Shown piece after piece: positions 1 to 58,957 of a stretch of 58,957 nt of DNA. A program made the position numbers and the translations under genes. The notes beneath the pieces are model-generated. The model was not told the DNA's origin and did no database searches. It was given only the letters and a program-made list of their open reading frames with translations. Positions within the stretch are counted from its first letter, which is position 1. Every line of letters begins with the position of its first letter. Source of the DNA: Perkinsus olseni (lineage: Eukaryota; Perkinsozoa; Perkinsida; Perkinsidae). Location of the stretch: positions 1-58,957 of the forward strand of contig JABANP010000323.1 in assembly GCA_013115135.1 (NCBI GenBank), read 5' to 3'.

Positions 1-352
1 ATATGTAGACAGTTTGCACACCCTCACACTCATGTGCTTGGCTGGGGATCACGCATCTGGACTATAGTGACAACATAGTGGCGACTATACTCTACGTAAC
101 AGCCATGGTGGCCGAGCCGACACCTGGTTCGGTACTGGTCGCGGTTACCATCGCTGCCAGTATCTTCACTGCTACTGCGTATCATTAGTCTCAGACAACC
201 GTCTAGCCTCGTTCTACCCCTTGCGCTCGCGTGCATGAGTATGCGTTCTAGATTACGCTAAGGAACAGTGTTCACGCTGTGTTCCAGAAACAGTGTTCGT
301 GGAACACACTGTAGCAGTTTTACCAGCGTAAGGTTATCTTTTAACCCACACG
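1..352. other. Upstream flank without gene
   Basis: No gene recognised. Around 265-312 there are imperfect inverted repeats built on GTGTTC/GAACAC, just upstream of the first GH18-like gene. Confidence 0.4.
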
Positions 353-1616
353 ATGCGGAACCCCGTGCAGTTCGTGTACTACATTCTCGGCTGCTCCGTC
401 ATGGAGGTAATCGCCTCAAGCGCTAACCCAGTGCACTTCTATAAAGAGGTGAAGTTCCCATGGGACGTGAAAGAAGATCCTACATGCTCGAACAGTACAC
501 TTTGTCCGACGCTCAACTACACCTGGCAGTTCTACTTCGACAAACTCCTCGGCATGGGGGTTAAAAACTTTGTTTTTGGAGGCTACGCGATTAAACAAAA
601 CAGTACAATAAGACTGGATTGGGAACCCTTTGGTCACCCATGGGATGAGAAGGAATTCGAATATGTGAAGAGAAGATCAGAGGAAAAGGGCGGGAAGATA
701 CTGGCTGATTTTGGCCTCTATCGACCTGCCACCCTCCACAGGACGACTTTCCTTAGCAGTGCCAAAGATTTCGTCAAGCGTTATCCTGTCGATGGTTTTC
801 GACTGGATTTGTGGCTTAACGATCTAGACGAAAACATAAAAGTGGTGAGAGAAGTCCTCGATATTACGAAGAAGTTGGGCCTGGAGACAGCACTGAGGTG
901 AGGCCTCCGTTCAACTCGCCGTATAATCGCTTCATGATCTTCGTAGTAACCACGCCTTGCGGAATGCTGCCGGTCTTGTTCTCTTTTCAATCTCCTTTCA
1001 GGTTCATGGCTGATGAGTGGCAAATCGTGAAGAAGGAGGGTTTGGGAACAATCGCGGACACCTATTTTTCAATTCTCTGGCCGTCCTGTGATAAATCTTC
1101 TCCCCCATTCAACTCAAATCAGTTCGCGAAGAAGGTCATCACCAACGCTACCCAGGCTGGCGTCCACCCCAACACGTTCGTCCTCGAGGTAAGCGGCCAC
1201 TGGGGGATGTTTCGTGATCGCCACCATTCACCGAGCATTCGGCCGTGTATCAAGAGTATACTAGAAACTTCAACAATTTGTTGACAACAGATGATGGCAG
1301 CTGTCATGATCATCCTCAGATACCTCTTTTCGTCCCATTCCGCGTATGCAATGTCGGAGGCTATGGCTACTCCGAAGCGGTATATGATGCTGGTGCGGAC
1401 CCCAGAGGGAACGGCTCACTGCTTTACTTCTACGGGTATCATATGGACCCTCCATTGTACTTCTTCTCTCAACCTCGTGCAGTCGAGAAGGTTGACTTGG
1501 CCGACAAGTCCGGGCTTCACGGTATCATGCTTCAAGGGGATGACATTTCGGCTCAAGATCTGTATCCATGGGATAAAGGCTCTCTCTTATATGCTCTGGC
1601 CAAGAAGTCTAAATAG
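353..1616 (+). CDS. Secreted GH18 (chitinase)-like protein, copy 1
   Basis: Three exons, 353-897, 1002-1188 and 1320-1616, join in frame to 342 aa; introns of 104 and 131 nt have GT-AG ends, and exon 3 was placed by alignment to the paralogue at 6169. The N-terminus is a signal peptide of about 22 residues. The fold resembles glycoside hydrolase family 18: a strand GGKILADFG (about residue 113), the barrel motif VDGFRLDLW (about 145) and a C-terminal segment GLHGIMLQGDD. Active GH18 enzymes read DGxDxDxE; here the middle Asp is Arg and the Glu position is Trp/Leu, so it is probably a non-hydrolytic carbohydrate-binding or decoy protein. Several Asn-X-Thr/Ser sites and paired cysteines near the N-terminus fit secretion. 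GH18 assignment comes from motif memory only. Confidence 0.7.
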
Positions 1617-2710
1617 GATAATGTATGATATTAATAACAGATCTCGCTGGCGTGTTTGTAGCCAACTGAGGCTTACGACTTCATGATCTTTTTCATCTTT
1701 CGGTGTAGCGCTCCGAGCGCTCCGCTCGAACTCGTTGTCTGAGAGAAACAGATGTTCAAGAATTGAACTTCAAACCCGCTTTGTTACGGTCGGTTGGTTG
1801 AACCAGCCTGGTTCCGATGAATCCCGATGGCAGAGATGGATGGTGTCTCTTGCTTTCCTGTCAATTCTCAGCCCGCAGCGTACTTGCAAAGGTTGCACTT
1901 TTCATCCGGGCCGAGCCGTGTGCACCTCTCTCTGAAAAGTTTTTCACCCAGACTCATTGTTCAAGGGCGTCGTGTTCGTAAGAAGGGGTACCATCAAAGC
2001 CGCCAAGTCGAGCATTCGCTACTATCCAGTTCCCTCGGTGAAGGGCCTTACCCTAAGGCTCCCAATAACCTAGAGACATCAGATTCTTGGCAAAACGGTG
2101 AAAAGGGCCCAGGGAGTCCCCCTCGCCTGTTCGTATCAGGAAGGTCAACTTCCGAAGGTAAGATTGCGACTGCTGAGGGAATAGGACGACGGGCATGCTC
2201 GCGAGCAGGGGAGAAGCTCTGCACAATGGGAGGCGATACATCGTGATAATTCGAACACGCTACGATTTCAGAATATCATCGGATGCTGATCATTCCGATC
2301 ATATCGCAAGCATAATGCTTGAAGCTTTGCATGACGCAGTCACCTGGTTGATTTTACCTGTAGCTCTATGCTGGTCTGAAACTAAGCCTCTTAAAGATGG
2401 AAGTGGTACACACCGGCAAGCGTGCTATCATAGCACTCCCATGATATATAGCTATCTCGCGACCAGAGCAAACGCGTGATCCGAACACTTCTCTGCAGTT
2501 TCATCGAGAATTGTACGTAGTGCAACGAAACAAAGGATGGGGCGATCGAATTCATCGAGCCGGGTCACACGAAATCCGAGGCTAAAAACTGACTTATGCG
2601 TGCGAGAATCTCCGGTGAACTCGTAGGGCCCGTGCCGCGTACTCTTAGGGCTCCGTCGAGCTCACTGTCGGCCTCAATTAGCCCGGCAGTCGTGATGGAG
2701 CGTCATCCGT

Positions 2711-2730
2711 CGAAGCAGCTTCGACGAAGC
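2711..2730. repeat. XnX'nX triplet
   Basis: X=CGAAGC, spacers a and a. Confidence 0.9.
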
Positions 2731-3639
2731 TCGACGCCCTTGCAAAGGAGATCTCAGCGAATTCCTCTCTTTCATTGCAGCCGAGTGTAAGCTAAGCACT
2801 CGTCGCCGATTCAATGACGTACTTTATATAGCATCAAGAAGTATCAATGATAATAAGCACAACTAATACGCAACAATGCGATACTTATCGTGAAAAATAG
2901 CATGGAAATAGAGGCGTTTAAATTGGCCCCACTCAAGCACTGCTTGAGAAGCACCTCAAAGCCCGCTAATAATTCGGGTTGAATCCATAAGGTCCACCCC
3001 TAGACCATCTATTCCCCCACTGTTCCTTCGGAATGCGAGGCTCGACACCCGCCCTCTGAGACAGAGATCCCGGGATAGCGCTACCGCGCGGCTATCCTCA
3101 CTTCCGGTGTCCGCTCATTCTTCCATTCGAGTTTTCTAATATTTTGTGGGAAGGCTCGGTAACCCTGCCCAGGCAGCTCAACTGCGTCCGTAATCTCAAC
3201 TAGGTCGCCCTGATTTAGACGCCCGAAAACCTGCGACAGCGAATAATCAGCGAGTGAGAATGACTCCTTTGCCATCGATGCCGAACTCGAGTCCCAATTC
3301 TTCTAACTTACCTGCTGAGCATTCCCCCGCACTAAGACTGTGACGGGAGGACAGTTACCATCACCATTCCCATCTCCTGGACAAGAGCTCCAATCCGGCG
3401 CCAATCAAGCGACCCATGGAGACTTACGCTGTAACAGCCTCACTCGGAAGTCATCTGGCTTATCTTGTTTCCAAGAAACATAGCCCATCAGGTGGCATGG
3501 CGGCGGACCCGCACATACGAACGTTCTCGAACACAGCTCAGTGAGATGAGTGAATATGAGTGTGACACACAAAAGAATGAGATCGTCCTGTGGGCATAGT
3601 CGCGTATTATCCCTCATATGCTGTTACGTACCAATGCAC

Positions 3640-3659
3640 GGAGGGCCCCTCCGGGAGGG
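3640..3659. repeat. XnX'nX triplet
   Basis: X=GGAGGG, spacers c and g. Confidence 0.9.
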
Positions 3660-4105
3660 GCGAATACACGACAGCGTGGTCGATATTGTCGTGTACAGTG
3701 TACGTATTCACACCATTTTGTACTCCTTCTCGTGGGGGTGTTGCGTCCACACTACGTAACTACGCATCAGCTATCTCACCCCTGTTCCTGCTTAGGCAGA
3801 TTGGCGCGTTCGAGGCAGAGAGCAAGTCTAGCCTCTCCTCTCCGCCTCGGACGCCCGCAGGTTGGCTTCTGCCACCAGAAGCCTGAAGAACTGCGGGGGT
3901 GGTATGTCTGTGGGCGAGGAGCCGGTAATACTGGCTCCGAAGGGCGGCGTTCTCCTGCTGGAGAGCTTCACAATTGTGACACCTCGGTGCGTTCCAAGCC
4001 ATTCCAAAAGGAAAAAGATTCTCCCAAGTTTCACTGGCCCCTGGCGTTAACTCGAAGACTAAGAATAGGACTGGTCTTACTTATACAGCATGCGAACCTT
4101 ATAGT

Positions 4106-4125
4106 TCATAACTTATGAATCATAA
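4106..4125. repeat. XnX'nX triplet
   Basis: X=TCATAA, spacers c and a. Confidence 0.9.
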
Positions 4126-4222
4126 GATGTGTCGCAATCAGTAGCTGCCTCGACTATTCATATACCCGAAGGACTGCCCAGAACTCACGCTTATCCCTAG
4201 CACGCGTTGTTTGTACCGCTTC

Positions 4223-4242
4223 TGAGCAATGCTCAGTGAGCA
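4223..4242. repeat. XnX'nX triplet
   Basis: X=TGAGCA, spacers a and g. Confidence 0.9.
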
Positions 4243-5200
4243 TTGATTTCAGCGGTAGTTGAAGTCCAACAACTACCACCGACATGGTACTAAGATAAAC
4301 GCGAGGCGATCTTCTTCCGTTCTTCGGGGCGATGATCGCAGTTGTCATCGCATCCCGGGCAGCTCCGGTCGCCCGCCATGGAACCGCGGCTGTTACTCAT
4401 TATACGCCGATCGTCCTGTGCATGCGTAGCTGATTCCCCTAGAGAGAGTAAGCTCAGAGAAGTAGAAGACTTTACACTTCTTCTCGCCTTGCGATGACTA
4501 TGAACAACAACGGAGAAGCTACAACGGCGGAATCCTGCTCCGACAGCTCGCTTCCGACAAAAATATCGAGAAACTCTTGACAAGAGCGTGCGATGTAACT
4601 CGTCGTAGAATGAACTATGCGCTACATGAGCTTTACGTCCTCGAGAGAGCAAGGAGTCCATTGGATAATCCCTTTGGATTGCCCCTGCTGTGAAAGCTCA
4701 TGTTCGTGGTCTTCTAATGTGCGCAGGACAACTGACAACTTCGAGTCCCATTCCTGCTTCTGCTGCCGCGTGAGTTGACTGTATCGAAACGTCGGTCCTG
4801 CATTCGTCTCGGTGAGGTGGCAGCGCTTATTGGATGGCAGCGCCGCTGCTAACAAGCTCCCAAATAAGCCTTATTCGGCCACAGACTGTTTTCGTCACGA
4901 AAATTTCGTTCAGATAATATAATCATCACACACTCCAATGCAGTCCATACTGTGGACCTTAACCGGGGCGTTCTCCTCCGAAAACGAGCCGCAACGTCAT
5001 ACGCTAACACCGCGCGGCCTCCAATGGGGGGCCTGGCCCTCCATTAGGGGCTCGATAGTTGTAGTAGATTCCGTTCTTCGGTAAGTATAATGGTTCGTTT
5101 ATCGGTCTCCTATCGAGGGTTTTCCTCCATGTCACAGACATCTGCCGAGGGAATAGTCCGAATGTCCAATAGACTTTCCAAATTGCCGCTCTCCACACTC

Positions 5201-5220
5201 TTTCAATTTGAAAGTTTCAA
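5201..5220. repeat. XnX'nX triplet
   Basis: X=TTTCAA, spacers t and g. Confidence 0.9.
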
Positions 5221-5489
5221 ATCAATTTTGGAGCTCATGGAGAGCCTCTTGTCAGAAGACTAATTAAGAGACCTCAGGGAACACCCAAAGACCAATCCAA
5301 TTCAATGCATCCTTACCCTTCCGCTCTGCGTTTGCGTCTTATCATGCACGCAGGCACGTTCAGAGGGAATATGATCCTCCCGACACCTGAAGTCGTCGCG
5401 AAAGGAGCCATTCTAAGTGGTCTACGCTCCATCTTCGCCGGGTAGATAGCATATCGCTTAGACCCAACGAATTCAGTTCGGTTCATCAC

Positions 5490-5509
5490 TGACAGCCTGA
5501 CAGTGTCAG
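5490..5509. repeat. XnX'nX triplet, one mismatch
   Basis: X=TGTCAG (first copy TGACAG), spacers c and g. Confidence 0.7.
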
Positions 5510-6168
5510 GCACATGTTGACTCCTTCGAATCGTGTAAGTGTTATGGGACGAAAGTGCACCCATTTTGGCGCTCGCCTGGAAGACCTTTGGCCCGTATAT
5601 ATGGGACATTTCCTGTGATATTCGGGACATTTTCTGTGCTATCCCTGTGTGCTGCAATGCGTATCTTTGCGCTGCGCTATTGAGTGCTGCAATAGCTATA
5701 GATTCTAATCTATTCGTGAAGTGTAAGCTTGTCACTCGTCACTGACAAGTACTATCACTTGTGACGTATTATTGTACGCTGGAACGTGTACTCTAAGGTG
5801 CAAGGTCTGGGTTGTGTTATTTTCTATAGAACTTGGACAAGTAGTAGTGCGATCGACTTCCCTACGTACCTTGACAGTAAGTAGACAGTAACCGGCGAGC
5901 GCCGAAGACATCAGCTTAGCTGATGGGTGTGCGCGTGTGAGGCACATAGACGCGAAGCACACGTCGCAATCATACGACGTATCAATCAATACTTTCAGCA
6001 GTCGAATGCAATTGGAGCCTTTTGTGGATTACGTTGATTTTCGCCCAACCATTCCAGCTTGCGGACTGGTCAGAATCGCCCACAGCTTGACGACTCTCAT
6101 TATGTCGGAGAAAATGAACATCGGATGAACATCTTCGGATGTTTCCATCAGCTTTTTTTCTCCCTTCT

Positions 6169-7373
6169 ATGCGGAACACCGCTCAGATACTTTCCCTCTA
6201 CATCCTAGGCTGCTCAGCCGTGGATGCGATCACGTCCAACAGAAACCATTTGCAATTTTACAAAGAAATCCGGTACCCATGGTACAACAAAGAATGGCCT
6301 ACATGCTCCAACAGAACCCTATGCCCTTCGTCGAGCAACTACACTTGGAACTACACCTTCGGCCAACTTCTCGGCTTGAAGGTTAAGAATTTCGTCTTCG
6401 GCGGTTACGCAATTGGACGGAACGCTGAGATTGAGCGAGACTGGCCTCGTGATCGCGACTGGCCTGAGGATGAGTTCAAGGATCTAAAGGCACATGTGGA
6501 GAGTTTGGGTGGGAAGATATTGTTGAATTTGGGGCGTTACATCGCGGACACCTTCAACAAGACAGCTTTCGGGCACAGTGTTAAGAACTTTACCGATCGC
6601 TGTCCTGTCGATGGCTTCCAAGTGCGGATGGTGTTCGAGGGATCGGAACGGCGTAGGCATGACCCGAAGCATGCGAAGGAGATACTCGAGGTTACGAAAG
6701 AGGCGGGAAAGGAGGCTGCATTACGGTGAGTTCAACAATCAGTTTTCGGTTCTCAAATCGACAGAGCGAATACGTTGACAATGACCATCGGGTCGCTACG
6801 CGGTCGCTCAGTTCGAAATCAGATGTCAGGTTCTCAGCCAAAGACTGGCAAAAGACAAAGGAGGCCGGTCTTGGAGAAGTCGCGGACGTCAACTTGGTCA
6901 ATTTGTGGCCTTCGTGCAACGAATCTTACCCAAAATTTAACACCGATCAGTTCGTAGAGAAGGTCATCAACAAGGCCACTTTGGCCGGCGTTGACCCCGG
7001 TAGTCTCATCATCGAGGTAAGATGCCATTACTGCGCGTCTTGGCTTCAAGTTGAAGCCTTCAACATGCAACAGCGATCGCCACAGATACCTCTCTTCGTC
7101 GCAAACTCATGCGAAGTTGAAGATGTCGGCTACTCTGATGTAATACTCGATTACGGCGCGTCCCCTACAGGGAATGGGTCAATACTCTACGACCATGGCT
7201 ACCGTATCCATCCCCGGTACTTCTTTTCTCAAACTCGCGCCGTCGAGAAGGTGGACTTGGCGAGAGAATATGGCCTTCATGGTATGTTGCTTCACGGAGG
7301 TGATGGCTGGACTCAGGACCTCTATCCGTGGGATGATAATTCCCTCATCAACGCTCTGAGCAAAAAGTTTTGA
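6169..7373 (+). CDS. Secreted GH18 (chitinase)-like protein, copy 2
   Basis: Exons 6169-6725, 6830-7016 and 7086-7373 give 343 aa; introns of 104 and 69 nt. Intron positions and phases are the same as in copy 1 at 353, so the two are a duplicated pair. The start was chosen at 6169 because it aligns with the copy 1 start and begins the signal peptide; an upstream ATG at 6139 is in frame. The second intron is itself open, so retention would add 23 codons. The GH18-type motif is even more altered (VDGFQVRMV), lacking all acidic catalytic positions after the first Asp, while GGKILLNLG and GLHGMLLHGGD are kept. A secreted, catalytically inactive lectin-like role is inferred. Confidence 0.7.
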
Positions 7374-8888
7374 TCGAGGAGTACGTGATTCGTCCCCCTG
7401 TTGGTGTCGTTGCCGTCAAAGGCAACCAACTCCACAATCTTATCATGCTTCTGCAAACACCGGGTGTTCAACACCCCCCTGTCGGAGTTTAGGTCAACAC
7501 GTCGCCGAGCTAGCTTAGTCTGATGCCGTGGGTCGACGAATGGTCGAAAGCAGCAGAGCCGCTGTTTCACGTCATATGTGTCCATCCCTGTTCATAGGGG
7601 CTTATCCCGCTCGCGTGCAGCTAGAAGGGCACATCCGAATTTTGCTCGGGCCGAGCTATGGCCATCCTTGTCTCGCGTCTCCGTGATCGTCAGAGCACTG
7701 CATAAGCCACTGGTCTTGAATCATCCGCGTGCCGTGTTCGTGAGACAGGACCCGCCGAGCTCATAGAGCCGGGTTTACCTCGGATGATGAAGAGTCGCTC
7801 CGATAAGATACTCAAGTGCCGCGGGGACTATGGTAACCAATAGCCGTCAGGGCGTCACCTGTTAGTGAGACATTACCGCGCTGAACGCAGTTGGCCATCC
7901 AGGTTGGGTAACTTCGGTTTCCCGTTTTTGGAATGCCGCTCGTTGCATCTATGCTGCATCTCTCCTGAGTTTCGAGACAACCCCAAAGACCCACTTTTAC
8001 ACGGTCAGTCTATTGTACGTACTCGGCAACACTTGCTCGTCCGCACTAAGGTGGCGTTAATGAGACCAGCACACTTCGTCCAGGCTCGACTTTTATGTAG
8101 GGGACTGCGTGTGACATGCTGTCTTAGACAGCACAGTTAGACTAACTGGCGCTCCCTTGTCCTACATTTCCGCTGCGGACTTCGCCTGGCGCCGGGAGCT
8201 AGCATGGATGTTACACTCGCAACTAGTGATTGTGAAGGGAGCGAGTCCATGCGCTAGTGGTAGATATTTCTATAGTGTTGACTAAACTTATCAGAATCAC
8301 TGCTGTCGTGCTGTTCGAGCGACAACAAGTCCGACGACAGCGCAGGTCTAGTTTAGGCGTGGTAGAGAATTGGTAGGCAGGGCGGGAATTCTCGACGACT
8401 TTCGCGTTGGCCTCCTTCCGGTAGGTAGTCTAACGGTGATGATGATCATCAGATCATAACAACGCGCATAAGCACGATCATACTGCAACCACCTCTACGC
8501 GGCGATGCTCTAGGACTGCTGCGCTCAGGCGAGGGTCCTGTCTGGGTGCTGCCCAATTCTCATGCCGCGTAGTGCTAGGAACAACAACTCCTATAGCGTA
8601 CAGGTGTCTGATGGGATGTATTGAGATTAAATGGCGAGGTTATTCATATTGTTCTATAGAGCTCACCCACAGAAGGACAGAATTACTGCTAGTCATGAGC
8701 AAGCCATGGTCCTCATCGCTACTGTGACGTTCAGGTAACCACCGAGCCTCCCGGCGAGATCTTCAGCACAAGAGCACTCCCGCTGAGCAACGATAACGTA
8801 TTCAACCATTACAACAGACGTTAATGGTGGCGATAGAGGGCGAGTAAGAATCGTAAAATGATGATAGACGGCCGAAGCCAAGTGAATG
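7374..8888. other. Intergenic region between GH18-like copy 2 and HDAC
   Basis: No gene recognised on either strand. A perfect triplet lies at 7456. Near 8105 there is a 7-bp perfect palindrome with a single central base (GCTGTCT-t-AGACAGC). Confidence 0.4.
7456..7475. repeat. XnX'nX triplet
   Basis: X=AACACC, spacers g and c. Confidence 0.9.
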
Positions 8889-10620
8889 CTATGAAGATGG
8901 GGAGCCACGACCGAGGTATTCCCGGCAATTCTCAGTGATAGTCTCAACGACACTATGCAGCTGCGTCGAAGTGTTCCGATCGAGCATGTTGCTGATCCGT
9001 ACCTGATCCGCATCGGTCATGACAGAAGGCCGTACAGGGCACGACCTACGTCCAGTGTGAGGGGGTCGTGGTCGGACATCTTGTAGAAGTGCGCGTACTG
9101 AGAGTCCTCAGGCAGCTCATCCGGAGGGTCTACTCCCGCCAATCGACACGTCTCGTATGCCCAGCATCTCGGAACGTTTCGAAGGGTGTAGCCGCCCCCA
9201 CCGAGGACTATCATTGGTATCTGCCATACGGCGGGCATGGGGAAGTTGATGATTCGCCCAACCTACACCGTATGTCGCTAGATGCATGACCGTCTGCGAG
9301 TGGCCGACGTGTGAGAGGTTAAAGCAGCCGAGACGATCTCCAGCAAGGGAGTCCGCGCCTGAAGGGAGTATGCTGAGCATGCTCAACAGTCGTTGCCACC
9401 TACTATGCCAGTACTACGAATAATACTGCCAGTTAACCGTAACGAGACGGTCACTAGGCCGCCCACAGCTACAGAAGATGCTCCAAACCAGACTTCCGAT
9501 GCTATCATCATTACTTGCGCTTCAACGAATAAACCCGTCCCCACCCTTACCCATCTGCGAAACGATAGCCTCCGGTTTGAACCTCTCAAAAGCAGCATCG
9601 ATGACCCTTTTGAAAACTTCAATATACCTGAAGATGGTCGTCTCTACACTCGACAGCGGCTCTCGGCTCCCTACGCTGCATCTCCTATGCCCTCATGTAG
9701 GGGGACATTGATCGCGTGCCCTCGTCCGCCGCCGAGACCGATGTCGTTTATCGCTCCCGTGGACGGGAAGAAGCCATTGCCATACTTATGGAAGGAGATC
9801 GTCAAGACCTGTCCAGCGATAATCTCTGCCACCTCGGGCGAAGCTCAGCACTACTACCTTGTCAGTAGTGAAGAACGCCTCCTCTACGCCATCACCGTGG
9901 TGGATGTCAACGTCTATGTAAACTACACGCTTGAACCCTTGACGAAGCAGCTCGAGGATCTGTCAAGGGACATGCTGTTAAGTGAAAACATCGCTAGATG
10001 GAGGGGATACACAGGCGAGAGATCCGAGGTTGCCGCCGTCCCAATCTGAGCCTTACACCCACGACGCAGTCGTTGACGTAGCAGAAGCCGGAGGCTGCGC
10101 TTTGCTTCGCGTGATGCATCCCTCCGTGGAAGTTGAGACAGACACGATCCTTGCCCTCCGCCAATCGACGGGCTGCCGTCACAGTCAATGTGGTGTAAAG
10201 GTTGCAGAACTCGCACCTGATACAACATTCGAATCACCCAGGATCGAATCCCAGTCAGAGCGTTTTTACATGTTGCTAAAACCTGGACAGTCCCCTTCAT
10301 GACCTCCCGGACGGTCACCCATAGCCAGGCCTCCCCGCATCGACCGAGATATTGTACCTGGATATAACGCCCCTTCCGAGCCTCAACTCAGCCTGCCCGA
10401 TCGGTACTTGGAGAGTATCCGCTGGCTGGCATCAGGAGTAGCCAGGTATCCGATACCACCCGTCGCCCGATAAATGCCAACTTGACGTACGGTCTCGAGA
10501 TAGTCACTCGAGTGGAAGAGGGACATCACCTGGCGCGAGTACACAATCCAGTGTACGGTGACACGGGAAGGGAGTCACCCCATGATCCAGTCGGCCACTG
10601 ATGTCATCCTCATCGACCAT
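8889..10620 (-). CDS. HDAC: Class I histone deacetylase (RPD3/HDAC type)
   Basis: Zn-dependent lysine deacetylase of the class I (RPD3/HDAC1-3) type, expected in nuclear co-repressor complexes. Exons whose phases join cleanly (minus strand order): 10270-about 10320, 10057-10216, 9858-9959, 9675-9808, 9551-9627, 9267-9358, 9050-9220, 8889-9002. Introns are 46-53 nt except 97 and 192 nt. In order I can read GDCP, GGMHHAK with ASGFCYVND, the metal-site [49 protein letters not shown], and VLGGGGYT with the catalytic Tyr. The 3' exon ends in about 38 codons typical of the family C-terminus. Upstream, FHSSDY (about 10505-10525) matches the family, but I could not join it or find the usual GHPM-PHR N-terminus; the 5' boundary is therefore approximate. 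Catalytic residues are complete. Confidence 0.85.
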
Positions 10621-10811
10621 CTCTTCATCTCGGGCATCTTCTACTATATTAACAGGACAGTTGGTGCTCCGTAGGATGTCCACCACCTACTACCGAGAGG
10701 TATCCGGTTCAACCCCGGCACCCGTCAATATTACCATTGCTGGTCGGCAAGTCTTCATTGGATGGGAAGAGCCCAACGAGTACATCTCCAACGACTCTGC
10801 AAGGGAAACAC

Positions 10812-10831
10812 CAATCAGTGATTGGCAATCA
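10812..10831. repeat. XnX'nX triplet
   Basis: X=CAATCA, spacers g and g. The only one seen inside the conserved-gene island, upstream of the readable HDAC exons. Confidence 0.9.
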
Positions 10832-11118
10832 CTCAGCCCAGCCAACTAATCTCATGAACAAATACTCTAATGGGGAAGCGTCCATGCCATCACCCGAAAG
10901 GCCCAAGTTCTATCCCCCCTCCCGTTATTACCATCGAATAACAAACTAACCCCATCCTTCGGCCGCTTCGAACCGTCTATCAGAGTGGCCATCAGACAGA
11001 ACACCTTCAAAGACTTTCGACACAAGCCCACCACACAACTCAACACCTTCAACCCGCCACCAACGAAACCTTCTCAACGACCAGAAGAATGGTCCTTCTT
11101 GTGTGCTGCTCATCACCG

Positions 11119-11588
11119 CTACTTAGGAGGGTTGCTGACCATGAACCCTCCTTGACCGTACGCCTCAGCTGCCGCTACGGCAGCCTTCTGGTCCCTTCGA
11201 GTGCCGTACATCATCGCCGCCAACTACCAACGACAAATGCCCTTCCACTGCCGCCCTCCTCACTACCTTTATCCCGATAAAGGCCACAACGAAGGGAGCC
11301 TGTGTGCCCCACGACCCGGCCCGGTGAGCATAGAAGTACCGGCCTGAACGGTGTGATGGCGATACTACAGTAAGAGCAGAGGAGAAACTCACCCAAGTGC
11401 CTGTGGGTAAACTGCTGGGTAGCTGACGCCATCTTGGCATTCAGCTCAGCTCCGCTAAGGTTCTGAGAAAAATTTCCGAGTCGATCGAAAGGAGGTCGAT
11501 CGAATAATACTACCTTGTTGTTCCTCCAGAGAGACGTCCACCACTTGATGCCGATGGGATGAGGGTGTAGAGAGAAGAGCCCGGACAT
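11119..11588 (-). CDS. Small four-exon membrane protein, 108 aa, unrecognised
   Basis: Four exons on the minus strand, 11514-11588, 11393-11462, 11267-11343 and 11119-11223, join in frame to 108 aa. Introns are 51, 49 and 43 nt, all GT-AG. The N-terminal exon has an HPHPIGIKWW stretch followed by a basic tail; exons 3-4 form one hydrophobic segment (about APFVVAFIGIKLAAMMYG) followed by charged RRDQK and an Ala-rich helix. One membrane span, small size and basic/aromatic N-terminus are like accessory subunits of mitochondrial respiratory or ATP synthase complexes, but I do not recognise the family. It lies tail-to-head between RGP1 and HDAC on the same strand. Confidence 0.6.
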
Positions 11589-11735
11589 GACGACGGTAGG
11601 AGTAGTGGAAGGAGTGGTATCAAAAAACCTTTCCAAAAGTACCTCACACACCGCGCCAAAGAAGCGCAAAATGCATGAGAAAAATGAAAAATATATAACG
11701 GTAATTATAATATGTATATAGAAAGGCTGTATTGA

Positions 11736-13290
11736 CTACACTCTCAACGACCGGTGGAGCAGCACGCCGCCCTCCACAAGAGAATCTTCGGCTGCGCTGA
11801 CAAAGGAGACGAATACATCACCACGCCCGGGGAGCAGCAACAGCAACTCACCTCAAAATACAATCGATGTTGGCCTTGGTGTCATCAGGTCCTTTTCTGA
11901 CACCTCTAGCTTCCCTTATCAGCAAACTGCCAGGCTTGTCTTCCTCATCCTCCTCCGGTCGGAAGGGCAATGGCATCGTGATGGGCGTCTCTACCTCCCC
12001 TTCCTCCCCACCAGCACCAGCGGCAGCACTGCCGTCCAATACTCGGCAGTTGAGGGTCCAAGTGACTCTGGTGAGGTTATCATCATAATCAAGCACGAAG
12101 AAGTCGAAGACGATCTGATGGCTGACCTTCACCGCTCCCGGCAGAGAGAAGGAAGGTGGCTCCTCCAAAGGAACGTACAGGGGCACGGCAGAGCTGACCA
12201 AACCACATTCGTGAACCGACGGTAAAACACACTCAGCCACGGCCGTCCGATGGACTCCCGCTAACTCATCTCGGGGCCGCTCGGTCCGAACCAGTCGAAC
12301 TCTGAGATGCTCCGTCGGAGTGCTCCCCCTGGCCGAGGAGAACCTTACACTGATCGCCATAGGGGAATCCAGATTGACGTTCAAAAGCCTCTCGTGGGGA
12401 TTCCATCGACCACTTACCGATATCTCACCCACCGGAGACTTATTAAAACTGATGGAGAAGTTCTTCTTGCCGAACGCCGGAGCTTCGGTCGTCCGTAGTC
12501 GAGTCATAGCCTTCCGGGCCGCCCACGTGAGTCGGCGGTCTTCCATCGTATCATAGTTGTTGAAGATGGCGTCTGGTCTGGTGACGCAGCGGACGGCCCT
12601 TCCCACGCAGTTGAGGCCTTCCTCGGCGGTAACCCTCAGCGGACTTTTTGATTCAAAAACCGTAGAATCGGCACCAGCGGCCACCGTGACGTAGTAGCGG
12701 ATGGAAGTGTACTTACCACTGAAGGAAGGCGGAAGGAGATGAGGTAGGGTAAATTGGTAGACGGCCTGGCGGGAATCTTTGGGGTCGATGCTCACAGCCA
12801 AGATTTCCGGAGGCGTGGAGAAGAGGAGGGCCGAGCTGCTGGAGAGGCGTTGTTCGGCGGACACGAAACCATGGGTGGAAGTAATGGACGGCCGAGAGAC
12901 TTCTTGAGGCGCACGGAAACTGAGGGAGAGTCGGGTGCCATATTCTGAGTTATTCGGTATCTTGCTGTGTTCAACCTAAGATACTCGGTCCAATTTCAGT
13001 CGCGTTCAGACCCACCCAACCCGTATCTTCCCTTCTTCAACCTAAGATGCCTACCTCAGTTTCTGACGGTTAAGCTCAGCGCCGTGCATTCCAGTAACCT
13101 CCCCGTAAGCCTGTGCCAGGAGCCAGTCCACCCGACTGTCCTCAAACCCTCGTCCCAGCGCCACCACCACCCTCACCTCCTCGCCAGGACGATACCGCCC
13201 CTGGGAAAGGACCACGTCGATGTGTCGAGGCGTCGGCAGGCCGTCACGTAAGCTTTCATAGGGCGATTTATTCATGGCAAGCATCGACAT
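11736..13290 (-). CDS. RGP1: RGP1-like protein (Ric1-Rgp1 GEF subunit)
   Basis: Partner of Ric1 in the guanine-nucleotide exchange factor for Ypt6/Rab6 at the Golgi. Exons 13055-13290, 11852-12964 and 11736-11796 join to 469 aa (1410 nt, frame closes exactly). The second acceptor at 12965-12966 is chosen because it alone keeps the frame from exon 1. Exon 1 carries the family N-terminus (VVLSQGRYRPGEEV; WLLAQAYGEVTG). Exon 2 has the immunoglobulin-like/arrestin-like core: LPPSFSGKYTSIRYYVTVAAG, then NLTRVTWTLNCRVLDG near the end, followed by an acidic low-complexity loop. The 90-nt first intron holds two copies of a 12-nt motif described separately. The gene is divergent from eIF3a; the two starts are 355 bp apart and must share promoter space. 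Confidence 0.8.
12971..12982 (-). repeat. Intronic motif ATCTTAGGTTGA, copy 1
   Basis: In RGP1 intron 1 near the acceptor. On the minus strand it is the 5' arm and loop of GTATCTT...AAGATAC, a 7-bp hairpin. Confidence 0.7.
13037..13048 (-). repeat. Intronic motif ATCTTAGGTTGA, copy 2
   Basis: In RGP1 intron 1, starting six bases after its GT donor. Confidence 0.7.
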
Positions 13291-13645
13291 TGGATACGCG
13301 ACGATTATGCTCGGGCGCGCGCGATGTTAAAATCTGATCGATTTTGGCAGAAAGTGGACGTGGAAGGGAGAGGTATCTGCATCTTAGGTTGACTCAGGGA
13401 AGATATGAAGTAGGTTCACTTGAGTGACGTCTGGGTAATGGAGCGGTAGGGCTGCGGGACATTTCCCTGGTAGAATTTGGTAATAGCGGGATGGGCTGTT
13501 AGGGGACGGGCGGGTTGGAAAAATTGCAGAGTGAACCGAAAACCTCACAAAGTCAACGCCTTGACCTCTTTCGTATCTTCCACGGTTGAAGCTGAGATAC
13601 TCCCCATCAGTTGGGTTATTGCTGCTTACTTCTTCTTACTCCCCT
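13291..13645. promoter_or_regulatory. Shared divergent promoter region of RGP1 and eIF3a
   Basis: 355 bp separate two divergent starts. No TATA-like box can be assigned. The region contains ATCTTAGGTTGA at 13381-13392, identical to copies in the first introns of both flanking genes. Confidence 0.4.
13381..13392 (+). repeat. Motif ATCTTAGGTTGA, copy 3
   Basis: In the divergent RGP1/eIF3a intergenic region, followed by GGGAAGATA as in copy 2. Confidence 0.7.
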
Positions 13646-16600
13646 ATGAGCTACTACATTCGGCCAGAGGCCGTACTAAAGAGAGCCGATGAGCTTATCG
13701 AGATCGGCGAGTATCAGGCCGCCATCGACCTCCTCGGACAGGCCGCCTCCTCCCGGCGTTTCAAATACAACTTCACGCCCGCAGTCGAGGCCATCATGGA
13801 GAAGTTCCTCAGGCTCTGTGTGCAGATGAAGCAGATCAGACAGGCTAAGGAAGGTGAGAATCTTAGGTTGATGCATGTAAGATACGAAGGAGGTTGGAGA
13901 CTGCTCTCAGGTCTTATTCAGTATCGATCGATTACGCAGCACACTCAAGTGCAGTCCTTAGAGGATATGCTCACCCTCTTCCGCACCCTTAGTGAGGAGA
14001 GGATGGAGAAGGCCAGCCAGAAGTGCTCGGTCGTCACTGGCGATTCCCCGACCCCATCACGCCGGACAGCGTCATGATGGCATCTTTGGGCCAGGACCCG
14101 ACCAACCACGACGAGATCGAATTCAGGGAGGCTGTCAGGGACATGTGGGAGACCTACAGGACGGTTTTGGAGACGGTCCGGACTAATGCTAAGTTGGAGG
14201 GTTTGTACTACTCCACCGCCAATAGGGCGTTGGAGTTTGTTAAGAAGCAGAATAGGCGAGTGGTAAGGATGCCGGGCGGCTATGCGGTAGGGCGTGTGTT
14301 CGATCACCGGTTGTGATGTATTCAGGAGGCCAAGCGTCTTTGTGACCTCTTCCGCTCCCACTGGACGAGTGCCAAGAAACCCACCACGAGCATCGGAGCC
14401 AGTCAGAACATCAACCCCAGCGACCCTGCTGTCGTCTCTAGGGTAGTACTATCGAGGGCGGGGTCGATCACATCGTCCGTCCGTGTAGGTCCTAGCTCTT
14501 CGATTCACATGCATTAACACGGCGATGGACATGGGCCTCTGGAGTCTGGCCTTCACCGTTCTCGAAGACGTCCACACGCTCATCTCCAAGAAGCGACCAG
14601 CACCGACGGCTGTCCAGTTGCTCCAGTGAGGAATCTTTAGCTTCACCGTGCAAGATACGGATTAGGTCGGGTCGAAGGACGTTCATATCTTAGATACTTT
14701 GATCGTCTCTCCCGTGTATTGGGGTCTACCTATATTTTGGAATCTACCAATCCTCGGTCCCTAGCCGACAACGACACCCATCAAGCCGTTCAAAGACTCT
14801 TCCACGCCCAGGCTCTTCTCAAGTAATAATCAACCTCTCCTGCCGCGTGCCAGGGTGACGCCTTCGGTAGGTATCTTTATCTTCTACGTCAAGTTGAAGC
14901 ACAGTTGTCCAATGACTCTGCCGCTGTCCCCGAGGAGGGCCTCCCAGAATTGCCGTCTCTCGAGGCGACCGCGGCCAAGACCGTCCTCGCCATCCTCGCC
15001 GTGCCTCCCACCAGCCGAGGCTTCATGGGGGTATCTCCTTCGGTTGGCGAACGGGCTGACAGGTTGGACGCTCTGCTGGTAAACTGGGGACTTTTGTGGC
15101 GCGTGAAAAATGTTTTTCCGGGCCTTTCAGGGTCGGGATGTGATGCCAACTCGCGAGTCTCTCGAGGCTGAGTTGATTGAGAAGAAGGGGCTCGACCTTG
15201 CCCCGGCCGAGGTCAAGGATCTCTTCCAGGCGATCACCACCGCCGAACAGAAGGCTAGCAGTACAGCGAGTGTGGATGATGGACTGTGGTGAGTAGGGGT
15301 GCCGGAAAAGTGTGGTCCGTTGAGATGTGGGCGTGCTCGGGTTTTTTTGTATTTGCAATTGACCTCTTTTGTGTCAGTGCGAAGATCGATGGTATGTTGA
15401 AGGCCCTGCCGGAGGCCTACTGTGGAGCGTACGCCCCCTCGATCAGACGCAACGTCGTGGAGCTCGTCGTAGCGAGCATGGCTAAGGTGGTTAGGGTTGT
15501 GAGCTGTTGAGCTGGTGGTCCCAGGTTCGATTCTTTCACTGTTGATTTTTTCGTATTTACTCAGACTCCTAACAAGTCCACCACTTACGATGATCTCTCG
15601 AGGGCCACCAGCGCCTGCGGCAACATCGCCGACATCACCGACCTCATCGACCGGGCCTCGTCGAAGGGACCCATCGTCGTCAAAGACGAACAGGACGCTA
15701 CCGAGAAGCGCATGGTAGGGTTGCTCAGCGGGGAGCGGCTGTGAAGGGGAGGTCGAACTGATGGCAGATTCCGGTGGTCGATGACGCCACATCCTCCCTC
15801 CACTTCGAAGTCTTGTCGGAGAAGGCAGCCGTGCCGACTGCTGAGGCTGAGGTCCAGACTAACCTCAAGCTGGAGGACTACACTCAGGGCAATAAGGAGA
15901 GAGCTGGTAATAATATTGATACCAAATTTCCGTCAGATCGTCTCTCGGTGGTGATTCTGATGGTGTTGTTAGAGCGTGAGGCGGCTCGAGCTGCCGCTGC
16001 GTTGAAGGCCGCGCAGGAGGCCGCAGCTGCCGAGAAGAAGCGAGCTGAGGAGGGCAGGAAGAAGAAGCTGATGGAGAGACAGGAGATGGAGGCTCGGAAG
16101 AAGGTATTGGAGGAGGTCCTGGGTTCGATCCCGGCATGTTGCATTTCAGGACCTTCCTCGCACTACTGCCATGTTGGAGTCTGTCAAGCAGCAAGCGAAG
16201 GCCTTCGGTAAGACCGCCAATTTACTATTTTTCTATCAGAATCTTCTGTAGGTCCTAACCATGTTACCACCATCACCATTGATGGCAAGGCTCGGGACGT
16301 CCAGACCATCGCTGACCATGAGATCATCAAGATCGATCGTCAAGAGTAATCCTCGCTTCCCTGGTAGTTGAGTATCGTCGCCGTCCTCCTCTCAGGTTGG
16401 ATGATGTCCGCAGGAAGCAGCTGCTGAAGGAGCGAACTATTCGTATCAAGTAGGTGGCCTCACCGTCGTCCTCGGCTTCTTGCAGCTCCCAGTTCTATCA
16501 CTAGAGGCTGCATTTATTAGTTCGTCGTGAATATGCCTCGACAATATGTACCCATGCTGAATATCAACGTGCTGCTCCATTTATCCATGTCATTATCGCT

Positions 16601-17709
16601 CTTCTTTTCTGATTTGGTTATGCTTATTAGCTTCCGTCGTGAGGAGTCGAAGAGGGTAGAGTACACCGAGCGAGCTCTCAGAGAAAAGGAGGGTCCGCAT
16701 ATCCGAACCTGGAGGGAGCATGTGGACATCAACCGCATGAAGCGATATGAGGAGTTGCAAGCTCAGAGGTGGAAAGAAGGAACCTTGAAGCGCTAGTGAT
16801 GGTGCTGTGGTCAGGCAAGCGGCATTGGACGAGCTCATCGAGAGCCGTAAGGAGGACAAGGCGGCGCTGAAGCCCGCCATGTCCGTGGTCGAGGATTGGA
16901 TATCGCAGAAGATGGCCGAACGCGACGAGGTGATTGCTGGACCTTTCCGGGGCCATCGGTGATCTTGGCTGGTTCGTCTTAGAAACGCGCGAAGAGGATC
17001 GAGGAAGCTCGGACAGCGTGGAAGGCTCGGATGGTCCGGGAGAAACTCGAGCGGGCCCTGAACAAGTTGGAGTCCTTCGAGAACCAAAAGCAGGAGGAAG
17101 AGGAGGAGGCTGCGTAAGGGTCATCGGGGCTTGCCACAGCAGACTGCTGCCTTTGCCCGAGTTCCGAGGCCGCTTCTAGGATCCACTTCTACTCGGTAGA
17201 GTAAAACCGACGTTTTACTCGGCTTTCTCCCTGCCGTAAACGATTTCGTGATCGATTTTACCGGACGACCCTGATCGCTGATGCTCGTGTGAACGCTCCC
17301 TAAGACTGTGTGGTCCCTTTAGGAATAAGGCTGCTTCGGCGACTGCCGCCGGATCCTCCTCCCCCACCGCACGAGTCATCAGCCGCGGCGCTGGTCTTGG
17401 TCTCAGCAACGACATCGCTGCTAGTCGCAATGCCTTCAAGATGGTAGGAATTTCGTGGCGCGCGGTCATCTGGGGAGAAGATTGTTTGTCTCTTCAGCAC
17501 GCTCGGGAGTCGTCCCCTGAGCCCGACGAGGGTGGCAGTTGGAGGAGGCCCGCCGCTGCGAGGTTCGGTGCCCCTTCTGCTGGCAAGTAAGACTGACCTC
17601 ACTTGCACATCTTGCGTAATCTTGCGTTTCCTCCAGATACGTCCCACCATCACGACGCGGCCCTGCCCACCGAGATGCTGATGGCTTTACTGAAGTCCGC
17701 CGTCATTAG
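13646..17709 (+). CDS. EIF3A: Translation initiation factor eIF3 subunit a
   Basis: Large scaffold subunit of eIF3, cytosolic. Many exons: exon 1 is 13646-13853, exon 2 starts at 13911, another ends at 14262, the next starts at 14326. The start ATG at 13646 opens [17 protein letters not shown], which matches the family N-terminus. PCI-region features follow: [19 protein letters not shown], then [21 protein letters not shown]. The middle (about 15980-16110) is the Arg/Glu/Lys-rich spectrin-like segment ([15 protein letters not shown]), followed by [20 protein letters not shown] (about 16650-16710). The last exon, after the acceptor at about 17638, reads KYVPPSRRG...[10 protein letters not shown] and stops at 17707-17709, a C-terminus typical of this family. 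A second frame through the last exon also stops, at 17713. Internal exon boundaries were only partly solved. Confidence 0.85.
13860..13871 (+). repeat. Intronic motif ATCTTAGGTTGA, copy 4
   Basis: In eIF3a intron 1, starting six bases after its GT donor, followed by TAAGATAC. Confidence 0.7.
15478..15540 (+). other. tRNA-like sequence at an eIF3a intron
   Basis: Starting at the end of an eIF3a exon and running through the intron is an A-box-like stretch (TGGCTAAGGTGGTTAGG), a small stem AGCT/AGCT and a B box GGTTCGATTC in tRNA spacing. It is probably a decayed tRNA or tRNA-derived SINE, not a functional tRNA, because acceptor pairing is absent. Confidence 0.35.
16116..16142 (+). other. tRNA B-box-like sequence in an eIF3a intron
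   Basis: The intron that follows the EARKK codons holds GGGTTCGATCCC, a perfect T-arm/B-box pattern, a few bases before its acceptor at 16149-16150. No A box is visible, so it is at most a 3' tRNA fragment. Confidence 0.3.
17208..17229. repeat. Inverted repeat in eIF3a intron
   Basis: Arms GAGTAAAAC / GTTTTACTC, 9 bp perfect, loop of 4 nt. Confidence 0.6.
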
Positions 17710-18160
17710 ATAGCTCGGCTGTGATAACAATCGATCGACTGATCGATAATGGGGAGTGGTCGTTGTTGACTGCGGCAGCCCATCGATTATGATACCAATA
17801 CTGCTACTGTTTCCTCCCTCCTACACGTCAGTCCTCAGCATAGAGTTGAAGTCACTTCAATACAACAGGGGCATATCATGTACTCTGGCGTGGCGAGTTG
17901 GGAAATTTATGGTATAGGGTACCGCGCATGGTGGGGGAGTAGAATTCCTTCGGTCCACCAATAATTGGGATACAATAGCGGACGGGCAAATTGCATGAGA
18001 GCCGTACGGCTAAGAGAGAGAGCACGAATTGTCGAAGTGTTGGTATTACCGTTATCGTGCTGGAATCCTCTATACTGGGTTATTCCTGTCGCCCTGACGA
18101 TGATCGGTCTTCGTTAACGGTTCTGGAAAATCTCTATCGGGAGCAGTTTTCTGTCAGCTC
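17710..18160. other. Intergenic region eIF3a to ADAT1
   Basis: No gene, RNA or clear control site recognised; it must contain the ADAT1 promoter and the eIF3a 3' end. Confidence 0.4.
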
Positions 18161-19300
18161 ATGTCATCTCCGACACCGTCCTCGTCTGAGAAGGCTTCGG
18201 TGCGCTCAGCGGAGAAGTCGCGGATTTCAACATGCCCGTTTGCGGACAGGATCGCGACGGCGGTGGTGGGAACCTACAGGTCGTTGACGGGGACGTCGGC
18301 GGAGTCTCCGATGGCTCCGAACGTCTTGGCGGGTTTTGTCATTTTTGATGAAAAAAGTGACAAAATGGAGGTTCTGTCCCTGGCTGTTGGCACCAAGTAT
18401 CTTCCTCCGAATATTGTCAGAGAAGATGAGGAGGGTCGGAACGAACTTGTGCACGATTGCCATGCAGAGGTCTTAGCGAGGCTCGCTCTACTGAGATGGC
18501 TGGACGGCTGTGGGGAATGGCCCGAGTCCAAGACGCTGCACATGTACACCTCCTCGGCGCCCTGTGGTAATGCCTGCATCAAGCGGTGGATCAGCGGGAG
18601 GAAGGAAAAGTTCGATCCGGAGGAGAGGCTGTGGCCGGTGGCGGAGCATAAAAAAGTTGAACTCCATTCGGTGCCTGAGGGGCAGGTGGAAGCCACTTTC
18701 AAAGCAGCGCAGGGAGACCCGCCGATGAAGGAGTATTTCCCAAAAGGGATCGTTCGGGCGAGCGCTATTGAAGATACGCGAGGAAGGATTCTCTCCTGCT
18801 CGGACAAGATCGCCCTGTGGAACGTGTTGGGCATAGAGGGTGGTGGGGATCGGCGGGCCAGGCCGATTTTTATTGAGTCGATCACCGTTGGTCGAAAGTT
18901 TTCGAGAGGCTGCTGTGAACGAGCGCTGTGCTGTCGAATGGAGTTCAAGGGAGGGCCGAAGGAGGTGAAGCATCCCAGTCTGATGTGTAGTGCGGTGAAG
19001 TTCCAGGAGGGAGGGATGGACGCTGAGAAGGGCGCAGACTTTACTGATGGAGAGTGCCGATGGTGGAGACGGTGTGATGATGGTACTTGGGAGGCCGAGG
19101 TGCTCGACGGCAGTACAGGGCGGTGTGCTGATGGAGCTGTGTCGAAGCTGGCCCGGTGTCAGATGCGGGAAGGTGGGCATGGAGAGAAGCGGAGTAGAAT
19201 CGAGGAGGTCTATCCTACGCAGCTAAGTGCACGGCATTCGCCATTCAAGTGTTTGTTTGCTCAACAGTCATCTGCTGACTGTCGTGGGTGGTTGTGGTAG
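18161..19300 (+). CDS. ADAT1: tRNA-specific adenosine deaminase 1 (ADAT1/Tad1)
   Basis: Single open frame of 379 aa, ATG at 18161. The protein is the A_deamin (ADAR/Tad1) type: it should deaminate A37 of tRNA-Ala to inosine. Zinc and catalytic residues are visible in order: HDCHAEV (His ligand and proton-shuttle Glu, about residues 107-113), SSAPCGNACIKRW (first Cys ligand, about 131), and SCSDKIALWNVLG (second Cys ligand, about 212). Basic residues that bind the inositol phosphate in this family are scattered. Length is usual for Tad1. It seems intronless, unlike its neighbours. Distinguished from ADAR editing enzymes by the lack of double-strand RNA-binding domains. Confidence 0.88.
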   Translation: MSSPTPSSSEKASVRSAEKSRISTCPFADRIATAVVGTYRSLTGTSAESPMAPNVLAGFVIFDEKSDKMEVLSLAVGTKYLPPNIVREDEEGRNELVHDCHAEVLARLALLRWLDGCGEWPESKTLHMYTSSAPCGNACIKRWISGRKEKFDPEERLWPVAEHKKVELHSVPEGQVEATFKAAQGDPPMKEYFPKGIVRASAIEDTRGRILSCSDKIALWNVLGIEGGGDRRARPIFIESITVGRKFSRGCCERALCCRMEFKGGPKEVKHPSLMCSAVKFQEGGMDAEKGADFTDGECRWWRRCDDGTWEAEVLDGSTGRCADGAVSKLARCQMREGGHGEKRSRIEEVYPTQLSARHSPFKCLFAQQSSADCRGWLW

Positions 19301-19353
19301 CTCCAGTGTCACTTGTGTTGTCAATTGGCGAAAAGGTTGGGTTGGGAAGGTAT

Positions 19354-19424
19354 GCACCGTCCGGGAATTGAACCCGGACCATCTGCTTGGAAGGCAGATA
19401 TCCTAACCATTAGACCAACGGTGC
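19354..19424 (-). tRNA. tRNA-Gly(UCC)
   Basis: 71-nt cloverleaf on the minus strand. The acceptor stem GCACCGT/ACGGTGC pairs at all seven positions, the T arm is CCGGG-TTCAATT-CCCGG, and the anticodon arm is TCTGC-CTTCCAA-GCAGA with anticodon TCC. The D arm has GGTCTAATGGTTAGG. No intron and no encoded CCA. It lies 53 bp beyond the ADAT1 stop, on the opposite strand. Confidence 0.93.
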
Positions 19425-19539
19425 TTGTGTTATTGTCATATCTAGCATCTTCTGCTTAAGTTTTGTTGAGAAATTTCCAGTAAAACCTCACTGGGGGAGG
19501 ACTCGCAGGAAATCTATGATGAATGCCGTTGCTTAGCAG

Positions 19540-21715
19540 CCGTTCGACTTCAACAACCTGTCATATGACACTCTCATCCACCCCAAGTAACTACTTCCAA
19601 CCTCTACGCTTTCCAACCCATTCACCTATCAGTACTCCAGCAGACGATGCTACCATCGCCTGCAGGTTTGCAGATAATACTGGTAAAGTGCGAAGTGGAT
19701 GGATCGAACCCACGCCCTCTGCGTCAGATGAAGAGTATCCAGTGGCCACCATCACCTTCAAGCTCTCTGGAGTCGTCCTCAACTTCAACAATCACGAGCG
19801 TCACCTCTCCCCCATAGGGATCGTGGCAACTCCAGGTTCGGTCGATCTCGTCGACGCCCTCACTATTCCGTCATCTCAGCGACGTACGCGCGCGTGTCTG
19901 GTTCGGGCCGTCAGAAGGCGGTAGTGTATCATGCAAGCCCCTTTCCGCGATGTACGACAGTCTCGGCTATTCTCATGCCGGTCAGGGACGATCAGGCATG
20001 TTGAGCTTCGCTTCGGCGACCGACTGTGATCTCGTTGTCAACTACCTGACATCCTGCGCTGTGCGGGTGACGGCGAGTGTGATGGCGACCACTGGCCTGA
20101 ACTACAACGACGTTCAACCCGAGGACGACGCTTCTAGGGTGCTCCTGTCCGGATCGGGTACCGAAGGCGGTTCTGAAACCAGTTGAGCTCAACCACAGGT
20201 TATCCAGTACTCGCCAAATCAACCTCCACGCTATGGCCCCGACGGTTCCACAGGCAGGAAGTTCGTCCTCGGATACGCTGACGTGACGGTGAGGAGGGAG
20301 ATGCCGATTCGCAAGATTCTGTCATATGTTTCTCATCACCGTGTTCTCCTCTGTAACTTTGCACTAACTTATCCCTCTCAAAGCCCTGGCGACGTCGTTT
20401 TAGTATCCTGCCTTCGACTTTGTCAACCGTCTGCCAAACGACATGGACGCCACGTTGAGGGTGTTCTCCGATATGACCAAAGAGCATCGTGTGAGCCATG
20501 TACTCCTACCACGATTATCGGACAAAGGGGACGGACCGCGATGCAGATTGCGAGGTAGGCAGCCATTACAGTCTTGCTGACTGTTGAGCGCGTTGACTGT
20601 TTTCGTTCTCCGGGATGGCAAAGTTGGAGGAGGGCATCGTCATTAACTGCCGAATGCGTTTCGCGATACTCGTCATTCTCGGAGAGAAGATTATAAATCG
20701 TCTCGTAGGGGTATCTTCTCCCCTCTTTGAACAAACTAATTCTGAAATCCAAAACCTATTCTGGAATGATTATTTACATGTAAAATCCTTACCGAGAATC
20801 GACCTTGAGTCTCAGAATTTATCAATCGAACACCACCTGTGAGTGCTTGGCGTGTGCTCATCTATTCCCAAAGGTCCTCTGCTCTTCCTCCGTGGAGCGA
20901 ACGCGTCTGTGCTGCGGTTCCCGTCGGAAGAGCACGCCAAGTTGTGGGCGGCAGCGATCGATGTCGTGGTTGCAGTACCTCCGCTGGATCAATTGCTATC
21001 ATCGAAGGAAATGAGAAAGAACAGTTTGAAGGAGTTCAAACAGGTAGGTCGTCGAGGTGTCCACGGTCCCACGAGTTGGTACCACTCCTTCCCCAACTGT
21101 TTTTTATTCAGAAAAAGGCTCATCTCTTCAAGGAAGTTATCAGCCTCAAAGACTCGGCCTGTCAAGCCGCCACGGCGCTTCAGGATTGTATTTTACTAAT
21201 GGACGTACTGGATGAGGTACCGACACTCTTTGACGAGAGCGATCGTATCTACCGATCGACATCCGCCGTAAGGCCTTGTTGATCTGATCAGCCCTTCCCG
21301 TCACGGAAGCACTCCACCGTCGACGGCTTGAACAGAGCGTCGCTCTCCTCGTCTACGATGCTTCCTCCCGGTGAGGATACATTGCCAACTTTGGGGAGTC
21401 CGGGCGGTCTTATCAGGTGGTGGAAGGTCGTCGACAATATTAACGTACAAGCCTCAGCAAGAAGTCCTGCCGGGGACGGTCATCATAGGCGGCAGCAATA
21501 CCGTTACTACCGCTGCGTCCAGTGGTACTGTGCTGGTACATGACCCTTCCTCTGCGGCCGATCTTAAAAGAGAGATGCTCGGTGAGAGGCGGGATGGAAG
21601 TTTACGTTTGGAGCACGCCGTGGTAGCAGGTACGGTTATTGAAGGTCCGAAGGAAAACTGGAATCTCGGCGACTTTGGCGGAAATAGCTTAGCTCAAACG
21701 AGGGAAGATACAGTA
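19540..21715 (+). CDS. Probable multi-exon gene, product not recognised
   Basis: Several plus-strand open segments with splice-like borders suggest one gene: around 19541-19587 (FDFNNLSYDTLIHPK), 19640-19900 (CRFADNTGKVRSGWIE; YPVATITFKLSGVVLNFNNH), 19920-20186, 20240-20300 (GRKFVLGYADVTVRRE), 20405-20480 (AFDFVNRLPNDMDATLRVF), 20860-21040 (LLFLRGANASVLRFPSEEHA, then KLWAAAID), 21115-21230 (KKAHLFKEVISLKDSACQAA) and 21445-21715 (LPGTVIIGGSNTV). The FPSEEHAKLWAAAID segment looks like the C-terminal helix of a PH domain; nothing else matches a family I know. Start, stop and introns are not resolved. Confidence 0.4.
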
Positions 21716-22408
21716 AGCTTTCTGTGTCTGCGAGAGTCTTTCTCCGGTGTTCGACGAGCTTCCGCTAGCCTACGCAAAACGGGAGGAATGGATGCGCCAC
21801 AGCGGATGTTGCTCAGGAAACTTCCGATGGTTAGCTGCACATCGTTCATGGCGTATTCTGTCGCCACTGCTCACTACTCGTGTGGGCCCGGTTACTCGTG
21901 GTTTGTTACTGTCTCCCATGACCATCATCGTGATGTTACTTTCTCATTGTACGGTGTTGTGCTGGTTTCAGTGGGGACACTTGATGAGGGTCACTTCTCT
22001 TCTCTACATCGTGCGCTTAACACAACGCAGACTGACTATTACCGGAGGACATCATAGTTCGGGGAAACTAAGAAAATACGAGTGTGATAAGTAATTGGTG
22101 AGTAATGATGCAACGGTTACTAGTCAAACGGTAGGAGGAGGCGAAACAGCTGGTGCACGCGTACTGCGCAGATTAGTTAGTCCGAACACTGCAGCACGGT
22201 GCGCATCAGATTCTAGTCACAGATGGGCATCAGAACATTTCTAGATCAACTATAGCACGGCGCTATCGTTTGTTGAATACCTAGGCTCTAATTACTAGTG
22301 TATTGTGTACCTGCACGCGCTCTGTACTTGAGAACGGCGGCGATGGGTAGTGCGACTACGGGACCGTACTTGCACCCGAGCCTGCAGACTCGTATGACGG
22401 GGTTCGTC

Positions 22409-22432
22409 CTCACGAGCCTGCAGGCTCGTGAG
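22409..22432. repeat. Perfect 24-bp palindrome
   Basis: Arms CTCACGAGCCTG and CAGGCTCGTGAG with no spacer. The core CCTGCAG also occurs 30 bp upstream. Confidence 0.8.
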
Positions 22433-22672
22433 CTCTCAGGAGCATGTCCCGCCTGACCGAGCTTAGCACACGCGTGCACATCCTGCTACGGCTGGCAGCC
22501 TGCGTAATGATGCCCATATCGTGGACTGCCGAACATGAAGCAGTTGATGCGTCGAGCCTCCGTGAATGAGATATCACCAGCGATGGTATCTCACTTCGAT
22601 GGCGTAGAGAATCGTAGCGACAGTGAAAGCAGGCAGGACAAGGATGCGTGCGTGCGCTTGCATTGAGGCATC

Positions 22673-22692
22673 ATGCCAGTGGCATGATGCCA
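22673..22692. repeat. XnX'nX triplet
   Basis: X=ATGCCA, spacers g and g; embedded in a 12-bp-arm palindrome. Confidence 0.9.
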
Positions 22693-23367
22693 CCGTAGAG
22701 CAAAGAAACGCCGTCGTTATTCATGCGCTCAAATACGTGGAGTTCAAGATGAGAGAATAGATGGGTAGCCTAGATTGGCGCTTATGTTGCCGGTACCCTC
22801 TCTTTCTTCAATCCTAGGTACGGGGATGTCTAACTATGGTGAACTTGATTTACTAGCTCAACCACACTAACGATGTGACACTATCGTGTGTATCGACCAA
22901 TGCATCGAGCATCCTTCGAGAAACATGTTCTCGAGCAGAGTGCTACTTTCCTCCACACCACTGTACCATGGTCTTCTACACGGTGATTCGGTATCGAGTC
23001 CAAGAGCTCGAGATCGGACTTAGAAGGAGTTTGAGAGAGGGACAGCATCGATAGCTAAGCTATAACAGCTTATCTCAGTCTATGAGTTGAACGCATACGC
23101 TCGCCCATCGCTGCATGACGATAGATGAGGTCTGAAGCTACACGACTGGGATCAATGACGTGTGTCGCCAGTTGAGGCAGTTGTGACCATTGTGATGCAG
23201 CTAGAGCAGTGGTCGTCAAGCCGTCACGCATCAACGACGATAGCAGTGCCATCGTTGTTGGGGGATTGGGTTACATGAGACTCATGTAGCCCAGGGTGTC
23301 CTCAGGATGTTTTGCCGATCTGGCTGATTCGGTACGGTAAAAGCGAAAGTGTCAGTTCTCTGCTTCA

Positions 23368-24016
23368 ATGCTCCATCTCGTTGCACTCTCCGCTGCTGCA
23401 CTTGTCATCGCTAGCGTGGCTCAGGATGAACACGCGTGGCTCGTCGCCGAATCAGGGGCCGCGTAAGTGAAAACGAGACCGACTCGACATTCTGCCGGCA
23501 GATTCGATGATTCGTTCGAAGACATGGATGAGGGCGCTATCAGCGGGGTGGCAAACAAGACTGGCCTACCAGGTGACATTGGCTGATTCACTGATCTGCC
23601 GGTTTCGAACGGTGACTTCTAGGGTTCTACGAGCGCCCCACCGGAAAGTGCACTCTATCGGTATTTTATGAAGTTATTGGCTGCCACTGCGGAGAAGATG
23701 AGATCCCGAGAGGAATCGAGGTCTTTTCGTGTTTCGGTTATCTCTCTGAACCTCGTGATGGTTTCAGAACAGCAAAGGTCTGCTCGCTGTCGCCTGCGCC
23801 CCACCATGCGACTACAGGAGGGTGCTCGGACAAGCTGGCGGCTTCAGAGCCCTCAATGGTCGCCCCTTGCTCTCTTGCGCTACGCCTCAATCGTACGGTA
23901 CCGTCTGCTGGGATGGGTCGTGCTTCACCACCCCCAAGGTGATTCGGGGTGACGCCTTGAACGGAAACGTGAGCTGGGGGATGCTTGGGGGACCCAAGTG
24001 GGGTCTGCTTGAATAA
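23368..24016 (+). pseudogene. Cys-rich secreted protein family, copy A
   Basis: Exon 1 (23368-23462) encodes a signal peptide MLHLVALSAAALVIA; exon 2 is 23502-23572 (FDDSFEDMDEGAISG); exon 3 starts at 23623 (YERPTGKCTL, GCHCGEDE). Introns of 39 and 50 nt have GT-AG ends. The conserved second half (CAPPCDYRRVLGQAGG, SYGTVCWDGSCF) ends at 24016 but sits in another frame: at about 23752 this copy has two extra bases (CTCGTGATGG) compared with copy B. Either all copies but B are broken here, or something in the splicing is missed. Mature protein would be about 200 aa, secreted, cysteine-rich, function unknown. Confidence 0.5.
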
Positions 24017-24056
24017 CCGTCTCGTTTCGGGTTGCGCTCAGTTTTATGCCAGGGCC

Positions 24057-24076
24057 TGGCGAGTCGCGAGTCGCGA
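24057..24076. repeat. XnX'nX triplet, decayed first copy
   Basis: X=TCGCGA (first copy TGGCGA), spacers g and g. Repeat unit D at about 32507 lacks it: the aligned stretch is 14 bp shorter there. Confidence 0.8.
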
Positions 24077-24148
24077 CTAACCATCAAGTGTGTAGAAAAA
24101 CGTAATCCTGCGTAAAACGCCGGGTCCGGGATGAAATCATTGTTCGGG

Positions 24149-24168
24149 TTGGGAATCCCAACTTGGGA
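24149..24168. repeat. XnX'nX triplet
   Basis: X=TTGGGA, spacers a and c. Confidence 0.9.
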
Positions 24169-24398
24169 TGGTTCGGGTTATACTCCCGAGCTAGAGAGAG
24201 ATGGAGGCTATTCACTCACTCGGTACTGCTAAGGTCCGGGCAGAGTTAGGGCAGCCCTGGTTCGACTCATGCATGCGTATGTTGCCCCGAGGCGAAGATG
24301 CGGCCAGACGGAGAACCTGTGCACTGTGTTCCGTGGTTCTCAAGTGGATCGAGTTGGAGTGATTGGAGTCTCTCATGCTGCTCGGGACCGCCGCAGAC

Positions 24399-24418
24399 AT
24401 GATCTGATCATGATGATC
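24399..24418. repeat. XnX'nX triplet
   Basis: X=ATGATC, spacers t and g. Confidence 0.9.
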
Positions 24419-24489
24419 ATCGCCTGAAAGCAGACTGTGACGGAGGACCTGTCGTCTAGGCACGCCTTCATTGCAGTCTCAGCAACGGC

Positions 24490-24509
24490 TCGCTGTCAGC
24501 GAATCGCTG
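24490..24509. repeat. XnX'nX triplet
   Basis: X=TCGCTG, spacers t and a. Confidence 0.9.
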
Positions 24510-25318
24510 AGCGCGCTGTCCGCGAAGCTTACATACAACGAGGTCTCGACCGAGCTAGTGGACGACGCTCCATCTTGCGAGAGCATTGAGGAGAGCAAGG
24601 TGTAGCTGTCACCGAGCGACAGCCGGTCTCAGAAAACTCGAATCGAGCCTACCCTTGGGAGAAGTGGGTGGGCCGAGGCGTGGGAACTGAAGTCTTAGAA
24701 CTCCTAAGTTACGAGCCTCGTGTCGTGGCACGTGGAGGAGTGTCTACTCAGGCTGCGTGCGCACGAAGGCGCGTAGAGCGCTGGCGCGATCGTGAGGGTG
24801 TACTCGATGTCATATGGTGCTCACTTCTCGGGCGAGTATTCAACTCTGTCCAATCTCGATTGTTTGATTTCAGTAGATCTCCAGATTTCCAACAACCTCC
24901 ACTTTCGTTCGTTCGATCCCTCATACCTGAAATTAACCTAGGGAGACCTATGCTTCGTGTTGCTCAACAGCTGGTGACACTAGCCTAGAGTAGACGGCAA
25001 GTAGACAGGCGGACGCACCCGTCACAGATCGACGGTCTGAGTACGATTGCCTCTAAGGAGTCATCCTCCTTAAATTAGATATTGCCATTATGAGAGATCG
25101 AACACAGGGCAAGAGCATGTAAGTGACACAGGCGGGCAAATGAGTGAGGAAACCCCACTATCCGACCGAAGATGCGAATACGCCGAAGAAATGGGCGTAG
25201 ATCGCAAAGTGGACACTATGAGGACACCAGGGACAAGGGGATATTGGCGTGACGCCGATGGCGTCGCTGTGACGTCAGATGTCCCATAATCCGTATTTTC
25301 TTTCTCAAAAGTGTGAAC

Positions 25319-26146
25319 ATGCTCTTCTTGATCGACCTCGCTCTCTTCCATATCGTCATTGCGGGCTACACCGATGCCTTCAGGCTGAAGGCTGAAGGTT
25401 TCAGCGGAAATGATACTGTTGCTAACCCAGGCCAGGTTACTGAGCTTCGCTCACTACGTCTACCCATTGCCTACGAGGAACCACCCAACTGCTTACCTCC
25501 AGCTGAAAATTTCCAGGGAAAAAACTATTGCTGGTACCGCCTGGAGGGTGATAGCCAAGTCAATGCCGGCACGCTCATCCCCGGGACCGTAGCCGGTGCT
25601 CTCGGTATCGGGTACGCCACCCTCGAACTCATTACTGTCAATTCGAACCCTTCAGCGAGAGATGTTGGCGTCTGGGCAGAAGGTTTCACCACCTTAGACT
25701 TAACCTTGGACTTCGGGATCAAGCTTTACCTCCTCTTCAACGTTCCAAGATTCTTCAAGGTCGGTGGAGAAGATGCTGGCCAAGCCAAGCAGCTTAAGTT
25801 CCCAGCATCACTGCTTACCGTCGTGGACGTTCCGTGTTGGGGGAGGGTGGCAGCGACAGCCGAGGGGCTTGGCGTTGCAGCTGTGCACAAGACGGATCAA
25901 TATAGTCGTCTCCAGGTACTGCTCAATACGAAAGCCGATAGAGGCTATCAACATTCGAAGATATCCTTGACCGTGGACATCCTCAATAATGGAAAGGGAA
26001 AGTGGAAATTTCAGGCTGTTGTTGATGCAGAAATCAGCGCTTCGGTTCCCGCGGCCGACTCCGAAAGTCTGGGAAATGGCGTTTTTCAGTGTTCTCCAGT
26101 CGACTACTCCTCCCATGGCATCACACTCTACAGTAGCGGAAAGTAA
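25319..26146 (+). CDS. Secreted orphan family S, copy 1 (275 aa)
   Basis: Single exon, ATG at 25319 chosen because it aligns with the starts of the other copies. Signal peptide (LFLIDLALFHIVIAG) then a mature domain with EEPPNCLPPAE, NYCWYRLEGDSQ, AGTLIPGTVAGALG, DVGVWAEG, LDFGIKLYLLFNVPRF, LLTVVDVPCWGRVAA and VDAEISASVP. Alternating hydrophobic strands and glycines suggest an all-beta secreted domain. No family recognised. It carries an insertion LKAEGF near the N-terminus relative to copy 4 (52276), caused by local duplication of CTGAAGG. Possibly an exported effector of a parasite, by inference only. Confidence 0.75.
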   Translation: MLFLIDLALFHIVIAGYTDAFRLKAEGFSGNDTVANPGQVTELRSLRLPIAYEEPPNCLPPAENFQGKNYCWYRLEGDSQVNAGTLIPGTVAGALGIGYATLELITVNSNPSARDVGVWAEGFTTLDLTLDFGIKLYLLFNVPRFFKVGGEDAGQAKQLKFPASLLTVVDVPCWGRVAATAEGLGVAAVHKTDQYSRLQVLLNTKADRGYQHSKISLTVDILNNGKGKWKFQAVVDAEISASVPAADSESLGNGVFQCSPVDYSSHGITLYSSGK

Positions 26147-26372
26147 ACGCCCGAGTTTCATCAGTCTGGATGTATCTGCTCATACCCGGAGGCTCCGGAC
26201 TGAAGAGGAGACCTTTTACCTAACTCCGTCAATTTTACTTCGAACCATGGCGATTCAGTCATCAGCTCACCCTTAGTTATCTGAGGAGTCTCGCTGCCCT
26301 TTTTTGCTATTGTTTTCATTTTTCATGGGCATACGAGCGAATAAGCAGTCACCTTAATATTCATTGGTAAAC

Positions 26373-26392
26373 TCTTGGCTCAAGAGTCGTGA
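26373..26392. repeat. XnX'nX triplet, two mismatches, with empty site
   Basis: X=TCTTGA (copies TCTTGG and TCGTGA), spacers c and g. The homologous place at about 53262 is exactly 14 bp shorter. Confidence 0.75.
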
Positions 26393-26977
26393 GCAACTCT
26401 GTTGGGACTGAACCAGAAGGTTCAAGGGCCTGCAGATTCAGGATGGTCACCGGCGGGCAGCAGTAGTGGTTGTTGTTGTTGTTTTGAAGTTTGGGACGTC
26501 AAGTTCAATTATCGCTAATGTCGTCGTTTCGCCATTATAATATGATGCTCATATAAGTGTCGTTAATGGGTTCTGTTTCACCTGTTAATGCAGATAACTT
26601 ATTTCTCGCTATCCCTTCAAAATTGGATACGAGACTTGCGTTGTATCGCAAGGTATTGAATCCCCTATAAGTGCAAAATCCCACCGTAGCCTGGGCGATT
26701 TGGCGTATTGGGCGTACTGGGATATTTGTTCACTGAATAGATGTATGACTTATCAAGTCCACAACTCACTTATACTTTTACGATTTACCTACACATACGC
26801 TTTAAAATTCTGAATATGGTCCACCGAGGAGGAAAACCCCTACCAAGACTCTTTACTCGTTACGAGTGAATTGTTGATTCGGACGGGAGGAGGCCCTTCC
26901 TTACGGCGAGTTAGTACTCATCAATGAAGTCCCCGGGCTCTTCAATCTTCGTGAATTGGTAGCCATTCTCGGATTCT

Positions 26978-26997
26978 CACTAAGTTAGTGACACTAA
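26978..26997. repeat. XnX'nX triplet
   Basis: X=CACTAA, spacers g and a. Confidence 0.9.
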
Positions 26998-27144
26998 CAA
27001 CGAAGAGCCTGTTAGGGCCTGAAAGTTGGAGGTTGTATCCTGCGTAGCATGAGAGCACATCTCCGTGTGTTGCAGGGCCGTACTCGTTCAGGGCACAGTA
27101 TACGAGTCGAAGACCCGGATATGCTAAGAATTTGTGGAGGGGCG

Positions 27145-27167
27145 TAATACACCCGCCGGGTGTATTA
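27145..27167. repeat. Odd palindrome, 11-bp arms, 1-nt centre
   Basis: TAATACACCCG-c-CGGGTGTATTA, followed by further ACACCCGG copies to 27185. Confidence 0.85.
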
Positions 27168-27365
27168 CACCCGGTGTCACCCGGTGTACAGCTAGGCTTC
27201 AATAGCTTAGCTCAGTGCGTGGGTTGAACGCACACCGTTGCTCATAAGCGCTTGAGGTTAGACGAGGTCCGAAGCTAGACGACTGGAACCTAACATACGT
27301 ATTGCAAGTTAAGGCAGTTGTGACTATGGTGGTGCTGATTAGTCACCAGTAGGGACTCTCTACCG

Positions 27366-27385
27366 TGGGAAGCTCCCACTGGGAA
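27366..27385. repeat. XnX'nX triplet, one mismatch
   Basis: X=TGGGAA (X' reads CTCCCA), spacers g and c. Confidence 0.7.
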
Positions 27386-27412
27386 CACTGTTCCGCGTGA
27401 CGGCTTGGCGGC

Positions 27413-27437
27413 ATCCACTGTTCCCGGAACAGTGGAT
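27413..27437. repeat. Odd palindrome, 12-bp arms, 1-nt centre
   Basis: ATCCACTGTTCC-c-GGAACAGTGGAT in the leader of repeat unit B. Confidence 0.85.
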
Positions 27438-27557
27438 CTCGTCACGCATCGCTGAGCTCCAGCGAATATAGCACTGCGGAGGATGTTCCACTGGCAATGC
27501 CAGGCTGGCATGGTTGAGTCGGTACGGTAAAAGCGAAAGTTTCAGTTCTCTGCTTCA

Positions 27558-28299
27558 ATGCTCCACCTCGTTGCACTCTCCGCTGCTGCACTTGTCATCG
27601 TTAGCCTGGCTGAAGATGAACACGCGCGGCTCGTCCCCAGGTCAGGGATCGCGTAAGTGAAAACGAGACCGACTCGGCATTTTCTCCGCAGATTCGATGA
27701 TTCGTTCGAAGACATGGATGAGGGCGCTATGAGCGGGGTGGCAAACAAATCCGGGCTTCCAGGTGACGCTGACTGATCTACTGTTCTGCCGGTTACGAGC
27801 GGCGTTTCCTAGGGCCCTACGAACGTCCCGCCGGAAAGTGCACACAGACTTCGAGCGGTGCACTGACTGGCTGTCACTGCAAAGAAAATGAGGCCCCGAG
27901 GGGAATTGAGGTGTTTCTGTATTTTGGTCATCTCAGTGACCCTCGATGGTTTCAGAGCACTAAAGGTCCGATCGCGGTCGCCTGCGCTCCGCCATGCGAC
28001 TACAGGAGGGTCCTGAGGACCCGGTCCTCGGACAAGAGGGCGGTTTGAGGGCCCTCAAGGGTCCTCCCATGCTCTCTTGCGTTACTCCCACTCCGTACGG
28101 TACGGTCTGCAGAGATGCGTCGTGCTTCGTCACCCCACATGGAGATGTGAGCCCTGGCGTGCTCGGACTCAGGGCCATCGCCTCGTTGTTAGGACTGCCC
28201 GCCAGGCATGGGACCTTACTCCGTCAGATGAGAGACTGGTCGCGTATGTCTGTACCCCATTTGAGTAACTCCTACTTCAAAGCCAATTATCATTGTTAA
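27558..28299 (+). pseudogene. Cys-rich secreted protein family, copy B, broken by a 14-bp triplet
   Basis: Exon 1 27558-27652 (signal peptide), exon 2 27692-27762, exon 3 from 27813. Unlike its relatives this copy reads through DPRWFQSTKG and CAPPCDYRRVL in one frame. At 28015-28028 it has 14 extra bases that copies A and E lack, making the triplet GGTCCT-g-AGGACC-c-GGTCCT; the frame then ends at a stop 27 nt downstream. Past the insertion, the family frame (MLSCVTPTPYGTVC, SCFVTPHGD) stays open to 28299. The gene is therefore intact apart from one palindromic insertion. Confidence 0.7.
28009..28028. repeat. XnX'nX triplet inside a coding exon
   Basis: X=GGTCCT, spacers g and c. Absent from copies A and E of the same gene (14 bp difference); causes the frameshift in copy B. 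Confidence 0.92.
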
Positions 28300-29136
28300 A
28301 TCCTATCATTATCCGGTTCACGTGCAGCAGCAACGGCCGGGCGATAGCCTATGGGCGATAGGCTCGGCCCTGTACAGGAAGCAAAGTTTAGTTGAATCTC
28401 AGAATGATTCTGAGTTTGAAAGCGGCAGCCATTCTCCCACAGAGGCTGCGTTGGGGACACATGGTTTATCATCTCGAATCCCAACAGGCAGTAAACTGAT
28501 GGCTGTTACCAGCTTTTCAATCACGGCCGTGTGGTTTAGGATTGCGCTCAGTTGAATGCCGGGGGGCTGCAGAAAATGTTCAGCGATTCAGGGACCGTCT
28601 GCATTCGGATCAACTGATCTACTTTACTACCCCCGAGCTAACACACCGGATTAATCTCGGCATATGAACGAAAATCACGCGACGCGGAATACGGGACTTG
28701 AGCTATTCCCTTCTGCGTGAGTGGCGCCCATGAAGCCAGTATTTTCTTTCTTCCATCCTACCAGAATGGATGAAAGAAGATTCTCCTCCCTAGGATGATC
28801 CTAGGTGAGGATAGATGTAACTAGAGTGAACTTGATTTACCAGGTCGACCACACTGCAGGTGCAAAACTATCGTAAGAAATCTACGGCTAAGCTATGATA
28901 GCTCAGCCTACCGGTTGAACGCATACGCTCTTCGCTGAGTGCATGACGCTAGAATAAGTCCGAAGCTAGACGACTAGAACTGTTATTGTGTGTGCCCATG
29001 GCCACTTAGCCAGCCATTTCCCAGTTGAGGTATTACGACCATGCATGTGAGTTCATAGTCCGACGCCCCGTACGACTTGGTGAGGGCTTGCTTCGGCTGT
29101 TCGGACCATTGTGGTGCAGTTTGGCGTCCACCATTC

Positions 29137-29156
29137 AAAGAGACTCTTTGAAAGAG
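29137..29156. repeat. XnX'nX triplet
   Basis: X=AAAGAG, spacers a and g. Confidence 0.9.
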
Positions 29157-29235
29157 TAGATGCCGTCACGCCGGCACGCATCATCGAAGCTAGTACTGGT
29201 ATCGTTGTTTGTGCTCAGCGACTAGGTCGCAGGAA

Positions 29236-29264
29236 GATGTTACGCAGCAGTGCTGCATAACATC
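29236..29264. repeat. Odd palindrome, 14-bp arms with one mismatch
   Basis: GATGTTACGCAGCA-g-TGCTGCATAACATC. Unit D at about 31542 has only the left arm (GATGTTATGCAGCACG), so the inverted arm plus a return copy (AGCAGCA) are extra here, about 25 bp. Confidence 0.8.
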
Positions 29265-29340
29265 AGCAGCAGCACGACTTAAGCCGGTTGGTTGGGTACG
29301 GCAAAGGCATCCGTCAAAGTCGTTTCAGGTTTCTTCTCCA

Positions 29341-30146
29341 ATGCTCCATCTCATTGTACTCTCCGCTGCTGCACTTGTCATCGCTGGCCTGGCTAAGGGA
29401 TGAACACGCGTGGCTCGTCCCCAGCTCAGGAACCGCGTAAGTGAAAACGAGTATCGTTTGGCGAGATCAACTCCACATTTTGTCGGCAGATTCGATGATT
29501 CCTCCGAATACATCGATGAGGGTGGTTTGGGCGGGATGAAAAACGAGTCTGGCCTACCAGGTGGCATTGGCTGAGTCGCTGTTCTACCGGTTGCGAGCGG
29601 TGATTCCTAGGACCGTACGACCGTCCCACCGGAACCTGCGCTCTATCGTCATACGATGTCATTGGCTGCCACTGCAAAAAGAGATGAGGTTCCGCGGGGA
29701 GTTCAGGTGTTTTCGTGTTTCGGTAATCCAAGTGACCCTTGTGATTGTTTCAGAGCCATGAAGGCCTGCTCGCAATCGTTTGCACCCCACCATGCGATAA
29801 CGCCATACCATGCGACTACAGGAGGGTCCTTAAAGTAGCTGGCGGGTTGAGATCCCTCAACGTCCCCTCTACATGGCTCTCTTGCGCTACGCCCGAGCCG
29901 TACGGTACTGTCTGCTGGTGTGGGTCGTGCTTCGTCACCCCACATGGAGATGTGAGCAAGGGGAAGCTTGGACCCAGGGTTATCGTCTCGTTGTCAGGAC
30001 TGCCCGCCAGGCATGCAAGCTTATACCATCGTATTGGAGTCAACTCGTGTATGTATGTACCCCATTTGAATAGCCTCTACCTCGAAGCAGTTTATCATTG
30101 TTATATTCGATCAGTATCTTGTTCAATAGCATCAGCAGCAGGCTGA
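29341..30146 (+). pseudogene. Cys-rich secreted protein family, copy C
   Basis: Signal peptide from ATG 29341 (LHLIVLSAAALVIAG). A one-base insertion at about 29397 (GGCTAAGGGATG against GGCTCAGGATG in copy A) breaks exon 1, and the exon 3 frame change seen in copy A is also present. The Cys-rich part (GLLAIVCTPPCD, PYGTVCWCGSC) is open to 30146. Confidence 0.65.
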
Positions 30147-30715
30147 TAGGCTTTAGCTCGTTCTTTAGTAGGTTGTCAATGCGGCAGTCATTTTTCCACA
30201 GTGGCTGAGTTTGTGGCGAACGGTTAATCGTTGTCAGTGCTGACAGGTAACTCAGTGAGCGTTGATCACTGTGGTCTGATGGATGGCCGATAGCGGGCCC
30301 CACGCACAGGTGGTGTGCGTCACCTGTCTCTCTGTCTATCTTTAACCGCTCAGGCGCTTCGTGCCCTCGCGTGTCGTCGGGGAACGCGTGCTTCGCTCGG
30401 GCCCAGCAATGGCCAGTTTTTTATTCGTACAACTCCCAGTTGTTTAGGCTTCGTTGTCATCGGGCCTATGCCTTGGTAGTCAGTTACTTGGGACTTGACG
30501 GCATCTTCTGAGACTCGCGTTCTTCAGGCGGAGCCCGGTTAAACTCTCACGACCTTCTCTCCAATGTCGGTGGTATAGTTTTGGATTGCGCTCAGTTGGA
30601 TGCCGGGGGGGGCTGCTCAACCCTCAAGTTCGTAGAAAAAAGCAACTGTGTAGCAGCATCGCCTGCAATCGGTATCGAGCCCACGAGCTCGACAAGGTCG
30701 CTCGTGAGATCGGAC

Positions 30716-30735
30716 TCAGGAATCCTGAGTCAGGA
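30716..30735. repeat. XnX'nX triplet
   Basis: X=TCAGGA, spacers a and g. Confidence 0.9.
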
Positions 30736-30990
30736 TGAGTCCGAGAGAGGAACGTAATCTATGGTTAAGCTATGATAGCTTAGTTCAGCCTACCGGTTGA
30801 ACGCATACGCTCTTTGCTGAGTGCATGACGCTAGGTCAAGTCCAAAGCTAGACGACTAAAACTGATGTTGTGAAGAGCCCCTTGCAATTCGGCCAGCAAT
30901 TCGCCAGGTGAGGCTTTTTGACCATGCGCGTGAGTGTTACGACGTGGTTAGACTCTTGCCGACGTGCTCAGCTACGGACTCCCGGTTGCG

Positions 30991-31010
30991 TTCGTAATAC
31001 GAACTTCGTA
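30991..31010. repeat. XnX'nX triplet
   Basis: X=TTCGTA, spacers a and c. Confidence 0.9.
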
Positions 31011-31862
31011 TGCAGTGCAATCCGACTGCATTATAACTCTGTTCAGTGTGGCTACTTGAGACGGAGCTCAAAGAGTGGTAGAATTGGACTCGAGGGGAGT
31101 TCGTAGAAAGCTTATCTCTTTGTGGATTAAGGGGCCCTTAATAACGGCGAACGTATGTTCAATAGCATGACGAGGAATGCACGTGTTTGCTGGGACGAGC
31201 GTACGTATAACGAGCACAGTCGCACAAAGATTAAGCAACGACGCAGTAGCAATGGCTGTGGTTGTCACTATAGTGCACGACGCTTCGTCTAGAAGCATAA
31301 AGTTTGAAGCTTTCCTCACGGGTGCATCGAAAGAGAGAAGCCTCCCTTCCTCCTGGCAGAATCCGTTCCCACATCCGTGGGCTCTGCGTACCACTGTCAC
31401 GCGGTGGTTTGCTGAGGCTGTTCGGACCATTGTGGTGCAGTATGGCTGCCACCATTTAAACAGTCGACGCCGTCAGGCCAGCACGCATCACCAAAGCTAG
31501 CACTGCTATTGTTTTAGGGGCTCAACGATGAGGTCAGAGAAAGATGTTATGCAGCACGACTTACGCTGGTTGGTCCGGTACGGCAGAGTCTTCCGTCGAA
31601 ATCGTTTCAGAACTGTGCTTTGATGTTCCATTTCATTGTACTCTCCGCTGCTGCACTTGTCATCGGTAGCCTGGCTCAGGATGAGCACGCGTGGCTCGTC
31701 CGCAGGTCAGCGACCGCGTAAGCGAAAACCAGACTAACTCGACATTTTCTCGGTAGATTCGATGATTCGTTCGAAGAAATGAATGGCGCTATGGACGAGA
31801 TAGCAAACAAATCTGGCCTACCAGGTGACGCTGGCTGACTTACTAATCTGCCGGTTTGGAGC

Positions 31863-31882
31863 GGTCGTAATCATCGGATGAT
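31863..31882. repeat. XnX'nX triplet, decayed, in intron 2 of copy D
   Basis: Probable X=GGTGAT (GGTCGT-a-ATCATC-g-GATGAT). Copy C intron is 14 bp shorter at this place. Confidence 0.6.
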
Positions 31883-32017
31883 TCCTAGGGCCCTACGAGC
31901 GTCCCACCGGAACGTGCGGTCTGTCGTTATATGATGAAGTTATTGGCTGCTACTGCGGAAGAGATGAGATCCCGTCGGAACTCAGGTGTTTTCGTGTCTC
32001 GGTCATCTCACTGACCC

Positions 32018-32037
32018 TCGCGAATCACGAGTCGTGA
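32018..32037. repeat. XnX'nX triplet, one mismatch, in exon 3 of copy D
   Basis: X=TCGTGA (first copy TCGCGA), spacers a and g. Copy A has a single TCGTGA here. Confidence 0.85.
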
Positions 32038-32906
32038 TGGTCTCAGGACACTAAAGGTCTGCTCGGAGTCGCCTGCGCTCCGCCATGCGACTACAGGAGG
32101 GTCCTCGGACAATGGAATGAAAATGGACGAATGGAAACGTGAGCTCGGACATGCTTGGGGTCAGGGTCACCGTCTCGCTATTAGGACTGCCCGTCAGGCA
32201 TGCAACCTTACTCCATTGAAGGGACGACTACCCGTGTATGTATGTACCCCATTTGAATAGCCTCTCCCTCGAAGCCGTTTATCATTGTTATATTCGATTC
32301 TTATCTTGTTCGACAGCATCGTCAGTAGGCTGGTAGGTTCTGGCCCGTCCTTCAGTAGATTCTCAAAGCGGCAGTCATTCTTTCACAGAGGCTGCGTTTG
32401 TGACAAACGGTTTGTCGTTGCCAGTGCCGACAGGTGGCTCTATGGTTTCAACCGGCTTTCCCAATGTCAGTCCTCTAGCTCCGGATTGCGCTTAGTTGAA
32501 TCCCAGAGCTTCGCGACTAATCATCAAATTCGTGGAAAAACGCCATTCTGCGGGAAAGTGTACGGGATCAGCACTGCGGATTCAAATGCCCACACCACTA
32601 CTCCCGAGCTAGAACGCCCTTTGATTTCTGCCGTGTAATGCGGAATACGAGAGTTCGATCGTCTCACCCAGAATAGGACGCGAGATCCATGGTATTGGTT
32701 ATTGAGATATGAGCAGAAGTATTGACTCGCAATGCTGATCCACGTTTTAGATCAGAGTGTCGCTCAGTGAGTGATCAATTGCTGTCGGTTGTGTTTCTCG
32801 GTGTCGATGAGGAGCGATTTCTGTGGAATAATGAGATCAAGACTTGATCATCAAGTTGTGTTGCCTAAGGAATCTGCACCGTTCCGAACGATCCGCTCGC
32901 CCCGGG

Positions 32907-32926
32907 TATATCTGATATACTATATC
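32907..32926. repeat. XnX'nX triplet
   Basis: X=TATATC, spacers t and c. Confidence 0.9.
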
Positions 32927-33544
32927 AGTAACCGTTCCGAATATGACCGATTCGACTTAACATGTAAAGTATCATAACAATACCTATATCCTATCGAAGT
33001 TTCAGCTCTAAACTCGCGTTAGTTGACGAGAAACGAGAAATTTTAGTATTTGCCTGAAAAAATGCACCCTTCTTAGACAAAGAGCATCAGACCCTGGCGA
33101 AGCGAATTGCTAGCCTAGTCGAAGTCTGTTGCAGGTCTATCCCCACTCCATAAAACACACAGAAACGACAAAAGAGGAAGCTCTTTTTTAGTCAGTGGTT
33201 CCTGGGCAAGAACTGAGTTCTGGCCGATCGTGGGTCACGAGACCCGTCTGTTTAGCTGTGACCAGGTGTCTCGTCACGCACGAGTTGTGAGTATCACCCA
33301 CGTGTCGTTGGTTTTCAGAATAGGTTATCGAACCTGATCCACAAGATGATGATCGAGTTGTTAGCTCTCCCTGTTGTACCTCACTTTGGCTCCAGTGAAG
33401 CAATTGACGTAAGCTTTGCCTCTTCAGGTCGCCTGTCGATTGATCCACTAGTATGGCCGAGCTCCTACACGTGCCCTCCATTTGCTGGAGCTCAACAATT
33501 GAAAACGTGCTCCGCTCCACCGGGAGCAAAGCGTGCTTCCACAA

Positions 33545-33564
33545 AGCCTGGCAGGCTTAGCCTG
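33545..33564. repeat. XnX'nX triplet
   Basis: X=AGCCTG, spacers g and t. A diverged version persists in R4 copy 2 at about 51250, so it predates that duplication. Confidence 0.9.
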
Positions 33565-33858
33565 CGTACAACAGATGGTTTAATCAACTTCGCTCCATCT
33601 CGATTGATTGATTTCAGTTGGTCTACAGATCTCTAACCACCTCCGCTTCCCGTTGGACCGACGTCGGATCTCTCATACCTACACCTACTTCAAAGTACAG
33701 GTATGTTCGTGTTGTTCAACAGCTAATGTTGACAGCGAGTTGACGGGGGCTGGGCCCGACTTGGTTGAGTTGAACTAGTAAAAAGTTTTCTCCCTCCCTC
33801 CGCTCGGCGCTGCTAGGCTCCGAGCGAGGGCAGCCCTGGTTCAACTCATGCATGTGAG

Positions 33859-33878
33859 TGTTGCGGCAACACTGTTGC
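33859..33878. repeat. XnX'nX triplet
   Basis: X=TGTTGC, spacers g and c. Confidence 0.9.
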
Positions 33879-34137
33879 CCCAAGCCGAAAATGCGGCCAG
33901 ACGTAGAAGCTCTGCACTGTGCTCCGGGGTCGTATATCGGGGTTGTTCAGAGAATTGAATTAATTCTGAATTTCAGAATCCGTTCTGGAATCGCATAAGG
34001 GCTCGTGCGATAAACGAAGGGGAGCTCTGTCCATTGCGGACTCCCTCGCTGTTGTAGATAAGCCCACGGCTGTGTATGTGGATGAATTTGTTGAGTAAGC
34101 CGCGAGATATGAGCGTGGTGGGCTATCACAGCCTGTG

Positions 34138-34157
34138 ATTCACTGTGAATCATTCAC
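34138..34157. repeat. XnX'nX triplet
   Basis: X=ATTCAC, spacers t and c; the flanks add TCACAG/CTGTGA palindromes. Confidence 0.9.
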
Positions 34158-34403
34158 AGGACATTGTGTATCATTTCACTCAGGAGAATGAAACACTTCG
34201 GTGTATATCAGCCTGATTGCAACTGGAAGTACCCCCGTTTGTATCCGCCAGGACAGAAACGATTACGATTGCGGACTTTACTTGATGCACTATGCATAGG
34301 CACTTACTCCGGGAATGTAGTCTATATCAACCGGGAAACGCCATGCTTGCTTGTTTGATTACTTGCAAAGAATGCTTCGTGGCAGGAGCTTAGACACTGA
34401 CAG

Positions 34404-34458
34404 CCTTGGAAGCACGGATGTTAACAGTGTCACACTGTTAACATCCGTGATTCCGAGG
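34404..34458. repeat. Hairpin with 27-bp arms and 1-nt centre
   Basis: Inner 18 bp of the arms (34413-34430 and 34432-34449) pair perfectly around c34431; the outer 9 bp pair with two mismatches. Confidence 0.85.
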
Positions 34459-34835
34459 CTTATCGAAGAAAAACACGTTTGATGGTCCGATGTTTGATGG
34501 ATTGGTTTCAGGCTGCTCGATTGGACTTGAACTTGCGGACAGCAGGCAGTCTCACAACCCATTGAGTTCAGAGATGGGTTGTAACTGACTCTCGACTCGA
34601 GAGTCAAATAGCTATAACATATAGCTTATAGCTATCATATAGCTATATAGTTATAACTGACCTCGGAGGTCGGCGCTAGCGGTGGGAACCGCGCGAGGGG
34701 ACAATATCGGAGTCACCGGTAATCGATCCAGCGTCCACTCGAGATTGGAAAAGCAAGGACCCTTGCTTTAGAGTTCAAGATCGGCGCGAGGGTAATGGAG
34801 GAATTGCAAGTGTGCAAGGGCAGGCTGATAATTGA

Positions 34836-34890
34836 TGGTTATGATGATGATGGCTATGATGATGATGGTGTTCGTGATCATGATGATGTT
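34836..34890. repeat. GAT/ATG trinucleotide microsatellite
   Basis: Runs of GATGATGAT interrupted by GGCTAT and GGTGTTC. Confidence 0.7.
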
Positions 34891-35324
34891 ACGGCATGTG
34901 CCTGCATTCCTCGTTACTAACTAGGTCTAAGGGTCGTGGTTACGTTACCTGTTTACTTTATTCGATTGCTAGTTGTAACTAAGACCGTCCGATTTTCTTC
35001 CCACCCTCTACTACCCGGGGGCAGGTTCCATTGAGCGAGGTGGCTTGGCTAATCACGATTGACTGCAGTCATGGTTGCACTGCAAGCCATGCCCACTGTG
35101 TAGGACGTTGTTTGCTCCGGGATACACATGTTCGCTCAATGGTCCGGTTTTCTGCAGCCAAGGGACGGGAGCGTCGAGTTAGCGATGCTTTGGGTGGGTA
35201 CAGTGGATATACCGATGCCGGAGCAGAAGAGATTGAATTTGGGCTGCGAAGTGGGAGATGAAGTCTAGGTAAGGGTTGGCCGACCGAGGAATCAAACCTG
35301 GGTGGGAAATCAGAGAGGCAAATG

Positions 35325-35344
35325 ACCAGGACCTGGTAACCAGG
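35325..35344. repeat. XnX'nX triplet
   Basis: X=ACCAGG, spacers a and a. Confidence 0.9.
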
Positions 35345-35639
35345 TATAAGCCAGGGAGGAGTCGGAACAAGCTGGAACAGGCCGGCATACCTGGATTAGC
35401 CGATGGACACAGCAGGAAGAAATGCTTGCGCGAGAGCTTTCACGGATATCTTAAGCCGAGCCGTTATCAGATATTTGCATACCCCCATGGTGGGTGAGCA
35501 TTGCTAAGAGATATGCGATTTTCATCGTCTCTCATGTTGGAAGGCATGTTGAAGGCTTTAATTCACTCCGACGACTAGCACTACAGATTGTAGCGGCCAC
35601 AATTTGAGCCACGAGATTTCTTCGTACGGCGATACGTCT

Positions 35640-36086
35640 TAAATCTCTCTGGCAAAGTGGGGCTTCAACGATGTTCCGCGTTAGCCACGCCCAGTTTGGT
35701 GACAGCCGCCCTCCGATAGTATCGAGCTCCTGTCAGCCGAACGGAAGAAGCGATAATCACTGCCCACCGGGCATGGCCACAGAAACTTGTTGAACGCCGG
35801 GCAGTTCCCGGCACTCAACACGCTTGGCCCTGCTCGCGAAGGCGTAACGCGAAGTAAGATAGAGGTGACATGTTCCGAATTCTGGCACGCAGTTTCCCGC
35901 CTAGAGTTCCTCACTTAACCCAGTTCCTCCTGGTATAACTGGTTCGTCATGGTCTAACCATCATGGTTATAGCATAACCGTTATCATAATCTCTACGCAA
36001 GTCATCAGTTCGGATAAACCTTGCACATTGCTCGAAGTATTACGCTTCCAAGGACGTATGTGTCGTGGGTTCGATTTCACATGCGA
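35640..36086. repeat. Dispersed repeat R3, copy 1 (hAT-interrupted)
   Basis: Related to 58465-58909 over its length (anchors CAGTTTGGTGACAGCCGCCC, GTGGGTTCGAT). It continues after the inserted element at 36892. Its 3' part has a tRNA-like B box (GGTTCGATTTC) about 30 bp after a CGCTTCCAAGGACG stretch, possibly a tRNA-derived SINE tail. Confidence 0.65.
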
Positions 36087-36891
36087 CAGTGTTAACATAA
36101 AGGTCGTGCTATTTTTCCTTCCGGAAATTTGCAAGAAAAATAGAATGCGGAAAAATATGGAAAAATAGCGCGTTTTTCCGCCTTTCCTTTCCGCCGCAAT
36201 TCAGCACTGTTTATTAGGGTTGAACGACGAAATTTTTGGCTGCTACGCAGAATAGACGTTAAAATACCCCAGAATACGACAACTGTGCTCGCCCTTCGCC
36301 TCTGCTCTCTCTGTAGCAAGAGACCCATTGGATGCCGCGTCACGTGTACGCATGCGCAAGTGTGATTCACACAAAGTGTGTCAAGTGTGAGTTACACTGA
36401 TCAGACGTCACACTGCGTGACGCCTGATCATACTCCTTATCAAATCTTCTCCTAAGATTCTCCTTTGTCTTAACTACATCGATACTCTTATCAGCGGCAT
36501 ACTAGTAAATTTCCAATTTTTCGGCACCTGGTATCTTACAGCGGCTTCTATCATCTGTAGCCGCTTATTGACTCTATCTTTTTTCCCTACTGGTGGCCGC
36601 CTGAGCCGGGTATTGAGGTTCGAGTTGAATTCAATCAAAGCTTTTGATTTAAAATTGCTGCTCCCGATATCGAGAGAGTACCGATGTATAATACGGAGCC
36701 TCCGGTGGTTCTCGGGCGCTTTCTGAACAACATCGACGGCGAAAACTACCGGGATACGCATGAAGAGGTTTCGGATTAAGTCGAAAGAATTTTTCAGAAA
36801 ACGCACTATTTTCCCGCTATTTTTCCTGTTTTTCGACGAAAAATTACCAGAAAGAAAAATAATATATTTTTCCACGCTTATGCCAATACTG
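36087..36891. mobile_element. hAT-like non-autonomous transposon, 805 bp
   Basis: Flanked by the 8-bp direct repeat ACATGCGA (36079-36086 and 36892-36899). The related locus at 58902-58909 has a single ACATGCGA with continuous flanks, so it is an empty site. Ends are CAGTGTTAACATAA and, inverted, CAGTATTGGCATAA (11 of 14 identical), the CAGTG-type end and 8-bp duplication of hAT elements. About 80 bp inside each end are A-rich subterminal inverted repeats (GGAAAAATAG). No transposase frame is visible. Confidence 0.75.
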
Positions 36892-37138
36892 ACATGCGAA
36901 CCCCGTAATATGAGATGTTATTGCGATATTCGCGTTTCAGGCGATTTTCAATCGCCGTTTTACTTCACACATCGCGAATCTTTTCGAATCTCGCCATGAG
37001 TGGAGGGGGTATTGCGATGTTGCGATGAGCGCTCATGATTTATCGCGGAGTCATGAATGGGCTGCCGGACAGGCGCTGCCCATATCGTGATATTCGAGAA
37101 CTACAGTGGGTAAAAACTGTTTATCGCGATAAACTGAC

Positions 37139-37158
37139 CCAACTGAGTTGAATCAACT
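37139..37158. repeat. XnX'nX triplet, one mismatch
   Basis: X=TCAACT (first copy CCAACT), spacers g and a. Confidence 0.75.
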
Positions 37159-37167
37159 CCACTGTGT

Positions 37168-37194
37168 GATGCTCAGCATCGGATGCTGAGCATC
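37168..37194. repeat. XnX'nX triplet extended to four units
   Basis: GATGCT-c-AGCATC-g-GATGCT-g-AGCATC: two overlapping triplets. Confidence 0.9.
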
Positions 37195-37782
37195 CTCACG
37201 AAAAAGCTGGGGGCTGTCGACCATGCCAAGTACTTCCTCCTACGACCTATATTTAATCTAACAGATTAGTTATTTGGTAATACCAGTCACTTGGTTCGGA
37301 TAACCAAAGGTGATCGTGTACGTCGGTCGAATCGTGTACGTACCCACTTGAGATACAACGCGAGTCTCCTACCGTTCCCGAAAAGCCCGTGAACGACATT
37401 GAGTGATGATCATCTAATGGTGAGTGAACGATACCTGAACTTGACGTTCCAAACTTCAAAATAATACCAATCATTTCTGCTGCCGGCCGGTGACCACCCA
37501 GCATGTGGGAGCCGTGCTCTGAAAAGCAGCTGCAATGCGTACAGTTCCTTGAATATCCTGATAGACTTACAACTAGGTTGCCTGAGGCCATACCAGATTG
37601 GTATAACCAATGATGACGAGGTGTCTGCCCGACAGCGCCAATCTTATCCTCTGGAAAAGAGTGAAAATAATATGGGAATAGGATTGAAGAAAATCACGAG
37701 TTCGGGTCGAATCACTACGAAGGGCCTTAGCCCGCGGCGTAGTCGTTGTAGTTCGGCTCAGACAGATGCCCGCACTTGACTT

Positions 37783-38592
37783 TTACCCTTGGCCATAGTA
37801 AAGTAAAACGTCGTGGTCGTACTTGATCGGAGGGCATCGGGCGACATCGTCACTCGGGCTCTTTGACTTTGGCGTGGGAGTCGAAGCACTGATTTTCGCA
37901 CGAACGATACCATCAAATCCCCAATCTCCGTATTCATCCCTGTTGATGTCCACGAACAAGGATATCGACGAGCTTAGATAGCCCCTTTTGCCTGTCGTGG
38001 AAAGGGAGATCTGGAGACGACTATATTTGTCAGTCTTGTGCACAGCAGCATTTGAAAGTTTCTCGACTGACGCTGCTACTGTCCCCCAACATGGAACGTC
38101 CACGATCGTGAGCAATGATGTTGGGAACTGGATTTGCTTGGTCTCGCCAACAGCTTTTCCACCGTCCTGGGCGAACTTTGGAACGTTGAGGAGAAGGTAA
38201 AGGCCGATTCCAAAGTCCAAGGTTAGACGTATGGTAGTGATACCTTCTACCCGAACACCAACATCTGTCGCCGGGGTACCAGAATTGAGAACGATGAGTT
38301 CGAGGGAGACGTACGCGCTCCCGAGACCACCGGGTAGAGTGCCAGGGATGAGCGTGCCGGCGTGAACGTTGGTTTTATCCTGCACGTTGTGCCAACAATG
38401 ATACTGCCCCGAGAAATCTTTTGCTGAGGGTAGGCAGTTCGGTGGTTCCTCGTCCGGATTGGTCAGACGCCGTGACCGAGGCTCAGCAATCCGGCCTGGA
38501 TTAGCAACAGTATAGTTTCCGCTGAAGGTGTCGGCGTAGACCGCAATGACGACGTAAATGAAGGGGATGTTGATGCCGATGAAGAAGGACAT
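37783..38592 (-). CDS. Secreted orphan family S, copy 2 (269 aa)
   Basis: Open single exon on the minus strand. The ATG at 38592 aligns with the family start; an in-frame ATG 36 nt upstream adds 12 residues without signal character. Signal peptide SFFIGINIPFIYVVIAVYA, then the family marks EEPPNCLPSAK, YHCWHNVQDKTN, HAGTLIPGTLPGGLG, DVGVRVEG, LDFGIGLYLLLNVPKF, LLTIVDVPCWGTVAA and AKISASTP. It is the most diverged intact copy. A triplet lies at 38635-38654, about 45 bp upstream of its start. Confidence 0.75.
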   Translation of the reverse strand: MSFFIGINIPFIYVVIAVYADTFSGNYTVANPGRIAEPRSRRLTNPDEEPPNCLPSAKDFSGQYHCWHNVQDKTNVHAGTLIPGTLPGGLGSAYVSLELIVLNSGTPATDVGVRVEGITTIRLTLDFGIGLYLLLNVPKFAQDGGKAVGETKQIQFPTSLLTIVDVPCWGTVAASVEKLSNAAVHKTDKYSRLQISLSTTGKRGYLSSSISLFVDINRDEYGDWGFDGIVRAKISASTPTPKSKSPSDDVARCPPIKYDHDVLLYYGQG

Positions 38593-38634
38593 GTTTACAC
38601 TAAGGAAATGACTCGACGGATGCCTCATCTCGCG

Positions 38635-38654
38635 TATAAAGTTTATACTATAAA
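38635..38654. repeat. XnX'nX triplet
   Basis: X=TATAAA, spacers g and c; about 45 bp upstream of the S copy 2 start, where it creates three TATA-box-like words. Confidence 0.9.
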
Positions 38655-39247
38655 CGAAAGCTATGCGGCGATCCTCGGAGGACCCGTAAGCATGTACGTA
38701 GTGTTAGACACTTGGTTTGGCGTCGTCGAGGTGTACATCATTGGGTCCAATGTCTCCTTGTCCTTGGAATCCGCTCCCTATGGCGTCTTCTCCGCAACCT
38801 GAGCCGACACCGTCCGTATATTTTCATCCCACTGTCGACCAAGGGCTAGGATTCCCTCTGTGCAGGACCCTCGAGCATTTCTCCGTCTGTGGCGCTTATA
38901 CGCCTTCGCTCCGTAGTCGTAGTGACAATCTGGAATGTAGGGCCTCGGACTCCCCGGAGGCCTGTGAAATTACTTTCTGTCAACATTAGCTGTTGAACAA
39001 TGTGGATCAAACAGCTACCTTGAAACAGGTGTAGGTATGAGAAATCGAACGTCGGGTCAGAGGGAAGTGGAGGCTATTGGAAATCTTGGCATCTCATGAA
39101 ATCGATCAACCGATATTGGACTAAGTTGATAATTCTATCTGTTGTACGCAACTTCCGTGGAGCCGCTTCTTCTACGGCGGAGGGGCTCACCGGGTGTGTT
39201 TATGCGTGCACTGCACGCCCCGCAGAGTAGTCTGTGTCATAGGTGTA

Positions 39248-39267
39248 CTACAAGTTGTAGTCTACAA
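39248..39267. repeat. XnX'nX triplet
   Basis: X=CTACAA, spacers g and t. Confidence 0.9.
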
Positions 39268-39359
39268 CAGTGTCGTAACTACACAGTTTGTTGTGTGTTC
39301 AACACACAGTTCTCTCCAGTGGAACGTACACCCCGCTAAGATCTTCCTAGCACGGATGA

Positions 39360-39379
39360 CCTGTGGCACAGGTCCTGTG
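39360..39379. repeat. XnX'nX triplet
   Basis: X=CCTGTG, spacers g and t. Confidence 0.9.
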
Positions 39380-39593
39380 CAAAAAAGCTAACTGGTCACA
39401 TAAGCATCAGTGGTGCTTTGGACTGTTGAGGGACCCTCGATGAGGCCCTCATGATGAGGATCGGTATTCCTTCCTTATCTCCCATTGAGGAAACGCTACA
39501 TTACAGGATGTATAGAGAGACTTAACCAAGTTATACTATCGCCATTCATATTATCGCCGTACTATCACAGTAGCACTGTGCCACTAAAGTCTG

Positions 39594-39618
39594 TGTGGAA
39601 ATTCCTGGAATTTCCACA
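39594..39618. repeat. Odd palindrome, 12-bp arms, 1-nt centre
   Basis: TGTGGAAATTCC-t-GGAATTTCCACA, followed by a partial third copy TGGAAT. Confidence 0.85.
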
Positions 39619-39850
39619 GTGGAATATCGCCCTTTCAGAGTGGGCTTCGGCTGGTAGCCAGTACTAGCAAAATTACGCTCACCAGAAAGTCCCACTGTAA
39701 GGTGTCCACAGGGAAAATGATTCTCCCTGTTATATTCACCTTTCGTGGAAGTACGAGCGGAAAAGGTTACCGATATGAGCAGGCGCCTCAATCCTCATTG
39801 GTATTCTCTCGGGCGACCTTGCTGGGAGGGCACCAGGAGATTCAAGGGAC

Positions 39851-39870
39851 TGTGAGGCTCACACTGTGAG
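39851..39870. repeat. XnX'nX triplet
   Basis: X=TGTGAG, spacers g and c. Confidence 0.9.
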
Positions 39871-40188
39871 CTTCTTCCCGGAACACGGTTTCCACATTCA
39901 TGGTGACCACCACGCAGCACCAGCAGCAGTGATTGCATCATTTTGAAGTTTGGAACGTCAAGTTTCTGGCATCGCTGATACAATCGTAACGCTGGCATCA
40001 TGTCTCTTCATCATGACTCGATGAGCATTTTTCATGCCGCTCGGGCGGCGACTTTTCTCCCGTGATCTCCCACTATCATTTCGCGAATGGAGGCGTGACT
40101 CGCGTTGTATACGGGCAAAACGGAAACCGGCGTTGAAACGGGCGGATGAACAACGAGGATGAACGATGGGTCACCCTTTCGTGGTCGT

Positions 40189-40208
40189 CGTGGTTACCAC
40201 GACGTGGT
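40189..40208. repeat. XnX'nX triplet
   Basis: X=CGTGGT, spacers t and a. Confidence 0.9.
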
Positions 40209-40314
40209 AGCACAGTATCTTGTTGGTCAACATGAACCGCGGATGCAGTGAATATCAAGTGGTGATATCACTACCATTACTGGCTCCCCTTCGTAGGTTG
40301 CACAAGGCTGGTCA

Positions 40315-41301
40315 ATGACGGTCCTCCGCCTAATCACCTCAATCATCCATTTCGTCCCTCTGATTTATGGCAATCAGAGGTGTCGCCGCGCACCCAAACC
40401 GAACCACCACTCCGGTCTTGTTCCCACCTTCGGTGGTTGCGCGTATAAGTACTTTGGCCATTTCGTTTATCAGTCTACCGGGTCCAATCCCGCTAAGATA
40501 GTCTTTGTCGGGCTTGGTGACTACTTAGGCATGTTTTCGGTAGAATGTGAAACTGAGTATCAAAGTAATTGGTTACCCCTTTACACGGATAAGAACGTCA
40601 TAAACATGTTCCACACGGTACCGGAAGGTGGCCCCAGCTCGAAGGAGCGTGATGACCTGGTCGCTGAAGCGCGAGCTGCGTGCCCTCACGCCCATGTCCA
40701 GATTGGCGATTTCACCGATGTCTTAGTCGACCAAGACGGCAATGTTCGAGCTGTGTTTGGAGGAGTCCTTGTGACTCTAAGACGTACTTGGTTGCCAATG
40801 ATACCAGGATTCCATTCCACTGGCGATTCGTCCCAGTTTGGATTCAAGATGCAGTACAACGTCAGCATGGACGGAATCGCTGCTGTGAACCTTGGCTGCA
40901 AAGATGGCGCTGACACCGGTTTTAAGTCTTTTCTGCTCGTGGGCACGGGCATTGATGAGCGGCACGGGCTCTCTCCTATGGAGGGCGGGGCCACGCTGGA
41001 GGAACTCGTCGAAGATCTTAAGGCGGCTTGCCCTGGTTTACCGAAAGATAAAGTTTCTGCGCGCAACTACAAGACTGTGGGATTTGCCACCGGAGAAGTG
41101 ATTTATGTTACTGGCAATTTCATACTTGATAGTCTCGTAGACAATCTTCATGATCTTTTTCAAGCCTGTAATTGTTGGCACTTTCTTCAATCAAGTTTTT
41201 CCTTGCTGATAGAGCAGGGTCAGCATGTTACGTTCCCGGCGATTCCAGAATTCTCTTATACGTTGACGTCAATTGAAGTTTCACATAGCAGTTTTATGTG
41301 A
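40315..41301 (+). CDS. Secreted orphan protein, 328 aa
   Basis: Single open frame. N-terminal signal peptide (VLRLITSIIHFVPLIYG) then a basic stretch and a repeated-looking beta-rich domain: GGCAYKYFGHFVYQSTGSN, KIVFVGLGDYLGMFSVECE, HTVPEGGPSSKERDDLVAEA, ACPHAHVQIGDFTDVLVDQDG, and in the second half NVSMDGIAAVNLGC, LVGTGIDERHG, EGGATLEELVEDLKAACPGL. Halves share an acidic-helix pattern (xxLVxxxxAACP) at about residues 113-122 and 236-245, suggesting an internal duplication. Codon usage and lack of introns are like family S. No family recognised. A 9-bp inverted repeat CCTCTGATT/AATCAGAGG (about 40356-40379) lies in the signal-peptide codons. Confidence 0.65.
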   Translation: MTVLRLITSIIHFVPLIYGNQRCRRAPKPNHHSGLVPTFGGCAYKYFGHFVYQSTGSNPAKIVFVGLGDYLGMFSVECETEYQSNWLPLYTDKNVINMFHTVPEGGPSSKERDDLVAEARAACPHAHVQIGDFTDVLVDQDGNVRAVFGGVLVTLRRTWLPMIPGFHSTGDSSQFGFKMQYNVSMDGIAAVNLGCKDGADTGFKSFLLVGTGIDERHGLSPMEGGATLEELVEDLKAACPGLPKDKVSARNYKTVGFATGEVIYVTGNFILDSLVDNLHDLFQACNCWHFLQSSFSLLIEQGQHVTFPAIPEFSYTLTSIEVSHSSFM

Positions 41302-41743
41302 AGTCGGTGACAACTGTCAAGGAATCGTTCCCTAGACTCCGGTGCACCACTCACTCACACTTGTCGAGGCTGAGTTCAGTTAGTCGCAGGGTGTCCATAG
41401 GGTGTCTAAGGCGATAGATTTTCGGGCAAAATTTCGATGTGAGGGGGATATACAGCGAGCATAAGCCTTGAAGGGTCAGACGATAGTAGTTGTCGCAATG
41501 CGACCGACACATGCAAGCCGGTATCTCATACAGCGCGAGATATTCAGGGGTCCCCCCCGGGGGGGGGAGGGGGTTGAGTAGAAGAACAAGATATCAATTC
41601 TAGGATCGATCCTGAAGATTCATTTCGAAGCTCGATCTCGAAAACGTATTCAGGGAAGCTCGGTATTGCCATTGTTTGACAGTACTTGGGTGGGCGGCAT
41701 TCACTCGAACCCAAATCATTGAGGTATAAGAGCTCAGAAGTAA

Positions 41744-41763
41744 TCCCATTATGGGATTCCCAT
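41744..41763. repeat. XnX'nX triplet
   Basis: X=TCCCAT, spacers t and t. Confidence 0.9.
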
Positions 41764-41994
41764 ACTTTGGAGTTTACATGAACTTTTAACCAGATAGGGA
41801 CTTGGATCATAAAAGTAGGTATAAACTTCCACTACTACTATCAACGTTGGTATTGTCTCCGTTGTTACTATTTTCGTTGGTATTCATCGCGGCTCGGGAT
41901 TTCCGAATTGCTATTATCACACCTCTTCGACATCTGCTTCAGAAAAAGAGCCATAAAGTTCGTGGAGTCGAACAAGCCTGTGCAGTTGGATGAA

Positions 41995-42135
41995 CGATTC
42001 TTGAACGTTCTATCCCGCACACAGAACTTCGGCTTTCGTCATGGAACTTTCGACTCCACTCATCAATCCTTGCGGACCAAACTTCGATGCTATAGGACTT
42101 TCGACTTCGCGACTGACATTCGCCGAATGTCATTT
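41995..42135. repeat. Short-motif array 1 (ACTTTCGAC)
   Basis: About six degenerate copies of A[AC]TTTCGAC with variable spacers of 10-30 bp. Confidence 0.5.
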
Positions 42136-42254
42136 TCGACCTCGCTAACCGGTATAGCAATGGGATGACTGTGTGTTCAACATTCGGATAGGCTACCCGG
42201 GGTAGTTAAGTTACCCACGCACAACCACTGGACCAGAGCCTCTACACCTTTTAA

Positions 42255-42480
42255 AGGCCTATTTCGCGATCAGTAACATCAATTTCGCAGGGCGAGCGAT
42301 CACCCGCGCCAAGATATGTCTTAATAGGATCAATTTCACCAGAGCGCGCAATAGTACAATCAATTTCGGCAGCGCACGCGATAGTACAATCGATTTCGCC
42401 GGTACACCCGAAGTAAGTCCAATTTCGACGAAATGCGGAAATCAATTTCGCTGGTAGTAGATTCAATTTCGCTGCAGTGA
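42255..42480. repeat. Short-motif array 2 (TCAATTTCGC)
   Basis: Eight to nine copies of TCAATTTCG with spacers of about 12-35 bp; two adjacent units also share AATAGTACAATC / GATAGTACAATC. Confidence 0.6.
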
Positions 42481-42734
42481 GGAATTCTGACGTCCGACTG
42501 TTGTAGGCTGGCCGTTTCGCCTATCATAATGCCAAATCCAAGTCACAAATCTGATTATGAGAGCTACCGTGGCATCGTGCTTCTTGGATTTCTCTCGTGG
42601 CTGGCGACGAGGCGAGATTGGGCCATCTCCCTCGACTGAGCCATGGAGACTGTCATCACGGGAGTCATAATGACTTTAGTCACTGATGATTTGTGGCCAC
42701 TCGAGCTTTGTGTTGCAGTGTTAAACTTGAATGC

Positions 42735-42970
42735 GTATTGTCAATCTTGGTTGCTCAATGTCATTCTTGGATGGAATACTGTCAATCTTGAATAGCACAA
42801 AAGTGGGGCTATCAAAGTTGAGCTTAACGGTGTCAATCTTGGACCCGACATATTATGGGTGTGACATTCTTGAATTCTCATTGTCAATCTTGCATCCGCG
42901 GATATCACATTTGACATTCTTGGATTCTCATTGTCATTCTTGGATTCAACAATGTCATTCTTGTCTGCTC
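42735..42970. repeat. Short-motif array 3 (GTCAATCTTGG)
   Basis: Nine copies of GTCAATCTTG/GACATTCTTG with spacers of about 10-25 bp; several spacers read GATTCTCATT or AATTCTCATT. Confidence 0.65.
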
Positions 42971-43164
42971 ACGTGTCAAACTCGCACGGGAAATGGTGTA
43001 GTGTTGCCGGCACATAGACAGATGGACGCGCCAGTCACAGGTCGACGATCTGAGATCGACCGTCCCTAGGGAATCAGCTTCCCCATTATCGGGATTATCA
43101 CTGGGGGAGATCAACTTCAGGGCAAGGCCATATAAGCACCGCTGGCGGAGAAACAAGCGAAGGG

Positions 43165-43184
43165 ATCCTAGTAGGATCATCCTA
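43165..43184. repeat. XnX'nX triplet
   Basis: X=ATCCTA, spacers g and c; in the leader of S copy 3. Confidence 0.9.
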
Positions 43185-43331
43185 CTATCCAATCGATAGT
43201 AGAGTGCAAATACGCTGATAATTCAGGCGTAGATCGCGAAGGGGACACTACGGGGAAGCCTGGGACAAGGGATATCGACGCCATGACGACGTTGAAGTGT
43301 CTTCCGTCTCTTCTCTCGCCAAGCTGCAAAC

Positions 43332-44155
43332 ATGTCTTTCTTAATCGGGATCAGCATCTTTCTCTTATATCGTGATCGCGGGCTACGCCGGCGCCTTCAG
43401 GGGAAATGATACTGTTGGTAACCCAGGCCAGGTTCCTGAGCTCCGTTCACTACGTCCACCCGTTGTCTTCGAGGAACCACCTAATTGCCTAGTAGGCTGG
43501 GGGTAGTACCCCCAGCTGAGAATTTCCATGGGGAGAATCATTGTTGGTACATAATGCAGGATGGTACCCAAGTCCATGCCGGCACTCTCATCCCCGGTAA
43601 CGCACCCGGTACTCTCGGCGGGGGTTACGTCACCGTCGGAGTCTCCTCTCTCCGTTCGAACCCTCGCGCGAGAGATGTTGCCGTTTGGGCAGAAGGTGAC
43701 GCTGCGTTTGTCCTTGAATTGGATTTTGGGATCAAGGTTCACCTCTTCCTCAACGTCCCAAGATTCGGCAAGAGCGGTTGAGTAGATGCTGGGGACGAAA
43801 AGGAGCTATACTCCCCAGCATCACTGTATAGCATCGTGGAGGTTCCGTGTTGGGGGCGAGTTGCAGCGACAGCTGAGGCCTTTGTCAAAGCTACTGCGCC
43901 CAAGACGACAATTGCGCGTACTCGTCTCGTCGAGACTGTCTCGAGATGGCCCTCGATGCGGAGGATGAAAGAGGCTACCAACGGTCGCGGATAATTTTCT
44001 TCGTGAACATCGACTGCAACGAAGGAGGGATTTGGAGATTCAAGGGTAATGTTGGTGTGGAAATCAGCGCTTCGGTTCCCGAGTCTGAAAGTCACCATTG
44101 TTCTCCGGTCAATTACCCCTACCGCCTAATTGAGCTATTCGATAGTGCAAAGTAA
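43332..44155 (+). pseudogene. Secreted orphan family S, copy 3 (broken)
   Basis: Homologous to the gene at 52276 along its length, starting at ATG 43332. Breaks: a one-base deletion in the signal-peptide codons (about 43364), a 17-bp palindromic insertion at 43492-43508 (GCTGGGGGTA-g-TACCCCCAGC results), a nonsense TGA at about 43780 where the intact copies read GGA, and further small shifts after 43890. Segments such as NHCWYIMQDGTQVHAGTLIP and DVAVWAEG remain readable. Confidence 0.8.
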
Positions 44156-44334
44156 AAGTCCAGCTCTCATCATTCTGGGCACATCTGTGCCAGAGCTTAC
44201 CAATGATCAGCATTTTGTTATTGTTAAAGAATAAGTATTAGTCGTGGTGTATTGGTGACGCGAGGAGTCATATTGGTCGATCGTTATGCTGCTGTGCCGA
44301 TTCTGTCTTCACCTTTGTTGTACCTGATGATATG

Positions 44335-44354
44335 TGGCACTGTGCCACTGGCAC
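44335..44354. repeat. XnX'nX triplet
   Basis: X=TGGCAC, spacers t and c. Confidence 0.9.
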
Positions 44355-45340
44355 ATATTCTGTGCTGTATGCGCCAACTTGATCGATTGCATGTAGCGTT
44401 TGAGGTTTTTGTGATAGAAGTTACAGACTCCTCACAGATTGCCCTGTCGTGTCCTGTCCTGTGACGGGGAGCTATGTAACAATTATAGATGATCGTCTCC
44501 TTTTTTTACACTGAGTGTGTTCACGCGTGTAATGATTTTGATCTGGTTATGGTCACGTATTCCAGGTAGCCGATCATATTATGATACGATCAAACAAGGA
44601 TTCGTGATAAAACCAGTTGATCCTTTCTTCTTTCGCATACTCATTACTAGACTTATTGAGATATAGTGGAGGATCGAGGACCCACAAGATTACAAGATAT
44701 CTCTGTGACGCGACCAATCCTTATCCGTGATGTTTACTATGAAGTCCGTATTTTACCGTATCGTTTTGTTAATCATACGTTGTGATACTCACGTACTTCA
44801 GGGGTTCTTGTTCTTTGGTCTATTCCGTCACTATCGCTCCTATATGGAGAATGCTCCTAGCGCAGAAGGTGATGTTGGGTTGCACGAGAGCCAGTCGTCG
44901 ATCGCGGCATGGGGGGCGTCCAGCGGGCAAAGAGCCGTGTCGCAACAGCGCGCAACTAGCGTGTTCGCGTATTTTTTCAGCGGATAAACGACTAGTTTAT
45001 CTAGGTTAAAACCGGCGCGGAGAGATGCCGTGTTTAACAGCTGAGTAGTGCCACTACTCTCGGACTAGAACGCACTTTGATTCCTGCCATGTCATGCGGA
45101 ATACGCGTGTTGACTCATTCTACCCAGAATAAGACGCAAAATTCATAGTCCTGGATATTGAGATATGAGAAGAAGACTTCTGCCAGAATAAAACCGAAGC
45201 CGCAGGGGACTGGGAGGAGGTGGTTCCGAAGCCCGAACAGTGCAGTGCGCACTGTGCAGCAGGGTGTCACTCGCGAGGCATCTCAAAGCAGCCGAGAGCC
45301 GTGCCGAACGGCTTGCCCCAGACAGGGGCGGCGGCTCAGG

Positions 45341-45360
45341 TGCCAGTCTGGCACTGCCAG
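45341..45360. repeat. XnX'nX triplet
   Basis: X=TGCCAG, spacers t and c; just before the forward minisatellite. Confidence 0.9.
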
Positions 45361-45384
45361 ACTGTGACAGCCACTGCGGGTGTA

Positions 45385-45626
45385 TTACGATTCGTACACC
45401 GAAAACTCGTACACTATCGCTTCGTACACGGCTCATACACTGAATACTCGTTCACTCATTGGATTCATGCACCGTCATTTCGTACACTTGAGACTCGTAC
45501 ACGTAATACTCGTACTCATGACACTCGTACATATAATACTCGTTCATGTAGTGAGTCGTACACTTAAAGTTCGTATACGTGAATCTCATACACTGGCAAC
45601 TCGTACACGAGCACGACTCGTACACT
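45385..45626 (+). repeat. 15-bp minisatellite (CGTACAC + 8 nt), forward arm
   Basis: About 16 units of CGTACAC followed mostly by 8 variable bases (often NNNNNACT), giving a 15-bp period. Because 15 is divisible by 3, one frame reads a pentapeptide-like repeat (NTRTHDTRTYNTR). The array is inverted at 45893. Confidence 0.8.
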
Positions 45627-45744
45627 TTACTTGCTGAGTCGCATTTTTGGGCCGCGCGCTGGGTGCACTGACGGAGCGGAGGAAGTTATATTGTCTATAG
45701 TGAGCGAACTGTTCGCGCCACTCTGTGAGAAAAGGTTTATTAGT

Positions 45745-45830
45745 GTGAGTGGTATGGAGGTTAAGGTCGCGGGCTCTCGATCAGAAGGTCGCAAGTTCGA
45801 TCCTATGTGCAGGGACTCCCTTACCAGGGA
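45745..45830 (+). other. tRNA-Arg-like relic between the minisatellite arms
   Basis: Reads like a decayed tRNA: an A-box-like GTGGTATGGAGG, GATCAGAAGGTCGC as in anticodon/variable arms of Arg tRNAs, and B box AGTTCGATCC. The acceptor stem does not pair. Likely a tRNA-derived SINE or a relic. Confidence 0.35.
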
Positions 45831-45876
45831 GGAAGTAGACTGCTAGTAAGGGGCCCCCTTAGTAATAAGGGAACCC

Positions 45877-45921
45877 CATAATAGTCGTACACTTTCAACT
45901 TGAAAGTGTACGACTATTATG
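45877..45921. repeat. Perfect hairpin, 22-bp arms, 1-nt centre
   Basis: Arms 45877-45898 and 45900-45921 pair without mismatch around c45899. It sits at the inner edge of the inverted minisatellite arm and contains one CGTACAC unit in each orientation. Confidence 0.9.
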
Positions 45922-46117
45922 TGTACGGGTGCTATATGTACGGGTATTACGTATACGAGCATCATGTATACGAGTTTTATATGTACGAATCTCTCGTGTA
46001 TGAGTATTTTGTGTATGACTATTCGGTGTATGAGTATTTCGTGTACGATTAGGAAGTGTATGAGTATTGGAGACATGAGTCGAAAATGTACGACTATTTG
46101 GTGTACGAAACGTGAAC
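45893..46117 (-). repeat. 15-bp minisatellite, inverted arm
   Basis: About 14 units of GTGTACG/GTGTATG plus 8 variable bases, the reverse complement of the array at 45385. Together they form a large degenerate inverted repeat with a spacer of about 265 bp. Confidence 0.8.
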
Positions 46118-46439
46118 ATCCCGCCACTGCGAGTTGGTGGGCAAGCGAACCACAGTGCCCGAGCTGGAGGTATGAGATCGCGACTGGTGATCCCAGGGCC
46201 TACCAGGTCAAAGCACTCCCCCCAATCTCCTCCAAGTCGATAGTGATAAGCATTCAGCAGCAGCTTGTCCCCCTTCATCGAGGAGTGAGGCTCCGGCAAA
46301 GATGGCTTTGGCCATGGCTGCTACGGACTCACGACTCTATGGAAATGGTAGTAATGTACGGTCGATCATAGTGAGCGCTGATGGTGAACGAGATGAACCG
46401 GTCTCGTGCGTTGCGGCAATAGACTCTATGCGATAGACT

Positions 46440-48210
46440 AGACTTTATGCGAGGTTTCCGTACTCAACGTTAGGTCCGCCGCCAAGCTTAAATATGTTAA
46501 GCTGGACAAGCAATCTACGGTGTTGAGAACTTTTGATGGAAATTCTTGCGAGTTATCCCAATCTGTCCGTCTGAATTTGACGACAGGTAGTGTTAACCAA
46601 ACGGTGGAGATGTATATATTCCCGCTAGGTGACACTATTGATATGATTATCGGAGCCGACTTACTGTGTCGATGGGAGTGTACAGTGGACTGGTCACGAA
46701 GATGATGCTATTCCCCGAAGGTGATAAAATGTCCATGGTCCCTCTGTCGGTGGCTTCGTCCTATCTCTCAACAAAACCTCTTACTCTCGATATACCTGTA
46801 CCTCCTGAACAACTAGATAACTTTCTGGGAGATCTACCAGAACGAGAGCTAGAGAGATATTTTTCTCTGAGATTGGAAGGATTTGAACTACCTTTATTGG
46901 ATTTTGAAATCCAAGGTAGTCAAGTCCCTTACCAATCCCACATGAACTATACTGTTCCCCCTCAGTATAAAGAAGGGATGGAGGTGCTACTCCGCAATGC
47001 TGAAGCCGAAGGTGTATTGAAGAGAGTGGAGTATAGCGACGACCAGTTCATCTCGCCTGCGTTTGTTAAAAGTAAAGACCGCTATGAGAATGGTGTTTTG
47101 GTGTTCCGTCTCCTCTCTGACCTTCGATTCCTCAATGCTCGCGTGAAAGCCCCTCTCGATTGGGTGACTGAATGCCCATCTTTCATTCATCCGCGCAATT
47201 TCTAAGGAGAGTTGCTTTTATGCAACCTTAGATATTAAGGATGCATACCATAGTGCGCCACTATTCCCTCGAGTGCGGCGTTACTTGACTATAAGAATAG
47301 CCTCAAGGTTATTCCAATATCAAGTGGCTCCCCAGGGCTTTTCCCTAAGCGGATCCTTTTTTAATTGCCACCTCAGTCGATGCTTTAACCGACTACTTCT
47401 AGAGCAATGGAGGTTATGGGCTGTCTTATGGGTCGACGACCTCTGCATTCATGCTGAAACGCTTGAACGAGCCCAAAAGCGAGAGCGGATCTTCCGCGTT
47501 GCTCTGCGGATGCTACATAAAGTAGTCTCTCCAAAATGTCAACCCGCATCTGATGCTGTGGATTGTGTCGGCTTACATTTTCATCATGGTCATTTCTGCC
47601 TCAGTGATGCTTCAGTGTCAAAGCTGAAGAAGATATTGGATATCACTCCCCAGTCCACTTCCGAAGTGAGGAGATTGGTTGGAGTCATATTATATTCGTC
47701 AACGGCATTCTGCTTCTCTCCTAGTGAGTGTAGTAGGTTTGCTGATGCTCTGGCTCCTCTGCATGCTCTGGTCGCTTCCCGAGAGAAAAAGTTCATATGG
47801 AACGCCGAGGCTGAGAAGAGTGTGAGCACTCTGAAAGACCATCTGGATACTCTAAAACTCAAACAGTATGCTTTTAGGCATGCTAGTTCCACATCGATCC
47901 GTCCGTCGCCGTTAAGGACATCACTCCCGATGTCGTCCAGAATCCTAATGTATCGTCACTCGTGTCGATTATGAGCCATGGTTTCTCTGCTAGTGAACGC
48001 CGACTGCATACATATGAATTGGAAAGTCTGGTGTTGGTCCTCAGCTGGCGGAAATGGGGCAAACTCTGGTTATGTACTGCAAGAAACCGGTCTAACGAGT
48101 CCAATTATGAGACCCCAAATGTAGTGATAGTGAGCGACAGTGATCTGCTGCTTTGGTTGTCTGTGGCTAAGATTCATATTCAATCTAGCTGTCGTTATTC
48201 AAGTACATGA
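46440..48210 (+). mobile_element. Ty3/gypsy-like retrotransposon pol fragment (decayed)
   Basis: Plus-strand pol remnants in order. A retropepsin end with TIDMIIGADLL (about 46632-46664). Reverse transcriptase from about 46770 (VPYQSHMNYTVPPQYKEGM, then FISPAFVKSK), broken by a frame change near 47205, then TLDIKDAYHSAPL, VAPQGFSLSGSFF and the active-site box WVDDLCIH (about 47430). RNase H-like sequence in a further frame from about 47890 (GFSASERRLHTYELESLVLV, the last part to 48210). Order PR-RT-RH is that of Ty3/gypsy. No long terminal repeats, gag or integrase found. Not functional. Confidence 0.8.
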
Positions 48211-48371
48211 TTGACCAATACTGTCTGTGCTGTGAGGTGATTGTTATCATTTATTGTTCAAGGTTTATTCCCATTCGTATAATCTCTCCTGCGTAATGTT
48301 TAATACCTCATTATACAGTGATACTATTCCGAGGCGGAAAGGTGGAGTCGAGTTGGCTAATTCTAGTACAA
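48211..48371. other. Sequence between the gypsy relic and the inverted-repeat element
   Basis: A/T-rich, nothing recognised. Confidence 0.4.
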
Positions 48372-49111
48372 CTACACCATTTCCCGAGCAAATAAAATGT
48401 TTTTTCGTTCGGTTTAAACCATTTTGATAGCAATTTAGCGAGTGTCATTGGAATTAAAAAATTGTCAAACCAAATTCGTTTTGTCACCCAAATTAATATT
48501 TTGAGCAAATACGATTTAACCCGTGTCATTCTATTTAAATCGATTTTGATCCAATTTCGCTATCTGAATCATTCTGCTAGTACGATCCTTTCCTGCAACT
48601 CGAGCACATGCTCTAAGCTTATGAAACACGGTAGAACACTAATGCTCGTGAATCACGAGTCGTGATTCTTGCCAACGGTAACCACACTTCAATGATTCGA
48701 TCCGGTGGAAGTTCCTCCGAGAACGCTGCCACGTGTGACATCATGTCACTGGCGTGATGTCACGGCTACTACTGTATATGAAATATCTACCATGTTGCGT
48801 GTTACCCTCAGCTAATGCTGTGCCTTAGAAGTCCGACGCCATTGACGTTGGTCATATTGAGATAGGAGCTCGGGATGAAAATTTCACGATGAGGCATGCA
48901 ATGAACAATGGGGATGCGCGCGACTAATTCGGCGACTACTGTAGAGCATTCTAAATTGCATGGAAAGTGAGATTTAATATGCGTGACATGAGGTTTTTAA
49001 AATTGCTAAAGTGTTTAAAGTGGATGAAAGCTTTTTTAAAACAAACTTCGGTTTTCCAGGCCCTTTTAAATCAAACGAAAAAACATTTTATTTGCTCGGG
49101 AAAAGGTGTAG
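48372..49111. mobile_element. MITE-like element, 740 bp, about 45-bp terminal inverted repeats
   Basis: Left end 48372-48417 (CTACACC, TTTCCCGAGCAAATAAAATG, TTTTTTCGTT, GGTTTAAA) is repeated inverted at 49065-49111 with only a few mismatches. The interior is A/T-rich with no coding frame and holds the triplet at 48646. No target duplication is obvious. Superfamily not assigned. Confidence 0.75.
48646..48665. repeat. XnX'nX triplet
   Basis: X=TCGTGA, spacers a and g; inside the MITE-like element. Same X as in the Cys-rich family at 32018. Confidence 0.9.
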
Positions 49112-49656
49112 AGCCCAACTGGGCCAGCGCAAACAGGTCGGAAGGAACGATATAACAACCAAATAGATAGACTTGGTTGATAACTGATTGATCCCAAGCT
49201 GCTACCTCGATGGCTGCCTTCAGGAGTCTCCCATTGGAGGTAAGCCGCCACACTCCGCGGGGAGGGCAATCATGAAACATTCAGGATGAACGCCCTTCTG
49301 GAGCCTGAAGGAAAGTCTTCCCCAGAGTCCAGAGGCTGGAACTCGCAGGAAGCTTTTGCCACGAGGAGCAGGGCGACAATGTCACTGCAACGCTGCTGAT
49401 CAGACTAAACAGTTCAGTTCTGCCCTACGGCCGAGCTGATAGCTCTAGGCGATCTGTGTCGCTCAGGACAGGTTTAGAGGAGTGACCGCAAGAAAGGCAT
49501 CCTGGAGCCTGAATGAGGTTCTGTCAAAACCGTACTGATGTTCGAAGCATCTGTGGGACTTATCGCCCTACCCGAAGCGACCGCATCGCTCCGAGATGAA
49601 CCGCAGTCCCGTACTAACGACAGGAGCAGCTTGGCAGCCAATGTTGCTGCATAACG

Positions 49657-49676
49657 TCGGATTTTCCGACTCGGAT
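49657..49676. repeat. XnX'nX triplet, one mismatch
   Basis: X=TCGGAT (X' reads TTCCGA), spacers t and c. Confidence 0.75.
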
Positions 49677-49732
49677 GGTCCCATCTGCGGACTGCATCCG
49701 AAATGGTCAGGAAACTGTGCCAATTGTTACTG

Positions 49733-49752
49733 ACCTAGACTAGGTCACCTAG
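49733..49752. repeat. XnX'nX triplet
   Basis: X=ACCTAG, spacers a and c; overlaps the next triplet by 3 bp. Confidence 0.9.
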
Positions 49753-49769
49753 TCCAGGACTAGTAGTCC
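49750..49769. repeat. XnX'nX triplet
   Basis: X=TAGTCC, spacers a and g. Confidence 0.9.
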
Positions 49770-50687
49770 TCAAACGGACCGGCGTTAAGACCAATCTTGT
49801 AGATCATGAGATTCGCGCAATTTACGCACATACAGAAGTGGCGGCCGACAAAGACTACTACCCGTGCAGAGGCCGCGAGGCTGTATCGACCTTTTCCTCT
49901 CAGGAAGCCACGCTCGTTACCAACTTGGGTCAATTTCCACAAAGTCAGACTCAAAATCAGGCCACGCAGACGAACCGAACATCGAGCTACTTCTAGCTCA
50001 CTACCGTCAATGACTGTCCGTCATCAGTCGGACTATCCACTCAGCGAAAACTCAAAACGCTAGAAGAGACCAAGGAAAATCCACGAACACCCCGCCGAAA
50101 GCTAAAAGAGTAGAGATAGCCTCGAGTTCCCGAAGAAACCGAAATTCAACCCCAACTCTGTGAATTCATTCTCAGAGGTTCAGAGGGGACGCGTGCGGAA
50201 AGAAGAGTAGACTTCAACGCCTAGACTTGCGAGTAAAGAAACGAGACGAAGACGCGAAGGTCTTCCGCACGGCTCAGATGAAGGGAAGACATAGCTTCCG
50301 AGTAGGAGGCGAGGCTCCTTCAAATTTCCTCACGCATAGAATGAGAAACCACAATTCGAAGGCTGAATAGATGGTAAGGCGGCTGCTTATCTTGCTTTAG
50401 GGCCCAACAGTCTGTCCCACAGCTTGTGTCGCATCCGGACACAAGAGGGAGGGCGTCCCTTCGCTCTTGGTTTTACTCACGTCGAACCCTGCGGGTTTAA
50501 CTCAGAAGTATTGAGTCGCAATCCTGATCCACGTTTCAGATCCGAGTAATCTATTGTTGTCGGTTGGTAATGTTGAAGCTTTCTACATTATGAACCTGGA
50601 ATTCCAACCTTCCTACTACATAGGCATCGCGCGTGTAATTACATGGTCGCGTGTATTGATCCTTCAAACTCACTTAGTTTGACTAGG

Positions 50688-50707
50688 TCTGATCATCAGA
50701 CTCTGAT
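50688..50707. repeat. XnX'nX triplet
   Basis: X=TCTGAT, spacers c and c; overlaps the 33-bp hairpin at 50703. Confidence 0.9.
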
Positions 50708-50735
50708 GCTCATTGACTAAGTCAATGAGCATCAG
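50703..50735. repeat. Perfect hairpin, 16-bp arms, 1-nt centre
   Basis: CTGATGCTCATTGACT-a-AGTCAATGAGCATCAG. The right arm matches conserved repeat R4 sequence (GAGCATCAGACC also at 33085), so the left arm is the added inverted copy. Confidence 0.85.
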
Positions 50736-50897
50736 ACCCTAGCGAAGCGAATTGCTGGTCTAGTCAAAGTCTGTTGCAGGTCTATCCTCACTCCGTGAAA
50801 TACACCGAAATAACAAGAGAAGAAGCTTTCGTCAGTGGGTTCTGGGAAAGGACTGAGTTCTGGCGAGACCCGTCTGGTTAGCTGTACAACACAGCAA

Positions 50898-50917
50898 TTA
50901 TACAGTATAAGTTATAC
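50898..50917. repeat. XnX'nX triplet
   Basis: X=TTATAC, spacers a and g. A two-mismatch version persists in the related sequence at about 55646. Confidence 0.9.
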
Positions 50918-51770
50918 TATCCAGGGCTCCTGAACCAGGAGGTGCGAAACATCAGGTCTCTAATGAATAGCAGCTACCCAATGGATATTTTCGAAGTATT
51001 CTCACTCACTCTAGAAGCAGCACTCCCTCACGGGGACAGTCACTTGGGGATCGAACCTGATCCACGAGATGACTAAGTTGTTAGCTCTCCCTCTTATCTC
51101 TCACTCTGGCTCCAGTGAAGCAATTGATGTAAGCTTTGCCTCTTCAGATCGCCTGTCGATTTATCCACTAGTACGGCCGTGCTTCTACGCGTGCCCTCCA
51201 TTTCTCGGAGCTCAACAGTTGCACACGTGTTTCGCTCCGCTCCACAACGCCCTGCAGGCTTGGCCTGCGTCCAATAGATGGATTGGTCAACTTTGCTCTA
51301 TCTTGACTGATTGAATTCAGTAGATCTCCCCTGGAGATCTCCTCTCCAGATTTCCAATCACCTCCACTTCCCTTTGGGCTGACGTTCGATCTCTCATGCC
51401 GACACCGATTTCAAAGTAGACGTATGGTTCGTATTGTTCAAACAGCTAAGTTGACGGGACCCTAAGGAGGCAGAGTCCTTATTTCCGAGATTTCTACTAT
51501 GACTACCGCCTGTAGTCTACAGGGCAAAGATGTGCAATCGCCACGGGCGGAGGACTGAGCGAAGGTAGAAAAAAGGGCAGGTGGAGAAGAGATAAAACAG
51601 AGAGATGAAGGCTCGCTATGTGCTTGGTACTGCAGCAGTACTACTGCTAGGCTCCGGGCGAGGGCAGCCCTGGTTCAACTCATACATGCCCGTGTAGCCT
51701 CGAGGCCAGAGTCTTGCCACCAGACGGAGAAGCTGTGCACTGTGTCCCGTGATTCTCGAGTACATCGTGT

Positions 51771-51790
51771 CGGAAGCCTTCCGACGGAAG
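51771..51790. repeat. XnX'nX triplet
   Basis: X=CGGAAG, spacers c and a. The homologous place near 24352 lacks it (about 15 bp shorter). Confidence 0.9.
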
Positions 51791-52275
51791 GCATTGGAGC
51801 TTGTTCTGTCCAATATCGATTGATTGGTTACAGTAGAGCTCCAGATTTTCAAGCACCTCCACTCTCGTTCGTTCGCTTGCACATGCCTGAGACTATCCTG
51901 AGGAAGACCTACGCTTCGTATTGCTCAACAGCTGGTGACACTAGCCTGGCGTTGAGTGCAAGTAGACAGACGGACGCACCCGTCACATGTCGACTGTCTG
52001 AGTACGATTGCCTCTAAGGAGTCAGCTTCCTTGAATTAGAGATTGCCACTACGAGAGGTTGAACACAGGGTAAGAGCGTATAAGCGTGACAGGCGGACAA
52101 GTGAGTGAGGAGATCCGACTATCCGACCGATAGTAGGATGCAAATACGCCGATAAAATAGTCGCAGATCGCAAAGGGGACACTATGGGGACACCAGGGAC
52201 AAGGGGATATTGGCGTCACGATGACTACGAATAAAGTGTCCCATATTCCGTCTTTTCTCTCTCCAAGGCGTAAAC

Positions 52276-53088
52276 ATGTCCCTCCTGATCGGTATCAACA
52301 TCGCTCTCCTCCATGTCGTCATTGCGTGCTACGCCCACGCCTTCAGGAGAAATGATACTGTTGCTAGCCCAGGCCAGGTTCCTGTGCTTCGCTCACTACG
52401 TCTACCCATTGCCTACGAGGAACCACCCAACTGCTTACCTCCAGCTGAAAGTTTCCAGGGGAAGAACTATTGTTGGTACCGCCTGGAGGGTGATAGCCAA
52501 GTTCATGCCGGCACGCTCATCCCCGGGACCGTAGCCGGTGCTCTCGGTATCGGGTACGTCACCCTCGAACTCATCACTGTCAACTCGAACCCTTCCGCGA
52601 GAGACGTTGGCGTCTGGGCAGAAGGTTTCACTGCCTTACACTTGAGCTTGGACTTTGGAATCGAGCTTTACCTCCTCTTCAGCGTTCCAAGATTCGCCAA
52701 GGTCGGTGGAGAAGATGCTGGCACGGCCAAGCAGCTTAAGTTTCCAGCATCGCTGCTTACCGTCGTGGACGTTCCGTGTTGGGGGAGGGTGGCAGCGACA
52801 GCCGAGGCGCTTGGCGTTGCAGCTGTGCACAAGACGGATGAATTCAGTCGTCTGCAGGTACGGCTCAATACGAAGGCCGACAGGGGCTATCAACATTCGA
52901 AGATATCCTTGTTCGTGGACATCTTCAGTGAGGAAAAAGGAAAGTGGAAATATCAGGCTGTTGTTGATGCGGAAATCAGCGCTTCGGTTCCCGCGGCCGA
53001 CTCTCGAAGTGTGGGAGATGGCGTTCACCAGTGTCCTCCGGTCGATTACCCCTCCCGCAGCACCACAATCTACAGTAACGAAAAGTAA
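52276..53088 (+). CDS. Secreted orphan family S, copy 4 (270 aa)
   Basis: Single exon from ATG 52276. Signal peptide SLLIGINIALLHVVIACYAHA, then the same domain as at 25319 with most residues identical (NYCWYRLEGDSQVHAGTLIP, ELITVNSNPSARDVGVWAEG, LLTVVDVPCWGRVAATAEAL, KISLFVDIFSEEKGKWKYQA). Conserved Cys are in NCLPP, NYCW, VPCWG and the C-terminal QCPPVDY. The pair of copies 1 and 4 is a recent segmental duplication. Function unknown. Confidence 0.78.
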   Translation: MSLLIGINIALLHVVIACYAHAFRRNDTVASPGQVPVLRSLRLPIAYEEPPNCLPPAESFQGKNYCWYRLEGDSQVHAGTLIPGTVAGALGIGYVTLELITVNSNPSARDVGVWAEGFTALHLSLDFGIELYLLFSVPRFAKVGGEDAGTAKQLKFPASLLTVVDVPCWGRVAATAEALGVAAVHKTDEFSRLQVRLNTKADRGYQHSKISLFVDIFSEEKGKWKYQAVVDAEISASVPAADSRSVGDGVHQCPPVDYPSRSTTIYSNEK

Positions 53089-53902
53089 ACGCCCAATTTT
53101 CATCATTCCGTCAATTTTACTTCGAACCTTGGTGATTTAGTCACCATCTCACCCTTATTCATCTGAGAACTCTCTCAGTCCCTTTTCAGTCCTTTTTGAG
53201 TATCATTTTCATTTTTCATGGAAATACGAGCGGATAAGCGGTCCCCTCAATCTTCAATGGTACACTTATAAGCAACTCTGTTGGAAGTGAACCAGAAGAC
53301 TCACGGGTCTGCACAGTCAAGGTTGTAACCAGCTGGCAGCAGTAGTGATGGTTATTCTTTTGAAGTTTGGCACGTCAAGTTCAATTATCGCTAATGTCGT
53401 CGTTTCGTCTTTATGATGTGATTTTATTAATGTCGTTTATGGATTCTATTTTACGTGTAATTTCCCACTCTCTTCTGGAAAAAAGACTTGCGTTGTATCG
53501 CAAGTGGGTAGCGAATCCCCTATAAGTGCAAAATCCCACCGTAGCCCAGGGATACTAGCCCTGAGCGATCGGCCGTATTGGGATTTTTCTTCACTTAATA
53601 GGTCCATGACTTATCAGTGCCCAAATCATCCATACTTCTACGATTTACCTACACATACAATTTAAAATCGTGAATATGGTGCAGCTAGGACAAAAAATTC
53701 CTACCGAGACTCTTCAATCGTAGTGAGTGCCTCGTTGATTCGAATGGGAAGGAGCCCTTCCTTACGGCGAATTAGTACTCATCGATGATGCTGCCGGGCT
53801 CCTCAATCTTTGCGAATCGTCGCCGCTTGTTGGTGTCACCAGGATTCATTGCTGCAGACCCGGCCTAGATGGTACAGATTGCCCAGGAGCGATTCTTCTC
53901 TG

Positions 53903-53922
53903 AAGAGTGACTCTTCAAGAGT
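53903..53922. repeat. XnX'nX triplet
   Basis: X=AAGAGT, spacers g and c. Confidence 0.9.
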
Positions 53923-54055
53923 CCGCGGAAGTGTAGACCTCATCGGGCACTGCTAAATCGGATGTTCATTTCTCGATTCTAAGACGTGCGGTTGCGTGGC
54001 AATAGGTTCGGTCGAAATATCGCCCAGGTAAAGCGAAAGCTTGACGCTCACTCAT

Positions 54056-54075
54056 TGCAGAGTCTGCAATGCAGA
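54056..54075. repeat. XnX'nX triplet
   Basis: X=TGCAGA, spacers g and a. Confidence 0.9.
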
Positions 54076-54476
54076 CGGAACCAGAGCTCTATCAGCATCT
54101 ATAGTAGGACAATCGATAGACAGTTCATTACCATTCGAGAGTTTCCAGACTAAACCGAGGTGAGAGACATCCAAGCCGCTATCCAACTTGGATAATCCAA
54201 GTGCGTCTTTCTTTTCTGGTATCTCTACTCCCAAAGAAGGAGCTATTCTTGCAGGATAGCTTCAAATATTCGTACTAGGCTTTTTGTTCCCAGAACAAAA
54301 ACATCATCATAGTACGGGAGTATTGTACTCCGAGTATAGTGGGACCTGGCAGTACATCTACTAATCTAGATGTACAAGTAGCTGCGATCTCTCGGCCGAG
54401 CATAGAAGAGAGTACAGAGTTACAAAGGACCAATACTTGAGATGCGAGGGCACATGGTCCGTACCTCACTCCAAAT

Positions 54477-54496
54477 ATAACTGAGTTATAATAACT
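54477..54496. repeat. XnX'nX triplet
   Basis: X=ATAACT, spacers g and a; inside the minus-strand gypsy RT remnant. Confidence 0.9.
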
Positions 54497-54898
54497 CTAT
54501 AACTTGGATAACATCGGCCAACAGTCTTCACCCTTATGTACTTATCATGTGCCATTCGCACTTTACAAAAAAAAGCACGGGACAGGTCTAACACCGACAA
54601 GGCTGAACTCTCAGGAATCCATCTCGCTCTCATGAACTTTATAATATCATCAATGGCCCATCCCCTGTAACTAGCGGCTCCCACTGAGTTCTTGAAAGCG
54701 CGAGTATTCGAACCTGCTCTTACCTTCGTGGTAAGAGAGCTTTGAGACAGTGGAAATGTGATTATTTCTACCGATGACAGAGCCTCCTGGCTAAAACACT
54801 CCTGCTGAGACAACCACCAACGTCGCTCGATGAACCCTGGATGCCCCTCTGGTACTCTGCTTTCTCCGTACTTGTGAGGCCATTGTAAAGGTCGACGC

Positions 54899-54918
54899 TA
54901 TAATGATTATAGTATAAT
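54899..54918. repeat. XnX'nX triplet
   Basis: X=TATAAT, spacers g and g. Confidence 0.9.
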
Positions 54919-55189
54919 CATACCCGCTTCGGCTAGTCTTAGCATTATTCTCAGTAGTATTAGCCTCTACTCAACAACGAGTGTTTGTTCTGGAGTATCT
55001 TTCACTTCATCTGGTTGAAGTCGTCTTACACGATACCTATACTCCCTGTCCCCAGGGCACTGATTCCACTGACCAATCTGGTTGAAAAGGAGGTGGAGCT
55101 GCCGGAGGTGGGACAACGATTCGGACGCCCATATCCTTCAGTTGTGTGAAGCTTAATATTAGATCAGCGTTGGGTAACTCTTTAACGAG

Positions 55190-55209
55190 TAGTGATTTAC
55201 TACTAGTAA
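55190..55209. repeat. XnX'nX triplet, one mismatch
   Basis: X=TAGTAA (first copy TAGTGA), spacers t and c; extends to a 10-bp-arm palindrome. Confidence 0.75.
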
Positions 55210-55304
55210 ATCAACTACCGGGCTATGTCCACCATAGCTCACCCTAGCCTGAACGAATGCATTCGTTTCTACAACGTTTCCATTCGCCACTCTGATTCTA
55301 GCAG

Positions 55305-55324
55305 GTGTATCATACACCGTGTAT
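55305..55324. repeat. XnX'nX triplet
   Basis: X=GTGTAT, spacers c and c. Confidence 0.9.
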
Positions 55325-55699
55325 GAAGATAGGAGCGATCGAAACACAGTCTATCACTAACATCTGATTGTATCAGTCCATGAGTAGAATAAGTATCCAG
55401 TCCTAACCTAAGTGGCAGTGTGCTTGTTGTATCGTCCGCAGAGGATACGTTAGCCAGCACTACTTATACCCTTTCATTAACATCATCAAATCGCGAATCA
55501 TCAAATCATCAATCCGTAAATCGAACTGTAATGGCGAGTATGAAATCTCTTATTCAGTATCGAGAGTTTTTGGCCGCTCACAGCCAAGTGAGCTAGGACC
55601 AGACTTTAGCATCAACCAAGAGCTGTGAATAGTCACACTGCAGTTATATAGTCTAACTTATACTGGTCAAGGCTCCTGAATCAAGAAGTCTGGAACATC

Positions 55700-55719
55700 A
55701 GGCACGGTGCCTGAGGCAC
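55700..55719. repeat. XnX'nX triplet with empty site
   Basis: X=AGGCAC, spacers g and g. The related sequence at about 50950 (AACATCAGG...ATGAATAGC) is exactly 14 bp shorter. Confidence 0.92.
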
Positions 55720-56770
55720 CTGATGAATAGCACCTACTCGATAGATGTTTACGAGATGCCCGCTCGATCCAGAAGCCGTGCTCCCTCGCGGGGATAGTCA
55801 CTCAGGGATCGAGCGTGATGATCAAGTTTTTTATAATGTTAAAAAGTGGTTAAACTTAAACGCTAGTGATGTTGATGTCCGGGAAAAGGTCTCACTGCCT
55901 TCTATGATACGGAAGAGGCAGTTAGCGGGTGTTTGGATAATAAGCGTAATCTTCACAAAACCTTCTCAGAAGGCGCAGACTGCGCCTTTAGAGAGCAAGA
56001 CGCTGTTGTCTGTGTAGAGGAAACCACGTCATGAGGAACCGTCCTCGTAAGGGTAGTCGCTCGCTGAAGTCTTCTTGAGGAAGACTGGCCACAACTCCCC
56101 CTTCGGAGACGTATCACACGACTCGTGTGTGAAGAAAAACGTAGAGTTTCGAAGCAGCCGCGCCGCATACCGGGTGCACTATAGCTCAGTACAGTGTGGC
56201 TATTTAAGATAGGGCTCAAAGAGTGGTAAAAACTGGACTCGAGAGAAGCTTATTGATAATGTGAACTACAGCTCAGGGTGGCCGAAAAGTGGGAAGAATG
56301 GTTCATTCTTCCTATTCCCGGGATTTTCCGGAATTCCCGGTAAGAAAGAATAGCATTCTTCCCCGCTGGGCCACACTGCTACAGCTTACTACGCTAAGCT
56401 TAGGACAGCACGTATACTCATGGACGCTAGTGCAGAGCGCAAAGTAAGGTCAGAATCTGACCGTCAGATGGTTATCTGAGACTAATGATATGCTTTAGCA
56501 GTGAACTAAGAGCTGAGTAGTACTGAGCCAGACTGTTGCCTAGCGTACACTATAGGCGTCACTATGTTGTCACTATAGTGCACGGGTTTAGCACAAAGCG
56601 GTCCGCGTTGTATTGAACGCGTTCTTCCTAATGCAACCACGCGTAATACGCGCTGTTGCGTCGGCGTTTAACGCGTTATGGCGTTAAACGCGCGCGTTAT
56701 AGACTATAACTTATAGTGCGAAGTGGAGTCACTACACAACACATCGCGTTTAATGTGTGAAACACTGCGG

Positions 56771-56790
56771 GTAGAAGTTCTACGGTAGAA
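56771..56790. repeat. XnX'nX triplet
   Basis: X=GTAGAA, spacers g and g. Confidence 0.9.
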
Positions 56791-57753
56791 CTGCTTTGCG
56801 CGTTTTACACAAAACGTCCTACCACAGACTCGCGGTTGTGAAATCGGACTCAGGAGGAGTTTTAGAGAGGAACATAGTCCACGGCTAAGATATAATAGCT
56901 GAGTTCAGTCTACCGGTTGAACGCATACGCTTTTCGCTGGATGCATGAGTCATGCAGCATGACGCTAGGTTAAGTCCGAAGCTAGACGACTAGAACTGAT
57001 GTTGTGTATCGCCTGAGATTCAGCGATTCAGCGACTGGCGATTCAGCTAGCAAATTCCCAGTTGAAACATTTTGGCCAGGGATGTGAGTTCATCGTCCAG
57101 TGCCAGTTACGGCTTAGACTCTTGCCGACATGCTCCGTTAGGGGCTCCGTGTAGCGTTCGCATGCCGCGCAATCCGAGAAGCTTAAAACTTCAAGCTTTC
57201 CTCACGGGTGCATTGAAAACAAGGAGCTTCCTTTCCTCCTGGCGAGATCCGCTCCATTCGGATTCTGGTGCAGTTTGGCTTCCAGTGGAAGCCCTCCGCC
57301 AATTAGAGTCTAAATTGACGGCGTCTAGTGTCTAAATTTAAGACACTAGACGTCGTCACGCCGGCACGTATCATCAAAGATAGCACAGCTAGCGTTGTTG
57401 TGGCTTAGCGATTAGGTTGCAGAAAGATGTTAAGCAGCATAACTCATGCTGGTCTGGCAGGTTCGGTACGGTTAAGGCATCCGTCAAAGTCGTTTCAGTA
57501 ATCTGCGTCAATGTTCCAAATCATTGCACTCTCCGCTGCTGCACTTGTCATCGGCAGCCTGGCTCAGGATGAGCACGCGTGGCTTGCCGCTAAAACAGGG
57601 ACCACGTGAGTGAAAACGAGACCAACTCGACTTTTTCTCGACAGATTCGATGATTCGATCGAAGACAAGGATGAGGACGCTATCAGCGGGGTAGCAAACA
57701 AGTCTGGCCTACCAGGTGACATTGGCTGATCCACTGGGCTGCCGGTTTCGAGC

Positions 57754-57773
57754 GGTCATAATCACTGAGTGAT
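57754..57773. repeat. XnX'nX triplet, decayed, in intron 2 of copy E
   Basis: Probable X=GGTGAT (GGTCAT-a-ATCACT-g-AGTGAT). Copy C has a single GGTGAT and is 14 bp shorter. Confidence 0.7.
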
Positions 57774-57909
57774 TCCTAGGGCCCTACGAGCGTCCCACCG
57801 GAACGTGCGGTCTATCGTTATATGATGAAGTTATGGGCTGTTACTGCGGAGGGGATGAGATCCCGATAGGAGTTCAGGTGTCTCCGTATTTCGGTTATCT
57901 CACTGACCC

Positions 57910-57929
57910 TCGTGAATCAAGAGTCGGGA
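57910..57929. repeat. XnX'nX triplet, decayed, in exon 3 of copy E
   Basis: X=TCGTGA (TCGTGA-a-TCAAGA-g-TCGGGA). Copy A has one TCGTGA and is exactly 14 bp shorter; shared with copy D. Confidence 0.8.
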
Positions 57930-58464
57930 TGGTTTCAGAACAGTAAAGGTCTGCTCGGAGTCGTCTGCGCTCCGCCATGCGACTACAGGAGGGTCCTCGG
58001 ACAAGCTGGCGGCTTGAGAGCCCTCAAGGGTCCTCCCATGCTCTCTTGCGCTACCCCTCAACCATACGGCACTGTCTGCTGGGATGGGCGGTGCTTTATC
58101 ACCCCCGAGGTGATTCGGGGTGACGCCTCGAATGGAAACGTGAGCTCGGACACGCTTGAAGTCAGGGTCACTGTCTCGTTATTAGGACTGCCCGTCAGGC
58201 ATGCAACCTTATTCCATTGTAGGGACGACTAGTCGCATATGTATGTACCCCATTTGAATAGCTTCCACCTCGAAGCCGCTTATCATTGTTATATTCGATT
58301 GTTATCTTGTTCGACAGCATCGTCAGCAGGCTGGTAGGTTCTGGCCCGTCCTTCAGTAGATTCTGAAAGCGGCAGCCATTCTTTCGCAGAGGCTGCGTTT
58401 GTGACAAACGATTTGTCGTTGCCAGTGCCGACAGGCGGCAACGACTGTCGAATGTCGAACACGT

Positions 58465-58957
58465 CTTAAATCTCTTTGGCAAAGTGGGACTTCCACGATG
58501 TTCCGAGTTAGCCACACCCAGTTTGGTGACAGCCGCCCTCCGAGAGTATCGAACTCCCCCCAGCCGAGCGGAAGACGCGATGATCACTGCCTGCTGGCAT
58601 GGCCACACTAACTTGTTGAACGCCGGGCAGTGCCCGCCTGGCGCTTGGCCTTTCTCGCGAAGGCACAACGCGAGGTAAGATAGCGGTGAATCACCTCTAT
58701 CACCTCAGGTGGTAGGTTCCGAATTCTGGCACGCAGTTTCCCGCCTAGAGTTCCTCACTTAACACCTCCTTACGTAAGTGATATAACTGGTTCGTCATGG
58801 TCCAACCATCATGGTTATGCGAGTCATCAGTTCGGATATATCTTGCACATTGCTCAAAGTATTACGCTTCCAAGGACGTTATGTGTCGTGGGTTCGATTC
58901 CACATGCGAACCCCGTAACATGAGATCTTATTGCGATATTGAATATCGGATATTCGC
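58465..58957. repeat. Dispersed repeat R3, copy 2 (hAT empty site)
   Basis: Matches 35640-36086 and continues over the point where the hAT-like element sits in copy 1 (single ACATGCGA at 58902-58909). It runs off the window end. Confidence 0.7.

What the first reader, a model, noticed from the sequence alone, without database searches (positions are those of the whole stretch)
2711..56790. A recurring 20-bp architecture, X-n-X'-n-X with a hexamer X and single-base spacers, occurs at least 44 times
Seen directly: at 44 places a hexamer is followed by one base, its exact reverse complement, one base and the hexamer again. X differs almost every time (CGAAGC, TATAAA, GGTCCT, TGGCAC...), so this is not a sequence family but a fixed geometry. 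A perfect case needs 12 matching positions (4^-12 per site), so about 0.004 are expected in 59 kb. Spacer bases show no fixed rule. Decayed versions with 1-3 mismatches occur too (5490, 24057, 26373, 27366, 37139, 49657, 55190, 57754), which means the process has run over time. I know of no described element or mutational signature with this exact 6+1+6+1+6 form. Possible sources: a polymerase that switches strand and back with one untemplated base each time; footprints of an element with 6-bp target duplication and hairpin-ended excision; or an enzyme that inserts an inverted copy of a 6-bp target.
Basis: seen in the sequence. Interest (0 to 1): 0.96.

Follow-up and report, generated by a model that had tools for sequence, protein, structure and literature searches.

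The report
Uniform 14-bp hAT transposon scars
This genome, by protein match that of the shellfish parasite Perkinsus olseni, carries many 14-base insertions that contain a mirror copy of the 8 bases where they sit; they are likely scars left when jumping genes of the hAT family cut themselves out, and the hairpin-sealed broken ends would then have been rejoined in nearly the same way each time.

Summary
The unit is bX + rc(bXa) + Xa. Homologous contigs C521 and C468 show empty sites exactly 14 bp shorter. Against the window, 14 bp is the commonest indel of 7 bp or more, and all 27 such indels fit the formula with at most 2 of 14 mismatches. That is the product expected if a hAT transposon with an 8-bp target duplication leaves flanks sealed as hairpins with one-base loops, and both hairpins open and anneal over 8 nt. 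The genome has 21 hAT-dimerisation-domain matches and a young hAT-like MITE whose 28 examined copies (of 29 two-ended) all have perfect 8-bp duplications. Nine sampled stretches extrapolate to about 19,000 perfect and 90,000 recognisable scars. Against: at 12 MITE sites with transposon-less homologs, none showed a scar at the MITE's own duplication. New variant of a known kind.

The parts
2711..2730 (.). scar unit, X=CGAAGC
   Evidence: same in C521 and C468
3640..3659 (.). scar unit, X=GGAGGG
   Evidence: 14-bp empty site in C468, decayed in C521
4106..4125 (.). scar unit, X=TCATAA
4223..4242 (.). scar unit, X=TGAGCA
   Evidence: empty in C521 and C468
4890..4909 (.). scar unit, X=TTTCGT
5201..5220 (.). 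scar unit, X=TTTCAA
   Evidence: empty in C521 and C468
7044..7063 (.). scar unit, X=CTTCAA
7456..7475 (.). scar unit, X=AACACC
   Evidence: decayed in C468
10812..10831 (.). scar unit, X=CAATCA
   Evidence: empty in C521 and C468
22673..22692 (.). scar unit, X=ATGCCA
   Evidence: empty in C521 and C468
24149..24168 (.). scar unit, X=TTGGGA
   Evidence: empty in C521 and C468
24399..24418 (.). scar unit, X=ATGATC
24490..24509 (.). scar unit, X=TCGCTG
26978..26997 (.). scar unit, X=CACTAA
27491..27510 (.). scar unit, X=CTGGCA
28009..28028 (.). scar unit, X=GGTCCT
   Evidence: empty in C521 and C468
29137..29156 (.). scar unit, X=AAAGAG
30716..30735 (.). scar unit, X=TCAGGA
30991..31010 (.). scar unit, X=TTCGTA
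32396..32415 (.). scar unit, X=GTTTGT
32836..32855 (.). scar unit, X=ATCAAG
32907..32926 (.). scar unit, X=TATATC
   Evidence: empty in C521
33545..33564 (.). scar unit, X=AGCCTG
33859..33878 (.). scar unit, X=TGTTGC
34138..34157 (.). scar unit, X=ATTCAC
35325..35344 (.). scar unit, X=ACCAGG
37168..37187 (.). scar unit, X=GATGCT (overlaps the next)
37175..37194 (.). scar unit, X=AGCATC (overlaps the previous)
38635..38654 (.). scar unit, X=TATAAA
   Evidence: empty in C468
39248..39267 (.). scar unit, X=CTACAA
   Evidence: empty in C468
39360..39379 (.). scar unit, X=CCTGTG
39440..39459 (.). scar unit, X=ATGAGG
   Evidence: empty in C468
39851..39870 (.). scar unit, X=TGTGAG
40189..40208 (.). 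scar unit, X=CGTGGT
41744..41763 (.). scar unit, X=TCCCAT
43165..43184 (.). scar unit, X=ATCCTA
43924..43943 (.). scar unit, X=GTCTCG
44335..44354 (.). scar unit, X=TGGCAC
45341..45360 (.). scar unit, X=TGCCAG
48646..48665 (.). scar unit, X=TCGTGA, inside a repeat family
   Evidence: carried by part of the family's copies
49733..49752 (.). scar unit, X=ACCTAG
49750..49769 (.). scar unit, X=TAGTCC
50688..50707 (.). scar unit, X=TCTGAT
50898..50917 (.). scar unit, X=TTATAC
51628..51647 (.). scar unit, X=TACTGC
51771..51790 (.). scar unit, X=CGGAAG
53903..53922 (.). scar unit, X=AAGAGT
54056..54075 (.). scar unit, X=TGCAGA
54181..54200 (.). scar unit, X=ATCCAA
54477..54496 (.). scar unit, X=ATAACT
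   Evidence: empty-length matches in C258 and C637
54899..54918 (.). scar unit, X=TATAAT
   Evidence: empty-length matches in C258 and C637
55305..55324 (.). scar unit, X=GTGTAT
   Evidence: empty-length matches in C258 and C637
55700..55719 (.). scar unit, X=AGGCAC
56449..56468 (.). scar unit, X=GTCAGA
   Evidence: repeat copies 14-17 bp shorter over this stretch, not aligned
56697..56716 (.). scar unit, X=TTATAG
56771..56790 (.). scar unit, X=GTAGAA
56943..56962 (.). scar unit, X=GCATGA
58935..58954 (.). scar unit, X=GATATT
56266..56386 (.). hAT-like MITE relative (105 bp, ends CAGGGTGGCCGA / CAGTGTGGCCCA) with 8-bp duplication CTACAGCT
   Evidence: ends printed
36079..36899 (.). hAT-like non-autonomous element (805 bp, ends CAGTGTTAACAT / CAGTATTGGCAT) with 8-bp duplication ACATGCGA, also in C468
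   Evidence: ends printed

Best explanation
Each unit is a 14-bp insertion of the form bX + rc(bXa) + Xa, and is likely the scar of a hAT-family DNA transposon that had inserted with an 8-bp target duplication (bXa) and was later cut out. Shown here: the formula, exact 14-bp-shorter homologous sites, the one-base-loop palindromes, hAT transposase domains and young hAT-like MITEs with 8-bp duplications in the same genome. Inferred: (1) the transposase nicks one base outside each transposon end, and the flank's free 3' end attacks the other strand, so each flank is sealed as a hairpin with a one-base loop (bX-a'X'b' on the left, a'X'-bXa on the right); (2) each hairpin is opened at or beyond the far edge of the 8-bp duplication, leaving a palindromic 3' tail; (3) the only stretch the two tails share is the 8-nt pair a'X'b'/bXa, so they anneal there, flaps are trimmed and gaps filled. 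That gives one product whatever the exact opening point. The units then drift by point mutation.
For: Spacer rule 55/57 and 47/57 in the window, 73/81 and 69/81 elsewhere. Homologous sites exactly 14 bp shorter; 27 of 27 14-bp indels against the window fit with at most 2 of 14 mismatches, 22 of them perfectly; 3 further C521-C468 events fit with 0, 1 and 3; these are 19 distinct loci by my count. One-base-loop palindromes in 251 kb: arm exactly 7 in 292 cases against 21, 13 and 20 for loops 0, 2, 4, and arm 13 or more in 8 against 0, 0, 0 (homologous contigs are counted apart). Two long events with a known empty site keep the predicted loop base: C468 about 33251 (inverted copy of about 30 nt of left flank) and C521 about 3873 (inverted copy of about 20 nt of right flank, with a 371-bp deletion). 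21 matches to PF05699, 6 to PF14291, 4 of them over the cut-off, an open frame with both domains (L030). MITE with ends CAGGGTGGCCCA: 88 exact end matches against 5 for the reversed pattern; 28 of 28 copies examined have perfect 8-bp duplications; one such copy is present in C468 and absent from the window. Two transposase-bearing loci have matching 12-bp ends and 8-bp duplications (L025, L027). Site preference G1 and T2 with their mirror images: 128 and 118 of 342 at 171 scars, the same direction at 28 MITE duplications (0.38 and 0.34), like nTnnnnAn of Hermes (passage of PMC10368747). Published Ac/Ds scars are palindromes centred on the complement of the base bordering the transposon, with arms up to 20 nt in yeast (passages of PMC5873905).
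Against: No site was found with the transposon in one copy and its scar in another: of 27 MITE loci searched, 12 had transposon-less homologs across the junction and none showed a 14-bp scar at the MITE's own duplication (8 of the 12 judged by match length only, and one extra C930 match was 8 bp long and not aligned). One homolog (C71) has a perfect scar 3 bp off. Estimated scars far outnumber the MITE copies found. Known hAT scars are heterogeneous (28 kinds among 128 in C. albicans; only 8 of 94 rice DNA-transposon excisions perfect), whereas here the partial products expected of that route were not seen among the 37 indels of 5-13 bp listed. In C521 against C468 14 bp is only 3 of 14 indels of 7 bp or more. 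n2 fits less often than n1. The correlation of scar and MITE site preference is modest (0.41). A single exon-sized Ku match and one PSO2/SNM1-type match give no support to the idea that lost end joining explains the uniformity.
Confidence: 0.8

Rival explanations
1. A one-step replication or repair error: a polymerase switches strand, copies 8 nt back and switches again, making the inverted 8-bp copy without any transposon.
For: The product can be written as two template switches; empty sites are simple; no transposon-occupied allele of a scar site was found.
Against: The copied length is 8 and the overlap 6 nearly every time, with no spread of lengths; the 8-bp site has a symmetric GTnnnnAC-like preference; 8 bp and the one-base offset are hAT hallmarks.
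Confidence: 0.08
2. Scars of another cut-and-paste superfamily with an 8-bp duplication and hairpins on the flanking DNA, not hAT.
For: The chemistry constrains duplication length and hairpin side, not the protein family. Merlin (8-9 bp duplications, recalled) and Dada elements are reported in papers whose listings mention Perkinsus (not read).
Against: A Merlin-type transposase domain (PF12762) gave 0 matches in this genome, while hAT domains gave 21; the young MITE has hAT-like CAGGG ends. Other superfamilies were not searched.
Confidence: 0.07
3. A domesticated hAT-type nuclease, or programmed excision of DNA, makes hairpin-ended breaks and leaves the scars as by-products.
For: Kat1 of Kluyveromyces lactis is a domesticated hAT transposase that makes hairpin-capped breaks (passages of PMC4763223); scars far outnumber the MITE copies found; the product is unusually uniform.
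Against: The scar contains what two 8-bp duplications would give, so something must first have inserted; scars are absent from 12-22 kb of the window at up to 2 mismatches, where conserved genes lie, as expected of random hits under selection.
Confidence: 0.05
4. Assembly or polymerase artefact of a draft genome.
For: Palindromes can be miscopied; four copies of one repeat family lack a scar although their flanks match the window's at 99.5-100%.
Against: Scars decay like old sequence, are shared between contigs with their own SNPs, and are inherited by repeat copies.
Confidence: 0.01

Closest known systems
Ac/Ds (hAT) excision footprints in yeasts and plants
   Same: Palindromic insertions centred on the complement of the base bordering the transposon, explained by flank hairpins, hairpin opening and microhomology joining (passages of PMC5873905 and PMC1978519).
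   Different: Those footprints are heterogeneous and mostly short; here one full double palindrome of 14 bp prevails.
Hermes (hAT) transposition
   Same: 8-bp duplications, target preference nTnnnnAn (passage of PMC10368747) and hairpins on flanking DNA (stated in a passage of PMC4763223).
   Different: No Hermes-like element was identified as the source; the transposases found carry DUF4371 and hAT dimerisation domains.
Kat1, a domesticated hAT transposase
   Same: Makes hairpin-capped breaks on flanking DNA (passages of PMC4763223).
   Different: Acts at one locus for mating-type switching; here the scars are spread over the sampled contigs.
V(D)J coding joints with P nucleotides
   Same: Hairpins opened off-centre leave palindromic additions (recalled; only the listing of PMC10322711 was seen).
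   Different: Here both ends contribute the same 8-nt palindrome and anneal to each other.

Membership tests
hAT excision footprint | Palindrome centred on the complement of the base that bordered the transposon (one-base loop) | tested here: met
   n1 55/57, n2 47/57; loop-1 arm-7 peak 292 against 13-21 for loops 0, 2, 4
hAT excision footprint | 8-bp target duplication as the underlying unit | tested here: met
   bX+rc(bXa)+Xa in 27 of 27 14-bp indels against the window, at most 2 of 14 mismatches
hAT excision footprint | Occupied site in one lineage and footprint in another | tested here: not met
   0 of 12 informative MITE loci out of 27 searched; candidate lists were capped. So the scars are said to look and work like hAT footprints; the source element is not proven
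hAT excision footprint | hAT elements present in the genome | tested here: met
   21 PF05699 matches; MITE with perfect 8-bp duplications in 28 of 28 copies examined
hAT excision footprint | Weak nTnnnnAn-like target preference | tested here: met
   T2/A7 118 of 342, G1/C8 128 of 342, p about 4e-5 and 1e-6; homologous copies were not all removed, so the p values are too small
hAT excision footprint | Heterogeneous mix of short P-nucleotide products | tested here: not met
   No fitting partial product among the 37 indels of 5-13 bp listed; this is where it departs from the known kind
hAT excision footprint | Hairpin intermediate on flanking DNA | not testable with these tools
   Inferred from sequence relics only
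Merlin scars | Merlin (IS1595-type) transposase present | tested here: not met
   PF12762: 0 matches

The most novel reading that the evidence does not exclude
This lineage repairs nearly every hAT excision by one fixed route, in which both flank hairpins open beyond the 8-bp duplication and the two inverted duplications anneal, so that its genome is a log of some 90,000 past transposon jumps written in one 14-bp format.
Probability: 0.5. Interest if true: 0.8.

Novelty: new variant of a known kind. Interest (0 to 1): 0.66.

Why it matters
If right, every such unit marks where a transposon once sat and left, including the exact target, so that departed copies can be counted, which is rarely possible. 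The uniform product isolates one hairpin-opening and annealing route that is only one of many in yeast and plants, and makes the question of what opens hAT hairpins testable. The 14-bp units are also frequent allele markers: about one per 116 SNP differences in the three pairwise comparisons (30 events against 3,488 mismatches). Gene predictions, indel callers and repeat annotation in this genus should expect them.

Tried and rejected
Six-bp duplication model: rejected, because a transposon with a 6-bp duplication would not supply the complement of the far flanking base. Window 5541-5876, absent from C521 and C468, first looked like an element with a 6-bp duplication; read as a solo LTR (TG...CA, 5-bp duplication GTAAG), unrelated.

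Transposon-to-scar pair: sought at 27 MITE loci, at four other hAT-like elements and at 20 scar sites plus one repeat family; none found. Autonomous partner of the MITE: a CAGGGTGGCC-type end lies downstream of a transposase on C268, but no left end was found. Loss of end joining as the cause of uniformity: not supported. Introners of Amoebophrya considered: direct repeats of 3-5 nt, a different geometry (passages of PMC7789003).

Full report
What is there. 40 first-order Markov shuffles gave none. With the full 22-bp rule (14 constraints) the window has 47, 22, 29, 43 and 80 places at 0-4 mismatches, against shuffle means of 0, 0, 0.25, 2.9 and 19.3.

The missed rule. The first spacer is the complement of the base that follows the unit in 55 of 57 cases and the second is the complement of the base that precedes it in 47 of 57 (46 both); elsewhere 73 and 69 of 81. 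Writing the flanking bases as b and a, the whole is bX + rc(bXa) + Xa: an inverted copy of an 8-bp site between two 7-mers that overlap in X. The true unit is 8 bp, not 6.

These are insertions. Contigs C521 and C468 of the same assembly run parallel to the first 40 kb of the window at roughly 91-98% identity by block. At many scar sites they have X only once and are exactly 14 bp shorter. Against the window, indels of 14 bp number 27, the next commonest size of 7 bp or more 6 (3-bp indels number 29). All 27 fit the formula with 0-2 mismatches of 14, 22 perfectly; C521 against C468 gives 3 more, with 0, 1 and 3 mismatches, and there 14 bp is only 3 of 14 indels of 7 bp or more. By my count they are 19 distinct loci. 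In a repeat family of about 25 copies, 2 of 9 well-aligned copies carry private scars at different places (L069, with one mismatch, and L070), while the others are empty; the joined C3 flank holds one that its C5 homolog lacks (L083 was left in the wrong orientation, L077 and L078 align in part, and these three are not counted). Another scar, at 48646, is shared by 7 of 7 aligned full-length copies of its repeat family besides the window's, absent from two more distant copies, and absent also from 3 of 3 aligned copies whose flanks match the window's nearly exactly. So a scar can be inherited, and apparently also lost again, perhaps by slippage between its two X copies.

What organism. A window frame with an adenosine-deaminase domain is 96% identical to a Perkinsus olseni protein, 72% to P. 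chesapeaki and 78% to P. marinus over shorter spans. The assembly has 61.5 Mb in 968 contigs.

Mechanism. In hAT transposition the flanking DNA, not the transposon, is sealed as a hairpin (passage in PMC4763223). A nick one base outside the element (recalled for Hermes; for Ac/Ds the palindromes are centred on the complement of the bordering base, PMC5873905 passages) makes hairpins with a one-base loop: bX-a'X'b' on the left and a'X'-bXa on the right. If each is opened at or beyond the end of the duplication, the two tails share exactly the 8-nt complementary pair a'X'b'/bXa. Annealing, trimming and filling yields bX a'X'b' Xa, which is the observed unit. The one-base-loop signature is general: in 251 kb, palindromes with loop 1 and arm exactly 7 number 292 against 21, 13 and 20 for loops 0, 2 and 4, and those with arm 13 or more 8 against 0, 0, 0 (odd loops 3, 5 and 7 are raised as nested registers, and homologous contigs count separately). 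Two long events with a known empty site show hairpins opened far from the tip with the predicted loop base. Nicking, hairpin formation, opening and annealing are inferred; only their products are seen.

Candidate source. The genome has 21 matches to the hAT dimerisation domain and 6 to DUF4371, 4 over the cut-off; one open frame on C941 has both. A 268-321-bp MITE with ends CAGGGTGGCCCA has 88 exact end matches, against 5 for the reversed pattern. I counted 29 two-ended copies there and examined 28 (15 and the C468 copy, 12 further ones): all have a perfect 8-bp duplication; C462 and C619 are the same insertion read from opposite strands. Loci L025 and L027 have a transposase domain inside 8-bp duplications with matching ends, L027 in a tandem-repeat context. 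In the window, 36079-36899 and 56266-56386 are hAT-like.

Target preference. At 171 scars with at most one mismatch, G at position 1 or C at 8 makes 128 of 342 and T at 2 or A at 7 118 of 342. The 28 MITE duplications lean the same way (0.38 and 0.34). The correlation over 16 cells is 0.41. Hermes prefers nTnnnnAn (passage of PMC10368747). This is support, not proof.

How many. Nine 10-kb contig starts hold 28 perfect scars and an excess of 1.47 per kb at up to 4 mismatches, which extrapolates to about 19,000 and 90,000 in 61.5 Mb. Stretches vary from 0 to 10 perfect scars and contig starts may not be typical. No scar with up to 2 mismatches lies in window bins 12-22 kb, where Rgp1-like (from 11.8 kb) and adenosine-deaminase frames lie.

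Results against. The decisive pair, transposon in one copy and scar at the same duplication in another, was not found. Of 27 MITE loci searched, 12 had transposon-less homologs across the junction; none had a scar at the MITE's own duplication (aligned for C3, C12, C14 and one C281 homolog, the other 8 loci by match length). The C71 homolog of C281 has a perfect scar at a site 3 bp away. Four other hAT-like elements gave no scar either. Searches score at most 40 candidates. Published hAT scars are mixed; here, of 82 indel entries of 5 bp or more, 26 are 14-bp ones and the 37 of 5-13 bp include no fitting partial product. Either hairpins here are opened far from the tip as a rule, or a step is special to this lineage. 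Ku-like (one short match) and PSO2/SNM1-like (one match) domains are present, so loss of those functions is not the reason on this evidence.

Verdict. The finding is real. It is best read as the standard scar of hAT excision in this lineage, in a uniform form for which I found no description in the seven listings searched (most subscription journals are not held).

Noticed in passing
window 5541-5876: Insertion absent from C521 and C468, read as a solo LTR (TG...CA, 5-bp duplication GTAAG).
   Followed up: partly
window 1-40000 with C521 and C468: Three parallel contigs of one assembly at roughly 91-98% identity by block: haplotypes, strains or paralogs.
   Followed up: no
C71:100402-100569 (L119) against the C281 MITE site: A perfect scar 3 bp from the duplication of a MITE in the homologous C281 site; chance or a local hot spot.
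   Followed up: partly
L122-L124 against window 48646-48665: Copies with nearly identical flanks lack a scar that more distant copies carry, which suggests near-precise loss of the 14 bp.
   Followed up: partly
C854:12564-13422 (L120): Insertion of about 0.7 kb with inverted ends (CCCGTTCAAGTGC) and a 7-bp duplication CCAGGAG; family not determined.
   Followed up: no
window 39595-39618: A 24-bp indel with an 11-12-nt one-base-loop palindrome and a 6-bp duplication, perhaps two rounds of excision at one place.
   Followed up: no
window 34431, 45899, 50719: One-base-loop palindromes with arms of 18, 22 and 17 nt, possible relics of hairpins opened far from the tip.
   Followed up: no
window 19353-19424, minus strand: tRNA-Gly gene (TCC).
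   Followed up: no
window 47273-47974: Frame with a reverse-transcriptase match just under the Pfam cut-off.
   Followed up: no
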